A stretch of DNA of 64,000 bases from Pseudoalteromonas xiamenensis. GTDB lineage: Bacteria; Pseudomonadota; Gammaproteobacteria; Enterobacterales; Alteromonadaceae. The translations under genes and the position numbers were made by a program. The stretch is from assembly GCF_030994125.1 (NCBI RefSeq), contig NZ_CP099917.1:744001-808000 (forward strand). Direction: 5' to 3'. Below the pieces are notes generated by a model. The model searched no databases. It had not been told where the DNA came from and saw only the letters and a program-made list of their open reading frames with translations. Positions 1 to 64,000 of this stretch are shown one piece after another (the first letter of the stretch is position 1; the number at the start of each line of letters is the position of its first letter).

Positions 1-139
1 GTCCAAAATCCGATTTCCGCGGCTGAATGTTACAGGTTATGCAATACCCGTGCCTTTACATTAAAAACTCGGGGTAATATTGGCTGGTCAAAACAGGCCA
101 TCTTTTGACATAATACGCGGCTCAACTCAGTAACGCAAA

Positions 140-823
140 ATGGTCATGACTAATTCAGAGCAAACGTTATTTGCAAAACGCTTTCGCGGATTCTTTCCTG
201 TTGTTATCGACGTCGAAACCGCAGGCTTTAACAAAGATACTGATGCCTTGCTAGAAATAGCGGCAACCACCCTCAAAATGGACGAAAATGGTGTACTCAG
301 TATAGACCAAACGGTGCACTTTCACGTTGAGCCATTTGAAGGGGCAAACATTGAGCAAGCTGCGATTGACTTTAATGGAATTGACCCATTTTCAGCGCTG
401 CGCGGCGCAGTGCCTGAAACAGACGCAATCAAAGAGATCTGTAAAGCGGTTCGTAAAGCTCAAAAGGACGCAGGATGCAGCCGTGCCGTTGTCGTTGCAC
501 ATAACGCCGCGTTTGATCATGGCTTTCTGAATGCTGCAATCGAGCGTTGCCGCATTAAACGCACTCCATTCCATCCATTTGTGAGTTTTGATACCACTTC
601 GCTTGCCGGTCTTGCACTTGGGCAAACCGTGCTTGCAAAAGCGTGTATCGCCGCTGGAATTGAATTTGATAATAAACAAGCGCACAGTGCGTTGTATGAC
701 ACTGAGCGTACCGCAGAACTATTCTGTTACATCGTTAATAAATGGCAAGCTTTAGGTGGATGGCCGCTGATGAATGATGCAGCCGAAAATGAAGACGAAC
801 TCTCAGAAGACAACCAAGCTTAA
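140..823 (+). CDS. rnt: Ribonuclease T
   Basis: DEDDh 3'-5' exoribonuclease that trims the 3' ends of tRNAs and other stable RNAs. The 227-residue length fits RNase T. The exonuclease I motif is visible as DVETAGF near residues 24-30 and the ExoIII motif as HSALYDTER near 185-193, supplying the catalytic D, E, H and D. The N-terminal [18 protein letters not shown] block is characteristic of the family. Two in-frame ATGs (140 and 146) compete and neither has a strong Shine-Dalgarno, so the start is uncertain by two codons. The C-terminal tail is acidic. The stop codon lies inside a terminator hairpin shared with the convergent gene downstream. Confidence 0.96.
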
Positions 824-838
824 CGCTTGGTTTTTTTA
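812..838. terminator. Bidirectional terminator between rnt and the DUF342 gene
   Basis: The arms AACCAAGC and GCTTGGTT pair perfectly around a five-base loop and are followed by a run of seven or more T. It overlaps the rnt stop codon and the end of the convergent gene, so it probably serves both. Confidence 0.8.
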
Positions 839-2470
839 ACCCGTTACAAATTGCTGGGTAATTTTACCTTCATCCAATTTTAGCAAATGTGGCGGGTAAA
901 TTCGTGAAAACATTTTGCAATCTCGCGCTATTTTAAGTTCCACCCCTGGATGCATTAATTCATTCACCTTCACCCTACTCGTTTTTAAAAGCGCATTGAT
1001 CTTCTGCTTTACCAACACCACGTTACGGCGGTTTCGAGCCAAATGAAGGTCTAACTGTTTTTCACTGTTTACTAACTTTTGCAAATAAGCGTCGCGTTTG
1101 CTAGAAGGCGCCGCTTTTGCTGCCTTCTTCTTAGCTTGACGAACGGCTTCGGCTTTCGCACTGAGAATTTTCTCAAACTCAACAAACTGCATCTGTTTTT
1201 CGCGAAGTGTGTGCCAGTTTTGAGCAATAGAAATACGTGTTTTTGTGCCCGACGGCGCGCCCAATTCACCCGTTTCGATGCGCAATGCGTCCAGAATATG
1301 GCCGCCGATAATTTTGCCTCGCGGCGTTTCACCTTTACCCACACGAATTAGGCGTCGTGCACTTAAATCACAGTGTAACGCTTGTCTGTCAATAAAGAGG
1401 TCTTGATCACTATGAATATTACAGTACTGGGCATAGCCAATTGAAATGGTTCTTTTCGCCTTTATCTCACAAGAAAACGCTTCATTCTCAACTCGCTTTC
1501 GACCTATCGCACCAAGTACGATGGTAATTGCACCCTCACACTCAAGTGTCGCGGATTCGACAAAACCAATTACCGTAATATCACCACTGGCTTTGACGCG
1601 CATGCCGTCTTTAATGTCGCCGCTAACAATCACGCTACCGTCAAATTCCACATGCCCCGTTGTAACGTCGATATTTTCATAGCAAAGTACATCATCAACG
1701 CGAATACCTCTTGGTAGTGCAACAGGAACACCTTTCGCATCTGCAATCAATAAATTTGAGTCACTAGGGTCTAGCTTCGTGCCATCGAACACTTCAAGTT
1801 CAAGGTCTCGGCCAGGCTTAGGTTGTAACACATCGCCAAAAACCGTGAATCCTGCTTCACCAAGCGTCGCGGGAATACGTTTCATCAATGGCGTCCCCGG
1901 GCTCACTGTGATGATGGCACCAAGGTCACGCATATCAACCTTGCCACCTTCTTTTTCCTGCGGGCTTAAAATACGGTCTTGCGCTGTCATGCAAAGACGA
2001 ACAAATCGAGCATCTGAACCATCTTTAGCTCGTTGACCGTGTGCCACTATGGCGTTGTACGTCGCACCACTTGGCAACTCGAATTGTTGTCCTAAAAATT
2101 TGTCTAATGCGCTTTGGTTAATACCACGAACCACCCCTGCTTCAGCTAATGTCGCTTTAGCTTGATCCATGTTGATCATTTTGCCGCCACGCGCCGTGGT
2201 AATACGTGCCTCTGCAAGCATATTGTTGTCATCAATTCGAACAGATATTTGCGCATCAGCGGCTTTCGCCACTAACAGTGAGTCTTTCGCTTGATCATTA
2301 CTCGGATTGAAAAGTTTACCGACGTTGGCATGCAAGATATCGAAGTCAGCATAAGCAGACTGCTCAATCAACTCTATTAGTTGAGCACTTGTGGCAGGAA
2401 ATCCTGTATCTTTCGGGTGACCTGAAAGAGACAGTTGACCAGACGGTTCATCGAAAACAAAAAGCGACAT
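836..2470 (-). CDS. FapA / DUF342 family protein
   Basis: A 544-residue protein of the DUF342 (flagellar assembly protein A, FapA) family, which is widespread in Vibrio and Alteromonadales. The middle (about 270-400) holds the repeated glycine- and valine-rich strands typical of the family's right-handed beta-helix, for example DGSVIVSGDIKDGM and ASGDITVIGFV. It is followed by a lysine- and alanine-rich probable coiled coil near 420-490. Family members have been linked to polar flagellum assembly or cell-surface signalling, but no flagellar genes lie nearby, so the role here is inferred only from the family. Translation starts at ATG 2470. It is convergent with rnt and divergent from ssrA. 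Confidence 0.85.
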   Translation of the reverse strand: MSLFVFDEPSGQLSLSGHPKDTGFPATSAQLIELIEQSAYADFDILHANVGKLFNPSNDQAKDSLLVAKAADAQISVRIDDNNMLAEARITTARGGKMINMDQAKATLAEAGVVRGINQSALDKFLGQQFELPSGATYNAIVAHGQRAKDGSDARFVRLCMTAQDRILSPQEKEGGKVDMRDLGAIITVSPGTPLMKRIPATLGEAGFTVFGDVLQPKPGRDLELEVFDGTKLDPSDSNLLIADAKGVPVALPRGIRVDDVLCYENIDVTTGHVEFDGSVIVSGDIKDGMRVKASGDITVIGFVESATLECEGAITIVLGAIGRKRVENEAFSCEIKAKRTISIGYAQYCNIHSDQDLFIDRQALHCDLSARRLIRVGKGETPRGKIIGGHILDALRIETGELGAPSGTKTRISIAQNWHTLREKQMQFVEFEKILSAKAEAVRQAKKKAAKAAPSSKRDAYLQKLVNSEKQLDLHLARNRRNVVLVKQKINALLKTSRVKVNELMHPGVELKIARDCKMFSRIYPPHLLKLDEGKITQQFVTG

Positions 2471-2665
2471 TCACAACCTTCCGACGCTAAATTAGGTACG
2501 CTGTTATTATTGTTTTATGCAACAGACAACGAATTACGCACAGTTAATCGCTGTTCCGTTACAATTGCAATCGTAAGTAGAAACAAAATATAAATGATTG
2601 TAAACAGAAATCGAACAGAAAAGCACCAAGTAATTAAAATAAAAAAGAATATGCTAGAAACACTA

Positions 2666-2694
2666 TTGAGCTAGCCCCCAAACTCCGCTATACT
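2666..2694 (+). promoter_or_regulatory. ssrA sigma-70 promoter
   Basis: A TTGAGC -35 box (2666-2671) and TATACT -10 box (2689-2694) are separated by exactly 17 bases and end 27 bases before the tmRNA 5' end. This is a strong housekeeping-type promoter, as expected for an abundant stable RNA. Confidence 0.8.
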
Positions 2695-2721
2695 TGCCTT
2701 ACTTCATCTGAACAAGATTCA

Positions 2722-3078
2722 GGGGCCGATTAGGATTCGACGGAATTCAAGAAGCCTGAGGTGCATGTCGAGGACGCGGTTGGCCTCGTAAAAAAGCCGC
2801 ATTTAAAGTAATCGCAAACGACGATAACTACGCTCTAGCGGCATAATAGCCCGCTAGCACTCTCCCAAGCTCTCTTGTGGGCCTGGATTTTGAGTGTCAC
2901 CCTACACAAGATCGCCACGGAAACCCTGGCCGGGGTTGAAGGGTTAAACTTAAGCGGCCTCGCCTTCACTAATCGTGTCTGTCCGAGTTTTGAAGGTTAA
3001 TATATAGACAAGACTAAGCATGTAGGACCGAGGGTCGAGGCTTTTCGGACGGGGGTTCAAATCCCCCCGGCTCCACCA
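2722..3078 (+). ncRNA. ssrA: Transfer-messenger RNA (tmRNA)
   Basis: Trans-translation RNA that rescues stalled ribosomes. The 5' end begins GGGGCCGAUUAGGAUUCGAC, and the 3' end carries the T-arm GGGGUUCAAAUCCCC and a genome-encoded CCA (3076-3078), together forming the alanine tRNA-like domain. The resume codon is GCA at 2814. The open reading frame 2814-2846 encodes the tag ANDDNYALAA followed by two stops (TAA TAG); E. coli has ANDENYALAA. Length is 357 nt, in line with other gammaproteobacteria. The 3' end of ssrA is a common integration target, and integron relic A begins just past its terminator, although the junction is not inside the tRNA-like domain. Confidence 0.97.
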
Positions 3079-3096
3079 AATAAAAGCAAGACAAAA

Positions 3097-3134
3097 CAGC
3101 CAGTTAAAGAGAAATCCTTAACTGGCTTTTTTAT
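3097..3134 (+). terminator. ssrA Rho-independent terminator
   Basis: The arms GCCAGTTAA (3099-3107) and TTAACTGGC (3118-3126) pair perfectly and are followed by a six-T run. The right half recurs almost exactly at 8401-8423, at the other edge of integron relic A. Confidence 0.85.
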
Positions 3135-3363
3135 TTCTAGCATCCAATTTCTATCCAACTATTTTTACTCAGAAAGGCATCCTAGTATAAATCTAGGATT
3201 TTTGTAGAAGAGGAATAAAGCTTCATATTAAACAATCAAGCCCCCTGCTCGAACCGTTTAAGATTAAACATAACCAAAAAATAAAGATTCATACTAGTTG
3301 CTACTATCAAGTCCGAATCAAGCTACAACTGAGCATTAAAGTATCATACTCCTTGTAACTTAC

Positions 3364-3452
3364 TTCTGGACAAAAGCGTTTCAGGGCTTTGGCGGTACTA
3401 AGCGAATTTAGCCAACTAGATTTTGTCCCCTATTCAACAGCTTGTTAGGCAA
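3364..3452 (-). repeat. Candidate attC (last cassette of relic A, partly decayed)
   Basis: On the minus strand the block opens with GCCTAACAAGCTGTT directly after the stop of the M23-like gene and continues through segments shared with the other attC sites of this window (ACAAAATCTAGTTGGCTAAA, AAGCCCTGAAACGC). A clear right-hand GTTRRRY core is not evident, so this distal site is probably degenerate. The remaining bases between it and the ssrA terminator (3135-3363) are AT-rich and show no convincing gene. Confidence 0.5.
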
Positions 3453-3453
3453 G

Positions 3454-4083
3454 TTATTGTGCGGTGTAAATTACTCCATGATTAAGTATTTTGTCACTTG
3501 GGTTTGCATTCTTAAATGATACTGGAATGGAAGGGCATTTCTCTCCAGCCTCTTTTTTAAAACAGCTATCATTGATTTCGAAAACTTCGAAATGCAAATG
3601 TGGGGTTGAACTCATCCCCGTATTTCCGCTGTATCCAATAACATCACCTTGATTTACAAATTCTTCAAGCTCAACTTTAACACCAGTGTTAGTAAGATGA
3701 ACGTAGTATGAAAAAGTATTATCTCCATGCGCAATGATGATGTGGTTAAATTCATCATTTATGTTATTTCCATCAAAAAAACGATCTTCAATAGAAACTA
3801 CGTGACCCGAGCGAGCGGCATGAATAGGAGTGCCTATATCCATCATAAAATCAAATGCAAATTCTTCTTTACTTTCTACTGAATGAGTACCGAATGTGCA
3901 ATTTCCCTGCCTTAGTTCATAACTTGCACCAGCACCAAAGGGTAAATTATATAATGATTTTTCAGGCTCAATAAATCGAGATACGTTTTGCGATATGCAA
4001 TTTCCATCAATTTTAGCCGTCGTTGAATTACATGATATAAGAAAAAATAAACTACTTATTACTACTAGAAACCTAAGATACAT
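3454..4083 (-). CDS. Cassette-borne M23/LytM-like lipoprotein
   Basis: A 209-residue predicted lipoprotein. The ATG at 4083 is preceded by AAGGAAG and begins a signal peptide with lipobox LISC near residues 15-18, so I prefer it to an upstream in-frame ATG that lies in the attC site. The body is an M23 (LytM) fold: FDFMMDIGTPIHAARSGHVV, a later VHLTNTG, then STPHLHFEVF near the end. The second-half zinc motif HLHF is present and the Asp of the first motif is kept. The usual first His is replaced in the EFAFDF context, as in the known DFxMPxGTP subgroup, so peptidase activity is uncertain. It sits alone between two attC sites with no promoter of its own, as a single-gene integron cassette. Confidence 0.75.
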   Translation of the reverse strand: MYLRFLVVISSLFFLISCNSTTAKIDGNCISQNVSRFIEPEKSLYNLPFGAGASYELRQGNCTFGTHSVESKEEFAFDFMMDIGTPIHAARSGHVVSIEDRFFDGNNINDEFNHIIIAHGDNTFSYYVHLTNTGVKVELEEFVNQGDVIGYSGNTGMSSTPHLHFEVFEINDSCFKKEAGEKCPSIPVSFKNANPSDKILNHGVIYTAQ

Positions 4084-4101
4084 ACGCTTCCTTGATTGTT
4101 T

Positions 4102-4228
4102 GTCTAACGCCGCATTAAGGTGTGAGTGACGCAATGCCGAAGCTCCCGCATACCACCTTAAACACTAAACGCAACGCATAGTAAAAATGCCACGCGTTGC
4201 GAATCACTCTTAAACAGTTTGTTAGGCA
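4102..4228 (-). repeat. attC recombination site, VCR-like
   Basis: On the minus strand the site runs from GCCTAACAAACTGTTTAAG to CGGCGTTAGAC, with outer cores TAACAAA and GTTAGAC fitting the RYYYAAC and GTTRRRY pair. Internal CAACGCGTGGCA and TGCGTTGCG form the inner inverted arms. The length of about 127 bp and these words closely resemble Vibrio cholerae repeats, unlike the 57-63 bp sites nearby. It lies between the TPR gene and the M23-like lipoprotein. Confidence 0.85.
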
Positions 4229-5817
4229 TTTTTTCGAGAAAGCCTTACTATCCGTTCGCTTCCATTCTCTGTTGAGAAGACATTTATATGACCATCATCA
4301 ACATAGCCTAAACATTTAGTTTCAAAGCTACCTAAACCCACTAGTAATGTTGATTTAGATTGATCCATTGCTTCTGACTTATAGTGACCTTGAAAAGTTG
4401 CCCCTGTCACCTTGCCTCTTAACGAAAATTTCATTTTAGTATCTGATAAACCTCCAACGGATTCCCACGTCAAGCTTATTTGGTCACTACAATTTGAAAT
4501 GTGTTTTTCTTGATTTTCTATGCTCCACGTACCATCGAATTCGGCACATTTGCCCACATAATACTTTTCTGTGTACTTTCTATAGTGCGCTTGTTTTACC
4601 GACGCTTTTCGCTGGATTTCTTTCCATTTGCTTGACTCTTCTTTTTTAACTGTTTCGATTCTAGACATAAGACTGTAGACATTCTTGTGAACATCTTCCA
4701 TTTCTAAAGCCTCGTTCGCAATACGTTCAGCCTCGTTAATAAAACCAGCGTCCAGTAATGCATAACCTTGATTTGCCATAGCGAGAGTTTCACCAAGTAC
4801 TGCAGCTTTGCCATAGAGCTCTATCGATTTATATTTACAACCACTTTCTTTAGCCTGAACACCAAGATTATTCCAAGCAATAGATTTTTTTGGACTAACA
4901 CTAGTTAGAAGCACATAGTTGCTGATTGATAGCTCGTCAATTCCGGAATTACTTGCGTTATACGCCGAAGTGAATACTTCATCTAAATTTTCGGGATCAT
5001 TTTCAACTGATTTGTCCCTACAGTATGACCCAAGAACTTTGTTACCTAAGTCTTCTTCAATTAAAGCCAAAGTAGAATATATAGATGCTTTCAGTACACC
5101 TTTTTCTACTTGCTCCAATAATGGCAGCACTACACTCTTAGCCATATCTAAATCGCCATTTGCTCGATAAGCTTGAGCTAATTGTTGTGTCGCATTGACT
5201 GTTAAGTGTAAAGACTCAAACTTAGGTAATTCTGTACCCCAAAGATCAATATCTCGCTGGTATTGTTTACTGTCATGTAAGCAAAAAGATAGCCATGTCA
5301 AACTGTTGTATCGAAGCTCTTCTGTTGGTGCTTGCTGAGAATGCTTTTCTAAATTTGGAATCGCGTCTCGATCATTAACTTTACTGAACAGTAAATAGAA
5401 GTAAATACTCTTGTCTTTGTGGAGCTTAGTTTCATCTTTTGCGTTTAGCTCATATTCTTTGAAAACTTTATTTGCTCTTTCAACATCATCGTTTTCCAAA
5501 GCGATGTCTACTTCTGAAAACCAATTTGTCACGCCATCTTTACTAACAGAGACTTCAACTTCCTGAGGCTTTTCATCATTCGCTTGAGATTCGTCTTTTT
5601 CTTGAACTTGTTCACTCTTACTCGGAGACTCTGCATTCAAGCCCAGCTTTGATTCACCGTTAGAGTAATGAAAACCTGTTAGCCTTTTAAGAAAGTCTGA
5701 TAACGCATCCCTAAAGAGCACCATAAAAACGATTAAAGCTACCCACCCAATATTGTCTGATAGAAAATTGGTGATAACAGATAACCAACCTGGTATATCA
5801 TTCATTTGTTCTTTCAT
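4222..5817 (-). CDS. Cassette-borne membrane-anchored TPR protein
   Basis: A protein of about 531 residues that I do not recognise as a named family. A transmembrane helix lies near residues 20-36 (NIGWVALIVFMVLF), followed by a charged, Glu/Lys-rich linker to about 95. Then comes a long helical region with TPR-like repeats to about 400, for example AWNNLGVQAKESGCKYKSIE. A C-terminal domain of about 110 residues (from about 420) is rich in strands and contains cysteines (KCAEFDGTWSIEN, HISNCSD). ATG 5817 is the first ATG; an upstream TTG at 5829 is possible. The gene begins right after the stop of the 5830-6498 gene, with no attC between, so the two form one cassette operon. The C-terminus ends inside the flanking attC, as cassette genes often do. 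Confidence 0.7.
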   Translation of the reverse strand: MKEQMNDIPGWLSVITNFLSDNIGWVALIVFMVLFRDALSDFLKRLTGFHYSNGESKLGLNAESPSKSEQVQEKDESQANDEKPQEVEVSVSKDGVTNWFSEVDIALENDDVERANKVFKEYELNAKDETKLHKDKSIYFYLLFSKVNDRDAIPNLEKHSQQAPTEELRYNSLTWLSFCLHDSKQYQRDIDLWGTELPKFESLHLTVNATQQLAQAYRANGDLDMAKSVVLPLLEQVEKGVLKASIYSTLALIEEDLGNKVLGSYCRDKSVENDPENLDEVFTSAYNASNSGIDELSISNYVLLTSVSPKKSIAWNNLGVQAKESGCKYKSIELYGKAAVLGETLAMANQGYALLDAGFINEAERIANEALEMEDVHKNVYSLMSRIETVKKEESSKWKEIQRKASVKQAHYRKYTEKYYVGKCAEFDGTWSIENQEKHISNCSDQISLTWESVGGLSDTKMKFSLRGKVTGATFQGHYKSEAMDQSKSTLLVGLGSFETKCLGYVDDGHINVFSTENGSERIVRLSRKNA

Positions 5818-5829
5818 TATTGTTCTCAA

Positions 5830-6498
5830 TTATATTGAAATGCCTAACGCTTCAAGAACCGGTGCAGCTTGCTGCATCCGCGTTTTACTTGACTTGTTAG
5901 CTGCTTCGGTCAAATTTGCTACCCGATAAAACAATGACACATAAAGTAAACGATATTCGCGTGTGACTTTTTTGATCGCATTTGTATGCTCACTACCTGA
6001 TGAGTTACCTGTAGGGTCAACTAATGACAAAGCTTCGGTGATTTTATTATCTAAATTAACAGCAATCTCATAAGCCTTATGGTCTTGTAACACCTGACAA
6101 ATGACAATAGCCTCAGCTAAGACTTTTTTTCGACTTTCAACCGAGAAGGACATGTTGTCATCTACTAAAAATTTTACTATCTCAGACTGAATATTTCTCG
6201 GCGACTTTTTATCTGCTACAACCCCAATGTATGTATGAAATATTGACTCTGCTTTAGCAAACATTGGGCTATAGATTTCTTGTAATTTCAAAAGTGCGGC
6301 ATTGCTATTTTTGAACTTTTCCATTTCAAAGGTCGAACGTTGTTGAATACTAGCAATTTCAAAATCTTTCTCTTTGGCAATCTGAGCAACTTTTTTAGAT
6401 TGGACGTAACCAAAGGCCATGCCAGCTACGGCTACTACATATGGACCAATTGCTTTAATGATTTCAACTAAGGTAGCTGATTGTTCTACATCCGCCAT
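5830..6498 (-). CDS. Cassette-borne small membrane / coiled-coil protein
   Basis: A 222-residue protein of unknown family. A single N-terminal transmembrane segment (about 16-30, YVVAVAGMAFGYV) is followed at once by a basic and then mixed-charge coiled coil (about 32-70, KKVAQIAKEKDFEIASIQQ). The remainder is all-helical and soluble, with no cysteine cluster or nuclease motif. The ATG at 6498 follows an AGGAGG-like stretch (minus strand GGAGGAACT). It is the first gene of a two-gene cassette with the TPR protein downstream. The shared topology (short N-terminal anchor, cytoplasmic helical domain) suggests the two products act together at the inner membrane; this is inference only. Confidence 0.7.
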   Translation of the reverse strand: MADVEQSATLVEIIKAIGPYVVAVAGMAFGYVQSKKVAQIAKEKDFEIASIQQRSTFEMEKFKNSNAALLKLQEIYSPMFAKAESIFHTYIGVVADKKSPRNIQSEIVKFLVDDNMSFSVESRKKVLAEAIVICQVLQDHKAYEIAVNLDNKITEALSLVDPTGNSSGSEHTNAIKKVTREYRLLYVSLFYRVANLTEAANKSSKTRMQQAAPVLEALGISI

Positions 6499-6513
6499 AG
6501 TTCCTCCTTGTGC

Positions 6514-6570
6514 AGCTAACGCCCAAAGCAGCGGCGCGTTTACGCGTCCGACTGCCTTTGTTTGTTATGA
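6514..6570 (-). repeat. attC recombination site, short type
   Basis: On the minus strand the site runs from TAACAAACAAAGGCAG to CTGCTTTGGGCGTTAGCT. The arms AAAGGCAG and CTGCTTTG, and GACGCG and CGCGCC, pair as in the classic 57-60 bp attC. Outer cores TAACAAA and GTTAGCT fit the consensus. It contains the stop codon of the DUF4145 cassette gene. Confidence 0.88.
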
Positions 6571-7250
6571 GTTGCTCGCACCATCTCAGCCTTACGCTCT
6601 AAATCAATGCGAGCTTCATATAAATGAGTTAGCAGTGATTCTAATAGATCTATTGAAAGACTGAGCGTATGTTTATCAGTAGCGTTCAAGCGATGCGCGG
6701 CATCATCGCCAATGAATTTCAACCCATTGAGGCTGTCAATAATGCTATCTGGTATATTTGGGGAATCTTTTAACTTTTCAATTTTCTTGGCTAATCCCCA
6801 AGCAGCCTTGTCATCTATTCCTTCAACAACGCATATTCCTTCAAGTAAAGCCCTAACTCCCATGGCAGTTACTATTTCAAGGCCCTGCTGAAAAGCAGTA
6901 ATGACTTCTTTGTATGAATCATTAAGCTTTTTGTCTACGTGATGAAATTTTTTGGCCTCACGCTCACCTAGATGTTTTCGTTTGGGGTGATAGTTGTAGG
7001 AGTATATCTTATCACCATTGTGATCATGCATTCCTGCACAAGTCCATTTCTCTTGGAGCGTTGCTGAGTCACAACCTCGGCAAACTAAGAATCGAAACTC
7101 GGTTTCTTCGTAATATCCCAGAAATCGCTGACCATGATCTTCAAACTCCTCGTGATATGACTGATCATGAGTAGATTTAATGTCATGGTTTGTTTCACCT
7201 TTACAGGTATTACAGTAAATTTTTACTTTATCTGTCACTTCACTCTCCAT
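6540..7250 (-). CDS. Cassette-borne DUF4145 domain protein
   Basis: A 236-residue protein. The N-terminus has zinc-ribbon-type cysteines (YCNTCKGETNH at about 12-22 and CRGCD at about 58-62). The C-terminal half carries the DUF4145 signature: a helical stretch ending in GVRALLEGICVVEGI (about 130-145), followed by GDDAAHRLN (about 180-190). DUF4145 domains occur in many restriction- and defence-associated proteins and in integron cassettes; the biochemical role is unknown. The gene occupies its own cassette, and the stop codon falls within the attC. The start ATG at 7250 lies right after the previous attC site, so expression must depend on upstream read-through. Confidence 0.8.
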   Translation of the reverse strand: MESEVTDKVKIYCNTCKGETNHDIKSTHDQSYHEEFEDHGQRFLGYYEETEFRFLVCRGCDSATLQEKWTCAGMHDHNGDKIYSYNYHPKRKHLGEREAKKFHHVDKKLNDSYKEVITAFQQGLEIVTAMGVRALLEGICVVEGIDDKAAWGLAKKIEKLKDSPNIPDSIIDSLNGLKFIGDDAAHRLNATDKHTLSLSIDLLESLLTHLYEARIDLERKAEMVRATHNKQRQSDA

Positions 7251-7251
7251 G

Positions 7252-7314
7252 ACTCATAACGCACTAATCGGCCGCGCCGTTGTTTGGCGTCGGATGAATT
7301 TGATTGTTATGTTC
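7252..7314 (-). repeat. attC recombination site, short type
   Basis: On the minus strand the site runs from ACATAACAATCAAATTCATC to GATTAGTGCGTTATGAG. Cores ATAACAA and GTTATGA fit the consensus, and arms CCGACGCC and GGCGCGG pair. It contains the end of the first cassette gene, whose last codons (IHPTPNNGAAD) are the typical translation of such sites. Confidence 0.87.
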
Positions 7315-7735
7315 ACTTTTGAATTTTTCTAGGATTGCCATTGTAGGAGTGGGCTTTGTTAGCCATTCACCGTTTTCCATGACTTGAAAGCTTTCATTAA
7401 ACCCTCCTTGGGAGTCAAAGTAATCTATAACTTCGGAGTAGAAATTTTCAATTAATTCCAGCTCTCTTTTGCTTGTTGGTGGCAAGCGCACCGTTTCAAC
7501 AATCAGTACTTTGGTTGTAACTTGGCTGCGCAGGAAACCTTTAGCTTTTTCAGTTTCACCTTCTTCCAAGTACTTTAAAGCCCAAAGCATAAAACGACCA
7601 TTGTCAATGTGCTCTTTAGTGTATGTATTAGCTAAAGATGCATAATTGAGATAGAAAGCAGAAACAAAACCACCAAAGAAAACGATTAAAGTAAAATGTC
7701 CCGCCTATAACCCACGCAATAATTTTAGATTTCAT
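7264..7735 (-). pseudogene. First cassette of relic A: small membrane protein, frameshifted
   Basis: From ATG 7735 the frame reads MKSKIIAWVIGG and then leaves frame. Shifting by one base near 7695 (a TTTT run) restores FTLIVFFGGFVSAFYLNYA and joins smoothly to NTYTKEHIDNGRFMLWALKY and the rest, giving a protein of about 156 residues with one N-terminal membrane helix and a soluble helical domain. The intact part alone would start at 7590. No family is recognised. It is the cassette next to the attI-like region, normally the best-expressed position. The single-base slip could be a sequencing error. Confidence 0.6.
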
Positions 7736-8053
7736 CGACACTCTCCCTGTGAACATAACATTTTATTCGTGCGCATGCGCGTTTACCTCGTTGGACCAGT
7801 GAAAACGCGCACAGTTAACTATCTGTATGCAAAGAACTTATCAGCATTCTGCTAAATATACTATCTGGAAAAATGCGCATGCGCGTTTCCCAAACCTATT
7901 ATCTCAAATCGCAAATAAATAACTTTTTGATAAACAATAATATTTTTAATTTATTCATGCGTAAACGCGCAAAAATTTTTCATTATTTCCCTTGATATCC
8001 GAGAATTTCAAATAGCACTGTATATACACAGCCCTGTAAGGTGCGGAGTTATC
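7736..8053. promoter_or_regulatory. attI-like region and divergent intI / cassette promoter region
   Basis: This 318-base gap separates the first cassette from the intI start and is where an attI site and the intI promoter belong. On the minus strand TGTTATGTTC (about 7750-7759) matches the GTTRRRY crossover. A palindromic word GCGCATGCGCGTTT occurs at about 7771-7784 and again at about 7875-7888, and its reverse half AAACGCGCA occurs near 7803 and 7962. These could be integrase-binding repeats. CTGTATATACACAG near 8020-8033, just ahead of the intI ATG, resembles a LexA box, but the half-sites are two bases too close. Confidence 0.5.
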
Positions 8054-8218
8054 ATGAGTCCAAAAAGCCCTATTCTGAAAGGTCTTCAGGAAGAAATACG
8101 TATGCGTGGTTACAACATTAAAACAGAAAAAACCGACCTATATTGGAATAAGGCATTCATTAACTTTCACCACAAGCGTCACCCTGAGACAATGGGAGCG
8201 GAAAATGTCAGAGCCCTT
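8054..8218 (+). pseudogene. intI: Integron integrase, N-terminal remnant
   Basis: The first ~55 codons match the N-terminus of Vibrio/Alteromonadales integron integrases: LKGLQEEIRMRGYNIKTEKT followed by DLYWNKAFINFHHKRHP and ETMGAENVRAL. This is the SAM-like core-binding domain. Similarity stops near 8218; the reading frame runs on to 8305 with unrelated sequence, and no catalytic domain follows. GGTGCGGAG before ATG 8054 supplies a ribosome site. The orientation, divergent from the leftward cassettes, is canonical for an integron. The missing catalytic half means it cannot recombine. A non-overlapping C-terminal piece of an intI lies at 40336-40795. Confidence 0.85.
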
Positions 8219-8382
8219 TCGATAAACTCAGTGGCATTACTAAAATTGGGTCAACGGAAGCTAAAAAAGTTGGTAAAAATCTTTTGGTTTGTCAGAGTGG
8301 GATAGCCTTCATTGTTTTGACTGTGTGCTACGCGCAAAGCGGTATTGAGGCTAATTCACTTTTTGGCTTGTCGCTTGTGTAG
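8207..8382 (+). pseudogene. Possible 3' remnant of an unknown gene
   Basis: Beginning where integrase similarity stops, another frame stays open to TAG 8382 and reads PFDKLSGITKIGSTEAKKVG and then a hydrophobic stretch LLVCQSGIAFIVLTVCYA. It is followed directly by a terminator hairpin, as the end of a real gene would be. I do not recognise it; it may be the far side of the deletion that removed the rest of intI. Confidence 0.3.
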
Positions 8383-8383
8383 A

Positions 8384-8423
8384 CCATTAAGGGGCGAAGC
8401 CCTTAACTGGCTTTCTTATTTTC
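8384..8423 (+). terminator. Terminator-like hairpin, partial copy of the ssrA terminator
   Basis: TTAAGGG (8387-8393) and CCCTTAA (8400-8406) form a stem followed by a T-rich tail. From 8401 the sequence CCTTAACTGGCTTT plus CTTATTTTCT repeats the right half of the ssrA terminator at 3116-3138 with one mismatch and one extra base. The repeat thus brackets integron relic A. Confidence 0.55.
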
Positions 8424-9253
8424 TGTCTTTAATAACACATTCCTTTGAGCGTATTTTTGAAAATATTGCTCCACAGTTTGTTCTATAAAATACTGATTTT
8501 GGCGAATAGCATAATTGAGGCGGCTAAATTCATCTTTACTCAGAACGTCTGGCCTCAACATATAATGCACAGGATTTTGATGGATAGTGAAGGGAGAAGC
8601 TTTAATTGAGTTTTTATATTCAGAATTGTGACTAATTAAATATAGACCCGAGAGGAAATCTTCAACTAGAAAGTCTGCTCGAGAACGCTTTACAAGCTCA
8701 AATCGCTCCTGTGCTAAATTCAGTTCGACAACACAATCACTGCATAGTCGACGAAAGTGCTGAAATAGCCCCCATAAACACTGCCCCGATTCACCGCAAC
8801 AATCGTATTTCTTAGCGAAGGGTAAATGTTTTGAGGTACAGCTTGAGCGTTCGTTGCAAGCAATTCAACTTTGTCTTTCTTGCCAAACAAGGTCATGGTT
8901 TCTTGCCGGTATGGTAGGCTAAAATCGGAGAAGGAGTCTCTTTGACGCGTATAGGAAGCGGCAAAAAGTACATCCACATTGTGTTTTTGAAATTCTCTAA
9001 TAGCCCTGCTTGATGAAGGGTAACTCACAAAATGCCAACATAAATCTGCGTCTGAGAGCACTTTTTTTAGTACCTCAATTTCCAACCCTTGATACACGCC
9101 ATCTTTAACGTAAGAATATGGAAACCAATTGTCATTAGCATAAATTTTTAACGTCTTTGTGCACGGCTGTGCGTAGCCAATGAAACTCACTATTAAGAAA
9201 AATACAGTAACCAATGTTCTTATTCGGTATCGCTTCATCTTAGACATGTTCAT
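8403..9253 (-). pseudogene. Periplasmic solute-binding protein (SBP_bac_3), frameshifted
   Basis: A secreted type-3 (amino-acid type) solute-binding protein of about 280 residues. After a short lead, MKRYRIRTLVTVFFLIVSF is a signal peptide, then YANDNWFPYSYVKDGVYQGL and EIEVLKKVL give the family's opening motif. The frame breaks near 8765. A one-base shift in a TTT run restores FRRLCSDCVVELNLAQERFE and continues to KTENKKAS and stop 8403-8405. Start choice among ATGs 9238, 9247 and 9253 is not settled by a ribosome site. No permease genes are adjacent, which is usual for such stand-alone binding proteins in Alteromonadales. The break may be a sequencing slip, since the second half is otherwise undamaged. 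Confidence 0.75.
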
Positions 9254-9407
9254 GCTCGTTTCAATTGGTGATATTGTATACCAAATTAATGTGTCCCCAA
9301 TATGACTAAAGTCAAAGAGCCTTAACCGATTAACCTCCAAAATCAGTTTCAATACAAGTCCTTATTATTCGTTGTATTCTCTTGTTTCATTTCATCGGGT
9401 TTTAATA

Positions 9408-9623
9408 TTAATCCATCACGAGTGCGTCTTCCGGTATCGAAAGCTGATTGTTTTTATGAATAAAAATCGAATGATTTGCAGCAAGCGACTGAAGAAGGTC
9501 GTTAAGCTCACGGTGGGTAAGGTCTGATTCAAGTTGGACCGAATCAAGCGGGATAGGTTTACAAGCGTTATTGTTAAATTGGGTCACTAAAATACGGTAT
9601 ATTAACTTTTCTTTACGATTCAT
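9408..9623 (-). CDS. Small hypothetical protein, helix-rich
   Basis: A 71-residue protein starting MNRKEKLIYRILVTQFN. A predicted helical bundle with SVQLESDLTHRELNDLLQSL looks like a small winged-helix or HTH unit, and the C-terminal IHKNNQLSIPED would suit a wing strand. There is no signal peptide. A weak GGGTAG precedes the ATG at 9623. It stands alone between the broken solute-binding protein and the TonB receptor. Family not recognised; a DNA-binding role is only suggested by the pattern. Confidence 0.55.
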   Translation of the reverse strand: MNRKEKLIYRILVTQFNNNACKPIPLDSVQLESDLTHRELNDLLQSLAANHSIFIHKNNQLSIPEDALVMD

Positions 9624-9847
9624 GAGACTACCCGTTTTGCCAGATTATTGGCTAAATTTTAAGACTCAAAAAAACTAGTTCACGATTTTTGGTTAAGCAA
9701 TTTTTAAACGTCTAATTGCGGTAGATAACAGGTTAAGGCTACAGGCGCCAAACAAATTCAGTACATTATTTCGCCTACCTGAACCGGTAAGCTAATTTGA
9801 AACACCGTTCCTTTGGAAAGTAACCATATGATATTAATAGATAATAA

Positions 9848-9871
9848 ATAAACAGGGGGCATCCCCTGTTT
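9848..9871 (-). terminator. Terminator of the TonB receptor gene
   Basis: AAACAGGGG and CCCCTGTTT form a 9-bp stem around GCAT. The minus-strand tail is A/T-rich with T runs. It lies 18 bases past the receptor stop codon. Confidence 0.75.
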
Positions 9872-9888
9872 ATTTAGTTATAGAAGCT

Positions 9889-12324
9889 TTAGAACGCGTA
9901 ACGTACTTGGAGTTTTACATTACGTTCGTTTCCAGGCATGCCGCCTAAAAACATCGCTTTACTGAAATACACTTTGTTGAATAAGTTATTGATGTTCATT
10001 TGCCACTGCCAATTGTTGTGCTCATAGCGTACACCCGCGTCAAAGACGGTGTAACTCGGTACAAACCCATCTGGAATACCGAATGAATCAGAATGCGTAC
10101 TGCGTTTATCCACAAATGACATACCAAGGCTTAGATCAACCGGCGCAGGCAAATCAAAAACATGGCGTGAGTGCGTGAGCCAGCTGCCCACGGTAACATA
10201 CGGCACACCTTTTTGACGAGAATTATAGCTGCTGCTAGTTGGATTTTGCTTATCACGAGCGTCTTGATATACCGCGTTAAAGTTGAATTTCCACTGATCA
10301 CTTAATACCGCATTTAAATCCAGTTCAATGCCTTTGGTTTGTTCTTGGCCATCGTAAAAACTTTTTGGCACTGAAGGCGCAGATACTCCTGCTTCATAAT
10401 CAGGGTTTGCGTACTGCAAATTAGTACGACTACTTTCGAACATGACCACAGACGCAACAACTTGATCTTCAAACCCTTTAAAACGCATACCGATGTCGTT
10501 GCTTACCGATTCGCTATCTTCACGGTCTGCTTCATTGCCAAAAATCTCACCGAGAATACTGTATGCGGTTCTGCCTTTTGAATGGTTGATAAAAGCGGAT
10601 ACATCGTCACTGAATTTGTAGCTGGCACCCAAGTTGTAAGTAATTCCACTGTCAGACGTATCCTGCTCAGGCTTCGGTTCTGCGGCACTTGCACGATATC
10701 GCGCGTCAACACCAAAATGTTGGTAGCTCTGTTTTATACGGTTAAAAGCAAGACCTACTCGGGTGGTGAAGCCGTTTTCAAAGTACGCCACATGTTGTGC
10801 GCCAAGGCCCCATGCAGCAACGGTTTTGTTGTAGTCCGCTGTTTTTAAGGGATCATTGTCTTCAAACGTACTGGTTGCCCAATTTGGATTACGAATATCA
10901 AAAATATACGGCAGCGTACCTTGATAAATCACGTCACCTTGTTTGTTTTTAATTACTTGGTCCGCATCATAAATTGAATACTGTTTGAAGCGAATATCGC
11001 GGTCTTCATAGTTAGCGTTAACCAGAAATTCGTTATTGACATTGCCAATCGAGAAGTCGTAACGTAGATCAGCGAAGTATTGTAGCGATGACTCATTCGC
11101 TTCCACTTTACGGTATTCCTGACGGCGCGCGGCAAAAGGATAAAGTTCACCATCTACAACGAGTGGTGCGCGAGGGTCAGCATTCACCACGCCACCACGT
11201 TGCCAATACACATAGTTGTATGCCCCTGTTTGACGCGCAAAACTAGAATCATAATCGCGATATTGAAGTTGATGGTTCAAAAATAGATGATCGGTTATAT
11301 CAACGGTATGCGTGAGCTTTAAACGTAGCTCTTGCCCTTCATTATCTTTCGCCATCGGGGAAATAATGCCGTTATGGCCGAATTGATAAGGTGTTAAGCC
11401 ATCATTTGTTGCCAATGAATCGGCAAGTTGTTGACGCTGAGTGTCACTTAACATCACGCCTTTGCCTTTGGCATCACTCACCAAATCTTGCCATGTCACT
11501 TGACTTGCAAGCTTCCCGTCTACCGATGCAGAATTGAAAATACGAATTGGATGACCTATCGAGTCTACTGCAATCGCATCATCGATATACGCTGCAGATA
11601 ACAACAAGTTATTGCTTGAGTTCAATACGAATTTCAAACTTGCATAAACTTCATCTCTGTCATTGCTCAGATCGCGATAACCATCACTTCTGGCAGACTT
11701 CACTAAAATACGATAAGCAACGTCATCCGTTAACGCATCGGTTGAGTCCAGCTCAACTGAATAGGTATTCCACTGACCGATCTCGGCTCTTATTGCATGT
11801 TCTGCCTGAAACTTGGGCTTTTTCTCGATTAAATTAATCACACCACCCGCACTGCCCATACCATAAAGACCCGTCGCAGGTCCTTTTAGAACTTCTACCG
11901 ATTCTACGTTCGTCATTGAGCGTGTTGGGTTGAATGTATTGCCAAGGCCTGCCCCGCCATACATACCATCAAACGTATAATTCGCGCCAAGTCCTCGGAT
12001 CACGAGATTATCCCCAATGCCATAGTTGTTGCCCGCTTGTGTTACACCACTAATATTGCGGATGACGTCTTGTAAATCTGAAATTCCCTGCGCTTTAATA
12101 AGGTCACCATCAACAATCACAACCGCCGCAGGCGTTTCCATCAGTGACATGTCTGATTTAGTCGCGAGGCCTGAGTTCATTACCACTTGGTTTTGTTTGG
12201 CATAAACACTGATGACTTCCAATGGTGATTTATCCGTCGTACTGACTTCACCTTTCGATGCTATTGCGTATTGAGATAAGCCGCTACATGCCAGCGCAAG
12301 CAGAGATAAAGGAAACTTTTTCAT
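9889..12324 (-). CDS. TonB-dependent siderophore receptor
   Basis: An 811-residue outer-membrane receptor importing a ferric siderophore using TonB energy. Signal peptide at 1-22 (ending AIAS). A TonB-box-like LEVISVYAK near 35-43 is followed by the plug domain (about 60-170: DGDLIKAQGISDLQDVIRNI, VLKGPATGLYGMGSAGGVIN) and then a 22-strand barrel ending in the typical terminal Phe (KLQVRYAF). Length and plug wording fit the TIGR01783 siderophore class (FhuA/FpvA-like); the ligand cannot be named. ATG 12324 adjoins a Fur box, so iron repression is expected. No siderophore biosynthesis or periplasmic permease genes are adjacent. Confidence 0.92.
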   Translation of the reverse strand: MKKFPLSLLALACSGLSQYAIASKGEVSTTDKSPLEVISVYAKQNQVVMNSGLATKSDMSLMETPAAVVIVDGDLIKAQGISDLQDVIRNISGVTQAGNNYGIGDNLVIRGLGANYTFDGMYGGAGLGNTFNPTRSMTNVESVEVLKGPATGLYGMGSAGGVINLIEKKPKFQAEHAIRAEIGQWNTYSVELDSTDALTDDVAYRILVKSARSDGYRDLSNDRDEVYASLKFVLNSSNNLLLSAAYIDDAIAVDSIGHPIRIFNSASVDGKLASQVTWQDLVSDAKGKGVMLSDTQRQQLADSLATNDGLTPYQFGHNGIISPMAKDNEGQELRLKLTHTVDITDHLFLNHQLQYRDYDSSFARQTGAYNYVYWQRGGVVNADPRAPLVVDGELYPFAARRQEYRKVEANESSLQYFADLRYDFSIGNVNNEFLVNANYEDRDIRFKQYSIYDADQVIKNKQGDVIYQGTLPYIFDIRNPNWATSTFEDNDPLKTADYNKTVAAWGLGAQHVAYFENGFTTRVGLAFNRIKQSYQHFGVDARYRASAAEPKPEQDTSDSGITYNLGASYKFSDDVSAFINHSKGRTAYSILGEIFGNEADREDSESVSNDIGMRFKGFEDQVVASVVMFESSRTNLQYANPDYEAGVSAPSVPKSFYDGQEQTKGIELDLNAVLSDQWKFNFNAVYQDARDKQNPTSSSYNSRQKGVPYVTVGSWLTHSRHVFDLPAPVDLSLGMSFVDKRSTHSDSFGIPDGFVPSYTVFDAGVRYEHNNWQWQMNINNLFNKVYFSKAMFLGGMPGNERNVKLQVRYAF

Positions 12325-12340
12325 GAGAATGATTCTTATT
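12324..12340 (-). promoter_or_regulatory. Fur box at the receptor start
   Basis: TGAGAATGATTCTTATT matches the GATAATGATTATCATT-type Fur consensus at most positions and abuts the ATG. A Fur-Fe(II) repressor bound here would block the receptor gene in iron-rich cells. Confidence 0.75.
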
Positions 12341-12368
12341 AAATGCGAGGAGCGCGCATATTAAATAC

Positions 12369-12384
12369 AAATTATTCTCATTTC
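12369..12384 (-). promoter_or_regulatory. Second Fur-like box
   Basis: AAATTATTCTCATTTC is a second partial match to the Fur consensus, about 45 bases upstream of the receptor ATG and probably over the promoter. Tandem boxes are common at siderophore receptor genes. Confidence 0.6.
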
Positions 12385-12842
12385 AATGCTAGGTACAAAT
12401 AATTTCGTTCCTTTTTTGACTATTTATATTCTTTTTACAGTTCGTCTAATTCTTATTGATTTACGCAACGTTTTTGTTGAGCCTAACGCTTCGTAAAGCG
12501 CTGAATGAGTACAGTTGAGTACATGCCTTATCTGTGTAATTTACTTACCTTGGCTCATGTGAAAAATAATAGGTCTCTTTTGAGTGAACATATTCAACAC
12601 TCGAGAGATTGTTGTAGGGTTAGCTATTCTGTTTATTGCTCAATTTTAAGCATCCGATAAATCCCCCATTACATTCTCTACCGCATCTTTAACTGTCAGT
12701 AACCACCAAACCGATACTTTTGACTGAGTTACCAAAGAAAACCGTGTTAAATTTTAATTAAAAGATTAAAAAACTTCGAATACAACGCTATATTGAGACA
12801 ACGGATCAAGGCGATTGTCGTGCTGTAACTGTAAGGGTTTTT
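12385..12842. other. Intergenic region without a recognisable gene
   Basis: AT-rich divergent spacer between the TonB receptor and the REC-GGDEF gene. It should hold the promoter of the GGDEF gene, but I see no clear -35/-10 pair, stable RNA or repeat. GTAAGGG at 12829-12835 is the ribosome site of the next gene. Confidence 0.6.
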
Positions 12843-13775
12843 GTGTTTAACGATGTAGATGATTTATCTGACTGTAAAGTGCTCATAGTTGAAGACTCGG
12901 TCATCAACCAGAAAATTATTCAAGTTTGCCTCGCTGACTTGTGTGATGTCGCAGTGGTCGCATCGGGTGAGGAAGCGATTGACTATTGCCTTCAATCCTC
13001 ACCAGATTTGATCTTGATGGATTGGATCCTAACGGGTATTACTGGCCTTGAAGCATGTAAACTGTTACAAAGTAAACCCGCAACGGCAAACATTCCAGTA
13101 ATTTTTGTCACCTCAAATGTTGGGGAAAGCCAGCAAGAAGAGTGCTGGGATGCTGGTGCCGTTGATTTCATCGGCAAGCCCATAGTAGCGCGAACGTTGG
13201 TCAATCGCGTTAAAACACATCTAAAATATAAAAAACAAGCGGATTTACTGCGCGAGTATTCCTACGTAGATGGACTGACTGGCGTTTTCAACCGTCGCTA
13301 TTTTTCACAAGAAATGGACAGACACTATCGTCAAGGTCAGCGGGCAAATACGACGTTATCAATGATTATCCTTGACGTAGATAACTTTAAAAAATATAAC
13401 GACCATTACGGCCACTTAAAAGGCGATGATGTGCTGAAGTCGGTCGCAAAAGTATTGAAACACTGCACTCGCAGACCCTTGGATGGCGCATTTCGTTACG
13501 GTGGCGAAGAATTTGCCGTGTTGTTGCCGAACACGCCCAAAGAGGCGGCATTTGAAATAGCGCAGAATATCATTAAAGGAATTCATCAGCTCAGCATCGA
13601 GCACGCCCAATCACTGTTCAATGTAGTGACAGCCAGTGCTGGTGTATCTTCGACTTGCACGGCACCCGATCCGGCTGAACTCATTAAACAAGCTGATACT
13701 GCGCTTTATGGAGCCAAAAATAATGGACGTAATCGAGTTTTTGAATTTGAACCTGAACACGAAAAATCCATTTAA
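12843..13775 (+). CDS. Response regulator with diguanylate cyclase domain (REC-GGDEF)
   Basis: A 310-residue two-domain protein that should make cyclic di-GMP on phosphorylation. REC spans about 12-128 with acidic pair ED at 17-18, phospho-acceptor Asp60 in ILMDW and Lys in FIGKPI. GGDEF spans about 140-305 with active site RYGGEEF and an RPLD inhibitory site five residues before it, so product inhibition is likely intact. Start is GTG 12843, chosen because GTAAGGG lies 8 bases upstream and the REC domain begins directly after it. No sensor kinase is adjacent; the architecture resembles PleD/WspR-type regulators. Confidence 0.93.
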   Translation: MFNDVDDLSDCKVLIVEDSVINQKIIQVCLADLCDVAVVASGEEAIDYCLQSSPDLILMDWILTGITGLEACKLLQSKPATANIPVIFVTSNVGESQQEECWDAGAVDFIGKPIVARTLVNRVKTHLKYKKQADLLREYSYVDGLTGVFNRRYFSQEMDRHYRQGQRANTTLSMIILDVDNFKKYNDHYGHLKGDDVLKSVAKVLKHCTRRPLDGAFRYGGEEFAVLLPNTPKEAAFEIAQNIIKGIHQLSIEHAQSLFNVVTASAGVSSTCTAPDPAELIKQADTALYGAKNNGRNRVFEFEPEHEKSI

Positions 13776-13841
13776 GACGAATTTATTGCATCATCGAGTA
13801 AGTAGCGTATGCTTAACGGTGTGCGCACTGTTGGAGTTACC

Positions 13842-14579
13842 ATGAAATTAGCCTTAGTTGGCATCGCATTGCTAATTTCGTTTTCAAGTTTTGCCAATAC
13901 GCCCAAATTTAAAATCTGTTTTGAGCGTTGGTGGCCGTATAGCTTTGTTAGTAAAGAAAGCATCCCCAAAGGGATTGAGGTTGAGCTCATTCAACTTGCT
14001 ACACAACCAAAAGGTATTGCTGTCGAATTTCAAGAACTTCCATACCAACGTTGTTTAGATTCCGTACGGCATGGTACGCATGATTTTACCCTGCATGTAG
14101 ACCGTACAGATAATTTAACACTGCTCGATAAATCGTTTACCGACTGGTCCTTATCGTTAGCCGTTAAACAAGGTCGTTTTACCCAGTTGTCGCAATTAAG
14201 CACATCGTCTCCACGTATCATGCTCGCTATGGAATACCCTTATCCTGATGAGGTCTACAAACGACTGAAAGACATGAATGCCGTCATTATTGAGCGCTCT
14301 TTCTATGAACAAAGCGATGAAGAAGCGATAACCTTTTTCGATGTTTTGGAAAACGAACGGATAGACGCCATTATTGTAGATAGACAGTGGGCCTCAAAAA
14401 TGGTCCACCAATATCGACTTCCGGTGACGATTTTACCCGAAGCGTTTCACAACGAACCCCAATTCATCGGGTTTAGAGAAGACCGTAAAGAACAAGCCGC
14501 ACTTTTGCATCGGCTTTTGATTGCTATCCCAGCGTCAGTGAAAGAACAAATTCATGCAAAATACCTGAACGGGCACTAG
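13842..14579 (+). CDS. Periplasmic solute-binding-like protein (SBP_bac_3)
   Basis: A 245-residue secreted protein. ATG 13842 follows TTGGAG and opens a signal peptide (MKLALVGIALLISFSSFANT), which is why I reject an in-frame ATG at 13809. The mature part has the type-3 solute-binding pattern: ICFERWWPYSFVSKESIPKG, IEVELIQLA, and DFTLHVDRTDN. It is short and lacks neighbouring permease genes, so it may be a sensory or orphan binding protein rather than part of an ABC importer. It lies 66 bases downstream of the REC-GGDEF gene on the same strand and may be co-transcribed. Confidence 0.8.
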   Translation: MKLALVGIALLISFSSFANTPKFKICFERWWPYSFVSKESIPKGIEVELIQLATQPKGIAVEFQELPYQRCLDSVRHGTHDFTLHVDRTDNLTLLDKSFTDWSLSLAVKQGRFTQLSQLSTSSPRIMLAMEYPYPDEVYKRLKDMNAVIIERSFYEQSDEEAITFFDVLENERIDAIIVDRQWASKMVHQYRLPVTILPEAFHNEPQFIGFREDRKEQAALLHRLLIAIPASVKEQIHAKYLNGH

Positions 14580-14894
14580 TCTATCGTCTGTTCGAGTTTG
14601 GTATTTTGTCATCCTGAGACCATCCAGATAACCGCAATTAAAGTGTGAGTGATACGTCAAAATACCTTACATAACATCAACAAATGCATTACAGTCTATT
14701 TATTCGACAATTCACCTGCTTAATACAAAAAAGAAATTGACGGGATTCGAATTACTGTTTATTTTCGCCCCGATGTTTTAAGAAGGGTCATACTAGTTTC
14801 TGGTCAACCCAATATTAAGCAGATACAAGCACGTTGATGAACGTTTGCGAATTTAGCCTTCTTATTCAAACTAGCAAATATTGGGACAATTTGA
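14580..14894. other. Intergenic region without a recognisable gene
   Basis: A 315-base gap before the NhaC-type gene. It is AT-rich with scattered stops in all frames. I see no RNA gene, no obvious terminator and no convincing operator; it presumably contains the antiporter promoter. Confidence 0.55.
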
Positions 14895-16277
14895 ATGACT
14901 GAGCCTAGTGTGATTAGTGTAATACCGCCTATCGTTGTATTGACGCTTGCGGTTTGGTTACGCCGACCTATCTTAGCCCTTGTTCTGGGCGCAATCGTGG
15001 GTTTTGCGTTACTGGATTTCAGTGCGATTTTGGATAATTTCGCCACATCTTCGTTAAAAGTCATGGCGGATGAAACGATCGGCTGGCTCATTTTAGTCTG
15101 CGGCAGTTTCGGTGCATTAATCGCCCTGCTTGTCCGCACCGGAGGAGCGCTTGCATTCGGCCGAAATGCCCTCAAATTGGCGAAAGGACCAAAATCTTCG
15201 CTTCTCATGACCTATTTCTTAGGTATCGTTATTTTTATTGACGATTACCTCAATGCGCTAACGGTCGGCGAAACAATGCGCCGCGTTACGGATAAGTTCA
15301 AGATTTCTCGTGAAATGCTCGCGTATGTAGTTGATTCAACCGCAGCGCCTGTGTGTGTGCTTGTTCCTCTTTCAACCTGGGCGGTGTTTTTTGGTGGCCT
15401 ACTTGTCGACAATGGTGTAGCACCTGAGGGTCAAGGCATTAGCGTTTACATGCAAGCCATTCCCTACATGCTTTATGCGTGGGTCGCGGTGATCATGGTT
15501 CCACTGGTGATCATCGGTGTCGTGCCATTATTTGGTCCGATGAAAAAAGCGGAACTTGCCGCTCGCGAAGGTCAACCTGCACTAGAACAGGTTGATTTGG
15601 ATGCCGTTCATACACCAGATGACTATGCCGCAAGAGCGATAGAACAAGAATTCGAACAGGCTGATGAACACGGTAAGCTGTATAACTTCCTTGTACCAAT
15701 TGGTTTATTGGTTGCGTTTACCGTTTATTTTGACATTGATGTTTGGAAAGGACTACTTGCTACGCTTGCGGTTACTGTTCCGTTTTACCTAGCACAGAAA
15801 TTGATGCCGCTTGCCGATATGCTTGAACAAATGATTGATGGCTTCAAGAGTATGTTGCCCGCTATTGGTACAGTTATCGCTGCCTTCATCTTTAAAGATG
15901 TGTGTGACCAATTGATGCTACCACAATTCGTCATTAATTCTTTGAGTGCTTACATGACGGCTGAGCTTTTACCTGCAATGGTGTTCTTATCGATGGCAAT
16001 CCTTGCGTTCGCGACGGGCTCTAGCTGGGGTATCTTTGCAGTTACAATCCCAATTGTCATGCCGCTTGCCGTTGCGGTGGATGCAAACATACCTCTCGTC
16101 ATTGGCGCATTGCTATCTGCATCGTCATTCGGTAGTCAGGCTTGTTTCTATTCCGATTCAACCGTACTGGCTGCTCAAGGCTCTGGCTGTAACCTTGTGA
16201 GTCACGCCATTACGCAACTACCGTATGCATTGCTTGCGGCAGCCATTGCGTTCGTTGGCTTTTTGCTCATGGCTTAA
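14895..16277 (+). CDS. NhaC-family Na+/H+ antiporter
   Basis: A 460-residue polytopic inner-membrane protein with about 11-12 hydrophobic segments, of the Na+/H+ antiporter NhaC family (PF03553). Family words include WLILVCGSFGALIALLVRTG, VIFIDDYLNALTVG (about 113-126), VDSTAAPVCVLVPLSTWA and the near-C-terminal ATGSSWGIFAVTIPIVMPL and FGSQACFYSDSTVLAAQ. These acidic and polar clusters in membrane helices are expected to bind Na+. A hydrophilic loop rich in Glu/Asp lies near 220-260. The ATG at 14895 follows GGGACAATT. Substrate may be an amine or acid exchanged with protons instead of Na+. Confidence 0.88.
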   Translation: MTEPSVISVIPPIVVLTLAVWLRRPILALVLGAIVGFALLDFSAILDNFATSSLKVMADETIGWLILVCGSFGALIALLVRTGGALAFGRNALKLAKGPKSSLLMTYFLGIVIFIDDYLNALTVGETMRRVTDKFKISREMLAYVVDSTAAPVCVLVPLSTWAVFFGGLLVDNGVAPEGQGISVYMQAIPYMLYAWVAVIMVPLVIIGVVPLFGPMKKAELAAREGQPALEQVDLDAVHTPDDYAARAIEQEFEQADEHGKLYNFLVPIGLLVAFTVYFDIDVWKGLLATLAVTVPFYLAQKLMPLADMLEQMIDGFKSMLPAIGTVIAAFIFKDVCDQLMLPQFVINSLSAYMTAELLPAMVFLSMAILAFATGSSWGIFAVTIPIVMPLAVAVDANIPLVIGALLSASSFGSQACFYSDSTVLAAQGSGCNLVSHAITQLPYALLAAAIAFVGFLLMA

Positions 16278-16285
16278 TTTTGGTT

Positions 16286-16325
16286 GGGCATGTTCGCATG
16301 CCCACTCTCCTCCCTCTCCTTCTTT
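16286..16325 (+). terminator. Terminator after the antiporter gene
   Basis: GGGCATG and CATGCCC pair perfectly around a TTCG tetraloop. The following tract is pyrimidine-rich (CTCTCC repeats, then TTCTTTTT) rather than a pure T run. Confidence 0.65.
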
Positions 16326-16383
16326 TTATTTCCACAGTTTAACGCTAACATGGCTCGCAAAATAACGATAACGAGCAACATGA

Positions 16384-17601
16384 ATGACTTTCGCAGAAAA
16401 GCTTAAAGGTTTTGGGCCGGGTATTTTAATGGCTACGGCTGCCGTTGGCGGCTCACATCTTGTCGCGGCTACGCAAGCTGGCGCTTTATTTGGTTGGCAA
16501 CTTGTCTGGCTGATCCTCGCGGTAAACCTTTTAAAATATCCATTTTTCCGTTTCGGTGTGGAATACACCTTACGCAGTAAAGAGAGTTTGGTCAGCGGTT
16601 ATAAACAATTAGGTAAACCCATTTTCTTTGGCTTCATCGCGCTCAATATTGTCGCGGCGATAGTCAACACCGCAGGGGTTTTACTCCTGACCGCAAGTTT
16701 ACTGTTCTACGCACTACCATGGCAGATAGAGGTAATGACTTTGTGTTATGGGCTGTTGGCTATTTGCTTATTGATCTTAATGCTGGGCCATTACAAAGTC
16801 CTAGATAGCGCAAGCAAGATCATCATGATTTCACTCACTCTAGCAACGCTTGCTGCGTTCATTGTGGCGCTTTCAAATGGTGCTGCGCATCCTGAGCCTG
16901 CTTCTGTGCCAAACCCGTATCAACTTGCAATGCTGGGATTTTTGGTCGTGCTTATGGGTTGGATGCCAGCCCCTATCGAAATATCCGCGATTAACTCATT
17001 ATGGCTTAAAGCCAAAACACGTACAGAGGCGTTCACACTCAAGCAAGGGTTATTGGATTTCAATACCGGCTATATGCTTACAGCTGTGCTCGCCGTTGTT
17101 TTTTGTGCGCTAGGCGTGCTCATCCAGTACGGGAGTACGAGTAAAATTGAATTGGCAGGTGTTGCGTTTAGTAAGCAGTTAATAGAGATGTACACCACAA
17201 CCATAGGCGAATGGTCTCGTAACTTGGTTGCAGGTATCGCATTCTTATGTATGTTTGGCACCACACTGACTGTGCTCGACGGCTATGCCAGAACACTAAA
17301 TGAGAGCGCCACTCTTTTAAAGGGGTCGCTTCCTAAATACAGCTTGAATATCTTCGTTCTTGTACAGGCGATTTTTGGATTAAGCGTCATCGTGTTCTTT
17401 AAAGCAAACTTAAAAGATATGCTGACGTTTGCGATGACGTTAGCTTTTGTTACTACGCCGCTCTTCGCGCTTTTTAACTTGAAGCTAATGCATGCAATTG
17501 ATGCAAAGCCAAAAGGCCTGCTCAAACTGCTGACATACGCAGGGCTTTTATATCTCTTTGGATTTACGTTCTTGTTCTTATATTGGAAATTTGTGCTGTA
17601 A
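16384..17601 (+). CDS. NRAMP-related membrane transporter
   Basis: A 405-residue, roughly 11-helix inner-membrane protein of the NRAMP superfamily. Helix 1 reads GPGILMATAAVGGSHLVAAT where true NRAMP metal importers have the DPGN motif. Helix 6 reads GWMPAPIEIS where MntH has MPHN-type metal ligands. It therefore belongs to the NRAMP-like branch without the canonical Mn/Fe site, and its substrate is unknown. Start ATG 16384; a strong ribosome site is not apparent. It is separated from the upstream antiporter by a terminator-like hairpin and is convergent with the TonB-domain gene. Confidence 0.82.
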   Translation: MTFAEKLKGFGPGILMATAAVGGSHLVAATQAGALFGWQLVWLILAVNLLKYPFFRFGVEYTLRSKESLVSGYKQLGKPIFFGFIALNIVAAIVNTAGVLLLTASLLFYALPWQIEVMTLCYGLLAICLLILMLGHYKVLDSASKIIMISLTLATLAAFIVALSNGAAHPEPASVPNPYQLAMLGFLVVLMGWMPAPIEISAINSLWLKAKTRTEAFTLKQGLLDFNTGYMLTAVLAVVFCALGVLIQYGSTSKIELAGVAFSKQLIEMYTTTIGEWSRNLVAGIAFLCMFGTTLTVLDGYARTLNESATLLKGSLPKYSLNIFVLVQAIFGLSVIVFFKANLKDMLTFAMTLAFVTTPLFALFNLKLMHAIDAKPKGLLKLLTYAGLLYLFGFTFLFLYWKFVL

Positions 17602-17623
17602 AGAAACGTACGCTAAGAAAAAC

Positions 17624-17650
17624 AAAAAGGGGCATCCGCCCCTTTTTTTA
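17624..17650. terminator. Bidirectional terminator
   Basis: AAAAAGGGG and CCCCTTTTT with a short CATCCG loop sit between convergent genes, with A and T runs on both sides. Confidence 0.85.
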
Positions 17651-17662
17651 TGTCCGTTTTTT

Positions 17663-18742
17663 CTATTGAACTTGGAAGTCCATCCTGATCTGCGATGAAG
17701 CCGTTACCGGTTTTCCATCTTCAAATTTTGGTGCATATCGCCATTTTTTCAATGCTGCTATCAATGGCTTTGCAAAGACTTTATTACCGTTCACATGGTC
17801 GATTTCAATGTTTTCTACATTGCCTTCGGGCGTTACGTCAAACGATGCAACAATAGAGGTATTTCTAGTACTCTTAATGTCTTTAATATCTGGTAAAACT
17901 CGGTAAAGTGGTACTTGCTCTAAATCGTCTTTCCAAGGTGTGAGTGTACCTAGTGCGATACATTGTTTTGTGGCTTTGTCCGATTGGTCCGTTTCTTCAT
18001 ACAATTGAACCAATCGAATGCGCATTTGCATTTCAAGTGGACTATCAAATGACATTGATGAGTCCAAGCGCTCAAGCTTACTCTCCAACACAGTGATAGC
18101 TTCTTCACGTTGATTGAACGCAATAAGGATATCCGCTTTACGGTATGCGATGTAGAAATTCAGCCAAGCGTTTTTATCTAATGTCTTATTCGCAATTTCC
18201 TCTGCATTATCCACATACATCGATACAGTACGAAGTTCACCAGGTATGCCCACTAACACTTCTGACGCATCTAGGTAAGTTTGAGCGGCGAGTCCTATAG
18301 TTGTAGATTTTTTTGATATATCAATTGCTTGCCGAAGCAATGCCTTAGCACTTTTGTTCGATTTGAAAAGTTTTATTTTAGCAAGGCTTATTAGCATTGG
18401 AATTTTTCGTTCTGAATCTTCACCTTCTAGCGCATCTATATCTGCAAGTACTTTCTTGAGTAATTCCGCCTTGTCAGCTCTATCATCATAAGCAATTTGG
18501 TCAGCATAATTAATTGCCAGTGCAATCGTATCTTTGTCCAAATCACCATAAATCGCGCGACCAAGTTCATAAGCTCGTTTTGCTGTTTCAAACTTCAGCT
18601 TCGAATCATCCGTTTTCATTGCTTCTTGATAAGCCATATAGGCTGCATTGAAATCTTTCTGTGTGACATCTGCTGCGAATGTTTGAGCACTGAATAACAC
18701 CGCACTACAAAGCAGCACCTTTAAAGTTGGAAGTGTCTTCAT
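17663..18742 (-). CDS. Periplasmic TPR protein with TonB C-terminal domain
   Basis: A 359-residue secreted protein. ATG 18742 opens a signal peptide (MKTLPTLKVLLCSAVLFSAQ, cleaved after TFA). The middle is helical and TPR-like (about 25-265), and the last ~80 residues form a TonB-type C-terminal domain: VVASFDVTPEGNVENIEID, then LIAALKKWRYAPKFEDGKPV. It lacks the N-terminal membrane anchor and proline-rich span of a true TonB. It probably binds envelope partners and does not energise receptors through ExbBD. No exbBD genes are nearby. I prefer this start to an ATG 13 codons earlier because of the signal peptide. Confidence 0.82.
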   Translation of the reverse strand: MKTLPTLKVLLCSAVLFSAQTFAADVTQKDFNAAYMAYQEAMKTDDSKLKFETAKRAYELGRAIYGDLDKDTIALAINYADQIAYDDRADKAELLKKVLADIDALEGEDSERKIPMLISLAKIKLFKSNKSAKALLRQAIDISKKSTTIGLAAQTYLDASEVLVGIPGELRTVSMYVDNAEEIANKTLDKNAWLNFYIAYRKADILIAFNQREEAITVLESKLERLDSSMSFDSPLEMQMRIRLVQLYEETDQSDKATKQCIALGTLTPWKDDLEQVPLYRVLPDIKDIKSTRNTSIVASFDVTPEGNVENIEIDHVNGNKVFAKPLIAALKKWRYAPKFEDGKPVTASSQIRMDFQVQ

Positions 18743-18934
18743 CACTATATCCTTTAGTGTGTATTTGAGCCTACAGGTCAAATCGAGCGAGAATTAAAAG
18801 CTCGTCAAACTGACCCTGTAAGCACATATTAATTTTGAGGCACAAAAAGCCAGCCTTAAAATTAGCTGACTTTGGACCTAAATTCAATCAATAACTGTTG
18901 TAAAGCACTGAACATAAGAAGTCCTAGCCTCAAT

Positions 18935-19207
18935 TTATTGGGCTAATTTTTTGATTTGCTCCCAAATTTCTACAACATGTGCTTTGTCTTCATCATTGAG
19001 CTCACCTGCGTGATACGCTTTGACTAAGCTTGCTTCAATCGTATTGTTTAGCTCTTCAGAACTCAACGTAACGCCTTCTACCTGAGCGTAACCAACAGCC
19101 AAATCGAAATGACCGCGTAAGTAGCCACCAGCAAAGAGTTGGTCATCTGTCGCAGTTTCGACTAAGTTATCAAAAAATTGTTGTGCGGCATCAATGTAGG
19201 TATTCAT
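18935..19207 (-). CDS. yfcL: YfcL family protein
   Basis: A 90-residue protein closely patterned on E. coli YfcL: TDDQLFAGGYLRGHFDLAVG in the first half and a helical tail ending WEQIKKLAQ. The function of the family is unknown; it is often encoded next to epmC (yfcM). Here it is the third gene of a leftward operon, 12 bases after the NAD-kinase-like gene, which keeps the conserved yfc neighbourhood. Confidence 0.88.
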   Translation of the reverse strand: MNTYIDAAQQFFDNLVETATDDQLFAGGYLRGHFDLAVGYAQVEGVTLSSEELNNTIEASLVKAYHAGELNDEDKAHVVEIWEQIKKLAQ

Positions 19208-19219
19208 TTGTACTCCAAT

Positions 19220-20341
19220 TTAATCTTGATGCCCAACGGCATACATGACGTAATCGTTATAGCCTGTGATAACTTTCAAGTAACCACTTAGCTGTTCATC
19301 TAGTTCAGCATCCCCTGTATCAGCTATCAGTGGGCGGCCGTTTAGTGCTTTCAATTTTGTTTTAGTCGCAACTAAAATGATGTTTTCCTTACCAATGCTG
19401 CGAATCAGCGTTGGACTTAATTGCTGATTGCCCCGTCCAAAAATGTGACCTTGCCCGCCAATCAGCGTAATGACCAACTTGGTCGGTGTATGCTCAATCG
19501 CCGACAGTAGCTGTTGGGCTGTCATGTCTTGACCTATAAGCTGTTGATCCCGAATCAAATCGACACCTAGCAAAGTATTGTCTAAGCCTAGCTCTTCCAT
19601 AATGGCGGCAACCGTAGAGCCTGAGCCCATGATGTATTGTTCGTCTGATTCCATTTGAGAAATAACCCAAGCAGCGATATCGGACAGCACCAGTTCATCA
19701 CTTTCCTTTCCACCATTTTTTACACTTTGAACGTAGCGCAGTTCACAGGGCACCTGCATTTCCCCGTACCTTTTTGCGCGCACCGTACCTTCTCGAAAAG
19801 CGGCTTCATCAATGTCCATCACATCCGCTTCTGAGAGAGTAACAAGCTCTCCCTTGACCAACATTTCAACGACTCTTCCAGCGGCCTTCGGCGTGATTGC
19901 ATATACACCCGAATGAATTTTACAACCCGCAGGGACACCGAGTACGGCTATTGAATCTTCTACCACAGCGCAAATATTTCGTGCAGTACCATCTCCACCG
20001 GCAAATAGAATTAAATCAACAGATTGTGATTTAAGTATCTGAGCCGCAGCTTCTGTGTCCTCCGGTGTCGTCGTAGCCGGCGCTTGGTAAATAACCTCGG
20101 TCTTAAACCCCAATTCTTTGGCTATGCGTTCACCCATTTCACCCGATGCGGTATAAATGGTTATTTTCGATTGGTAAGGCAAAAGTTGTGTTAGTGCCAT
20201 TGCAGTACGTTTATTTGCAAGTGGTTCAGCGCCGAGTGATAGTGCCTTCGCGGTTGTATCTACGCCATCACTGCCTTTAAGAGCCACACTGCCGCCTAAT
20301 CCAGCCACTGGGTTAACTATGAGCCCTAGTTTAAACTGCAT
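19220..20341 (-). CDS. ATP-NAD kinase-like protein
   Basis: A 373-residue protein of the ATP-NAD kinase / acetoin catabolism-like family (PF01513 type, longer than NadK). The nucleotide-binding motif GGDGTARNI is visible near 115-123, preceded by LGLIVNPVAGLGGSVALKGS at the N-terminus. A later IGGQGHIFGRGNQQLSP is also typical. Its substrate is unproved; the GGDGT motif suggests a diphosphate-dependent phosphotransfer. The ATG at 20341 is preceded by GAGGAG 9 bases away and overlaps the end of the corrected epmC frame (GATGCAGTTTAA), implying translational coupling. Confidence 0.85.
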   Translation of the reverse strand: MQFKLGLIVNPVAGLGGSVALKGSDGVDTTAKALSLGAEPLANKRTAMALTQLLPYQSKITIYTASGEMGERIAKELGFKTEVIYQAPATTTPEDTEAAAQILKSQSVDLILFAGGDGTARNICAVVEDSIAVLGVPAGCKIHSGVYAITPKAAGRVVEMLVKGELVTLSEADVMDIDEAAFREGTVRAKRYGEMQVPCELRYVQSVKNGGKESDELVLSDIAAWVISQMESDEQYIMGSGSTVAAIMEELGLDNTLLGVDLIRDQQLIGQDMTAQQLLSAIEHTPTKLVITLIGGQGHIFGRGNQQLSPTLIRSIGKENIILVATKTKLKALNGRPLIADTGDAELDEQLSGYLKVITGYNDYVMYAVGHQD

Positions 20342-20884
20342 CTCTAAACTCCTCTGGGACCTGCCATTCAAATTGCGCTTTGGTCAATGGCCAAGGCATC
20401 CCATAATGCGCACTTAAAGCGCGCATTAATGCCTCAGCTCGTGGATTAAAGCCTGTTTCCAATAAAGACAACAGCTTTGTGTGGACTTTTTTTGAAAATG
20501 AAAACGGCACGTTGGTGCACCATTTAAATTATCTGCTGATACGTTAAATGGAAATCCCGCTGAAACACTCAACGCCCATTCAATTGCTTGAGGTAATACT
20601 TCTACTTTCTCAAACTCAGATTGTTGTCGTTCGTCACGACCATCAGGACAGTACCAGTAGCCAAAGTCGACAAGTTGGCGTCGTTCGGTACCTGCAACGA
20701 GCCAATGAGCAATTTCATGCATTGCACTAGCATAAAAGCCATGCGCAAAAATAATGCGGCAATATGCGACTTCATCATCAGCGGGAAGATAGATAGGCTC
20801 ATCCTCCCCTTTTACCAAACGCGTATTGTGAGACGCGTAAAAAACGTGGTCAAAGATTGAGATCAGATCATCAATATGGTGCAT
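20331..20884 (-). pseudogene. epmC: EF-P hydroxylase EpmC (YfcM), frameshifted at a poly-A run
   Basis: EpmC hydroxylates the modified lysine of elongation factor P. The first 140 or so codons match: LVKGEDEPIYLPADDEVAYC, FAHGFYASAMHEIAHW (metal-binding HExxH-type region), DFGYWYCPDGRDERQQSEFE, FPFNVSADNLNG. At a seven-A run on the minus strand (near 20494) the frame slips and would end at 20426. The neighbouring frame instead continues VHTKLLSLLETGFNPRAEAL and ends WQVPEEFRDAV, matching the family C-terminus and ending over the next gene's ATG. One base inserted or deleted restores about 185 codons, the family's normal length. I expect an intact gene with a sequencing slip. Confidence 0.82.
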
Positions 20885-20964
20885 CAAAACAACGACTAAA
20901 TAGCGCTAAGAAACAATGGAAGTGGATTGTACGGCGTTTTGAGAAAGAAGTAAAAGCCACGCCA

Positions 20965-22488
20965 TTAGCGGTATGCGCTATTCACATCGCCAATAAATAA
21001 TTGTGCTTGATTACGACCTTCCGTTTTCGCTTTATAGAGCGCTTTATCGGCGGCATCCAAAAATGATTGTGCGGAAATCAAGTCACTCACGATATCATAA
21101 CCTGCTACACCCACACTCAAAGTAAGCTGACCTTCGGTGAGAAATTGAAAATCCTCCACCAAACGATAGGCAAAGCGTAACGCCGCATCAGGGCCAGTTT
21201 CTGGACAAATCAATAGAAACTCGTCGCCTCCCCAACGACCTATAAAATCACTTGGTCGAACCGATACTTTCAAAAATTGACTCAACTGTTTGAGCATCGC
21301 ATCACCCTTCAGATGCCCTTGCTCGTCGTTCAACACCTTAAAATGGTCGAGATCAACCAGCAATACCGAGAGCTTTCTGCCATAGCGTTTTGCTCGTTCA
21401 ATTTCCTCAAGTAAAACCGAATCGAGATGACGGCGATTGTATACCTGAGTTAAATGATCATTTTGTGCCTCGAGCTCTAGACGTTTTTCTTTGCGGATAT
21501 CTCGTACTACCGCGATATTGACTTTATGCGAACCAATTTTGGTGCTCGATATTGCGACATCAATAGGAATTTCATTACCCTGTTTTGTTATGCCGATGAT
21601 TGGTAATCCATCACGACTTTTACGTCGCATACGCGAGCGACCGGTAAACTCGCCGCGATCTTTGGCATGTTGCACACGGTATTCTTGAGGGACTAATTGT
21701 TCGACTTTAAGTAGGAGCATTTCCTCACGTAGATAACCGAATAAGTCACAAGCCGCTTGATTCACTTGTTGTATTTGACCATCATCATGGACATAAATCA
21801 GGGCATCAGGTGTCGCATTGAATAACATTTTTCGCTCTCGAATGAGCTTTACGCAGAACCAAAGCGCTAATAAGTTAAAAAGGGCAACACACGTAAGCAA
21901 AGGCATAAAAACCCAGCCACCGACTTGAGTTTGTTTTAATGATTCGGCCAGTAGCCTTTTTTGGTCATATTGTGCCTCTATAAACTCTAGTGAAATATTA
22001 CGCCTTAACACTTCAAACGCTTTTTCAGCCAGCGAATCATCCACTTTAACCAATTTATCCAGCTCGGCGACACTGTGCAACGGTGCTTTTTGATTGTATG
22101 CCATATTGAGTTTTTCAATGTACAACTCAAGGGTTGATCGAATAGCCACTAACGCATTTTGTTCTTCTAAGCTAAGGGGATAATTGTCAAACTCATCTAA
22201 CGCCGAACGTAGTTCAACGGCTTCAATTTGTGCGGTGTCGAAGTAGATAGTTTGATGGCGAAGAATGTAGTTTTTAAAGTGATGGATAAATCCATTGTAG
22301 CCAAAGTGCCGCTCCATTTGCGTTAGTAGCTGTGACTTGCTTAATACAACCTCTGCATCTTTACGCCAAGCCTCATCCAATGAACGTATGTTATTCGAGA
22401 TGTTTTTTGTCCAAACAAGGACAAGCGCATTCACACATATCGTGAACACAACAACACCAACGATTAGTCCGTAGATCCTTCGTTCCAT
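20965..22488 (-). CDS. Membrane PAS-GGDEF diguanylate cyclase
   Basis: A 507-residue inner-membrane enzyme expected to synthesise cyclic di-GMP. Transmembrane helix at about 7-27 and another at about 192-213 flank a periplasmic helical sensor domain. A PAS domain follows (about 222-330: FNATPDALIYVHDDGQIQQV, DLFGYLREEML). GGDEF spans about 345-500 with catalytic RWGGDEF and an RPSD inhibitory site five residues upstream, so it looks active and feedback-inhibited. The gene stands alone between epmC and the fadIJ terminator, and no EAL domain is present. Confidence 0.92.
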   Translation of the reverse strand: MERRIYGLIVGVVVFTICVNALVLVWTKNISNNIRSLDEAWRKDAEVVLSKSQLLTQMERHFGYNGFIHHFKNYILRHQTIYFDTAQIEAVELRSALDEFDNYPLSLEEQNALVAIRSTLELYIEKLNMAYNQKAPLHSVAELDKLVKVDDSLAEKAFEVLRRNISLEFIEAQYDQKRLLAESLKQTQVGGWVFMPLLTCVALFNLLALWFCVKLIRERKMLFNATPDALIYVHDDGQIQQVNQAACDLFGYLREEMLLLKVEQLVPQEYRVQHAKDRGEFTGRSRMRRKSRDGLPIIGITKQGNEIPIDVAISSTKIGSHKVNIAVVRDIRKEKRLELEAQNDHLTQVYNRRHLDSVLLEEIERAKRYGRKLSVLLVDLDHFKVLNDEQGHLKGDAMLKQLSQFLKVSVRPSDFIGRWGGDEFLLICPETGPDAALRFAYRLVEDFQFLTEGQLTLSVGVAGYDIVSDLISAQSFLDAADKALYKAKTEGRNQAQLFIGDVNSAYR

Positions 22489-22550
22489 TTTTCCTGCACG
22501 ACATCGACTTAATGTATTAACAGTATAGATTATGTTCAGAAAAAAAGACG

Positions 22551-22575
22551 AAAAAGCCGCATTACAGCGGCTTAC
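22551..22575 (-). terminator. Terminator downstream of fadIJ
   Basis: AAGCCGC and GCGGCTT form a stem around ATTACA. The minus-strand side is followed by TTTTTCG and a TTTTTTT run, giving a Rho-independent terminator for the leftward fad operon. Confidence 0.75.
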
Positions 22576-22636
22576 ATTTCGGGGATTTGAGCTGACTATC
22601 TATTTCCAGTCAGCTTAGGATATAGAACGGTTTTAC

Positions 22637-24732
22637 CTAGTAATATTGCTTGCCGTTCTCAGCCATTGCCATCAACGGTTCTGCTGGTGAAAACACCGGA
22701 TTATCCGTCGCAAACGTCGACAATTCTGAACACACTTTGCTAATACCGCGTTTGTCCATATAGCTGAATGGGCCCCCTAGGAACGGTGGGAAGCCGATAC
22801 CGAAAATGGCGCCGATATCACCGTCGCGGGCAGAAGCGATAATACCTTCATCTAAACAACGCGCGGCTTCATTGAGCATCTGTGCAACACAACGACTCGC
22901 AATTTCTTGTTTATTCAAACGTGGTGCGACCGTAACGCCTAGCAACTCGTAAACTGATTCGTCTACTTTTTTGCCTTTTTGTTCATACTTGTAGAAACCA
23001 CGACCAGTTTTACGACCAAGGCGTTTTGCGTCAATCAAACGGCTAAACGCATCGGGCGCTTTGAAACGCGAACCTAGTTCTTTTTCAAGAATTGGTGCAA
23101 TCTTAGAACCAATGTCGATACCTACTTCGTCGAGTAGTGCAAGAGGCCCAACGGGAAAGCCAAATTCAACAAGGGCAGCGTCAATCTTCTCTATCGGCTC
23201 ACCAGCTAACAATAAATTCGCTGCTTCGTTGACGTACGGCGCAAGAATACGGTTGACGTAAAAGCCGGCTTTGTCTTTAACAACAATCGGTGTTTTACCT
23301 TGCTTACGAGAAAACTCCACGGTACGCGCAATCGTTGCCTCACTTGTGCCTTCGTGTGGAATAATTTCGACTAACGGCATTTTTTCTACTGGAGAGAAAT
23401 AATGCAAACCAATCACATTTTCCGGACGTGTCGCTTTTTCAGCAATTTGGCCAATTGGTAGTGACGAGGTGTTACTTGCGAAAATCGTGTGTTCACCACA
23501 TTCACGTTCAATGTCAGCAACCATTGATTGCTTTAGATTTAAGTCTTCGAATACGGCTTCGATGACCATGTCCATGTGTTTGAAACCGCTGTAATCCGTC
23601 GCACCCGTGATACGATTCATCACTAATTGCGCGTCCGCTTTAGACATGATTCTGCGTTTCATTCGCTTAGACAAGATCTTATAGCTGTAATTCATAGCGT
23701 TGCTTATACCTTGATGCGCAACGTCTTTGATACGAACAGGCACAGAGGCTTTAACAGCACTTACGTGAGCAATACCCGCGCCCATTAGACCGCCACCTAG
23801 GACTGCAACACGGCGCGTTTTAGGGGCATCTTCGCTTTTCCACTCTTTTTTCATTTCCGTGGTTGCAAAGAAAATACCACGAAGTGCCACTGACACTTCG
23901 CTCATCACCAAATCAGCAAAACCTTCTGCTTCTGTTTTGTATGCTTTCAATTCATCAAGTTCAACCGATGCGCGTACCGCTTTAATGATGGCGATTGGCG
24001 CTGGGTAGTGCCCCCCGTTTTCTTCAGCACATTTTCTTCGGCTTTCTTGAAAATGATGTTGCGACCAAACGGGTTAGATTCCAACAATTGGCTGATTTTA
24101 TCCAGACGCGGCTTACGTGGCTTTGGTTTACCCGCTCGAGCTAGACGAATTGCAACATCAAGAAGAATGCTTTGCGGTACTGCATCGTCTACGAGACCGG
24201 CTTTTTTAGCCTGTTTCGCAAAGACCTGTTTGCCCGTTAACATCCACTCAAGCGCTTTTTGAATACCAACAAGTTTAGGTAAACGCTGCGTCCCACCACC
24301 ACCTGGCAATAGGCCAAGTTGTACTTCAGGTAAGCCAAGTTTTGTTATGTTATCCGTTGAACAAACACGGTAATCACACGCTAAGGCGAACTCTAAACCA
24401 CCGCCAAGTGCCGCACCATGAATCGCTGCAACCGTTGGAAAAGGCAGCTTTTTCATCTCAAAAAAGGCTTTTTGACACATTTCAGACAGAGCCAGCGCAT
24501 CGGTACGTGATTTCGCACTGTCTAGCATTTTGATGTCTGCGCCTGCGATAAAGTTATCCGCTTTACCACTGACAAAAACCATACCGGTTACGTCGTCCGT
24601 ACGGCCTTTTTCGATGATCTCAGCCAGATCACCGGCAAAGCTGTCACGTAACGTATTCATCTTTTCGCCAGGGACGTCAATGGTCACAATCGCGACACGA
24701 TGATCGTTTAATTCGTAACTAAATACCGACAT
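22637..24732 (-). pseudogene. fadJ: Fatty-acid oxidation complex subunit alpha FadJ, split by one-base slip
   Basis: Bifunctional enoyl-CoA hydratase / 3-hydroxyacyl-CoA dehydrogenase of beta-oxidation, working with FadI. The N-terminal hydratase (about 1-190) shows NFIAGADIKML and AAIHGAALGGGLEFALACDY. The dehydrogenase starts with the Rossmann motif [14 protein letters not shown] and contains [11 protein letters not shown] and [16 protein letters not shown]. The frame breaks at a six-C run (24011-24016). One extra base joins KKTGG to [20 protein letters not shown] and LKAY, restoring a single protein of about 700 residues, the usual size. ATG 24732 overlaps the fadI stop as TAATG. A sequencing error in the homopolymer is more likely than loss of function. 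Confidence 0.9.
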
Positions 24733-26042
24733 TATTCGCTCTCCAATACAAATGCAGCGCCCAAGCCACCCGCAGCACAAGCGGTTGTAAGACCTAGACC
24801 ACCACCACGGCGTTTTAGCTCATATAAAGTTTGTGTGATAAGACGAGCGCCAGTTGCCGCAAATGGGTGACCGTACGCGAGTGAGCCGCCGTTAACGTTA
24901 AATTTATCCATGTTGATCTCACCAATCGCTTTACTGCGCCCTAATTGCTCTTGCGCAAACTTGTCAGATGCAAACATTTTCATGTTCGCCAACGTTTGTG
25001 CAGCAAAGGCTTCATGCATTTCGATAAGATCTAAATCTTGTAATGTAATGCCAGCACGCTCTAGCGCCACAGGCGTTGAATGCGCAGGACCCATAAGCAT
25101 GTCATCATAAACACCAATCGCAGAGAACGCGAAGCTGCGGATATAACCCAAAATGTCATAACCCAATGCTTTAGCCTTGCTTTCACTCATAAGTAGTACC
25201 GCCGCTGCACCATCCGTTAATGGTGTCGCGTTTGCCGCCGTTACTGAACCATGTTGACGGTCGAATACCGGCTTCAACTTCGCATAGCTTTCTAAAACTG
25301 AGTTTTCGCGGATGTTGTTGTCTTTGTCGATAAAGCTCTTGTATGGCTCAACGTGTGCGGCCATCACCTCATCTTTGAGTAAACCATCTGCCCACGCTTT
25401 AGCCGCTAATGTGTGCGAGCGGTGAGCTAGCGCATCTTGGTCAGCACGGCTAATACCATGAGTTTTTGCCATTTGTTCCGCTGTTTGACCCATCGAAAGC
25501 CCAGTAGAATATTCTGCCACTGCTGGCGGTACTGGCATAAGGTCTTTAAAACGAAGTTTTTTCAGAATATTGAAACGCTGCCCCAGTGTACGCGCTTTGT
25601 TTAAGTCAACTAAGCTGCCCGCCAACTTTTTACTTACACCGATAGGAAGAACAGATGATGAATCCGCACCACCAGCGACACCAACAGACACACTGCCTGC
25701 AATAATAGATTCTGCTACGTTTGCAATAGCTTGGAAGCTCGTTGCACAAGCACGCGATACAGAATATGCGTCAACCGACACTGGCATGCCTGTCCCCAAC
25801 ACAATTTCACGTGCGATGTTTGGCGCTTCTGGCATTTGAACAACTTGCCCAAAGACCACTTGATCAATTTCTTGTTTGTCGATGTTTAAACGCTCGAGCA
25901 TTTCATTGACAACGATTTTACCCAAGTCCACAGCAGGAACGTGATGGAATGCAGTTGCTTGCTTCGCAAATGGAGTACGTAGCCCAGAAACTACCGCAAT
26001 GCGGTCGCCTTTTGTTGTTTTTAGTATATTTTGTTTAGACAT
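24732..26042 (-). CDS. fadI: Acetyl-CoA acyltransferase (3-ketoacyl-CoA thiolase) FadI
   Basis: A 436-residue thiolase that performs the last step of beta-oxidation, cleaving 3-ketoacyl-CoA with CoA. The nucleophilic cysteine is C99 in [10 protein letters not shown]. The second catalytic set appears as [30 protein letters not shown] and the C-terminal [13 protein letters not shown]. Length and the extended loop region ([20 protein letters not shown]) match FadI more closely than FadA. It is the promoter-proximal gene of fadIJ, with translational overlap to fadJ, and a FadR-type operator lies 18 bases upstream of its ATG. Confidence 0.96.
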
Positions 26043-26060
26043 TAACTTTCTCTCCCGTAG

Positions 26061-26075
26061 ACAGGTCTGACCTGT
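26061..26075 (-). promoter_or_regulatory. FadR-type operator
   Basis: ACAGGTCTGACCTGT is a near-perfect palindrome and fits the FadR consensus (CTGGTCNGACNTGT class) at all core positions. Placed just ahead of fadI, it should let acyl-CoA relieve repression of the fad operon. Confidence 0.8.
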
Positions 26076-26396
26076 TGGTTTTCCCCGATTCTAAACAACC
26101 CGACACATAAAGCCAATAGCAAATCACATTTTGCTTAAAAAAACGCCACAACAATTTAGCGGTTATTACCATGCTTAAACGATGATTTGTTTAAATATCA
26201 AGCAAACGAAGTATAGATGAAAATTTTTGGGAACTTTCATGAATTTGTCAGTCTAACTATCACGCGAGATCCACCTGCCCTTTAAAGCTAAGCTCTTGAG
26301 ATTCTCGAGGAAAGCCCCCATAGAGCAGGAATCATTTTATCACGGGCACACTCGCCCACTAGTTGGTTTAATTTGTCATAAAAGGACAAACTCCCA
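26076..26396. other. Divergent spacer between fadI and moxR
   Basis: It holds the fadI promoter on the minus strand and the promoter of the Bat operon on the plus strand. I see no gene. AAAGGAC near 26380 is the moxR ribosome site, with a rather long spacing to the ATG. Confidence 0.55.
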
Positions 26397-27353
26397 ATGG
26401 CTGTAAATAAATTTATCGAACTAAAACAGTATCTAGACACACAAATCATTGGTCAGCCGCAACTGACCGAAGCCCTATTGATTGCGTTACTTGCCGACGG
26501 CCATTTGTTGGTCGAAGGTCCTCCTGGTCTTGCAAAAACACGCGCAGTAAACGCACTGGCAAAAGGGGTTGAAGGTAATTTCCAACGCGTCCAGTTTACC
26601 CCTGATTTACTGCCGTCTGACATCACGGGTACCGATATTTATCGCCAACAAACCAGTGAATTTGTATTTGAAAAAGGCCCTCTGTTCCATAACTTGATTT
26701 TGGCTGACGAAATAAACCGAGCGCCCGCTAAGGTTCAATCTGCATTATTAGAAGCCATGGCTGAACGCCAAGTTACCGTGGGCAAAACAACTTACAAATT
26801 ACCCGAGTTGTTTATGGTCATGGCAACCCAAAACCCGCTTGAACAAGAAGGGACGTATCCACTTCCTGAAGCCCAGTTAGACCGCTTCCTGATGCACTTG
26901 AATATTGATTATCCACAAGCGGAAACCGAGTTGGCTATCCTTCGTCTAACCCGTGGCGAAGCACTAGAGCAAGCGCAAGTTAACTTTGAACCGATTTCGC
27001 AAGCTGAATTGTTCAGTGCACGTAAACAAGTATTGTCGTTGCACCTTGCTGAACCGGTGGAGCGTTATCTTGTTGAGCTCATTATTACGACGCGTGATGC
27101 CCGTAAACTGGATGACAAACTCGCTGCATGGCTTGAATTTGGTGCCAGTCCTCGTGCGACGATTGCGCTGGACAAATGTGCCCGTGCACATGCGTGGCTG
27201 CAAGGTCGAGACTTTGTTACACCGGAAGACATTCAGGCTGTAGCCGCGAATGTGCTGCGTCATCGTATCATTTTAAGTTACGAAGCTCAGGCCGACGGCA
27301 TCACTAAAGATGAAGTTATCTCTCGTATTTTGAACTTAGTTCCAGCTCCTTAA
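26397..27353 (+). CDS. MoxR-family AAA+ ATPase
   Basis: A 318-residue AAA+ ATPase, a chaperone-like partner of VWA proteins. Walker A is GPPGLAKTRA (about 41-50), Walker B is LILADEINRAP (about 101-111), and the sensor 1 region is VMATQNPLEQEGTYPLPEAQ followed by LDRF. It opens a compact six-gene plus-strand operon (moxR, DUF58, DUF4381, batA, batBC, batD), the standard Bat arrangement of gammaproteobacteria, linked to envelope stress tolerance. A four-base gap precedes the next gene. Confidence 0.94.
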   Translation: MAVNKFIELKQYLDTQIIGQPQLTEALLIALLADGHLLVEGPPGLAKTRAVNALAKGVEGNFQRVQFTPDLLPSDITGTDIYRQQTSEFVFEKGPLFHNLILADEINRAPAKVQSALLEAMAERQVTVGKTTYKLPELFMVMATQNPLEQEGTYPLPEAQLDRFLMHLNIDYPQAETELAILRLTRGEALEQAQVNFEPISQAELFSARKQVLSLHLAEPVERYLVELIITTRDARKLDDKLAAWLEFGASPRATIALDKCARAHAWLQGRDFVTPEDIQAVAANVLRHRIILSYEAQADGITKDEVISRILNLVPAP

Positions 27354-27356
27354 GCG

Positions 27357-28301
27357 ATGATTGAAACCATTCAAAACGCACAACAGTGGATGCATGACAC
27401 GCATTGCACTGGCGCACAGGTCGGATTGAAAGAATTGCTTTACTACAAACGTAAAGCAACGCTCTTGTCACTTGTGCCGAAACAAAAAATAAAAAGTGCA
27501 TCAGCAGGTCAATACCTCGCGCCACAAAAAGGACGAGGAATGGAATTTGCTGAAGTGAGACAATATCAATATGGCGATGATATTCGTGCGATTGATTGGC
27601 GAGTGACCGCTCGCACAGGTGAAGCCCACACAAAATTGTTCCAAGAAGAAAAAGAACGCCCTGTATTCGTGTTTACGGATCTGTCCTCTAGTATGGTTTT
27701 TGGCAGTCAGCTTCTTCTTAAATCAGTGCAAGCTTGTCACCTCAGTGCGCTGTTAGCTTGGTCAACCTGTGCACGAGGCGACCGACTAGGTGGAATCGTG
27801 TTTTCCGAATTCGGCCATCATGAACTAAAGCCTACCGCGAGAGACAAAGGCGTATTGGCACTTTGTCACCAGCTTGTAGACGTTCATAACATCGCGCTCG
27901 ACAACCGAGATACGCCGATGCCGAGTAAATTTGCAGATAACCTTAAACGCCTCGCGCATTTAGCCAAGCCTGGCAGTATGGTTTATCTCATTTCCGATTT
28001 CAGTCAGCTTGATGACAGTAGTTTCAAGCAGTTGGAAAGGCTCAGTCGTCACTGTGAACTCATTGGTTGCCATATCAGTGATCCATTTGAACACCAGTTG
28101 CCAGCGTATAAAGACGCCGTGAAAGTCTACGCAGGCAGTACTGACTGGACTTTACCGCTGATGGACAAAACCTTTCGTTCACGTTATGCCGAAAAAGCAG
28201 CGGAACAATTTGAATTTCGATTAGCGCGTTTACGTCGTGCTGGTATGCAAATGCGCACTTTTAGTGCCGCTCAACCACTAGAACAGCAATTGCACAGGTA
28301 G
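27357..28301 (+). CDS. DUF58 domain protein of the Bat operon
   Basis: A 314-residue protein with the DUF58 signature GMEFAEVRQYQYGDDIRAID followed by WRVTARTGEAH near 65-95, then a von Willebrand A-like half with VFVFTDLSSSMVF (about 102-114). No membrane helices are evident, unlike longer DUF58 proteins. It probably interacts with the MoxR ATPase encoded just upstream. Role in the complex is inferred from constant co-occurrence. Confidence 0.9.
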   Translation: MIETIQNAQQWMHDTHCTGAQVGLKELLYYKRKATLLSLVPKQKIKSASAGQYLAPQKGRGMEFAEVRQYQYGDDIRAIDWRVTARTGEAHTKLFQEEKERPVFVFTDLSSSMVFGSQLLLKSVQACHLSALLAWSTCARGDRLGGIVFSEFGHHELKPTARDKGVLALCHQLVDVHNIALDNRDTPMPSKFADNLKRLAHLAKPGSMVYLISDFSQLDDSSFKQLERLSRHCELIGCHISDPFEHQLPAYKDAVKVYAGSTDWTLPLMDKTFRSRYAEKAAEQFEFRLARLRRAGMQMRTFSAAQPLEQQLHR

Positions 28302-28307
28302 TTTAAC

Positions 28308-28754
28308 ATGCCGTCGTCACCTTTAGATGCTCTTAAAGATGTGATCCCACCCACTGAAGTCAGTTGGTGGCCGCTTTCTTATGCGGCTTGGGGATTAATT
28401 GTCGCGACGTTACTCGTCCTGACACTTATCATTTTATTCATAGTGAAGCGTCATCGCCATTCACGCGCTAAGCGTGAAGCAACACAGCTAGCTAAGCTTG
28501 CTGAATCGTCGCTGTCACTACACACGTTGTTAAAACGATTAGTAAAACATTATTACGGCATTGAAATGGCAAGTTTGCCACAAAAACAATGGCTTCTTAT
28601 CCTTAACACCGTTTCAAACGCGACGTTTACCAAAGAGGAGCTACAAACCATCTATAGCCCCAATGGTGCAGAAGCACTATTCGACAAGTTTGTGTTGGCC
28701 ATTACTACGTTTAAAACACGTGAAAAGCTTACGTTGGAGGCGGCAAATGTTTGA
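28308..28754 (+). CDS. DUF4381 membrane protein of the Bat operon
   Basis: A 148-residue protein with one N-terminal transmembrane helix (about 23-45, AAWGLIVATLLVLTLIILFI) followed by a basic stretch and a helical soluble domain with KQWLLILN and FTKEEL, typical of DUF4381. It begins 6 bases after the DUF58 stop, and its last 8 bases overlap the batA start. Function unknown beyond the Bat association. Confidence 0.86.
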   Translation: MPSSPLDALKDVIPPTEVSWWPLSYAAWGLIVATLLVLTLIILFIVKRHRHSRAKREATQLAKLAESSLSLHTLLKRLVKHYYGIEMASLPQKQWLLILNTVSNATFTKEELQTIYSPNGAEALFDKFVLAITTFKTREKLTLEAANV

Positions 28755-29741
28755 ATTTAGCTGGCCATTAGCATTTTTGTTATTACCACTTCCATGGCTT
28801 ATCGCCTTGGTTAAACCGACACCCGCCAAACAACCTCTGAAATTGCGCATGCCAAGCTATGCGACTATTGCGACTGGCGGTTCACTTAATGAGCAACAAA
28901 AAAGGTACCTTAGTCTTTCTGAGGCCATCGTCTGGATTGCCCTTGTGTGCGCGCTTGCAAACCCAACCTATTTGGATGACCCCGTCGTATTACCAAATGA
29001 AGGCCGAGACATCATGCTTGCGGTCGATCTTTCTGATTCAATGAAAGAACAAGATATGGCGTATCAAGGTGGCTACGTAGACAGACTGTCTGTTGTAAAA
29101 GCGGTGCTTGGTGAATTCATTGAAAAACGTCAAGGTGACCGCCTTGGCTTGATTCTGTTTGGCGACACGGCGTTTTTGCAAACCCCATTAACCCGTGATG
29201 TTGACACCGTTGCAAAAATGCTCAATGAAACACAGATCGGACTCGTTGGTCGAGCTACCGCCATTGGCGACGCAATTGGCTTGTCCGTTAAGCGATTCGA
29301 GCAAAAAGACAAGAGCAATCGCATCCTTATTCTGCTTACCGATGGTCAAAATACCTCTGGAAATTTGCAGCCCGAAGAAGCGCTGACACTTGCTCGCGAT
29401 GCTGGTATTAAGGTGTACACCGTTGGCGTTGGCTCAGATGGTCGCGGAGGCTTTAGTCTGTTCGGTATGGGTGGTCTTTCTTCCATGGGAAGTAGTATCG
29501 ATGAAGCTACGCTTAAGCACATCGCCTCTGAAACGGGAGGTCTGTATTTTCGTGCGAAGGACGTAAAAGGCTTACAACGTATCTACGAAGAGCTGGATAA
29601 ACTGGAGCCGATTAGTTCAGACAACCAAACATTCCGACCGACCTTAGCGCTTTTCTATTGGCCATTGCTCGTTGCGCTCGGCTGGATTGCGCTGGTTCTA
29701 ATCACAAAAAGTGCAAAGTCCATTCTACGGGAGAACAACTA

Positions 29742-29742
<1 letters not shown>
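28747..29742 (+). CDS. batA: BatA-like VWA membrane protein
   Basis: A 331-residue protein. ATG 28747, preceded by GGAGG, begins MFEFSWPLAFLLLPLPWLIA, a membrane helix. A second helix lies near 57-75, a VWA domain follows (about 88-290) with the metal-ion MIDAS motif VDLSDSMKEQ, and a third helix closes the protein (about 305-325). I chose this start over an upstream in-frame ATG inside the DUF4381 gene because of the ribosome site and helix. Glycine-rich insert GRGGFSLFGMGGLSSMGSS near 233-251. Stop and next start overlap as TAATG. Confidence 0.9.
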
Positions 29743-31750
<2,008 letters not shown>

Positions 31751-31757
<7 letters not shown>

Positions 31758-33403
31758 TGCGTTTTATAGGTGGTCTATTACTGCTTGCCTTGAGCCAATT
31801 TTCTTTTGCTGGCGAAGGTTTAACGGCAAGCGTAGATAAAAACCCCGTTCTTGTCGGCGAGTATTTTACGCTCACGATTGAAGCAACTGGCAAAGTCGGT
31901 GGCGAAACCCCTGATACTCAAGAACTTGCCAAAATTTTTAATATTGGACCAATGAGTACAAGCTCTCGCACGAGCATTATAAACGGCAGTATTAGCAGCA
32001 GCACCACATGGCAAATGCAGGTGCTTGCGCGCCGCGCCGGTGAGTTCACCATCCCTGCGTTTACAGTCTCAGGAATGAAGTCGGAACCGATAACACTCAA
32101 AGTGATCCCTCGAGACCAAGACGACAGCACGCAAAATGACGTGTTTGTCAAAGTGGCACTTCAAGACGGTCCATTATACGTCCAACAAGCGGCGCTCTAT
32201 ACGGTAAAGCTATACGTTGGCAAAGAGCTTTTGGATGGTCAACTGACCGCACCAGAATTAGCTGATACGCAATTTACGCTACTAGGTAAACAAAAAGAAG
32301 AATATGAAATAGTTGATGGGCGTCGATACTTTGTCGTGACCCGCGAGTATTTGATGCAACCGAATAAAAGTGGCCAATTCACTATCGATGGCCCTATTTT
32401 TAATGGCCAAGTGCGTGAAGGCTATCGCCGAATGGCAATTTCAGCTGTGGGTGAAAGCATTGATTTAGATGTGCAACCTATCCCTGAAAACTTCCCGGGT
32501 GCTTGGTTACCGTCAGAACTCGTGCATTTGGGTGAAGAATGGAAACCAACTGACGATACCGTGACGGTTGGCACTCCGATTACTCGTACACTTACGCTTA
32601 CCGCCACAGGTGTAACACAAGAGCAACTACCAGAAATCACTGTACCGCAAATTGATGGCTTTAGAACTTACCCGGACGACAGTGAACGTAAACAAATCTC
32701 TCGAGATGGCCGTATTATTTCCCAAATGGTGAGCTCAATCGCCCTACTCCCGCAAAAACCAGGCACGTTTACGTTACCTGAGTTAAAGGTTGCGTGGTTT
32801 AATACGAAAATGGGGAAAACGCAGTATGCGTCTGTTCCAGCTCGTTCAATTACCGTCGTCGCGGACCCGAATGCTCCAAAGGCACCTGTGGTTCCAGAGG
32901 TACAATCAGCCAAGCCAGAAGCATCTCAAACCGTTTCTGTTCCCCAGCAAACACTGATGCCAACAACGTCGATTCAAGCTGAAAAAACGTGGCAAGACTG
33001 GCTGTTACTTGTGAGTGGTTACGTGCTTTGGATTTTGACGTTAGGTTGGTTTTTACTTAGAAAACCAACACCCGCTTCAGAAAAAGTCAAATCACCCACT
33101 GTCACGCAATCAGACCCAATGGCTGAACTGAATTCGGCAGCTAAAGACGGTGATGCTAAACGTTATTACCAAGCGTTAATGTCCCTTACTGCCAAATTAG
33201 GCGCGGCAACGCTCTCGGATTGGGCCAATAAACAAAGTGACCCATCATTAAGCCATGAGATTGCAAATCTTCAGGCGACTCTTTATAGTTCCAACAATCA
33301 ACAGGTGGACTTACCAACGTTACATAAACATGTCTGTGCGGTGTTAAAGCAGCAAACAAAAAAACATAAATCAAACGGTAACACGCTTGAAACGCTCTAT
33401 TAA
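31751..33403 (+). CDS. batD: BatD-like protein
   Basis: A 550-residue envelope protein of the BatD (oxygen-tolerance) family. Signal peptide MRFIGGLLLLALSQFSFAGE, then Ig-like beta domains (about 24-400) with KNPVLVGEYFTLTIEATG and WQMQVLARRAGEFTIPAFTV. One transmembrane helix lies near 417-435 (LLLVSGYVLWILTLGWFLL), and a helical cytoplasmic tail follows. AAAGGAG (31734-31740) supports ATG 31751, which overlaps the end of batB; ATG 31757 is an alternative. It closes the operon and is followed by a strong terminator. Confidence 0.9.
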
Positions 33404-33460
33404 TTAATACCGTTTACAAAGCGCCGGATTTAGGCGTTTATGTAAGAAAACACTCAGTAT

Positions 33461-33500
33461 TTAAAACGGGGAGAATATCGATTCTACCCCGTTTTAATTT
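33461..33500 (+). terminator. Terminator of the Bat operon
   Basis: AAAACGGGG and CCCCGTTTT form a 9-bp stem with an AT-rich 15-base loop, followed by AATTTTG. It separates batD from the ECF sigma gene. Confidence 0.8.
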
Positions 33501-33593
33501 TGTAGGCCGCGCTTTAAAATAGGGTTTACAGACTACTCAAAGCAAACAGAAAGTTTGTTGAAATAAAAATTTAAAAACGAAGGTCTAACTAGT

Positions 33594-34115
33594 ATGACCA
33601 CAAAACAACAACGCTATGAGCAAATGGTAAGAACCTATCATACAGAGTTGTATCGTTTTGCTTACTGGCTGTGTGGCGATGCAACAATTGCCGAAGATTT
33701 GGTACAAGAAACCTTTCTTCGTGCGTGGCGCTCGCTGGATAGCTTGCAAGATGAAAATGCAACAAAGCCTTGGTTAATTACCATTTTACGTCGTGAGAAC
33801 GCGCGACGATTTGAACGTAAACAATTTGATTATGCTGATGTGGAACAAGATACGCTGGAAGACAAAGAGCGTTTCACCCTCGATGACGAGATGGAACAAA
33901 CGGTCATTCAACGCCATATCAACAATTTGGAACCAGAATACCGTGAACCTCTGATTATGCAGGTGGTTATGGGATTTTCTGGAGATGAAATCGCAGACAT
34001 GTTAGAGCTGAATAAAAACACGGTGATGACGAGACTTTACCGTGCCAGAAACCAGCTCAAAGAGGCCTTAATGAACGTAAAAACACCAGTAAGAGGAGCG
34101 CAATCAGATGGATGA
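33594..34115 (+). CDS. ECF-family RNA polymerase sigma factor
   Basis: A 173-residue sigma factor with only regions 2 and 4. Region 2 (about 10-75) has FAYWLCGDATIAEDLVQETF and LRAWRSLDSL; region 4 (about 110-165) has the helix-turn-helix YREPLIMQVVMGFSGDEIAD and NTVMTRLYRAR. CGAAGG precedes ATG 33594. Its last 8 bases overlap the DUF3379 gene, its likely anti-sigma factor, so the two are translationally coupled and probably auto-regulated. The inducing signal and target promoters are not evident here. Confidence 0.94.
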   Translation: MTTKQQRYEQMVRTYHTELYRFAYWLCGDATIAEDLVQETFLRAWRSLDSLQDENATKPWLITILRRENARRFERKQFDYADVEQDTLEDKERFTLDDEMEQTVIQRHINNLEPEYREPLIMQVVMGFSGDEIADMLELNKNTVMTRLYRARNQLKEALMNVKTPVRGAQSDG

Positions 34116-34851
34116 ACTTGAATTTCGTCGCCGTCTTTATGCCGATCCTTTTGACAAGGACGTTCACGAAATGGCGAAAAATAACCCGGAACTGCAAGCT
34201 CAGCTTGACGACTTTCTTTCATTTGAAGCCGCAATGAAAGATGCCATGGACATCCCAGTTCCTGAGGGGCTTGCCGAGCGCATTATTGCAAAAACTCAGG
34301 AAGCAAAAACTCAGGAAGCACAAACTTCAGAGTCCATCACACCACCACCGCACCAGCCTGTTACTTGGTATAAACGTCATGCAGGTCCATTTGCAATGGC
34401 GGCATCTATTTTCGTTGCGACCACCGTGTATTTCCTGTCGGCAACCCCGACCGCGGTACATGCCAACGAATATGCGTTTGAACACGTCTACCATGAAATG
34501 GGCGCGTTTAAACTGACCGATGCTGTTTCACTGCAAAAAGTGAACGAAAAGCTCGCAACATTCGGAGCTAAGCTGGACGATTTACCGGGCAAAGTGACCT
34601 ACGCAACATTTTGTAATTATCGTGGTAAAAAAAGTTTGCACATGATTTACCAAAGCGAAGATGGTCCAGTAACGGTATTCGTTGTGCCTCGTGAAGACAG
34701 CTTTAGAGAGTCAGGTCGTAGTTTCGTTGACGATCGCTTTAGTGGTCTTATTAACCCACTGGATAAAGCGGACGTAATCTTAGTCGCGAATTTAAATACG
34801 CCAATTCAACAATTTGCAGCGGATTTTACCAGCCAAATGGAATGGTTATAG
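34108..34851 (+). CDS. DUF3379 protein, probable anti-sigma factor
   Basis: A 247-residue single-pass membrane protein of the DUF3379 family, regularly encoded after this class of ECF sigma. The cytoplasmic N-terminus (about 1-85) opens with ELEFRRRLYADPFDKD. A short tandem coding repeat (KTQEAKTQEAQTSE, about 61-74) precedes one transmembrane helix (about 95-112, FAMAASIFVATTVYFLSA). The periplasmic part contains CNYRGKKSLHMIYQ. It likely holds the sigma at the membrane until a signal arrives; this role is inferred from operon context. Confidence 0.85.
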   Translation: MDELEFRRRLYADPFDKDVHEMAKNNPELQAQLDDFLSFEAAMKDAMDIPVPEGLAERIIAKTQEAKTQEAQTSESITPPPHQPVTWYKRHAGPFAMAASIFVATTVYFLSATPTAVHANEYAFEHVYHEMGAFKLTDAVSLQKVNEKLATFGAKLDDLPGKVTYATFCNYRGKKSLHMIYQSEDGPVTVFVVPREDSFRESGRSFVDDRFSGLINPLDKADVILVANLNTPIQQFAADFTSQMEWL

Positions 34852-34881
34852 CGCTACGCAGAGAACATTTTTGATGTAATG

Positions 34882-34915
34882 AATCCAAAGGCTCGCAAAA
34901 GTCTTTGGATTTCGT
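34882..34915 (+). terminator. Terminator after the sigma/anti-sigma operon
   Basis: AATCCAAAG and CTTTGGATT make a 9-bp stem with a 12-base loop and a short TT tail. The weak T run makes this a probable rather than certain terminator. Confidence 0.6.
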
Positions 34916-35007
34916 CGCATAACCCCCATATTTAATCCTAAAGATCTATGTATCGCGTACCCAATTTAATTAGAATTGGCGTCAATATTTTTTAATCGAG
35001 GAAAGGT

Positions 35008-35874
35008 ATGAAACAACTCATTACCATGTTGTCTTTAGTGACATTTTTATTTGCGACCAGCTTTGATGCGTTTGCAGCAAAAAAGTTTGGCAGCAAAAAG
35101 AAATCAGGAAAGACGCAACAAACCCAAACAGCTCAACCAAAGCAGCAAGTAGACACTAATACTCTGCCTGCGAAAACTGCCCCTAAGTCGTCGAAAAAAG
35201 GCATTATGGCCGGTGTACTTGGTGGCTTGCTAGCTGGTGGTTTAATTGCTGCAATGCTTGGCGATGACTTTGAAGGCTTTCAATGGCTTGAAATGATTCT
35301 ATTTGCTGTGCTTGCTTTTGTTATATTCAAAGTCGTGAAAGGTATGATGGCACGTAGGCAACAGCCAGCATACGCAGGTGCAAGCTCAAGTCCGTATTCA
35401 ACTGCGCCACAGCAACCTTATCAGCAACCTGCGCAACCTCAGGCTTTTACGCCTGCGTCTTCGGGATTTGGTTCAAGCACCTCCGATGTACCGTTCAATT
35501 TACCGCGTGACTTTGACTTGAACGGGTTTCTACGTGGTGCTGAAAACCACTATCGTACGGTGCAAAAAGCTTGGAACGAAAATGATTTCGCAACGGTTAG
35601 CGAATACCTAAGCCCTGAACTCATTGAAGAGTTCAAGGCCGAACGTGCTGAGCAAGGTCAAGTATCTAACGAAACGTTATTCCTAAGTGCAGAAGCGGTA
35701 CGTGCAGATGTGAGCCCAGTTGTTTGGGAAATCAGTGTGATGTTCCGTGGTAAGTACCGTGACAACATTGAAAATGTTGAAGAACCTATCCATGAAGTAT
35801 GGCACCTTGAACGCAAAACCGACGCGAACGCACCTTGGCTTATTGTTGGGGTTGAAAACTTAGCCGCAGAGTAA
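35008..35874 (+). CDS. Tim44-like domain membrane protein
   Basis: A 288-residue protein. GAGGAAAGG precedes ATG 35008. A signal-like N-terminus (MKQLITMLSLVTFLFATSFD) is followed by a Lys/Gln-rich segment, two membrane helices (about 66-85 GIMAGVLGGLLAGGLIAAM and 95-112), and a Gln/Pro/Ser/Ala-rich linker. The C-terminal Tim44-like domain spans about 165-285 with FLRGAENHYRTVQKAWNEND and EVWHLERKTDANAPWLIVGV. Bacterial Tim44-like proteins are of uncertain function; the domain resembles mitochondrial import Tim44 and MRPL45. It is probably a single transcription unit. Confidence 0.87.
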   Translation: MKQLITMLSLVTFLFATSFDAFAAKKFGSKKKSGKTQQTQTAQPKQQVDTNTLPAKTAPKSSKKGIMAGVLGGLLAGGLIAAMLGDDFEGFQWLEMILFAVLAFVIFKVVKGMMARRQQPAYAGASSSPYSTAPQQPYQQPAQPQAFTPASSGFGSSTSDVPFNLPRDFDLNGFLRGAENHYRTVQKAWNENDFATVSEYLSPELIEEFKAERAEQGQVSNETLFLSAEAVRADVSPVVWEISVMFRGKYRDNIENVEEPIHEVWHLERKTDANAPWLIVGVENLAAE

Positions 35875-35897
35875 GTTCCCAATACACTATTTAAACC

Positions 35898-35925
35898 AAA
35901 GGCAACCTTGTGTTGCCTTTGTTAT
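35898..35925 (+). terminator. Terminator after the Tim44-like gene
   Basis: AAAGGCAAC and GTTGCCTTT form a 9-bp stem around CTTGT, followed by GTTATTT. Confidence 0.8.
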
Positions 35926-36025
35926 TTCAATCATCCCATTTCAATATAAACGAATATTATCAAACACTTTTTCAATGATTCACGTATCATGCGGTCATAT
36001 AAAATATATCGGTAAGGATAGCGCT

Positions 36026-36712
36026 ATGGTATTACGCCACCTATTGTCTCCCGTTGCATTATTGGCATCATGTTTGGTATGCACATCGTCTTTCGCGTCT
36101 AATTTGTTTCCTGAGATAACTCAACCAATCGACGCCAATGGTCGCTTCGTATTCTACTCCCATGGTTACATCGTTGAGGGTGATAATCCGACCCCTATCG
36201 AGACTAAGCATGGTTTTGGAAAATACGATTTCCCTGCGATTAAAGAAGCTCTCGCTGATGACTCCTACCACCTTATGGCACACCACCGCCCTAAAAACAC
36301 CGATCCTTTTGCCTATGCACAAGCGTTCAGTGAGCGCATTCGCGAACTGGTTAAGCTAGGCGTATCACCTTCGCATATTACATTAGTAGGTTTTTCACGA
36401 GGTTCTTTTATTACAGGGCTAACGTCCAATTTACTTGCTGATATAGGCGTTAATACCGTGCTGTTAGCAGGATGTGGACGCTTGATTGCCAAACAGCATC
36501 AAGACGTTCAAGTTTATGGTCATGTGTTGTCTGTCTACGAGAAGTCAGACCGTTCCGGTACTTGTGATGCCTTGAAAGCGAAAAGCCCACATACACGTTC
36601 CTTTGAAGAATTAGCCATCAATACAGGTTTAAGTCACGGGGCTTTTTATACACCCAACCCTGTTTGGGTCGCACCAGTTAAAGCTTGGATTTTGAAAAAG
36701 CAGGCACTGTGA
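36026..36712 (+). CDS. Secreted alpha/beta-hydrolase-like protein
   Basis: A 228-residue protein with a signal peptide (about 1-24, ending SSFAS). The nucleophile-elbow pattern GFSRGSF near 122-128 sits in ITLVGFSRGSFITGLTSNLL, and an early FVFYSHGYIVEGDNPTP would form the oxyanion strand. A later GLSHGAFY supplies a candidate catalytic His. Substrate unknown. TAAGGA precedes ATG 36026; an in-frame ATG 17 codons earlier lacks a ribosome site and would extend before the signal peptide. It marks the boundary with integron relic B, which starts about 140 bases downstream. Confidence 0.75.
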   Translation: MVLRHLLSPVALLASCLVCTSSFASNLFPEITQPIDANGRFVFYSHGYIVEGDNPTPIETKHGFGKYDFPAIKEALADDSYHLMAHHRPKNTDPFAYAQAFSERIRELVKLGVSPSHITLVGFSRGSFITGLTSNLLADIGVNTVLLAGCGRLIAKQHQDVQVYGHVLSVYEKSDRSGTCDALKAKSPHTRSFEELAINTGLSHGAFYTPNPVWVAPVKAWILKKQAL

Positions 36713-36852
36713 CCGGTGAAACTTACTGTGTAGTTGTTCAAAGCTGAACTCGCGTTTAAGTTAATCTGCACGATGTAAGACTTGCCCCTAAAGAACTACC
36801 ACCAAGGAATTAGATTTTTGATTAGCTCTTCGTCTTTCACCAAACTTTCCTG

Positions 36853-36972
36853 AGAATATAACACCTCAAACACAGGCGCGTAAGTTGGCGCAGTTTTTGC
36901 TGCATTTGGTTTTTTGCAAAAACTGAGACAACCGTTATGTGTCCTGTGATTTGACTTGTTATATTCGTATTA
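36853..36972 (-). repeat. attC recombination site at the distal end of relic B
   Basis: On the minus strand the site runs from ATATAACAAGTCAAATCACA to TGTTTGAGGTGTTATATTC. Cores ATAACAA and GTTATAT fit the consensus, and arms CAGTTTTTGC and GCAAAAACTG pair perfectly in the middle. It follows the last cassette gene. Confidence 0.8.
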
Positions 36973-36996
36973 TAAAGCTCTAAAGCTCTAAAGCTC
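36973..36996 (+). repeat. Triplicate 8-mer TAAAGCTC
   Basis: Three perfect tandem copies of TAAAGCTC straddle the stop codon of the next lipoprotein gene, so the protein end is itself inside the repeat. Confidence 0.85.
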
Positions 36997-37628
36997 GATA
37001 GCTTCAGGTTCAAAAGCAATTCTTTCAGAGTAGGTCTCTTTACCCATGATATAGCCATGGATTGATCTGAAAATTAATATTCCATTTTTATCGTAGATTC
37101 GTTTCATGGTTTTCTTTCTCAAACCAACGCCATTAAATTTGGTAATCCAAACTCCGTTATCAAAAACCGTTTCAATTTCGGTTTTACCACTGTACGTTTC
37201 GTATTGACATTTACCGATTACAAATTCACATTCGTTGAAATGTGACATATATGAATCGAAATTCCCATTTTCTGTTAGTTTTAAAAACATAACTTTATTA
37301 TCAAGTTTCATCTCAACACCAGTAGGTTGGCGCTTATCGTTAAAATGTCTGAAGTAATGGGTCGAATTTTCGGTTTTATATAATACATAATATTCTCTTT
37401 CAATATCTACCTCCCCCTTGAGGTAGTATTGCTTAACTAAGTAGCCGAACTTTTCTTTTAACTTAGGAACACTAGTAGAGATAGTGTCGAATTCACTTGG
37501 TTGAAGAATATTATCAGCATTTTCTTCTAATACTTTTTTCATTGCCTCTGCTTGGTTGTATAGGCTAACGGAACAACCACTAACAGAAAAAAGAAAAACA
37601 TAAATAATACTACGTTGATTATTTGCAT
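36988..37628 (-). pseudogene. Cassette lipoprotein, frameshifted in the signal peptide
   Basis: ATG 37628, with AAAGG upstream, opens MQIINVVLFMFFF and then leaves frame in a run of T (minus strand, near 37585-37591). The adjoining frame gives SVSGCSVSLYNQ, a lipobox, and continues to stop 36988, so one base corrects a lipoprotein of about 213 residues. The mature part is mixed helix and strand with no family I recognise; NECEFVIGKCQYETY holds two cysteines. The uncorrected frame would have to start inside the attC. Length is otherwise complete, so I suspect a homopolymer slip. Confidence 0.6.
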
Positions 37629-37641
37629 ATACTACCTTTGA

Positions 37642-37712
37642 ATATAACGCCGTTGTAATCGGCAAAATTTGTTGGCTAAAATGTGAGGCGAAGCAGAACC
37701 TAACCAACGGTT
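37642..37712 (-). repeat. attC recombination site
   Basis: On the minus strand the site runs from TAACCGTTGGTTAGGTTC to ACAACGGCGTTATAT. The stem words TGGTTAGGTT, TTAGCCAACA and AAATTTTGCC recur at the other relic B sites. Outer core GTTATAT fits GTTRRRY. Confidence 0.75.
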
Positions 37713-38254
37713 ACGAGTCCTGCTTCTGTAGCTTTTTATTTGCCGTCTTACCCAAGTAGCTTTTTATACCATCTTGGGCTTGTTTATACCTTAAGTTAAT
37801 TAAAGTCATTGCTACTTGTCCGACATCTCCGTACAGATTGTCAGCGTATTCATGTAAATTTAAAGTTGGATCGTAATTTTTAGAAGCAATAAACTCATCT
37901 ATTTGTTGCTCCCGAGATGGAGCATGCTCAGGTTCTTTAATATATAAAAATTCTCGCCATGTTCTTGTTGCTTCTCGTTATTACATGATTGACAATCATG
38001 GAACAACATTGTCCATAAATGTAGACCTAAAAAAGATTTATTCATTGATATAAGATTATCTTGAGATAACGTCTTTCGAGCAATCGAAATACCATAGAAA
38101 CAACATTTATGATTAAAAAATCTAATAACTCATCTTTTTGGCCACCTATGGATCAAAGGGTTCTAATCCACGAGCATCATCATAATACTTGCCTACTTCT
38201 TGAAAAAAATATTCTGATATCGCTATTTGAAATATCAGATTTACGTCGAGCCAT
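37711..38254 (-). pseudogene. HNH endonuclease-like cassette gene, decayed
   Basis: Pieces in all three minus frames line up to one HNH-type protein. They read MARRKSDISNSDIRIFF, then QEVGKYYDDARGLEPFDP, a TAG, KKDELLDF, FNHKCCFYGISI, DNLISMNKSFLGLHLW, CQSCNNEKQQEHG, then EFLYIKEPEHAPSREQQIDE to a stop at 37711. At least four frame breaks and one nonsense codon are needed. The expected DHLIPMN histidine has become DNLISMN. The CxxC pairs of the zinc-binding scaffold are partly retained. Some breaks lie in homopolymers, but the stop codon and lost catalytic His argue for real decay. Confidence 0.65.
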
Positions 38255-38269
38255 CATTCCTCTTCAGGC

Positions 38270-38358
38270 ATATAACGCCCTGTTAATGGAAAAAATTGAA
38301 TAAGCTAAAATAGAGCGAAGCGACGAGCTTATTTAATTTTGTCCTCGTTTAGCGCATT
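38270..38358 (-). repeat. attC recombination site
   Basis: On the minus strand the site runs from GCGCTAAACGAGGACAAAAT to ATTAACAGGGCGTTATATG. Arms AAATAAGCTCGTC and TTTTAGCTTATT give the stem. Cores GCTAAAC and GTTATAT fit the consensus. Confidence 0.82.
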
Positions 38359-38367
38359 ATTAACTCT

Positions 38368-38931
38368 CTATTGCACTTTAAAGTGCCTAGAGCCTTTAAC
38401 TTTTAACATACTCTCATTCATCAGTTGTTTTTCGATATTAATGTTTTCGGGCAACCCTTTCTGTTTTGCAAGATTTATATCTCGCTCAAATTTATCTATG
38501 ACTTGGAGCATTCCGCTTCCACCAACAGGCTCAGTCAATTCACCCAAATATGTAGCTTCATTCTTTTTTACTTCAAAGCTGTATGGTTCAAAATCTTCAT
38601 AGTGAAAAGTATGAGCACCTTGAATTTGTTCATATTTTGTAATCAAATACTTGCCAGCTTTTAGTTGGTGTAGCTCTACTCTACCGTTATAACTTGCCTC
38701 ATCAAAATCCCTTTCAGAGCGACCCCATGATGCATCTTTACGATAATAAAACCTACCCGACTCTCCTTTATCATTTTCATAGTTCACAACATAGTCACCT
38801 GCAAAGTTGTGGTTTTTTATATAAAAAGACATGATAGCAAAGCCAGAGTCATCGCCTTGGTATTGAGTATTCAACGTTACGCAACCTGACAATAGGAACA
38901 TAGTAAATATTGAAATTATAAACTTTTTCAT
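38368..38931 (-). CDS. Cassette-encoded lipoprotein
   Basis: A 187-residue lipoprotein with signal MKKFIISIFTMFLLSGC, where LSGC is the lipobox (Cys17). The mature domain is beta-rich (FAGDYVVNYENDKGESGRFY, GRVELHQLKAGKYLITKYE), resembling small extracytoplasmic domains of unknown function, and ends in a charged helix. GGAAAAAA-type purine-rich sequence precedes ATG 38931. It is intact and flanked by attC sites on both sides, a complete single-gene cassette. No specific family recognised. Confidence 0.78.
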   Translation of the reverse strand: MKKFIISIFTMFLLSGCVTLNTQYQGDDSGFAIMSFYIKNHNFAGDYVVNYENDKGESGRFYYRKDASWGRSERDFDEASYNGRVELHQLKAGKYLITKYEQIQGAHTFHYEDFEPYSFEVKKNEATYLGELTEPVGGSGMLQVIDKFERDINLAKQKGLPENINIEKQLMNESMLKVKGSRHFKVQ

Positions 38932-38964
38932 TTTTTTCCTGATAGTTTTACGAATCTAAAAAGA

Positions 38965-39065
38965 GAGTTAACTCCCTGTTAATAGGCAAAATTTAGTTAG
39001 CTAAAATTCGCGATGAAGGAGCAAAAGCCAACTGCATTTTATCCTTGTTAAACAGTTTGTTATGT
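38965..39065 (-). repeat. attC recombination site
   Basis: On the minus strand the site runs from ACATAACAAACTGTTTAACA to ATTAACAGGGAGTTAACTC. Stem words AGTTGGCTTTTGCTCC and TTTTAGCTAACT pair in part. Cores ATAACAA and GTTAACT fit the consensus. Confidence 0.84.
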
Positions 39066-39281
39066 GTAATTTTTAATAGAATTTTTGTCTAGTTTTAATC
39101 CGTGTGCAGTTCTATCCGCAACGTAGAATGCTATTTTACGTAAATGTGCAAATGTAGGATCGCTATCTTCAATTTCTCTTACAGCTAAATGACCAAAGTT
39201 AAGTGTGTGCAATTTAGCATGCTCGTTATTTCTCCCTTCGAAGAAGTCCACCGAAAACTGAAGTTGACGCAAAAGTGCCAA
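39060..39281 (-). CDS. Small cassette ORF, probably 5'-truncated
   Basis: The frame ends FAHLRKIAFYVADRTAHGLK plus a short tail and reads back through GRNNEHAKLHTLNFGHLAVR into sequence that belongs to the preceding attC (39250-39333). The natural start is therefore unclear and the gene has probably lost its 5' end. The protein part is helical and could be a small accessory or immunity-type protein, but I do not recognise it. Confidence that it is translated is low. Confidence 0.4.
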   Translation of the reverse strand: MALLRQLQFSVDFFEGRNNEHAKLHTLNFGHLAVREIEDSDPTFAHLRKIAFYVADRTAHGLKLDKNSIKNYT

Positions 39282-39333
39282 GCGTTGTGAATCCCGCCTT
39301 AATTGCTTGTTCGTTACCAGATCAATGAACTTG
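39250..39333 (-). repeat. attC recombination site, VCR-like, probably truncated
   Basis: On the minus strand GTAACGAACAAGCAATTAAG then GGATTCACAACGCTTGGCAC resembles the left half of the VCR-like site at 4102-4228 (GATTCGCAACGCGTGGCA). A right-hand core is not clear because the sequence runs into the small ORF. Confidence 0.55.
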
Positions 39334-39334
39334 A

Positions 39335-39604
39335 TTAGTAGTGTTCACGACACGAAATTATCGTTAGAGCTTGATCATCGACTGCGTAAACAAGCCTATT
39401 AGTATCATCAATACGACGAGACCAAAAACAAGATAAGTTTTCTTTTTATGGCTCTGGTTTACCGATGCCCTCAAATGGAGAGCACTTAACGTCATTGATG
39501 AGTCGATTGATTCGTTTGAGTGTTTTCTTGTCTTGAGTTTGCCAATACAGGTAGTCATCCCTAGCGTCTGCAATCCACGACAGTAAACGTTGACTACTAC
39601 ACAT
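39335..39604 (-). pseudogene. yoeB: YoeB-type toxin with premature stop
   Basis: YoeB is a ribosome-dependent mRNA endonuclease of type II toxin-antitoxin modules. From ATG 39604, which overlaps the yefM end, the frame reads SQRLLSWIADARDDYLYWQT, QDKKTLKRINRLINDVK, FEGIGKPEP, then TAA at 39446-39448 in place of the conserved Leu codon. After it, in the same frame, follow KENLSCFWSRRIDDTNRLVY, AVDDQALTIISC and REHY to stop 39335. Catalytic Glu (FEG), Arg (SRR) and C-terminal His (EHY) are all still encoded. One T-to-A change from TTA would explain the break, so toxin inactivation looks recent. Confidence 0.85.
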
Positions 39605-39851
39605 CAACTAACTCCCGTGCCGTTGTTTTGCCAGCACGGTAATGTTCAATCGAACGATTTAGGTGTTCAGCGTTTTGAGGTGAACGTAGTAAGTGAGCTG
39701 TCTCCATAAGGCTATTGTAATAGTCTAAAGACATAACCACTGCATCTTCAGAATCACGGCGTGTAATATCAGTTGTATTAGCATCATTAACTACACCGTC
39801 CAAAACAGCTGTGAGACCATTTCTAGCTTCAATAAAAGATACAATTCTCAT
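39597..39851 (-). CDS. yefM: YefM-type antitoxin (Phd/YefM family)
   Basis: An 84-residue antitoxin and autorepressor that neutralises YoeB. MRIVSFIEARNGLTAVLDGV is the N-terminal DNA-binding/dimer domain, TTDITRRDSEDAVVMSLDYY the core, and HLNRSIEHYRAGKTTAREL the toxin-binding tail. ATG 39851 is the family start; an upstream in-frame start is unsupported. The stop overlaps the yoeB start. With yoeB broken the antitoxin is probably an orphan, which could still act as repressor or anti-addiction factor against related modules. Confidence 0.92.
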   Translation of the reverse strand: MRIVSFIEARNGLTAVLDGVVNDANTTDITRRDSEDAVVMSLDYYNSLMETAHLLRSPQNAEHLNRSIEHYRAGKTTARELVDV

Positions 39852-39860
39852 AAAAATCTC

Positions 39861-39911
39861 CACATGTACCTTTAATGGAACAAGTATAGTCGCCACCACT
39901 TTACATGTACA
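39861..39911 (-). promoter_or_regulatory. Putative YefM operator
   Basis: A TGTACA hexamer at 39906-39911 and a near copy (ACATGTACC) at 39862-39870 flank the expected promoter. E. coli YefM-YoeB binds operator palindromes with TGTACA cores, so these are reasonable binding sites. Toxin-antitoxin cassettes are known to carry their own promoter. Confidence 0.55.
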
Positions 39912-39939
39912 GTAAACTGAACAGATGATATTAATAAGG

Positions 39940-40031
39940 CAACTAACACTTTGCTAATTGGCTACCGCTGCTTAGGCAGTTCAGACCACGCTGTTTGTGG
40001 CCGGAACGAAAAATTAAGCAACTTATTAGCT
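39940..40031 (-). repeat. attC recombination site
   Basis: On the minus strand the site runs from AGCTAATAAGTTGCTTAATT to AGCAAAGTGTTAGTTGCC. GTTAGTT is the right core. GGCAGTT and AACTGCC and the neighbouring words give inner arms. It separates yefM from the cassette nearest the integrase relic. Confidence 0.72.
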
Positions 40032-40334
40032 GCCAACCTTATTCACCTGCAGTGTCAGTTTTTGAGCGCCAATCTCGATTCTTACTTCCTTGCCGTAGGC
40101 AACAGTGAATGAAGGATTTATTGAGCTATCACCAACAGTAATATCAGCAACCATACTTGCTGTTTCATCTTGGTTTGGTTTAACAGTGAGGCCATCGCTA
40201 AAGTCATTACCCATATTGATTGACGCCATTTTATCTGCCTCAACCACCATGGTTGGAGATGCAACCAGCTTGCCTTGGGAGTATACGGATGTAGGTACTT
40301 GGTAAATATCAGCCGCGAAGCATAGCGCCGACGC
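40026..40334 (-). pseudogene. Secreted-protein cassette gene cut at its 5' end by the intI relic
   Basis: The frame encodes a small beta-rich mature protein: IYQVPTSVYSQGKLVASPTM, VVEADKMASINMGNDF, then VADITVGDSS and VRIEIGAQKLTLQVNKVGS. The preceding KILASALCFAAD looks like the end of a signal peptide. Further upstream the open frame (to 40403) lies antisense to recognisable integrase codons, so the natural start has been lost or replaced at the junction near 40325-40336. Family not recognised. Confidence 0.5.
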
Positions 40335-40335
40335 T

Positions 40336-40795
40336 AGTATTTTGCCTAAGTCGCTGGCGCAAGCCATTTCTAACCAAATAGACAAAGTAAAAACGATGCA
40401 CAATAAAGACTTGAATGAAGGCTATGGATTACGTCACGTCCCCCAGCACGGATACGTAAATACGGGAATGCGATTCAAGACCTTTCGTGGCAATTTCTTT
40501 TTCCGTCAACAATTCGCTGTATTCACCCTTATGATGAATATAGTTGTCGGCATCATATCCATGAGACAGCATTTCGAAAGCAACTTAGAAAAGCGTTTGT
40601 TAGTGCAGGTATCGGCAAACGAGTTAAAGCACATACATTTAGACATTCTTTTGCCACCAACTACTTAGAAGTGGTGCAGACATACGGACAGTTCAGGAGT
40701 TCTTCGGCCACACTGATTTAAAAACAACGGAAATATATACACACGTAATCGGTTCTCGGTTCAATCAAACGGTCAGCCCCGTAGACCGACTGTAA
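40336..40795 (+). pseudogene. intI: Integron integrase, C-terminal remnant
   Basis: The tyrosine-recombinase catalytic half of an IntI. It begins LPKSLAQAISNQIDKVKTMH and NKDLNEGYG. A frameshift near 40430 leads to PPARIRKYGNAIQDLSWQFL, FPST and the RHHIHETAF box, then [15 protein letters not shown] second frameshift near 40675 leads to [20 protein letters not shown] and IYTHV, ending SPVDRL and TAA 40793-40795. The RHH, HxxR, GH and Tyr catalytic positions are readable; the N-terminal half and first catalytic Arg are absent. Orientation relative to the cassettes is canonical, but attI is missing. Confidence 0.9.
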
Positions 40796-40885
40796 ATCCT
40801 ATGTCCGCTTTTAACACTTTGCGACTATCCGATTTGATTAACCCCCCTAGTTTCAGATCTGCCCTTTAGGCTAAGGCTCTTTCAC

Positions 40886-43800
40886 TTAATGGAACTCGCG
40901 TGATTTAGGCTTAAGTTGATCAAGTAAGCCGCTGTGGTCAATAAGCCGTCCAGCAATAACGTGGATCACATCACCTTCTCGTTCAACAATCCCTTTTACT
41001 TCCAGTAATCTGGCGGTCAGATACGCTTGCTTTTGTGCCCGAGCTGTCCCCGCCCAAACAACGACATTAATATTCCCTGTGTCATCTTCTAGCGTGAAGA
41101 AAGTAACGCCTCCAGCCGTTCCCGGCGATTGTTTCCCTGTTACCAACCCAATCACCGTCGTTATTGACTTATGAGGTTTCTGTGGCAACTGCTGCTGCCT
41201 AGTAAATTTTGGTAGCACTCCAACCTCATCTAACAATGTGATGGGATGCTTGCCAAGACTTAATCCTAATGTGGCGTAATCTTCATGCAGTGTCGAAAAA
41301 GGATCGGGGGCTTTGAAAAATGCTACCGGCTCTTCAATGGATTGCTGATAAAGTGGCAGCGTTTGTGCGTTATCCATTAAATCCCACCGCGTTTGATAGC
41401 GATCTGTGCCAAAACAGATCAGCGCATTGGCCGACGCTAAGCGCGCTAAAGCGCCTTTATCCAACCCAAGCATAACGAGTTGATTTAGGTATTGATAACC
41501 CTGTTCAGGACGCCCTGTTTCGATCCGTTCCGCTATCGCTCTGCTAAAACCTTTTATTTGCCGAAAACCTAAGCGAATTTCATATGCATCCTTTGCGGTT
41601 TTCAATACCTGATGATCGTACTCTGAGTTATTAATGCAAACAGGAAGAACCTCAATTCCATGACGTTTTGCATCTTGTACTAGCTGTGAGGCACTGTAAA
41701 ACCCCATCGGTAAGCTGTTTAAAATGGCGGTATAAAAAACGGCTGGATAATAGTATTTTAACCACGCGGATACGTACGCTAATACCGCAAATGATGCCGA
41801 GTGACTTTCAGGAAAACCATACTCACCGAAACCACAAATTTGTTCAAAAATACGTTCCGCAAACGAGGTTTGGTATCCCCTCATCTGCATCCCTTTGATA
41901 AGTTTGTCACGAAACGGCAACAGTTCACCATTTTTCTTCCAGGATGCCATTGCTCTGCGTAGCTGATCCGCTTCGCCTCCAGTAAATCCGGCTGCGACCA
42001 TTGCCAGTTTAATCACTTGCTCTTGAAAAATTGGCACGCCCATGGTCCTCGCCAAGACCGCTTCAACCTCTTTTGAAGGATAGGTAATCGGTTCTTCTCC
42101 ATTGCGACGCTTCAAAAAAGGGTGAACCATGTCTCCTTGAATGGGCCCTGGTCGAACAATGGCAATTTGAATGACGAGATCATAATAGGTCGCGGGCCGA
42201 AGCCGTGGCAGCATGCTCATTTGTGCCCGTGACTCAATTTGAAACACCCCAACTGTGTCAGCCTTTTGCAACATAGCATAGACGTTCGCATCGTCTTGTT
42301 TTCGAGTGATCTCAGCAATACTTAAAGCATGTCCTGTATGAGCCTGAATATACGAAAAAGCTTTTCGTATTGCACTTAACATACCTAGCGCCAGCACATC
42401 AACTTTCAATAGCCCCAATGTTTCGAGATCATCTTTATCCCATTCGATCACCGTACGCTCAGCCATTGCCGCATTTTCAACGGCGACGAGTTCATAAAGA
42501 GGTCCTCTTGAAATAACAAAGCCACCCACATGCTGCGATAAATGGCGCGGAAAACCCAGAATATCGTTCACCAGAGAAATAAACTGCTGGCCTTTCAAGG
42601 TTTCAGGGCACAGTCCTAACTCGACCACTTGTGTTTGCCAATTGAATGTTCGGTCACGTCGATTTACATTCTTAATGAAGTATTCCAACTGCGTGAGCGG
42701 TATTCCAAGCGCCTTACCGACGTCACGCACCGCACTTTTAAAGCGATACGTGATCACCGTCGCGGCGAGTGCAGCCCGTTCACGTCCGTATTTCTTATAG
42801 AGGTATTGGATCACCTCTTCACGCCGTTCATGTTCAAAGTCCACATCGATATCCGGCGGTTCGTTTCGTTCGCGGCTGATAAAGCGCTCAAACAACACCG
42901 AAATTTGCCGAGGATCAACCGATGTGATCCCAAGACAATAACAAACAACCGAATTTGCCGCGGATCCTCGTCCTTGATAGAGGATCCCTTGCTGCTTAGC
43001 AAAACACACCACATCATAAATCGTTAAGAAGAAATAAGGGTAATTAAGCTCCTCGATAAGGGTAAGCTCTTTTTCGATAGTAGACTCGATGTCTACTGGC
43101 ACGCCTTCAGGGAACCGCTGCAACTTACCAACCTCAACGCAAGCCCGCAGATACGCCATGGCGCTTTGTCCTGCTGGAACAAGTTCTTCTGGGTATTCAT
43201 AGCGTAAGGAACCTAAATCAAACTTGCATTGTGCGGCTATTTGACTGCTTTCAGCCATCCATTCAGAGTGGAACAACTTTGCGAGCTTTGCTTGTGTACG
43301 TAAAGCCCGTTCACCATTGACCAATAACTTAGATTTAATTTCGTGTACGGGGGCATTATGACGTATCGCCGTAACCACATGCTGTAAAGAAAGACGGCTG
43401 GCATCGTGCATCAATACCGCACCACACGCACAAATAGGCAATGAAAACTGCTCACTTAACGCCTTGCAATGCGCCAAATACCGATGTTCCGCGTGTTGAA
43501 GTGTACGAGTTAAACCTAACCAAATTCGGCCTGTATGATGCTTTAGCAACCATTTTGCCCAGTATTCATCTTGTTCATCCAGGTTCGGTAACCACAACAG
43601 ATAACACTGCTTAAGGGACATTAAATCCCATTCAGCTAACTGATATTGGCCTTTTCCCGCACGACGCCTTGCATTCGTGATCGTCCGACACAGCTCTGCA
43701 TAAGCACTGCGTGTTGGACAAATTAACACTACCCGCAACGAATTCAGCCTAAGGAAAGAACCCACGATTAATTTAATCGGTAAATTGAGATCTTTGATAG

Positions 43801-43957
43801 TACGATAGGCACGAACAACACCCGCAACAGAACACTCATCGGTAATCGCAATAGCCTCGTAGTCTAGCTGAGCTGCTCGCTTCACTAACTCTTCCGGACT
43901 GGATGCCCCTTCAAGAAAAGAAAAATAACTCTGGCAAAACAGTTCTGCATACGCCAT
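40886..43957 (-). CDS. dnaE2: Error-prone DNA polymerase DnaE2 (ImuC)
   Basis: A 1023-residue C-family polymerase alpha subunit used for translesion synthesis in SOS mutagenesis. PHP domain at the N-terminus (AYAELFCQSYFSFLEGASSP, AIAITDECSVAGVVRAY). The palm holds GRGSAANSVVCYCLGITSVD and FERFISRERNEPPDIDVDFE, with the catalytic aspartates in PDIDVDFEH. Helix-hairpin and OB regions follow (FESRAQMS-type motif QIESRAQMSMLPRL; TVIGLVTGKQSPGTAGGVTF). The length matches DnaE2 rather than the ~1160-residue replicative DnaE. ATG 43957 directly follows the imuB stop. The gene ends about 90 bases from the integrase relic. Confidence 0.96.
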   Translation of the reverse strand: MAYAELFCQSYFSFLEGASSPEELVKRAAQLDYEAIAITDECSVAGVVRAYRTIKDLNLPIKLIVGSFLRLNSLRVVLICPTRSAYAELCRTITNARRRAGKGQYQLAEWDLMSLKQCYLLWLPNLDEQDEYWAKWLLKHHTGRIWLGLTRTLQHAEHRYLAHCKALSEQFSLPICACGAVLMHDASRLSLQHVVTAIRHNAPVHEIKSKLLVNGERALRTQAKLAKLFHSEWMAESSQIAAQCKFDLGSLRYEYPEELVPAGQSAMAYLRACVEVGKLQRFPEGVPVDIESTIEKELTLIEELNYPYFFLTIYDVVCFAKQQGILYQGRGSAANSVVCYCLGITSVDPRQISVLFERFISRERNEPPDIDVDFEHERREEVIQYLYKKYGRERAALAATVITYRFKSAVRDVGKALGIPLTQLEYFIKNVNRRDRTFNWQTQVVELGLCPETLKGQQFISLVNDILGFPRHLSQHVGGFVISRGPLYELVAVENAAMAERTVIEWDKDDLETLGLLKVDVLALGMLSAIRKAFSYIQAHTGHALSIAEITRKQDDANVYAMLQKADTVGVFQIESRAQMSMLPRLRPATYYDLVIQIAIVRPGPIQGDMVHPFLKRRNGEEPITYPSKEVEAVLARTMGVPIFQEQVIKLAMVAAGFTGGEADQLRRAMASWKKNGELLPFRDKLIKGMQMRGYQTSFAERIFEQICGFGEYGFPESHSASFAVLAYVSAWLKYYYPAVFYTAILNSLPMGFYSASQLVQDAKRHGIEVLPVCINNSEYDHQVLKTAKDAYEIRLGFRQIKGFSRAIAERIETGRPEQGYQYLNQLVMLGLDKGALARLASANALICFGTDRYQTRWDLMDNAQTLPLYQQSIEEPVAFFKAPDPFSTLHEDYATLGLSLGKHPITLLDEVGVLPKFTRQQQLPQKPHKSITTVIGLVTGKQSPGTAGGVTFFTLEDDTGNINVVVWAGTARAQKQAYLTARLLEVKGIVEREGDVIHVIAGRLIDHSGLLDQLKPKSREFH

Positions 43958-45379
43958 TTAGCTAAACATCCCGTGCATAAACCAGTGTTGTGTCTCCGTG
44001 CGGAATATCCACAACCAACAACCTTGCGTATCACGTGCGATAAAATAATCACGTACTTGTGGTTGGCCATCCCACCAACCCGTTGTCAGCCGCTCAGGTC
44101 CATGCACAATCACAACGTGTTGTGACAAAGGTTTTGGTGTGGGGAACAAAAACGTGGGCCGCAACATTACCGTCTCAAATGAGGTATGCGATTCACTCAA
44201 TGGAACAACATATTGAGTAGCAAATTCTGGGCGCGGATCATCCGTTACACAAACGCCTCTAATGGCGTCTTTGCCAAGTTTCGCTTGAAGAATCGATAAC
44301 AGCGCTTTGGCGGTAAGGCCTTTGCGTTTTACGCTAAATAAATCGCGCGCTTCCTCGGCTCGCGGCTGCATGTGCTCTACTTTAAGCGTCAAGGCTTGCA
44401 ATGGTGCCTCTAAAGTCACATTACTCAACGTTAACGTACTGAGCTTAAGCCACCCACTCGCACGGTATTCTCCTTCTGCTGCAGCGATTAAGATGTCCTG
44501 ATCCGGTACATCTCGCATCGTCAAGGTCAGTTTGAGTTCATACGCGAGTTTGTCTCGCACACGTAAAAACGTCTCTAATTGCGTCAGCAAATGCGTAAGA
44601 GGTTTCACCAGCCAATCTAAGCTCTCCAATTCAAACAACAAGTGCAGTGTACGACAGAATGTTTCAGGTGGCTGATAGTAAGCGAGTGGATGCTGAAAAT
44701 GCCCGAGTAAGCGGCCTACGTACTGCACTAAGGCTTGGTCAAATCGCCGTCCGAGTTCAGCCAGAGGAATGGCCAAGAGCTCGTGCATCGTGCGTAGCCC
44801 TAAACGAGATAAAGGCTCATGCAACACCTGACTCAGCTCAGCAGCACTCAACGATTGTTGCTTCAGTAGCGTCAACAACTGCATTTCATCATCACTGACA
44901 ATATCGCATCGTTGTTTTGCCAACAAACGAGCAGCCAAAGGCGAATGACCACATGCGTAATGATATTCAACACCAAACATGGCTAAGTGTGATTGGATGT
45001 GCTGCCAGTAATGCGTGATGTCACCATAAAGCGCCAACATATTTGTCACCTTTAATGCTATGCCATCCGGTTCAAATAACGCCAAATCAGCACTCACTAG
45101 GTACAACCAATCTGCCAGTTCTATTAATCGTGTTTTGGTCAGCGGCTCATCATATGGATGGACTACCAACGCTCGAGAAAGAGCCGCCGCCGCCCCCAAT
45201 CCCATGCCGAGTTTAATGCCCATTTGCTTCGCAACGGCATTGGCTTGTATCACTTCATTACGTTTACCCGCCACAATGACAATCGGTGACTCAATTTGCT
45301 GACCGGATACCTCATCAACTTGTGGAAAAACACTGTCCAGCTGCAACTGAGGAAAATGAAGATATAACCAAAGTGCCAT
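43958..45379 (-). CDS. imuB: ImuB, inactive Y-family polymerase homologue
   Basis: A 473-residue Y-family (DinB-like) protein that acts as a hub linking ImuA, DnaE2 and the beta clamp. The N-terminus reads ALWLYLHFPQLQLDSVF where active polymerases have catalytic aspartates, so catalysis is not expected, as known for ImuB. The palm and fingers keep the family outline (GMGLGAAAALSRALVVHPYD, YACGHSPLAARLLAKQR), followed by a little-finger-like domain and a C-terminal aromatic tail. It sits 12 bases after imuA and is directly followed by the dnaE2 ATG, forming a LexA-controlled operon. Confidence 0.93.
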   Translation of the reverse strand: MALWLYLHFPQLQLDSVFPQVDEVSGQQIESPIVIVAGKRNEVIQANAVAKQMGIKLGMGLGAAAALSRALVVHPYDEPLTKTRLIELADWLYLVSADLALFEPDGIALKVTNMLALYGDITHYWQHIQSHLAMFGVEYHYACGHSPLAARLLAKQRCDIVSDDEMQLLTLLKQQSLSAAELSQVLHEPLSRLGLRTMHELLAIPLAELGRRFDQALVQYVGRLLGHFQHPLAYYQPPETFCRTLHLLFELESLDWLVKPLTHLLTQLETFLRVRDKLAYELKLTLTMRDVPDQDILIAAAEGEYRASGWLKLSTLTLSNVTLEAPLQALTLKVEHMQPRAEEARDLFSVKRKGLTAKALLSILQAKLGKDAIRGVCVTDDPRPEFATQYVVPLSESHTSFETVMLRPTFLFPTPKPLSQHVVIVHGPERLTTGWWDGQPQVRDYFIARDTQGCWLWIFRTETQHWFMHGMFS

Positions 45380-45391
45380 AATATAACTCTA

Positions 45392-46072
45392 CTACTTCGC
45401 GGCGTGCTGCATCGCCTGAAATGGAAAAATCTCTGCAGAAGGTTCGGGCATTAACACGAGATCAGCCCACTGCGATTGAAAGTTCACTTTAAAAGGTCGT
45501 GATGACCAACCTCCTTTGCGTTTGTTCACCGTTGCCTCCACCCCTTCTTCTGTAGCTAATAAGCGCATGCTTAATGTCCAAGGCAACGCGAAGCTTTCAC
45601 GGATATCATGGCGTAACAGCCACACTTGAGCCTCTCCACCCGCCGCCGCAAGCTGTAAACGTTTAACTTGATGAATCGCTAAGTCATCCTGCCAGAGTAA
45701 AACGCTGGCACACGCACCACTTTTGGCACACCATTCTGCCGCCCACAAGGCCTCTTGCGTTGTTTTGGGCTCGATGACCAGCACACGCTCCGCCGCAACA
45801 CCTGCATGTACTAACGCTTGTGCATTGACTTGAGCTGGGGGATGGATAAACGCAATAAGTCGAGTTTGTTTAGCCAAACTGGGTAACAAAAATCGCAATT
45901 CACCAATCCCAACACCAGTGTCGAGTTCTATAACCCCTTGCAACGGAAAACCACCGGCCAGCACGCTATCAACCTCTGCAAAGCCACTTGCAATGGTTTC
46001 TGTCACTGGCTGTTCGCGATTTCCCTGCCACACTAAGTGACGGTGCGTTAATAAATCAATGAGCTTGTTCAT
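45392..46072 (-). CDS. imuA: ImuA (SulA/RecA-like SOS accessory protein)
   Basis: A protein of about 226 residues, the first gene of the imuA-imuB-dnaE2 mutasome operon. FAEVDSVLAGGFPLQGVIEL followed by DTGVGIGELRFLLPSL resembles the RecA/SulA fold's first strand and loop, without a complete Walker A. ImuA is needed for damage-induced mutagenesis and modulates RecA in studied species. Start ATG 46072 is preferred to GTG 46078; neither has a clear ribosome site. The LexA box lies a few bases upstream. Confidence 0.9.
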   Translation of the reverse strand: MNKLIDLLTHRHLVWQGNREQPVTETIASGFAEVDSVLAGGFPLQGVIELDTGVGIGELRFLLPSLAKQTRLIAFIHPPAQVNAQALVHAGVAAERVLVIEPKTTQEALWAAEWCAKSGACASVLLWQDDLAIHQVKRLQLAAAGGEAQVWLLRHDIRESFALPWTLSMRLLATEEGVEATVNKRKGGWSSRPFKVNFQSQWADLVLMPEPSAEIFPFQAMQHAAK

Positions 46073-46083
46073 AGTCACACTTT

Positions 46084-46103
46084 TACTGTATATATGTACA
46101 GTA
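46084..46103. promoter_or_regulatory. LexA (SOS) box shared by imuA and the SRAP gene
   Basis: TACTGTATATATGTACAGTA is a full match to the gammaproteobacterial LexA consensus (CTG-N10-CAG with AT-rich centre). It lies 12 bases upstream of imuA and 37 bases upstream of the SRAP start, so one repressor site probably controls both directions. Confidence 0.93.
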
Positions 46104-46139
46104 TATTTATACTTTCGTATTCTGCAAGGGGATTTTTCA

Positions 46140-46856
46140 ATGTGTGGCCGTTTGAATATTACCGATGATCCGTGGATAACCCAGATCCTATTGGACTTTG
46201 GTATTGAAAACCCCTACGAACCCAAACACTTAGGTCGATTTATTCGCGCCACTCAGGAAATCAGTATTGTGCTTGAAGAAAAAGTGAAAGCCTCTACAGG
46301 GCCGATGACACAACGACGGGTTCAATCGGCTGCGTGGTGGTTGTTGCAAGAGGCGACTGAAAACGGCTTTCGACCTAGCCGTTATACTTCTTTTAACAGT
46401 CGTTATGATAAACTGTTTATACCATCCAGCGCAGCTTATCATCCCTTCCAGTCTAGTCGATGCATTATCATCGCCAATGGCTTTGGTGAAACGCAAGAAA
46501 CAGGAAAAGTGAAGCGTTATTTCGATTTTAGAACTGCACATGAACCAATTCTATTTGCTGGACTCTATAGTATATGGCAACACACTCATCTGCATGCCCC
46601 TTTCTATTCTTGTTCAATTATCACACTGCCACCCCATCCTAAATTGCAGTGCTATCACGATAAAGCTTGTCCAATGATGCTTCCCAACGACCGGAATCTC
46701 ATAGACGCTTGGCTTGACCCTGATTTTCATCACGTCGAGGCATTTCGCCCTCTGCTCAAGCCTTCGCTCTATCAGTCACTTTGGGTACAAGAGGTTGATA
46801 AGCCGAGTACATATCAACCTATCGGTGCGGAACACTTTGTACCCAGCGATGACTAA
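46140..46856 (+). CDS. SRAP / YedK (HMCES-like) SOS response-associated protein
   Basis: A 238-residue protein that crosslinks to abasic sites in single-stranded DNA. The start is fixed at ATG 46140 because the mature catalytic residue must be Cys2: the protein begins MCGRLNITDD, and GGGG lies upstream. Other SRAP words are RPSRYTSFNSRYDKL (Asn/Arg DNA-binding loop) and ACPMMLPNDRNLIDAWL near the end, after HAPFYSCSIITLPPHPKLQC. An upstream in-frame start would bury the catalytic Cys. It diverges from imuA across the LexA box, coupling abasic-site protection to SOS. Confidence 0.93.
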   Translation: MCGRLNITDDPWITQILLDFGIENPYEPKHLGRFIRATQEISIVLEEKVKASTGPMTQRRVQSAAWWLLQEATENGFRPSRYTSFNSRYDKLFIPSSAAYHPFQSSRCIIIANGFGETQETGKVKRYFDFRTAHEPILFAGLYSIWQHTHLHAPFYSCSIITLPPHPKLQCYHDKACPMMLPNDRNLIDAWLDPDFHHVEAFRPLLKPSLYQSLWVQEVDKPSTYQPIGAEHFVPSDD

Positions 46857-46863
46857 GTGCAAA

Positions 46864-47730
46864 CTAAACAGCATGTTCGGCTGGGTGTGACGCTTGATGA
46901 AAAAATGGGAGCTGACGATGTAAATAAAGTAATACCACACAACCATTCGCAATAAACCACAAATCTTTTATTAGAAATTGTCCCGTACCAGAGAGCAATG
47001 TACTGCTCGACAACGCGCCCGACACGGAGAATAAGAAGCTTTGTGTCACAAAAAACACGGCACTTGCACCCAATAACCCTAAGAATGCCCACATCGGTTT
47101 TTTCAGTAAGAGCCCGATAGCTAAAAGCAGCGCAAACAGCAGGTCATATACCCCTATTAGGTTTGAGGCTTCTTGCACCGAGAAAAACGTGTAAAGCCAG
47201 CTTAAAAAAGGAGAAGAGATCAACAAATCTTCAATACCCTTCGCCTCAATGGTGGTGAACTTCATGCCGCCAATCCACACTAGCACCATCACAATGCTTG
47301 ATGCGTTAAACAAGGCGTGCCCTCGTGGCGACAAGGCCTCACGATAGAAAAGATACACGGCAAGAGGAATTAGCGCGTAATATTTTATGATCCCTTGACC
47401 CGAACCAATCACTGGAAATCCGCCTAAATCAGCTATCCAACGTGTTGGACTAAACAGCGTAAGTAAAGGCACAAATGCAAAAAACAAGACAAAACCTAGA
47501 AAGGGTAAGCGCTTTTGAGTTGAGTCAGGCCAACCAATAAGCGCCCCGCAAAAAATGGCATATACGGCTACGGCGTAGCGCACTAAATGCTGTTGGACGA
47601 CACCATCAAGATGATAAAACTGCACGAGTGCAATCAGTGCTCTATCATTACCCGAAAACGCAAAAGACACCCCGAGTAAAACTAAACTGAGCACAACAAG
47701 TACTTTCAATACCGATTCAATATACAACAC
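46864..47730 (-). CDS. DUF417 family membrane protein
   Basis: A 288-residue polytopic inner-membrane protein with about eight hydrophobic segments. The second half matches DUF417 (YkgB type): GGMKFTTIEAKGIEDLLISS, FLSWLYTFFSVQEASNLIGV and GTGQFLIKDLWFI. YkgB-like proteins have been associated with oxidant (hypochlorite) responses, but no RclR-type regulator is here. The N-terminal half extends beyond the short family members. It is convergent with the SRAP gene, with 7 bases between them. Confidence 0.8.
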   Translation of the reverse strand: MLYIESVLKVLVVLSLVLLGVSFAFSGNDRALIALVQFYHLDGVVQQHLVRYAVAVYAIFCGALIGWPDSTQKRLPFLGFVLFFAFVPLLTLFSPTRWIADLGGFPVIGSGQGIIKYYALIPLAVYLFYREALSPRGHALFNASSIVMVLVWIGGMKFTTIEAKGIEDLLISSPFLSWLYTFFSVQEASNLIGVYDLLFALLLAIGLLLKKPMWAFLGLLGASAVFFVTQSFLFSVSGALSSSTLLSGTGQFLIKDLWFIANGCVVLLYLHRQLPFFHQASHPAEHAV

Positions 47731-47796
47731 TCATTTTCCTATTCATTTTGCTGAATAGGCAACAAGACCCTGAGAGTCGTGTTTTTATTTCACGCT

Positions 47797-48528
47797 TTAC
47801 CTAATCTCATCTCTCGATTCAATATACTCTCGCGCCGTCATCGGAAAATACTGAACGTTAGAGTGCAAAACGTGAGCAGGACTTGGGTCGACCACCTCTA
47901 TCGGTGTATTTTGATGTCGCGCGATCTCCAGCGCCATGTTGGTTATATTGACGCTGAACGACGTCCCCATGAAAACGATTTTCTCCGCGGCCAACATCCA
48001 TTGCTGCGCACGGCTAATTTCATAAAGCTCCGTATAGTATTCATCGAACAACAACACGTACGGTTTTAAGGACTCGTTCAATATTGGCCCGTTTTGACCT
48101 ATTCGAAACAACTCAAGCAACGAACTTGTTAAGTTGCGTTCATCAACCTCATCCCATGGCGCTTTAATACGTTCAACCGCTTCACCTTGTGCATGAAATC
48201 GCGTGACTTCATCAAGACGGCCATGAATAGAAATATAGTTGTTATTCCCAGCTTTGCCGTCCAATCCGTCAATGTTTTGAGTGATAAGGCGCTTATCATG
48301 CAACCAATGATGAACGCTATTCGGACCATGATGGCGATAAGTCACAAAGCGATGGTAATACCATCTTAAAAACTCGCTTGGGTTATACTCATACATCGCT
48401 CTAGTCGCCATTTGCTGAGGCGTGTAGTTTCGGCTACCTATCGTCCAATAACCGTCTTCACCACGGAAAGTGGGGATGCCACTTTCCGCACTAACCCCCG
48501 CTCCCGTGATATATAAAATATCGCTCAT
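47797..48528 (-). CDS. SIR2-family NAD-dependent deacylase-like protein without zinc site
   Basis: A 243-residue sirtuin. The NAD-binding motif GAGVSAESGIPTFRGEDGYW is at the N-terminus, TQNIDGLD follows near 85-92, and the catalytic His is in SIHGRL. The four zinc cysteines expected after the catalytic His (CxxC-x15+-CxxC) are absent: the region reads RLDEVTRFHAQGEAVERIKA. The late GTSFSVNITNMALE keeps the NAD ribose-binding loop. The activity may be deacylation or ADP-ribosylation. The start overlaps the DMT transporter stop by 4 bases (ATGA), so the two are translationally coupled. Confidence 0.85.
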   Translation of the reverse strand: MSDILYITGAGVSAESGIPTFRGEDGYWTIGSRNYTPQQMATRAMYEYNPSEFLRWYYHRFVTYRHHGPNSVHHWLHDKRLITQNIDGLDGKAGNNNYISIHGRLDEVTRFHAQGEAVERIKAPWDEVDERNLTSSLLELFRIGQNGPILNESLKPYVLLFDEYYTELYEISRAQQWMLAAEKIVFMGTSFSVNITNMALEIARHQNTPIEVVDPSPAHVLHSNVQYFPMTAREYIESRDEIR

Positions 48529-49433
48529 TTCAGCATCTCTTTTTGTTTAAACAACGACTTTTTACCTAACCACTTATCGCCAAATTGGAATAGGCCTAAG
48601 CTGCTAAGGACGATAACCGCACCGACTAGCAAAGTGGCGGTTAACTGTTCGTTATTCAGCCATGCACCTAAACTAATCGCAAAACCAGGTGTAATCAAAG
48701 TCGTAAGCGCAACGGTTCCTGCGGGCAACTTTTGTAAAACATGAAAGTACGCCAAAAAACCAAGTAGCGAGCCAAAGACACCTAAATACACCGTTGCCCA
48801 AATCGACCTTGTTTCCCAAAGTTGAGGCTCGAAGTGACCATCGGTAAACCACCACACTGTCGCAAGTATGGGAGTGACAAAGACCAATGCGCCAAAGGTG
48901 GTCGCCATGGGATGTACAATGACTGGAACCTTCTTAATTAAAACCCCACTTAAACTGAAGGAACAAACCGCTAAGAACACGTAGATCAAGCCAGCTGGGG
49001 CAATTTCCAGTTCTTGCAACTGAGCAACACAAATGAGGTATAGCCCAACAAGTGCAAGTCCCAGTGCCACTAGCTTCACGGGCGTAAATTTCGCTTCGCC
49101 TAAGAGCTTGTAGCCCAAAATGCCAGAGAAAAACGGCGCAAGCCCAAACACCAGTGAAATCACGCCCGATGGCACAGTTTGCGCCGCGAGATAACTTAAA
49201 AGCATGCCTCCAACGATACCAAAGGCGGAATACAAATATTGTAAGCACGACAAACGAGTCCATGGTACGCGAATGTTCGCAAACGCGACAAAAAACGCCG
49301 CTAAAACGAGTGCAATAACCATACGTAAAAAAACACTGAGCGTGGGGGAAATTGTCTCACTGCTCCACACTATCCCAAGTGGTGTTGTTGACCAAACCAA
49401 AATAACGAACAGGTACGATATTCGCACTGACAT
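48525..49433 (-). CDS. EamA/DMT-family exporter
   Basis: A 302-residue protein with ten transmembrane helices in two EamA repeats, a drug/metabolite transporter. Repeat 1 has VILVWSTTPLGIVWSSETIS and GVISLVFGLAPFFSGILGYK; repeat 2 has LGVFGSLLGFLAYFHVLQKL and TLITPGFAISLGAWLNNE. Substrate unknown, possibly an amino acid or metabolite. AAGGA precedes ATG 49433 at 8 bases. Upstream lies a set of mutually complementary arms that may regulate it. The sirtuin gene is co-translated behind it. Confidence 0.87.
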   Translation of the reverse strand: MSVRISYLFVILVWSTTPLGIVWSSETISPTLSVFLRMVIALVLAAFFVAFANIRVPWTRLSCLQYLYSAFGIVGGMLLSYLAAQTVPSGVISLVFGLAPFFSGILGYKLLGEAKFTPVKLVALGLALVGLYLICVAQLQELEIAPAGLIYVFLAVCSFSLSGVLIKKVPVIVHPMATTFGALVFVTPILATVWWFTDGHFEPQLWETRSIWATVYLGVFGSLLGFLAYFHVLQKLPAGTVALTTLITPGFAISLGAWLNNEQLTATLLVGAVIVLSSLGLFQFGDKWLGKKSLFKQKEMLK

Positions 49434-49484
49434 TAGCGTAATCCTTTTAGCAGGATGGTAAAGGAGGGAAGGAAGAACAATACA

Positions 49485-49528
49485 CTAACCGCTTTTACCA
49501 TCGCGGTTAGTAAATACTGCTAACCGCG
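49485..49528 (-). promoter_or_regulatory. Alternating complementary arms upstream of the DMT exporter
   Basis: CTAACCGC occurs at 49485-49492 and 49520-49527, and its complement GCGGTTAG at 49503-49510. The middle arm can pair with either outer copy; with the right one it forms a 9-bp CGCGGTTAG/CTAACCGCG stem. The element lies 52-95 bases before the ATG and could be an attenuator-like switch or an operator. The remaining spacer up to 49770 shows no gene. Confidence 0.5.
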
Positions 49529-49770
49529 CATACAATTGAGCACCATGGTAACCGATGGTTGCCATAGTTGCGTCAAATTGATTTGCGTGAAAACAGTCAT
49601 GATTAAAACCTAATAATCTCTTGAGTATTATTTGTAGCCGACATATTACTCTCAGGTCAATAGCTCATTATATGAATTAACAGAAATTTCCGATGAATCT
49701 CACAAATTTCTACAGATAGACACCAAGCCTAAACGTCTTAAAATGGCGTCGTCAATTTGCGAGAGCCCAC

Positions 49771-50130
49771 ATGCCAATCATTGCTTTTATTCTTGTTCTA
49801 ATACTCATTAAAACATCGTTATTGGGGTTGGGTTTACTCAGTATAGGGTTAGCAAGCTTTGCGCTTATCACCATAAAAACACGGCTGCTAAGACTAGATG
49901 AAGCGTTAAAAACACGCTTTATTTCCAAGTTCAAACTTGTGATCTATGCACATTTAGTCACCTATGTACTGCTCCTATTAAAACTGTCTTTCCTTGAGGG
50001 GTGGCATGATGTACCTGCGTTTATTGCCAGCCATCTTATTATGCATCATGTCATCAGTGCGAGTATTGCTGGCATACTGACTTGGCAAACAATCAACACT
50101 TACCAACGCTTTCAACAACAAACACGCTGA
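49771..50130 (+). CDS. Small membrane protein, hypothetical
   Basis: A 119-residue protein with probably four hydrophobic segments: PIIAFILVLILIKTSLLGLG, LLSIGLASFALITIK, VIYAHLVTYVLLLLKL and HLIMHHVISASIAGIL. No family recognised. The start at ATG 49771 has only a weak GAGAG ribosome site. It precedes another small membrane protein on the same strand by 83 bases, and the two may be co-transcribed. Confidence 0.6.
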   Translation: MPIIAFILVLILIKTSLLGLGLLSIGLASFALITIKTRLLRLDEALKTRFISKFKLVIYAHLVTYVLLLLKLSFLEGWHDVPAFIASHLIMHHVISASIAGILTWQTINTYQRFQQQTR

Positions 50131-50213
50131 ATAGCTTTTTCCCCATAATTAAGCCATGATTCACTCAGTGGGCGATACGCTCCGTCGCTTAGACCCAAAC
50201 AGGAGACAACTAC

Positions 50214-50594
50214 ATGTTTTATGCGTTACTGGTGGCGATGTTCAGCGTAGGACTTATCATCAGCTTCATTGCCTCTCGGCTATTTCGCTGCCCAATCCAA
50301 GCCGTCATTGAAAGTATTGTTGGAGAGCACTTAAGTACTTCGTGGAGCAAGTTCATGACCTTTGCTCTGTATGTCGTTGGAATCTCGGCAAGCCTCAACT
50401 TGTATTTTCTAGAACAACAATTGATGCCTGCAACGGAGAATTTTACGCCTCCTGAGTTAACCCCCGCCCGCCTCATGCTCGAACTTTTCCGTTCATGCTT
50501 AGATGCGCTTCAGGGGATCACGTGGGTGATGTTGATGTTTTTCTGCTTTTCGCTGATAGCGTTTGCGCTTGGTAAAATATTGAAACCTCGCTAA
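50214..50594 (+). CDS. Small membrane protein, hypothetical
   Basis: A 126-residue protein with three predicted membrane helices: YALLVAMFSVGLIISFIAS at the start, MTFALYVVGISASLNLYFLE in the middle and WVMLMFFCFSLIAFALGKIL near the end. CAGGAGAC precedes ATG 50214. No family recognised; its helices and the neighbouring 119-residue protein suggest a minor integral membrane pair. Confidence 0.65.
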   Translation: MFYALLVAMFSVGLIISFIASRLFRCPIQAVIESIVGEHLSTSWSKFMTFALYVVGISASLNLYFLEQQLMPATENFTPPELTPARLMLELFRSCLDALQGITWVMLMFFCFSLIAFALGKILKPR

Positions 50595-50751
50595 CGGTAT
50601 TCTGTGAGTTACTAATTCCCGTAACTCACACATTTTGCAACGACTTTTACATTTTCTAACAGCACCCGCACAGTTTTCTACAAGCCACCAACAGACTCTA
50701 ACAAGACTTCAACCGTAAAGTAGCCTCACTAACTCAGAAGGAGAATGAACA

Positions 50752-51342
50752 ATGAAAAAGCTACTTACATTAACTCTATTAACCGCAGCTATTGCTACAT
50801 CCACTAACGCGCTTGCAAACGATGAACACCAAATCGGTGTTCAATTACATTCAGGCAGTGCAAAGTACAAATCGTCAAGTAAAGATGGTGACGGCGTGTC
50901 AAACTTATATCTTTACTACAACTACCAATTCGACCCGATGTTTTCTTTGGAAGGTGGCTTAAGTGTTGGTGCAGAACTGGACGACTGGGATTGTACCGAC
51001 CTGACTAAAGATCGTTTCGAATGTGTAAGAGAAAACAACGCATTGTTCGATTTAAATGCAAACAAATTGGAATACACCAGCATTGTGGTCGCCGGGAAAG
51101 CACAATTTGATGTAACACAAAACAGCAATGTGTACGGCAAATTAGGCCTTCATCGCTATGACTATGAAATGAAAAATGGTAATACCAAAGTGGTTGATGA
51201 CTCTGGCTTTGGTTACCTTGCTGAAGCAGGTTGGGAATATCAATGGAACAATGGTATTGGCCTAAACCTTGCGGTACGTTATACCGATATGGGTGATTTA
51301 GACACAACAACGTGGGGTGTTGGTATGTCTTACCGCTTCTAA
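50752..51342 (+). CDS. Outer-membrane beta-barrel protein (porin-like)
   Basis: A 196-residue protein with a signal peptide (1-22, ending ALAN) and eight predicted beta strands with alternating aromatics, ending in YRF as barrels do (WGVGMSYRF). It resembles OmpA-type transmembrane domains and small porin-family barrels found in Alteromonadales. AAGGAG precedes ATG 50752. A Cys pair (DCTDLTKDRFEC) may form a surface loop disulphide. It is convergent with the histidine kinase gene, only 3 bases apart. Confidence 0.82.
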   Translation: MKKLLTLTLLTAAIATSTNALANDEHQIGVQLHSGSAKYKSSSKDGDGVSNLYLYYNYQFDPMFSLEGGLSVGAELDDWDCTDLTKDRFECVRENNALFDLNANKLEYTSIVVAGKAQFDVTQNSNVYGKLGLHRYDYEMKNGNTKVVDDSGFGYLAEAGWEYQWNNGIGLNLAVRYTDMGDLDTTTWGVGMSYRF

Positions 51343-51345
51343 ATT

Positions 51346-53544
51346 TTAAGACCGAATATCAATACGCAGCCCGCCTAGTTCACTATGGTGGGCTGAAATA
51401 TGCCAGCCTAATGTTTCTGCAATTTGCTGACTAATGGATAAGCCAAGACCAGAGCCACCTTCGTCACGCCCTCTTGACGCATCACAACGGTACATACGTT
51501 CAAAGACCAGCGATAATTGTTCATCCGTTACGCCCGGATAGCTGTCTTCAAAAGAAAGTAGCCAGCCCCAGTCTCGCTTGACGAGTTGCACGAACGCCCT
51601 ACCATTAGGCTCAGTGTAAGCCAAACTATTCTTGAGAATATTACCAAAAACCTGTTTTGCCCGTTTCGGGTCACATTCCACCATGATATGTTCTTCGGGC
51701 ATGGCGTGTTCGAGTTCAATCTTTTTAGCTGCAAAAAGCGGTTTGAAATCAATGACAATTTCTTCCACCAGCGCGGTTAAATTAACCATGGTGATTTCAA
51801 ATTTAGCCACTCCCGCATCAAACTGAGCGGAGAGATAAATGTCCTTAATCAACGAGTCCAATTGCTCAAGCTTTGAATCCAGTCGCTCATAGGCACTTGG
51901 CACATCTGGCTCAATATTATGCATGAGCGCTTCGACAATTAACTTCGAGGCTGTAAGCGGCGTTCTTAGCTCATGGGAAACATCAGCAAATAGACGTTTT
52001 TTCTCGCCAAGAGAGTCTGCAACTAACTTGGCTTTGAGCTCAACCAACCGTTGTTTCTGTTGCATTCGCCAAAGGAAAATGAGACCAAACGCCAACATTA
52101 CCGCAAAAAACAGCGCCAGTAACGTACGCTCTAACTTCACGTTTTCGAGCATGACATTTTTCAGTCCTTGCTCCTTTTCAGACAATTCCAACGCGATTGA
52201 CTGCCGCGCAAATTCGGAATTGTACTTGTAACGCTCGAGCTGCTTTTCCGTCATCTCTTTATATAAAGCTTGAATTTCGACATTGTAGTCTTCTAAATCC
52301 TTGATAGCGTTTTCCAGCTGCCCTAGATTTTTATAAACATAGGCTCGATTTTTCAACAACTTGCTTCGCTCCTCTTTACCAAGCACTTTGTCCATTAGTA
52401 AGGCGTTTAGGTGGGTTAACGCTTGGGGAAACAAATTACTTTCAATTTCTATGTCCGAGAGCGTCATTAACACGAGATGTTCAGTTCGTTTAGCGCCACT
52501 TTCTACCGCCAGCATTAACGCCTCCGAAGCAGTGGCATGAGCTTGGACATAGTCGCCCGATTTACGATAGATTGAGGCAAGAATACTCAACTGCCAACTT
52601 ATGTCGCTCTTGGACTTTGCCGCCTTCACCAGCAACAATGCTTCGTCTACATAACGACGGGCGTTGCGAATTTCATTAAGCTCCAAGCTTACCTGCGCTA
52701 ATTTTCCTAAACTATTCGAGATGTGAATGGGGTTTCCAAACGTTCTATCTATCGCTAAAGACTGCTTGAAGTACAAAAATGCTAAGCTAAATTTTCCCGT
52801 ATCGCGGTATATTTCGCCAATATTGTACAGAACGTTAGACACGCCTTGTTGGTTTTTAAGCTGTTTTTGAATACTCAATGAGGCTTCGAACTCTTGCAGC
52901 GCTGCGTCAAAATCACCAATGTAATTGAAAATGACCCCCATTCCATTGTGGGAGTCTGCCAGCAATGCATCCGCCTTAAAACGGGAATACAAAACTTGCG
53001 CCTGTTTTAACAGCACCATGGCATCTTGATACTTTGCTTGAAAACGCAAATTACGCGCTTCTGTGTACAGCAAATTCGCATACAAAATGGAGTCTTGGTT
53101 TTCGCCCAACAGTGCTTTGGCTCGATTCAGCGCTTGAGCGCTTTGCGCATAATTCCCTTGTTCATTGTGTAATTTTCCTAATAAATAAAAGGGTGTTGCA
53201 TACAATTCAAGGTTATCAAAAGCCTGATCGTAGCCCACAAGGGATTGCAATAACGCCTCGGCCAAAGAGAACTTACCGAGTTTAAGTAATGCGCGAGCTT
53301 TGATGGTTTGGAGTTGAAACCAAATAGGGTTGTTAGGCTGTTGAGTAGGAAATGACTGTAAAAGTAAAGACTCGGTTGTATCCAGCGCTTGCTCGGGCTC
53401 ATGCAACAGAAGTGATTCTAAGCGAACAAAATCTGTCTTCTGGGTTGCGGCATACAAACTTACAGGCAGCAAAAAGCTGGCAATCGTAAAGTTAAGAAAG
53501 CCAAACGCTATAAATTTGTACAACTTGCGACAACTAAATTTCAA
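51346..53544 (-). CDS. TPR-containing membrane histidine kinase (orphan)
   Basis: A 732-residue sensor kinase. An N-terminal signal-anchor is followed by a long periplasmic TPR region (about 30-440: QEFEASLSIQKQLKNQQGVS, NVLYNIGEIYRDTGKFSLAF) and a coiled coil. A transmembrane helix lies near 474-492, then come HisKA with the phospho-acceptor in DVSHELRTPLTASKLIVEAL (about His 524) and HATPase_c with NILKNSLAYTEP and GGSGLGLSISQQIAETLG. No response regulator gene is adjacent. The start is TTG 53544, as no ATG gives a full signal peptide; a GAGAGTG site lies upstream. Confidence 0.88.
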   Translation of the reverse strand: MKFSCRKLYKFIAFGFLNFTIASFLLPVSLYAATQKTDFVRLESLLLHEPEQALDTTESLLLQSFPTQQPNNPIWFQLQTIKARALLKLGKFSLAEALLQSLVGYDQAFDNLELYATPFYLLGKLHNEQGNYAQSAQALNRAKALLGENQDSILYANLLYTEARNLRFQAKYQDAMVLLKQAQVLYSRFKADALLADSHNGMGVIFNYIGDFDAALQEFEASLSIQKQLKNQQGVSNVLYNIGEIYRDTGKFSLAFLYFKQSLAIDRTFGNPIHISNSLGKLAQVSLELNEIRNARRYVDEALLLVKAAKSKSDISWQLSILASIYRKSGDYVQAHATASEALMLAVESGAKRTEHLVLMTLSDIEIESNLFPQALTHLNALLMDKVLGKEERSKLLKNRAYVYKNLGQLENAIKDLEDYNVEIQALYKEMTEKQLERYKYNSEFARQSIALELSEKEQGLKNVMLENVKLERTLLALFFAVMLAFGLIFLWRMQQKQRLVELKAKLVADSLGEKKRLFADVSHELRTPLTASKLIVEALMHNIEPDVPSAYERLDSKLEQLDSLIKDIYLSAQFDAGVAKFEITMVNLTALVEEIVIDFKPLFAAKKIELEHAMPEEHIMVECDPKRAKQVFGNILKNSLAYTEPNGRAFVQLVKRDWGWLLSFEDSYPGVTDEQLSLVFERMYRCDASRGRDEGGSGLGLSISQQIAETLGWHISAHHSELGGLRIDIRS

Positions 53545-53630
53545 GTCACTCTCGGTTACTTCTGCCGTTTTAAACGACGATATGCTAAGTATGCTAGCAA
53601 AATATGAGGTAAATATGGAGAAAGGCCTAG

Positions 53631-55955
<2,325 letters not shown>

Positions 55956-56094
55956 ACAGACATAAAATATGAGAAGACAAATAATTCATGCTAGATTAGA
56001 CAATGCAGATTCGGTGCTTTGCGTTACATTAGTTTATCGACGCTATGCACCCTGTGTGCGTCTTGCTTAAACAATGTTCAGATGGAGAACTGAC

Positions 56095-57315
56095 ATGAGG
56101 TTTTTATACCGAACTTACCATTTTATTTTGAAGTGTATTGTCATTTTTATTGGGATACCAAATCCCAAACTTCATCGTGGACGCTCAGGACTTGTAAACG
56201 CTATAGCATCATTAGGACTTGCACCTAACTCTAACGTACTTTTCGTCACGGACAGACAGCTTGAAAAGCTTGGTGTCACATCGCCTGTCAAACGACTGTT
56301 GGAAGACGCACAGCTCAACGTTGTTGTCTACAGCAACGTTGAACCCAACCCCACAATCGAGAATGTTGAATCCGGTGTTTCGTGTTATTTAGATAGTCAA
56401 TGTCAGGCTATCGTCTCCGTCGGCGGCGGTTCTGTTTTAGATTGCGGTAAGTTTATCGGAGCCCGTATCGTTAAGCCAAATAAGTCTACTGCGCAACTAA
56501 AAGGTCTGTTCAAGGTGTTAAAACGCTTGCCGCCAAACATAGCCATTCCGACTACCGCGGGTACGGGTTCTGAGACAACCGTTGCCGCTGTTATTAATGA
56601 CCCTGAAAACAAACAAAAATATGCCGCAACGGATTTTATGCTCGTACCTCAACATGCGGTGCTAATGCCTGAATTAACGACCTCACTGCCCCCTCACATT
56701 ACCGCAACGACCGCGATTGACGCTCTCACTCACGCCATCGAAGCGCTTTTAAGCATAAACTGCATGACATTTGCTAGACAAAAAGCCCTCGATGCCTGTG
56801 TGTTGATTTTCGAGCATTTACCTGAAGTGTTGAAAAATGGACAAAATAAAGAAGCGCGCGAGTCGCTTTTACTTGCATCGCACTACGCTGGACAAGCCTT
56901 TACTCGCACTTCCGTAGGCTATGTTCACGCCATTTCCCACCAGTTAAGTGCAACCTATGGAACACCCCACGGCCTTGCAAACGCTGTACTCTTGATGCCT
57001 GTTTTACGTTGGTATGGCAAGCGCATTCATAAAACACTCGCGCAAATCGCGAGAGCATGTCAATTAACCTCAATGGATTACCCACTGGAAAAACAAGCCG
57101 AAGACCTTTTAACTCACATTGAACGATTACTTGAGCAAGCCAATATTCAATCTCAATTACCTGAAATCCGAGCACAAGACATTAAACACCTCATTCAAGC
57201 TGCGCTAAACGAGGCGCATCCAGACTATCCGGTGCCTGTCTTTATGTCAGAGTTAGATTGTAGAGCCGTTTTAAATACAGTTATTCCGATCGAAGTATTA
57301 GAACAGACGGTTTAG
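56095..57315 (+). CDS. Iron-containing alcohol dehydrogenase
   Basis: A 406-residue group III (Fe-dependent) alcohol dehydrogenase, NAD(P)-linked. The nucleotide motif is VSVGGGSVLDCGKFIGA (about 103-119) and PTTAGTGSETT follows. The metal ligands lie in TAIDALTHAIEALLS, VGYVHAISHQLSATYGTPHG and LANAVLLMP. The N-terminal RFLYRTYHFILKCIVIFIG is unusually hydrophobic and may be a membrane-associated extension. I choose ATG 56095 because GGAG lies 8 bases upstream; an earlier in-frame start has none. The substrate is unknown. Confidence 0.9.
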   Translation: MRFLYRTYHFILKCIVIFIGIPNPKLHRGRSGLVNAIASLGLAPNSNVLFVTDRQLEKLGVTSPVKRLLEDAQLNVVVYSNVEPNPTIENVESGVSCYLDSQCQAIVSVGGGSVLDCGKFIGARIVKPNKSTAQLKGLFKVLKRLPPNIAIPTTAGTGSETTVAAVINDPENKQKYAATDFMLVPQHAVLMPELTTSLPPHITATTAIDALTHAIEALLSINCMTFARQKALDACVLIFEHLPEVLKNGQNKEARESLLLASHYAGQAFTRTSVGYVHAISHQLSATYGTPHGLANAVLLMPVLRWYGKRIHKTLAQIARACQLTSMDYPLEKQAEDLLTHIERLLEQANIQSQLPEIRAQDIKHLIQAALNEAHPDYPVPVFMSELDCRAVLNTVIPIEVLEQTV

Positions 57316-57399
57316 TGCAGAGACATAAATAAGCAAGAGGCCTCATCAATGAAATGTGAACAGCGCATTTAAGGTAAATAAGCCTTGAAAGATAGATTT

Positions 57400-57426
57400 A
57401 AAGGCGACGCAACAAGCCTCGCCTTT
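57400..57426. terminator. Terminator between convergent adh and chemoreceptor genes
   Basis: AAAGGCGA and TCGCCTTT form an 8-bp stem with an 11-base loop between the convergent genes; the T tail is short. Confidence 0.65.
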
Positions 57427-57436
57427 GTGGGAAAAA

Positions 57437-59461
57437 CTACAATTTAAATCGCTCAACCAATGAGGTTAAGCGCCCAGCGAATTCGCTCAGCGATGCACTG
57501 CCTTTCGCCATATCCTGCATCGCATTCGCATTTTGCCGCGCAGTTTCCTGAGCGTCATTCATAACGCCCTCAATACTGCGACAGTCGCCCGCCTGACTAT
57601 GAGCAGCTTCACTGACTCGGCTACTAAGAACAATCACATTACTCAACGCGCTTGAGATTTGTGTCATCGCATTAACTAACGCATCACTTTGAGAAACGCA
57701 CAACGACGCATCCTCTTTGCCAGCATTAATCGCCGAAGATGCAATCGATGTATCTTGTTGTAAAGCCGCAATCATCTGGTTGATTTCATTCGTCGAATCT
57801 TGCGTGCGGGACGCAAGGGTACGCACTTCATCCGCAACCACCGCAAAGCCGCGACCCTGCTCACCTGCCCTTGCAGCTTCAATCGCAGCGTTTAACGCCA
57901 GTAAATTGGTTTGTTCAGCGATAGACGAAATGGTATCTAAGATGCTACCAATGTTTTGGCTGTGCGCGGTAAGCTTAGTCATAATATTCACCGCTTCATC
58001 CATGCGTTTACTCAAAGAGACAATGTGTCCGCGGTTATCATTTGCGATACGCGTCACTTGCTTTCCTTCGCTTTCCGCTTCGTGAATGCTGTCTAAACTC
58101 GTTTGAGATTCTTGACTGACCAACGAAGCGCTATGAGAGATACGACTCGCCAAATCCGTTGCATCCTTCATACGCTGCTGCTGTGTATTCGCATTTGAAG
58201 CGATTTCAGTGCTTCTGGACAACGACGATTGTGAGAGATTCTCTAACTCATGTACCTGCTGATTTATGTTTTCAAGTAAGCCTCTTAAGTTGTTTTTTAC
58301 CTGATTAATATTGTCGATAAGCTGACCAAACTCGTCGTCGTTTATCTTATTCATTTGACGAGAAAAATCTCCCGCAGCGAGGTAATTCAGCATTCTATTG
58401 ACCGCATTCAGCGGGCCAAGCATCGCTCGACTTGTTGATATGGAAATAAATGCCCCAAGACCAATAAACACCATCGCCAAGACAATTGCCATGCTTTTAG
58501 CTTGATCAATTTTCGTCTGCGCAACATCTTGATAATGTTCAAATTGATCTTTTGCACCCACTTGTAACTCTTGAAGTGAAGTAATGACTTCATTGGCATT
58601 TGATTCTGCTGAACTATAGGCTTGTTGCGCTTTTTCAATCGCACTGAGTTTTTGTTGTTGTACCTGATATAACGTGCCTGGTGACGCTAAAAACTGCGCT
58701 ACGTTCGCCATCGCACCATCATAGCGTTTTCTTAGCTCGTCCATAGGTAGCCCTTGCGCCTGCTGCTGCAAGTACTGATAGTTGTTACGGATGTTATCCA
58801 GTAAGAAACGCATATCATCTTGATGTTGGGTCAGTTCAGTCGCACTCAATTGACTAATTGCTTTGCTATTGTTACCGAGCGTAAAAAGCATGTCATCAAT
58901 TCGTACACCAGTGCCTGCTACTTCTTCCAATTGGCGCTGTTTGTCCGTTTCAATCAGTTCAATATCAAGCATGGCGCCGCTTGCTTCGTCTTTAAACTCA
59001 GCAAGTTTTGCCGTTGCTTGTAATAATTGCCCTCGACGTTGTTCAACATCAAGCTTTGACGCAAACAACTGTTTCCCTGCAGTCGCCAAATTCTTACTTT
59101 GCTCAATGGCGCTTTGCAATTTGCTTTGTAATTTGGGCTTTTCAGAAATAAGCGCGAGTAATTGATTTTGTTGAGATTGATAACGCTGAAGCAACGATAA
59201 AAACGCTTGCTGTTCTTTTTCTAGTTCATTTTTCGCATTCTGACTAAATGCTTGTGCAAGCAGCTTACTTAATTCGAGCTGTTGCAATTGTAGTGCATCG
59301 GCTGCACGCTGAACGGGCACAGCCACACTTTTAACTTGATCATTGGCTTGTTGGATTTGCGTGAGCGCGATATAAGCAAGGATACACGCCAAAAGCAGCA
59401 ACGTGCCTAGCGCGCTGAAACCGAGCGTAATCTTCTGTTTAATAGACAATTTGTTCAACAT
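57437..59461 (-). CDS. Methyl-accepting chemotaxis protein
   Basis: A 674-residue chemoreceptor. Transmembrane helix near 14-33 and another near 324-341 flank a helical periplasmic sensor (about 35-320, strongly coiled-coil, no Cache fold evident). HAMP (about 343-396) and the long cytoplasmic signalling hairpin follow, with the conserved tip [20 protein letters not shown] then [15 protein letters not shown]. No CheB/CheR-binding NWETF tail is seen. It signals to CheA/CheW encoded elsewhere. ATG 59461 begins [11 protein letters not shown]. Confidence 0.93.
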
Positions 59462-59670
59462 AATTTCTTATTGTTCTTGAGCTTAGCCCACTATGATACA
59501 AAGTTGTTAAAAATCCAACAACTTACTCTAAACATTTTTGCAATTGCACCATGTCTGTGCGTATTCAGTGATCTTAGTCAAAACTCGACTATATTGCTTG
59601 TCAGCCGGGAGATTTTCTCCTTGTGCTTTGATAAGCTTTGAACCATATATTGAAATTTGCAAGGATTACT

Positions 59671-60132
59671 ATGCGAAAAGAAGCGGTACTAGAGGCAAAA
59701 TCCCTGTTGCAAGACGGCGAGATCGCAGTGTTGTCGACGCTTTCAAACTCGATGGAAGGCTATCCTTTTGGTTCAATGGTGCAATTTTTATCTTTAGAAA
59801 ATGGGAATATCTGCCTATTTATAAGTGATTTAGCACAGCACACGAAAAATCTCACGAAAGACAACAAGCTCTCATTGACCGTACTTCAAAAGGACAAACT
59901 GGGTGCAGCGAATGCCGCCAGAATCACTTTACTTGGACAAGCAAAACGCAAACCTCGTCAAGACTCTCTAGAATCCATCGCTCTGTTTTGCCAGAAGTAT
60001 CGAGATGCCGAACAGTATGCCGAGCTGGGCGACTTTTACATTTGGGAAATTGACGTTGAACGCGTGCGTTTTATTGCTGGATTTGGTCAAATATTTTGGC
60101 TTGAAAAAGAAGAATGGTATGAAGAGAGCTAA
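59671..60132 (+). CDS. PNPOx-like (HugZ-related) flavin/heme-binding protein
   Basis: A 153-residue split-barrel protein of the pyridoxamine 5'-phosphate oxidase superfamily. DGEIAVLSTLSNSMEGYPFG and SMVQFLSLENGNICLFIS are the flavin-binding strands, and LAQHTKNLTKDNKLSLTVLQ resembles the HugZ heme-oxygenase N-domain. The C-terminal DUF2470 domain of full HugZ is absent and the protein ends GFGQIFWLEKEEWYEES. Start ATG 59671 after CAAGGATT; an in-frame ATG 11 codons earlier is less likely. It is divergent from the chemoreceptor. Confidence 0.85.
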   Translation: MRKEAVLEAKSLLQDGEIAVLSTLSNSMEGYPFGSMVQFLSLENGNICLFISDLAQHTKNLTKDNKLSLTVLQKDKLGAANAARITLLGQAKRKPRQDSLESIALFCQKYRDAEQYAELGDFYIWEIDVERVRFIAGFGQIFWLEKEEWYEES

Positions 60133-60174
60133 GCTCTCTCCTATACATCATTGCATTTAGTAACTGTTTATTAC

Positions 60175-60972
60175 TTAGACGCTAATATGACCTTTTAGCG
60201 AGATCACGGCTTGCCCGCCGAGTACCACTAGGCCTTGAGTTTCGATTTTCATCGAGACAAAACCACCACGTTTTGATGCTTGGTAACCCAATAATTTTTC
60301 TTTTTTCGAACGCATAGAAAAGTACTTCGCAAGTGCACAGTGACTTGTTCCTGTGACGGGATCTTCATTGACTCCAACCCAAGGTGCAAAGTAGCGAGAA
60401 ACAACATCCACATCCTCTCGCGTAGCTGCCGATGCAACCGTAATTCCTCTTCCGGGAAGTGCTTTGAGCGCACTAAAGTTAGGCATTAACTCAAGCACAA
60501 CAGATTCATCGTTGACGATGAGTAATTGTTTTTCACCGTAATTGAACCCCTCTACCAACGAGTGTTCCGCTAAACCAAGCCCGTCGAGGTACGGTTGTGC
60601 TATTTTCGTTGGTTCAAGCTCTGGCATTGGAAACTGCAATTCGGTCTGGTTTTTGTGAATTGAAGCCGTTAACTTTCCAGATAAGGTTTTGAAACTGACT
60701 GAGTCACCTATCGACATTAAACCAAGCTCTTGCAGAACACACACCGCCGCCAACGTGCCATGACCACATAGTGCCACTTCTACTTCAGGTGTAAACCAAC
60801 GCAGTGAATAGTCGTTAATGTTGAGAAAAGCAGTTTCAGATACCGCCATTTCAGCGGCAATTGATTTCATCATCGATTCATCAATCGATTTCTCTAACAA
60901 GCAAACGCCCGCAGGATTCCCTCTGAACACTTCGTTTGTAAATGAATCAACTTGATAAATGGGTAATTTCAT
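60175..60972 (-). CDS. PhzF-family isomerase
   Basis: A 265-residue protein of the PhzF/diaminopimelate-epimerase fold. It opens LPIYQVDSFTNEVFRGNPAG, and the catalytic Glu46 lies in AVSETAFL. The second half has VNEDPVTGTSHCALAKYFSM. Family members isomerise small acidic metabolites; the substrate is unknown. It follows the glycerate-kinase-like gene with a 4-base ATGA overlap, so the two are translationally coupled and probably act on related compounds or share regulation. Confidence 0.92.
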   Translation of the reverse strand: MKLPIYQVDSFTNEVFRGNPAGVCLLEKSIDESMMKSIAAEMAVSETAFLNINDYSLRWFTPEVEVALCGHGTLAAVCVLQELGLMSIGDSVSFKTLSGKLTASIHKNQTELQFPMPELEPTKIAQPYLDGLGLAEHSLVEGFNYGEKQLLIVNDESVVLELMPNFSALKALPGRGITVASAATREDVDVVSRYFAPWVGVNEDPVTGTSHCALAKYFSMRSKKEKLLGYQASKRGGFVSMKIETQGLVVLGGQAVISLKGHISV

Positions 60973-61823
60973 AGTCTATCCCTATGCGCTTTAAATGCTA
61001 ACGTCATTTTATGTCGCTTGTCGACATTCACTTGAAGGTTGGCATTGTCCTCCAGTGAACGTTGTCCCCAGCGGGTAAGACGTTCAAAAAACTGAATGAA
61101 TTGGCTAATTTGCTGCGCTGACATCCCTTTGCCTTTCATGTCAAAAAGTTGAGATTCTTGCTGCAATCGCCATTCTAATATGGAATCAAAGGATTCTATT
61201 TTAAAAAATAGAAGATAGTCGATAAATTGAAACCACTCTTGATATTCGCAACTTAAGTGATTATTGATACAACGCCGAAACGTGCCATCTGCATCAAACG
61301 TTGTTTCGAACGCATTCGTGTTTTCTGCCAGTCGGCTTTCTGTCTCTGGTTTTATACCAACACACCAACCTTCAAAAATAAGTACATCGAATGTGTTAAA
61401 TGGCAAGCCTTCGACCCTGTCGTCACTGCTTTTATCAAACCGAGGTAATGCAATAGGTTTACCTTGCTTGAAAGCCGTAAAATCCTGAATGCCTCGTCGC
61501 ACTTCATGTGTTCCTGGCACACCTCGCGTTTTGAAAAGAGGATGCTCCGTTTCACTCAGAATAAGCCGCTGAGATTTCGACAGATAATAGTCATCTATCG
61601 ACACGACTCCCACAGACATCGTTCGCTCATTCTCTAGGAATTGACACAAAAAATCGGCTAAGGTCGATTTTCCACTGCCTTGCGGACCGTTGATACCAAT
61701 GATGGGAAACCGAGGTAACGTTTCAATCTTTGCAAGAGCGCATCGCGCGAGCTTAGTGGCTACGCTAAGATAATCTCGATTGAGTTGATGTTGTGACAAA
61801 AAACGACGGTGCCAAGCTTGCAT
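60969..61823 (-). CDS. GLYK-like P-loop kinase (glycerate kinase family)
   Basis: A protein of about 284 residues of the plant-type D-glycerate 3-kinase / YggC-like family. Walker A is INGPQGSGKSTLADFLCQFL (about 43-62), SIDDYYLSKSQR follows with catalytic acidic residues, and TRGVPGTHEVRR and VLIFEGWCVGIKP are typical of the family. ATG 61823 is chosen because GAGG lies 6 bases upstream; a TTG at 61835 would precede it without a ribosome site. The phosphate acceptor is not proved. It starts next to the putP terminator and is followed by phzF. Confidence 0.87.
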   Translation of the reverse strand: MQAWHRRFLSQHQLNRDYLSVATKLARCALAKIETLPRFPIIGINGPQGSGKSTLADFLCQFLENERTMSVGVVSIDDYYLSKSQRLILSETEHPLFKTRGVPGTHEVRRGIQDFTAFKQGKPIALPRFDKSSDDRVEGLPFNTFDVLIFEGWCVGIKPETESRLAENTNAFETTFDADGTFRRCINNHLSCEYQEWFQFIDYLLFFKIESFDSILEWRLQQESQLFDMKGKGMSAQQISQFIQFFERLTRWGQRSLEDNANLQVNVDKRHKMTLAFKAHRDRL

Positions 61824-61837
61824 GAGCGGCCTCAAAA

Positions 61838-61866
61838 AAAGCCGCTGAAACAGCGGCTTTTTGATT
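61838..61866 (-). terminator. Terminator of putP
   Basis: AAAAGCCGCTG and CAGCGGCTTTT form an 11-bp stem with an AAA loop, flanked by A runs on the left (T run on the minus strand). It ends the leftward putP transcript just before the GLYK-like gene. Confidence 0.85.
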
Positions 61867-63345
61867 AACTTAATTGTGCTTTTACTTTTTCAAACGTGTC
61901 GGTGATTTTCTCGTTTGGCGCTGGAGTCAGCAAACTGACCACCACAATCGCAAGTGTCGAGACAATAAACCCGGGCACGATTTCATACAGCAAACCACTC
62001 AATGATTGACCATTGATGGTGATAGGCGCGTAAATCCAGATTAGGACAGTTCCTGCTCCAGAAACCATACCAGCCAACGCACCATAGAAGTTCATTCTGG
62101 ACCACAGTAAGCTAATAATCACGAGTGGTCCAAATGCCGCGCCGAACCCAGCCCAAGCGTTACTTACTAAGCCTAAAATAGTGCTGTCGCGGTCGTACGC
62201 AAGGTAAATCGCAAGCACAGCGACCAATGCAACACTGATACGGCCCACGAATACCAGCTCTTTGTCAGAAGCATCTGGGCGCACGAAAATCTTGTAAAAG
62301 TCTTCCGTTAATGAACTTGAACTCACTAAGAGTTGCGACGAAATAGTACTCATAATTGCAGCAAGGATCGCCGCGAGTAAAAAGCCTGCAATCAATGGGT
62401 GGAATAATAGCTCAGAAAGGATAAGGAAAATCGTTTCAGGATCATCCACCACGATACCTTTTTGCGCGGCATACGCAGCACCAAACAAACCTGTAGAGAC
62501 TGCACCAAGTGCTGAAACTATCATCCAGCTCATCCCAATGCGTCGCATCGTTGGCATGTCTTTAACACTACGAACAGACATAAAACGCACAATGATATGC
62601 GGCTGACCAAAATAGCCAAATCCCCAAGACATCGCAGAAATGATACCCAGTGCAGAACCTGCACCAATCCAACTCAGCATATTCGGATTAATGTTCACTA
62701 ATGTTTCGCCAAGCGGCGCATCAAGTAAGCTGTAAGTTACGGTTGGTACTAATATCAGCGCAATGAACATGATACATCCTTGCACGAAATCCGTTAAACT
62801 CACCGCAAGGAAACCACCAAATAACGTGTATAACACGACCACACCTGTTGTGACGTACAAGCCCGTTTCGTAACTCATTCCAAACGAGTTTTCAAACAGC
62901 TTGCCACCCGCAACAACACCAGATGAAGTGTACAACGTGAAGAAGATGATAATAACGAGCGCCGAAACAATGCGTAATGCATGGCCTTTATCTTCAAAAC
63001 GGTTGGCGAAATAATCAGGAATGGTAATAGAATCATTGGCAACTTCGGTATAGACACGAAGTCTCGGTGCGACGATTAAATAGTTACACCATGCCCCAAT
63101 CACAAGTCCAATTGCAATCCAAGTGCTACTTAATCCTGACACAAACATCGCACCAGGTAGCCCCATCAAAATCCAACCACTCATATCCGACGCACCCGCA
63201 GAAAGTGCGGCTACACTCGGGGTAAGCTGCGCCCACCCAACATATAGCCTGACGCATCGCTAGTTGATTTTTGGTATGCATAAAGACCTATACCGAGCAT
63301 TGCGATGAAATACACCGCTAAAGAAATCAGAGTACCTGTTTCCAA
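61865..63345 (-). pseudogene. putP: Sodium/proline symporter PutP, frameshifted near the N-terminus
   Basis: A member of the sodium:solute symporter family (13 helices) that imports proline with Na+. The frame from codon 43 onward is intact: SDMSGWILMGLPGAMFVSGL, FWGF-like MSWGFGYFGQPHIIVRFMSV, SSQLLVSSSSLTEDFYKIFV. Upstream, TTG 63345 follows AGGAGG and reads TGTLISLAVYFIAMLGIGLY and GYMLGGRSL, then hits TAG. One base inserted near 63219-63222 (a GGGG run) joins TPSVAALSAGASDMSGW, the family's conserved block. The gene is thus complete apart from this slip, probably a sequencing error. Confidence 0.88.
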
Positions 63346-63630
63346 TTCTTCCTCCTATTATTATGGGTCTCTTTCACAATCGCACGCTCTTTCAACCTGC
63401 ATTGGGGAAACGACCTGTTACTGAACAAGAATACCCACTATAACATGCTCAAGTATCAGAACTCCAACCGCTGAGATGAGCCGTTACATTCTTCCAATAT
63501 TCGGAACGATACTAACTGACCAATTCCCATACCAAATCATGGAATAGTTTCATAAAAAGAATGAAATCCTAGTCAGTTTGACTTATATTTCCTATTAAAT
63601 TGTGAAGTATATTTTTGGATTTAGTGGTTT

Positions 63631-64000
63631 ATGTATTTCTATGCGGCACGCCAACCTATTCTCGATGTTAACAAAAATTTAATCGGCTACGAACTACTCT
63701 TTCGTGATGGCGTTAGCAATGTATTCCCTGATATTGACGGTGACGAAGCAACATCCCGTTTGATTGAAGGTAGTCAATTCAATTTCGGCTTAGAAGACCT
63801 CACCGATGGAAAGCCGGCCTATATCAATTTCACCTTAGAAACCCTACTGAAGGGCTATCCAACGATGCTTGGGCGAGAACAACTCGTTGTGGAAATTTTA
63901 GAGACCGTGCAACCGGGGAAACGTTTACTTGCCGCGGTGCAGGAGCTCAAAGAAAAAGGCTACACGATTGCACTTGATGATTATCAACATCAAAAAGTCT
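63631..64000 (+). CDS. EAL(-HDOD) domain protein, N-terminal part
   Basis: Runs off the window end after about 123 codons. It begins MYFYAARQPILDVNKNLIGY then ELLFRDGVSNVFPDIDGDE, the opening of the YuxH/CdgJ class (EAL followed by HDOD). VVEILETV replaces the catalytic EAL motif with EIL and ALDDY is present in place of a complete active site. Such proteins are usually inactive as phosphodiesterases and act in motility or signalling. The HDOD part is predicted from the family, not seen. Divergent from putP. Confidence 0.82.
   Translation, partial: MYFYAARQPILDVNKNLIGYELLFRDGVSNVFPDIDGDEATSRLIEGSQFNFGLEDLTDGKPAYINFTLETLLKGYPTMLGREQLVVEILETVQPGKRLLAAVQELKEKGYTIALDDYQHQKV

Follow-up and report, generated by a model that had tools for sequence, protein, structure and literature searches.

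A 64,000-nucleotide stretch of the Pseudoalteromonas xiamenensis genome, here called the window, holds two pieces of integron integrase genes (intI) 32 kb apart, each beside an array of gene cassettes. This raises the question of whether the pieces are the two ends of a single integron platform or the remains of two integrons, and of how such remains came to lie there. Compared at the sequence level, they are two broken and unrelated integrons. The genome carries several related copies of the first that have lost the integrase and kept the docking site and captured genes; in the window copy one end of a Tn7-like transposon accompanies them. Our overall reading, to which we give a probability of roughly 0.83, is that the window contains two unrelated integron remains and that the first (3203 to ~8274) is a decayed, non-autonomous Tn7-like unit with an integron as its cargo.

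Two integrase lineages in one window

Both pieces were recovered by a whole-genome integrase family search, so neither is a chance resemblance. The open reading frame at 8054-8305 matches the integron-integrase models NF011946 (positions 16-64, E 4.9e-9) and TIGR02249 (E 2.2e-8). The initial annotation had placed IntI residues 1 to about 55 at 8054-8218. The relic is genuine, but alignment with an intact relative ends the intI sequence at 8203, leaving codons 1-50 only; the last five counted residues are not IntI because 8203-8274 is DNA from downstream of the intI stop. The second piece, placed at 40336-40795, was well located, with DNA homology to intact intI from 40339 to 40796. It begins near IntI residue 170, spans at least two reading frames with stops, and lacks attI and the N-terminal half. 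Also borne out were the geometry, in which both pieces lie to the right of leftward cassettes with attC sites, and the judgment that neither is an active recombinase gene, piece 1 comprising codons 1-50 alone and piece 2 being half missing and frameshifted. Neither piece supplies the intact intI of a complete integron.

The placement of both pieces in a lineage is by identity ranking against 45 full-length IntI proteins. Piece 1, a translation of 55 aa, ranks lineage A first (78% to L046 and 75% to Shewanella plasmid and phage IntI) and shows 42% identity with lineage C (G080). For piece 2 the nearest lineage is C, its two frames matching G080/L190 at 73% and 76%; its identity to lineage A is 51-55%. 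This alignment with relatives, which the annotation had put forward as a check on a split platform, thus assigns the pieces to two lineages, and of its two models the separate dead integrons stand while the single platform split by rearrangement falls. With pieces 1 and 2 as its two ends, a split platform would explain their same orientation, their non-overlapping IntI parts and the arrays that both adjoin, but it is refuted by the different lineages, whose full-length members are only 46% identical, and by each piece ranking its own lineage first among the 45 proteins, and it also sits poorly with DNA past the intI end in piece 1, joined via an internal deletion also present at C2:280 kb, and with further copies of piece 1 elsewhere in the genome, so that its probability is negligible.

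Synteny at dnaE2 had likewise been suggested as a check. The dnaE2 gene was found in 27 of the 60 genomes searched, source genome included; the 24 fetched loci of relatives (~1.5 kb beyond the gene) yielded neither piece 2 DNA nor IntI, and a search of 13 loci with a lineage C-like intI detected no dnaE2, imuA or imuB.

Organization of the two arrays

The first array begins at 3203, 125 bp beyond ssrA (Table 1). It is the only one of the two with an attI beside the intI relic and cassettes joined at its core; none was recognized at the second array. A first attC scanner was too strict and a second too loose (13 matches in five real loci against 9 in five shuffled loci), and both were replaced by a model, R1. 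In the window, R1 gives 7 matches at E up to 1, of which four, on the plus strand, reach E 2.4e-4 or better; 38270-38365 and 38966-39065, both among these four, served as seed sites of the model. Folding of candidate attC sites was assessed by folding single strands and comparing them with 200 shuffles.

Individual cassettes recur elsewhere. One genome (G066) carries an 84% DNA copy of 3459-4114, in the M23 peptidase cassette, and another (G028) an 85% copy of 7298-7761 that ends within 6 bp of the attI junction, though the query continued to 9000. No tns genes were found among the scanned open reading frames of at least 80 aa in 3203-8274 (six cassette genes and the intI stub; Pfam). We considered ssrA as an integrase attachment site and rejected it, its last 23 bp (up to 3 mismatches) being found only once in the window.

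Table 1. Integron remains of the window, adjoining genes and related platforms. Coordinates are window positions unless prefixed C1 or C2.
Feature	Position	Strand	Evidence
ssrA (tmRNA), gene beside the Tn7-like unit	2722..3078	+	ARAGORN; Rfam RF00023
Tn7-like left end of the unit, TGT terminus	3203..3372	+	20-bp repeats at 3210-3229, 3276-3295, 3331-3350
Distal attC, partial	3388..3452		38-47-bp matches to other arrays; 104/200 shuffles fold at least as well
Cassette gene, M23 peptidase domain	3454..4134	-	PF01551, E 2.2e-20
attC	4102..4227	+	Model R1, 35.2 bits; 18/200 shuffles fold at least as well
Cassette gene	4222..5829	-	TPR similarity under Pfam cut-off
attC	5842..5902		Scanner match; z -2.6, 2/200 shuffles fold at least as well
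Cassette gene	5830..6498	-	No Pfam match
attC	6513..6571		By eye; z -3.0, 0/200 shuffles fold at least as well
Cassette gene, DUF4145	6540..7250	-	Pfam
attC, weak fold	7255..7312		By eye; 24/200 shuffles fold at least as well
First cassette gene	7264..7590	-	ORF; 85% copy of 7298-7761 in G028
Shewanella-type attI and conserved leader	7756..7905		Crossover ~7755/7756; comparison by eye with published 28-nt attI
intI relic, codons 1-50, lineage A (SonIntIA-like)	8054..8203	+	Integrase models; alignment with intact relative; IntI identity ranking
DNA from just downstream of intI stop, joined via internal deletion of ~808 bp	8203..8274	+	Alignment with intact relative
attC of second array	36856..36964		Scanner only
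attC of second array	37642..37741	+	Model R1, 24.6 bits
attC of second array	38270..38365	+	Model R1, 79.3 bits; seed site of model
attC of second array	38966..39065	+	Model R1, 85.9 bits; seed site of model
Cassette gene, Phd/YefM antitoxin	39597..39899	-	PF02604, E 3.6e-17
intI relic, C-terminal part, lineage C, frameshifted	40339..40796	+	77% DNA to intact G080 intI; 73-77% protein
dnaE2, host gene adjoining second relic	40886..43957	-	NF004225, 1298 bits
Lineage A platforms	C1:113 kb, C1:752 kb (window), C2:280 kb, C1:3382 kb, C1:3388 kb		Genome searches

Related copies elsewhere in the genome

Lineage A attI occurs five times in the genome, at four loci spread over both contigs, and intI is broken at every one; relics of two other intI lineages are also present. 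An intact intI elsewhere with its own attI had been named in the initial annotation as evidence against a split. What we found is a near-complete lineage A integron with attI at C1:112-115 kb; its intI, the only one of complete length in the genome, is frameshifted by a one-base deletion near codon 118. The N-terminal part of its product is 97.4% identical to a Shewanella plasmid IntI and 95-96% to Pseudoalteromonas IntI. We observed a single deletion joint common to the window, C2:280 kb and a P. shioyasakiensis megaplasmid. These three regions have the platform in common (523-565 bp) and not one cassette, with a 68-bp stretch occurring in two of them. A right boundary common to all copies, ~95 bp past intI, appeared discrete at first and was discarded once weak similarity beyond it had blurred it.

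In a genome-wide attC scan, 14 of the 15 model matches fell within six arrays adjoining intI relics; 7 of the 15 are seed sites and 150 of 1229 candidates were scored. The scan is incomplete, because it missed an intI-less array at C2:634 kb.

Tn7-like ends and the proposed mobility of the first integron

The first integron starts with a transposon end. At 3203 we observed TGT followed by three spaced repeats of ~20 bp, at offsets +8, +74 and +129 and scoring 17, 16 and 17 of 20, against a chance rate of 0.11 such repeats per shuffled 200 bp. This left end is 91.8% identical over 171 bp to that of a Pseudoalteromonas unit (L288) with GTTAT on both sides, and 80% identical over 172 bp to an end on Shewanella pNi1-3 whose repeats have the same offsets. 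On pNi1-3, TGT...ACA ends enclose an array, attI and intact intI, and AATCG flanks the unit on either side as a 5-bp duplication. Ends of this family bound not just the pNi1-3 integron but also the qnrS2 mobile insertion cassette and a tns-bearing plasmid region. Requiring at least 23 of 27 at both ends, we found that 5 of the 33 loci scanned contain end pairs with identical 5-mers, six pairs in total (L243, L288, L293, the nested unit of L295 and both units of L297); only that of pNi1-3 encloses an integron with intI.

The tns region, on a Shewanella khirikhana plasmid, encodes TnsA, TnsC, TniQ, TnsD and TnsE (Pfam) between ends of the same layout, with repeats at +8, +75 and +129. Its transposase-sized protein has no Pfam match and its outer ends carry different 5-mers; we assume that the region is autonomous. 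Within ~10 kb of the two TnsA-like genes of the P. xiamenensis genome there are no such ends, apart from one isolated repeat match of 15 of 20, and so no source of transposase could be identified in this genome. To the right of 8274 the window yielded no right end with the tandem repeats seen in pNi1-3 and other relatives; with this end lost, no target duplication can be demonstrated at the window copy. C1:112 kb has a degenerate right end only, and C2:280 kb, C1:3382/3388 kb and the second-array loci have no convincing TGT...ACA ends.

We propose a unit that would be ordered left end, cassette array, attI, intI and right end and that would lack a transposase of its own. A TnsABC-type transposase made elsewhere would recognize the repeat-bearing TGT...ACA ends and insert the unit with a 5-bp duplication, giving one integron lineage a route to several places on both chromosomes and to plasmids. 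We infer that the window copy itself was transposed, and by such an enzyme. The second relic (to 40796) is of another integrase lineage, without convincing Tn7-like ends.

Somewhat below even odds stands the alternative that the lineage A attI loci are separate horizontal acquisitions of whole integrons, through transformation or plasmids, followed by parallel decay, and not transposition within the lineage. Lineage A is found on Shewanella plasmids and in a prophage, several loci have no recognizable ends, and the C1:112 kb copy at least looks imported, given its N-terminal match to a Shewanella plasmid. Against separate acquisition, the window copy begins at a clear transposon end, and its deletion joint in common with C2:280 kb points to a copy made after intI was lost, although the same joint in P. 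shioyasakiensis leaves room for interspecies transfer. Acquisition and transposition are not mutually exclusive.

Orphan attI sites and possible integrase supply in trans

intI has been lost repeatedly while attI persists. Under the transposition scheme, intI would be dispensable within the unit and deleted again and again, with attI and the array staying; cassettes could still come and go at an orphan attI given a suitable integrase made elsewhere in the cell. Here the likely past source would be the C1:112 kb integron, whose intI now carries the one-base deletion.

An orthologous platform in three species (G018, G072 and G076), which we call site 2, bears on this idea. All three carry the same intI truncation and the same array boundary, with flanks 92-96% identical and the platform 96.7-96.8% identical, and they share no cassette. 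The same truncated platform without shared cassettes in three species suggests that orphan attI sites were served by an integrase in trans, and it is from this pattern that we infer such a supply. Among the three, the search listed an intact lineage A intI only in G018; G072 has a broken one and G076 none on the list.

Alternatively, arrays beside an orphan attI could be relics frozen in place, and the differing cassettes of site 2 could reflect a truncated intI allele that recombined into strains carrying other arrays. Such introgression could produce the site 2 pattern and is possible among these species, and G076 has no listed intact lineage A intI. According to PMC12444791, Xanthomonas strains that share an intI lesion usually share their array as well. 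Yet the platform identity is near that of the flanks, which gives no sign of recent import, and in 3/3 species the left flank stops at the same core site with unrelated cassettes beyond it. We regard frozen arrays as possible rather than probable.

Conservation of orphan attI copies is not clearly above that of intact copies, and selection on orphan attI was set aside, intact copies conserving attI about as well. A precise empty site was sought at site 2: G084 is missing the platform together with ~240 bp of each flank, and G045 has ~6 kb of other DNA, so neither is a clean empty site. C1:3382 kb was rejected as an ortholog of site 2, having only a short array-end sequence in common and not the flanking genes.

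Relation to known integrons and transposons

Literature searches found no published description of such an arrangement. Tn7 with its class 2 integron is similar to the window unit in that an integron with damaged intI rides on a Tn7-type transposon; Tn7 brings its own tnsABCDE and another integrase lineage, whereas the window unit has no tns genes. The integron mobilisation unit and MITE-flanked class 1 integrons likewise have integron parts moved by transposase-less ends. Those systems involve class 1 parts, other end families and two flanking miniature elements, not a single unit bounded by left and right ends. The window fits the definition of a CALIN, a cluster of two or more attC sites that lacks a working intI; unlike a plain CALIN, it retains a true attI beside an intI relic and thus originated through loss of intI. 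To our knowledge, standard integron searches do not model attI sites outside the mobile classes. They would probably report these loci as plain CALINs, and such units may therefore be overlooked.

The closest integrons are of the SonIntIA type (Shewanella oneidensis MR-1, S. algae, pNi1-3 and prophage M16-3), whose IntI lineage is that of piece 1, as judged from similarity to the proteins of pNi1-3 and M16-3. They have the same attI, the window site differing by eye in one base from the 28 nt printed in PMC9892861, whereas the window intI is deleted. Tn7-like ends are not mentioned for the Shewanella integrons in the accessible text, and Tn7 does not occur in that of PMC9229058, where the pNi1-3 integron is called empty (In0) with an IS nearby. 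In contrast to that description, we see a 5-bp duplication and attC-like sites; the model scores these sites weakly (21.2 and 14.3 bits), and they were otherwise recognized by eye. The qnrS2 mobile insertion cassette of Aeromonas plasmids (1,375 bp, with 22-bp inverted repeats and a 5-bp duplication; PMC2600179) has the same end family and repeat layout and also has no transposase, but its cargo is one gene where that of the window unit is an integron. Tn7 is not named in the accessible text of the qnrS2 papers.

These findings address two open questions, namely how 'sedentary' chromosomal integrons turn mobile and where integrase-less cassette clusters originate. They offer a concrete route, with a chromosomal-type integron as the cargo of a non-autonomous Tn7-like unit that shares its ends with the qnrS2 mobile insertion cassette. 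Cassette exchange in trans has a natural test at site 2, where the dead intI is the same on all the orthologous platforms and the cassettes are wholly different. We tentatively suggest that the lineage may work as a distributed system, in which many integrase-less attI sites, spread through the genome and to plasmids on non-autonomous Tn7-like units, would all rely on one integrase in trans and on a borrowed transposase. If so, loss of intI would be a normal state and not the death of the integron, and many CALINs would be docking sites of this kind.

Two unrelated integrase relics

Both integrase pieces reported in the initial annotation are genuine. Integron-integrase models match piece 1, and piece 2, beside dnaE2, is homologous to the intact intI of genome G080. 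In an alignment with its intact relative L046 (319 aa), piece 1 keeps to intI as far as 8203, the end of codon 50; from there the sequence resumes at the final bases of the stop codon, followed by about 70 bp of DNA downstream of intI. Piece 2 matches the G080 gene at 77%, and its reading frame is broken by frameshift. The fetched loci supplied 45 full-length IntI proteins for comparison with the two pieces. Among these, the nearest relatives of piece 1 are L046 (78%), L047 (76%) and Shewanella plasmid and phage IntI (75%), against 42% for G080, placing it in the SonIntIA-like lineage A. G080 is nearest to piece 2 (73% for one of its frames, 76% for the other), against 51-55% for L046, and this G080 type is termed lineage C. 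The two pieces come from different lineages, which are 46% identical to each other, so they cannot be fragments of a single gene. The proposed split of one integron platform by rearrangement is thus refuted, and the other proposal, two separate dead integrons, is upheld. The arrangement in the window is two unrelated dead integrons. A dnaE2 gene is present in 26 relatives (60 genomes searched), and neither piece 2 nor any IntI was found in 24 fetched dnaE2 loci of relatives, which extend some 1.5 kb past dnaE2.

A covariance model built from seven attC sites, all of the source genome, gave 15 matches there, its seven seed sites included (150 of 1229 candidates scored), in a scan that is incomplete, having missed the array at C2:634 kb. 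All but one of the 15 fall in six arrays adjoining an intI relic; the remaining match is a solitary attC-like site, and the surrounding 17 kb contain no match to IntI.

Features of the source genome (4.6 Mb, two contigs, C1 and C2; window at G000:C1:744001-808000) and of fetched loci (L)
Feature	Location	Description
Window integron, lineage A	window, array from 3203, intI from 8054	piece 1
Window integron, lineage C	window 40339-40796	piece 2
Other lineage A copies	C1:112-113 kb; C2:280 kb; C1:3382 kb; C1:3388 kb
Third-lineage IntI relic	C2:441 kb	N-terminal; 97% over 89 aa to L161
Solitary attC-like site	L202:8242-8369 (C2:648 kb)
Second Tn7-like-ended unit	C2:634.1-635.6 kb (L287:12120-13720)	right end, two cassettes, attI-like junction (cassettes and junction partly by eye), damaged left end; different attI sequence
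TnsA-like genes	C1:3308064; C1:2593461
Tandem attI copies	L012:2380-8323	97.6% identical over 292 bp
qnrS2 mobile insertion cassette	L297:573-2943	ends of this Tn7-like family; nested in a second unit, which has a 5-bp duplication of its own
GCACA-flanked unit	L295:11030-15294	between two parts of apparently one split tnsD/tniQ gene
Abutting ends	L238:3775-4040	left-end-like stretch directly abuts right-end-like stretch, without cargo

A probable Tn7-like mobile integron unit

The most likely reading of the window's first integron is that it is a decayed Tn7-like mobile integron unit. Its array starts with an end of the same kind as that of a unit on Shewanella decolorationis pNi1-3 (L243), in which attC-like sites, attI and an intact intI are bounded by TGTGGGAGAGGAATAAAG... 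and its inverted partner and flanked on both sides by AATCG. A far-end sequence is also common to lineage A arrays. Tn7-type ends typically have TGT...ACA termini, repeats that are spaced at one end and in tandem at the other, and flanking 5-bp duplications. A 20-base repeat lies at +8, +74 and +129 of the left end in the window, pNi1-3, the Pseudoalteromonas units L288 and L293, the qnrS2 cassette and a nested unit of a Shewanella khirikhana plasmid; the outer left end on that plasmid has it at +8, +75 and +129. Right ends carry the repeat in tandem at +8, +28 and +48, the exceptions being pNi1-3 (two copies only), L297 (+8, +29 and +49, the first poor) and L293 (four copies); the background in shuffled sequence is 0.11 per 200 bp.

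Across 33 loci fetched for attI or end matches, we counted six pairs whose ends both score at least 23/27 and whose flanking 5-mers are identical, one each in L243, L288, L293 and L295 and two in L297; the end scores of L243, L288, L297 and L239 are circular because the scoring reference set held those ends, which leaves the 5-mers unaffected. Two weaker pairs, one in L292 and one spanning host genes in the window, were excluded from this count. Fifteen shuffled control sequences yielded six single ends scoring 18 or more and, with the threshold relaxed to 15, one pair. An integron with intI lies between the ends of only one of the six pairs, that of L243. Among 72,556 plasmid records, 220 carry the left end, as do 10 of 107 genus genomes, source genome included.

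The S. khirikhana region encodes TnsA, TnsC, TniQ, TnsD and TnsE by Pfam; we only infer that it is an autonomous transposon, because its transposase-sized protein has no Pfam match and the flanking 5-mers differ between its outer ends. No ends of this family lie within about 10 kb of either TnsA-like gene of the source genome, and both genes possibly belong to other Tn7-like elements. The unit at C2:634.1-635.6 kb has no IntI match. The abutting ends in L238 may represent a degenerate miniature element of the same end family.

Published work gives the Shewanella-type attI (PMC9892861), classes the pNi1-3 integron as In0, and covers the qnrS2 cassette (PMC5444012, PMC2600179) and incomplete attI sites within cassettes of classes 1 and 2 (PMC12901181). 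No title or opening abstract found on integrons with Tn7-like ends or in Pseudoalteromonas, on mobilisation units or MITEs with chromosomal integrons, or on orphan or solo attI describes these units, subscription journals being mostly outside this scope.

Lineage A platforms in the genus

A DNA search with the window platform (attI and the adjoining intI region) matched five places in the source genome and 12 of 108 genus genomes, and 20 sites, spread over 11 of the 108, fit a 29-base attI pattern with at most 3 mismatches, both genome counts including the source genome; the reversed pattern found none at this threshold in the 108 genomes. The best relative of one window protein makes Pseudoalteromonas the probable genus of the source genome. 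Among the integrase matches listed, a full-length, stop-free lineage A intI above the cut-off adjoins two of the 20 sites (G018:C1:1661079 and G045:C1:1141957); at a third, in G034:C14, the adjoining intI is above the cut-off but lacks its last part.

The intI at C1:112-113 kb has its complete length, with one 1-base deletion near codon 118. This integron looks imported, since the N-terminal part of its IntI (L009, C1:104-123 kb) is 97.4% identical to a Shewanella plasmid IntI. The window, C2:280 kb and a P. shioyasakiensis megaplasmid have one deletion joint in common. By blastn, these three regions have the platform in common but no cassette, and C2:280 kb and the megaplasmid also have a 68-bp stretch in common. 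The tandem attI copies of L012 are separated by cassettes and by two larger genes, which by eye resemble LysR and monooxygenase genes and sit between near-identical repeats of about 60 bp. By eye, several attI copies in L049, L051 and L052 also end abruptly at similar sequence, which may be where an insertion sequence that deletes into intI ends.

Possible cassette exchange after integrase loss

One platform, site 2, occurs in three species (G072, G076 and G018), where intI breaks at the same base and continues into the same DNA. The right flanks are 92-96% identical over kilobases; the left flanks stop at the same core site, with 96% identity over 6 kb in two species, while the third retains 89 bp. 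No cassette between core site and attI is common to the three, which show attC-like similarity only. In Xanthomonas, a shared intI lesion usually goes with a shared array (PMC12444791), whereas the site 2 species share a lesion and carry unrelated cassettes. Among the integrase matches listed, an intact lineage A integrase occurs elsewhere in G018, that of G072 is broken, and G076 has none. The comparison suggests that cassettes were exchanged after intI loss, with integrase supplied in trans. Introgression of a truncated intI allele could also produce the site 2 pattern, at rather less than even odds. In G028 there is an 85% copy of the first window cassette, ending within 6 bp of the attI junction, and in G066 an 84% copy of the distal cassette gene; these cassettes therefore travel.
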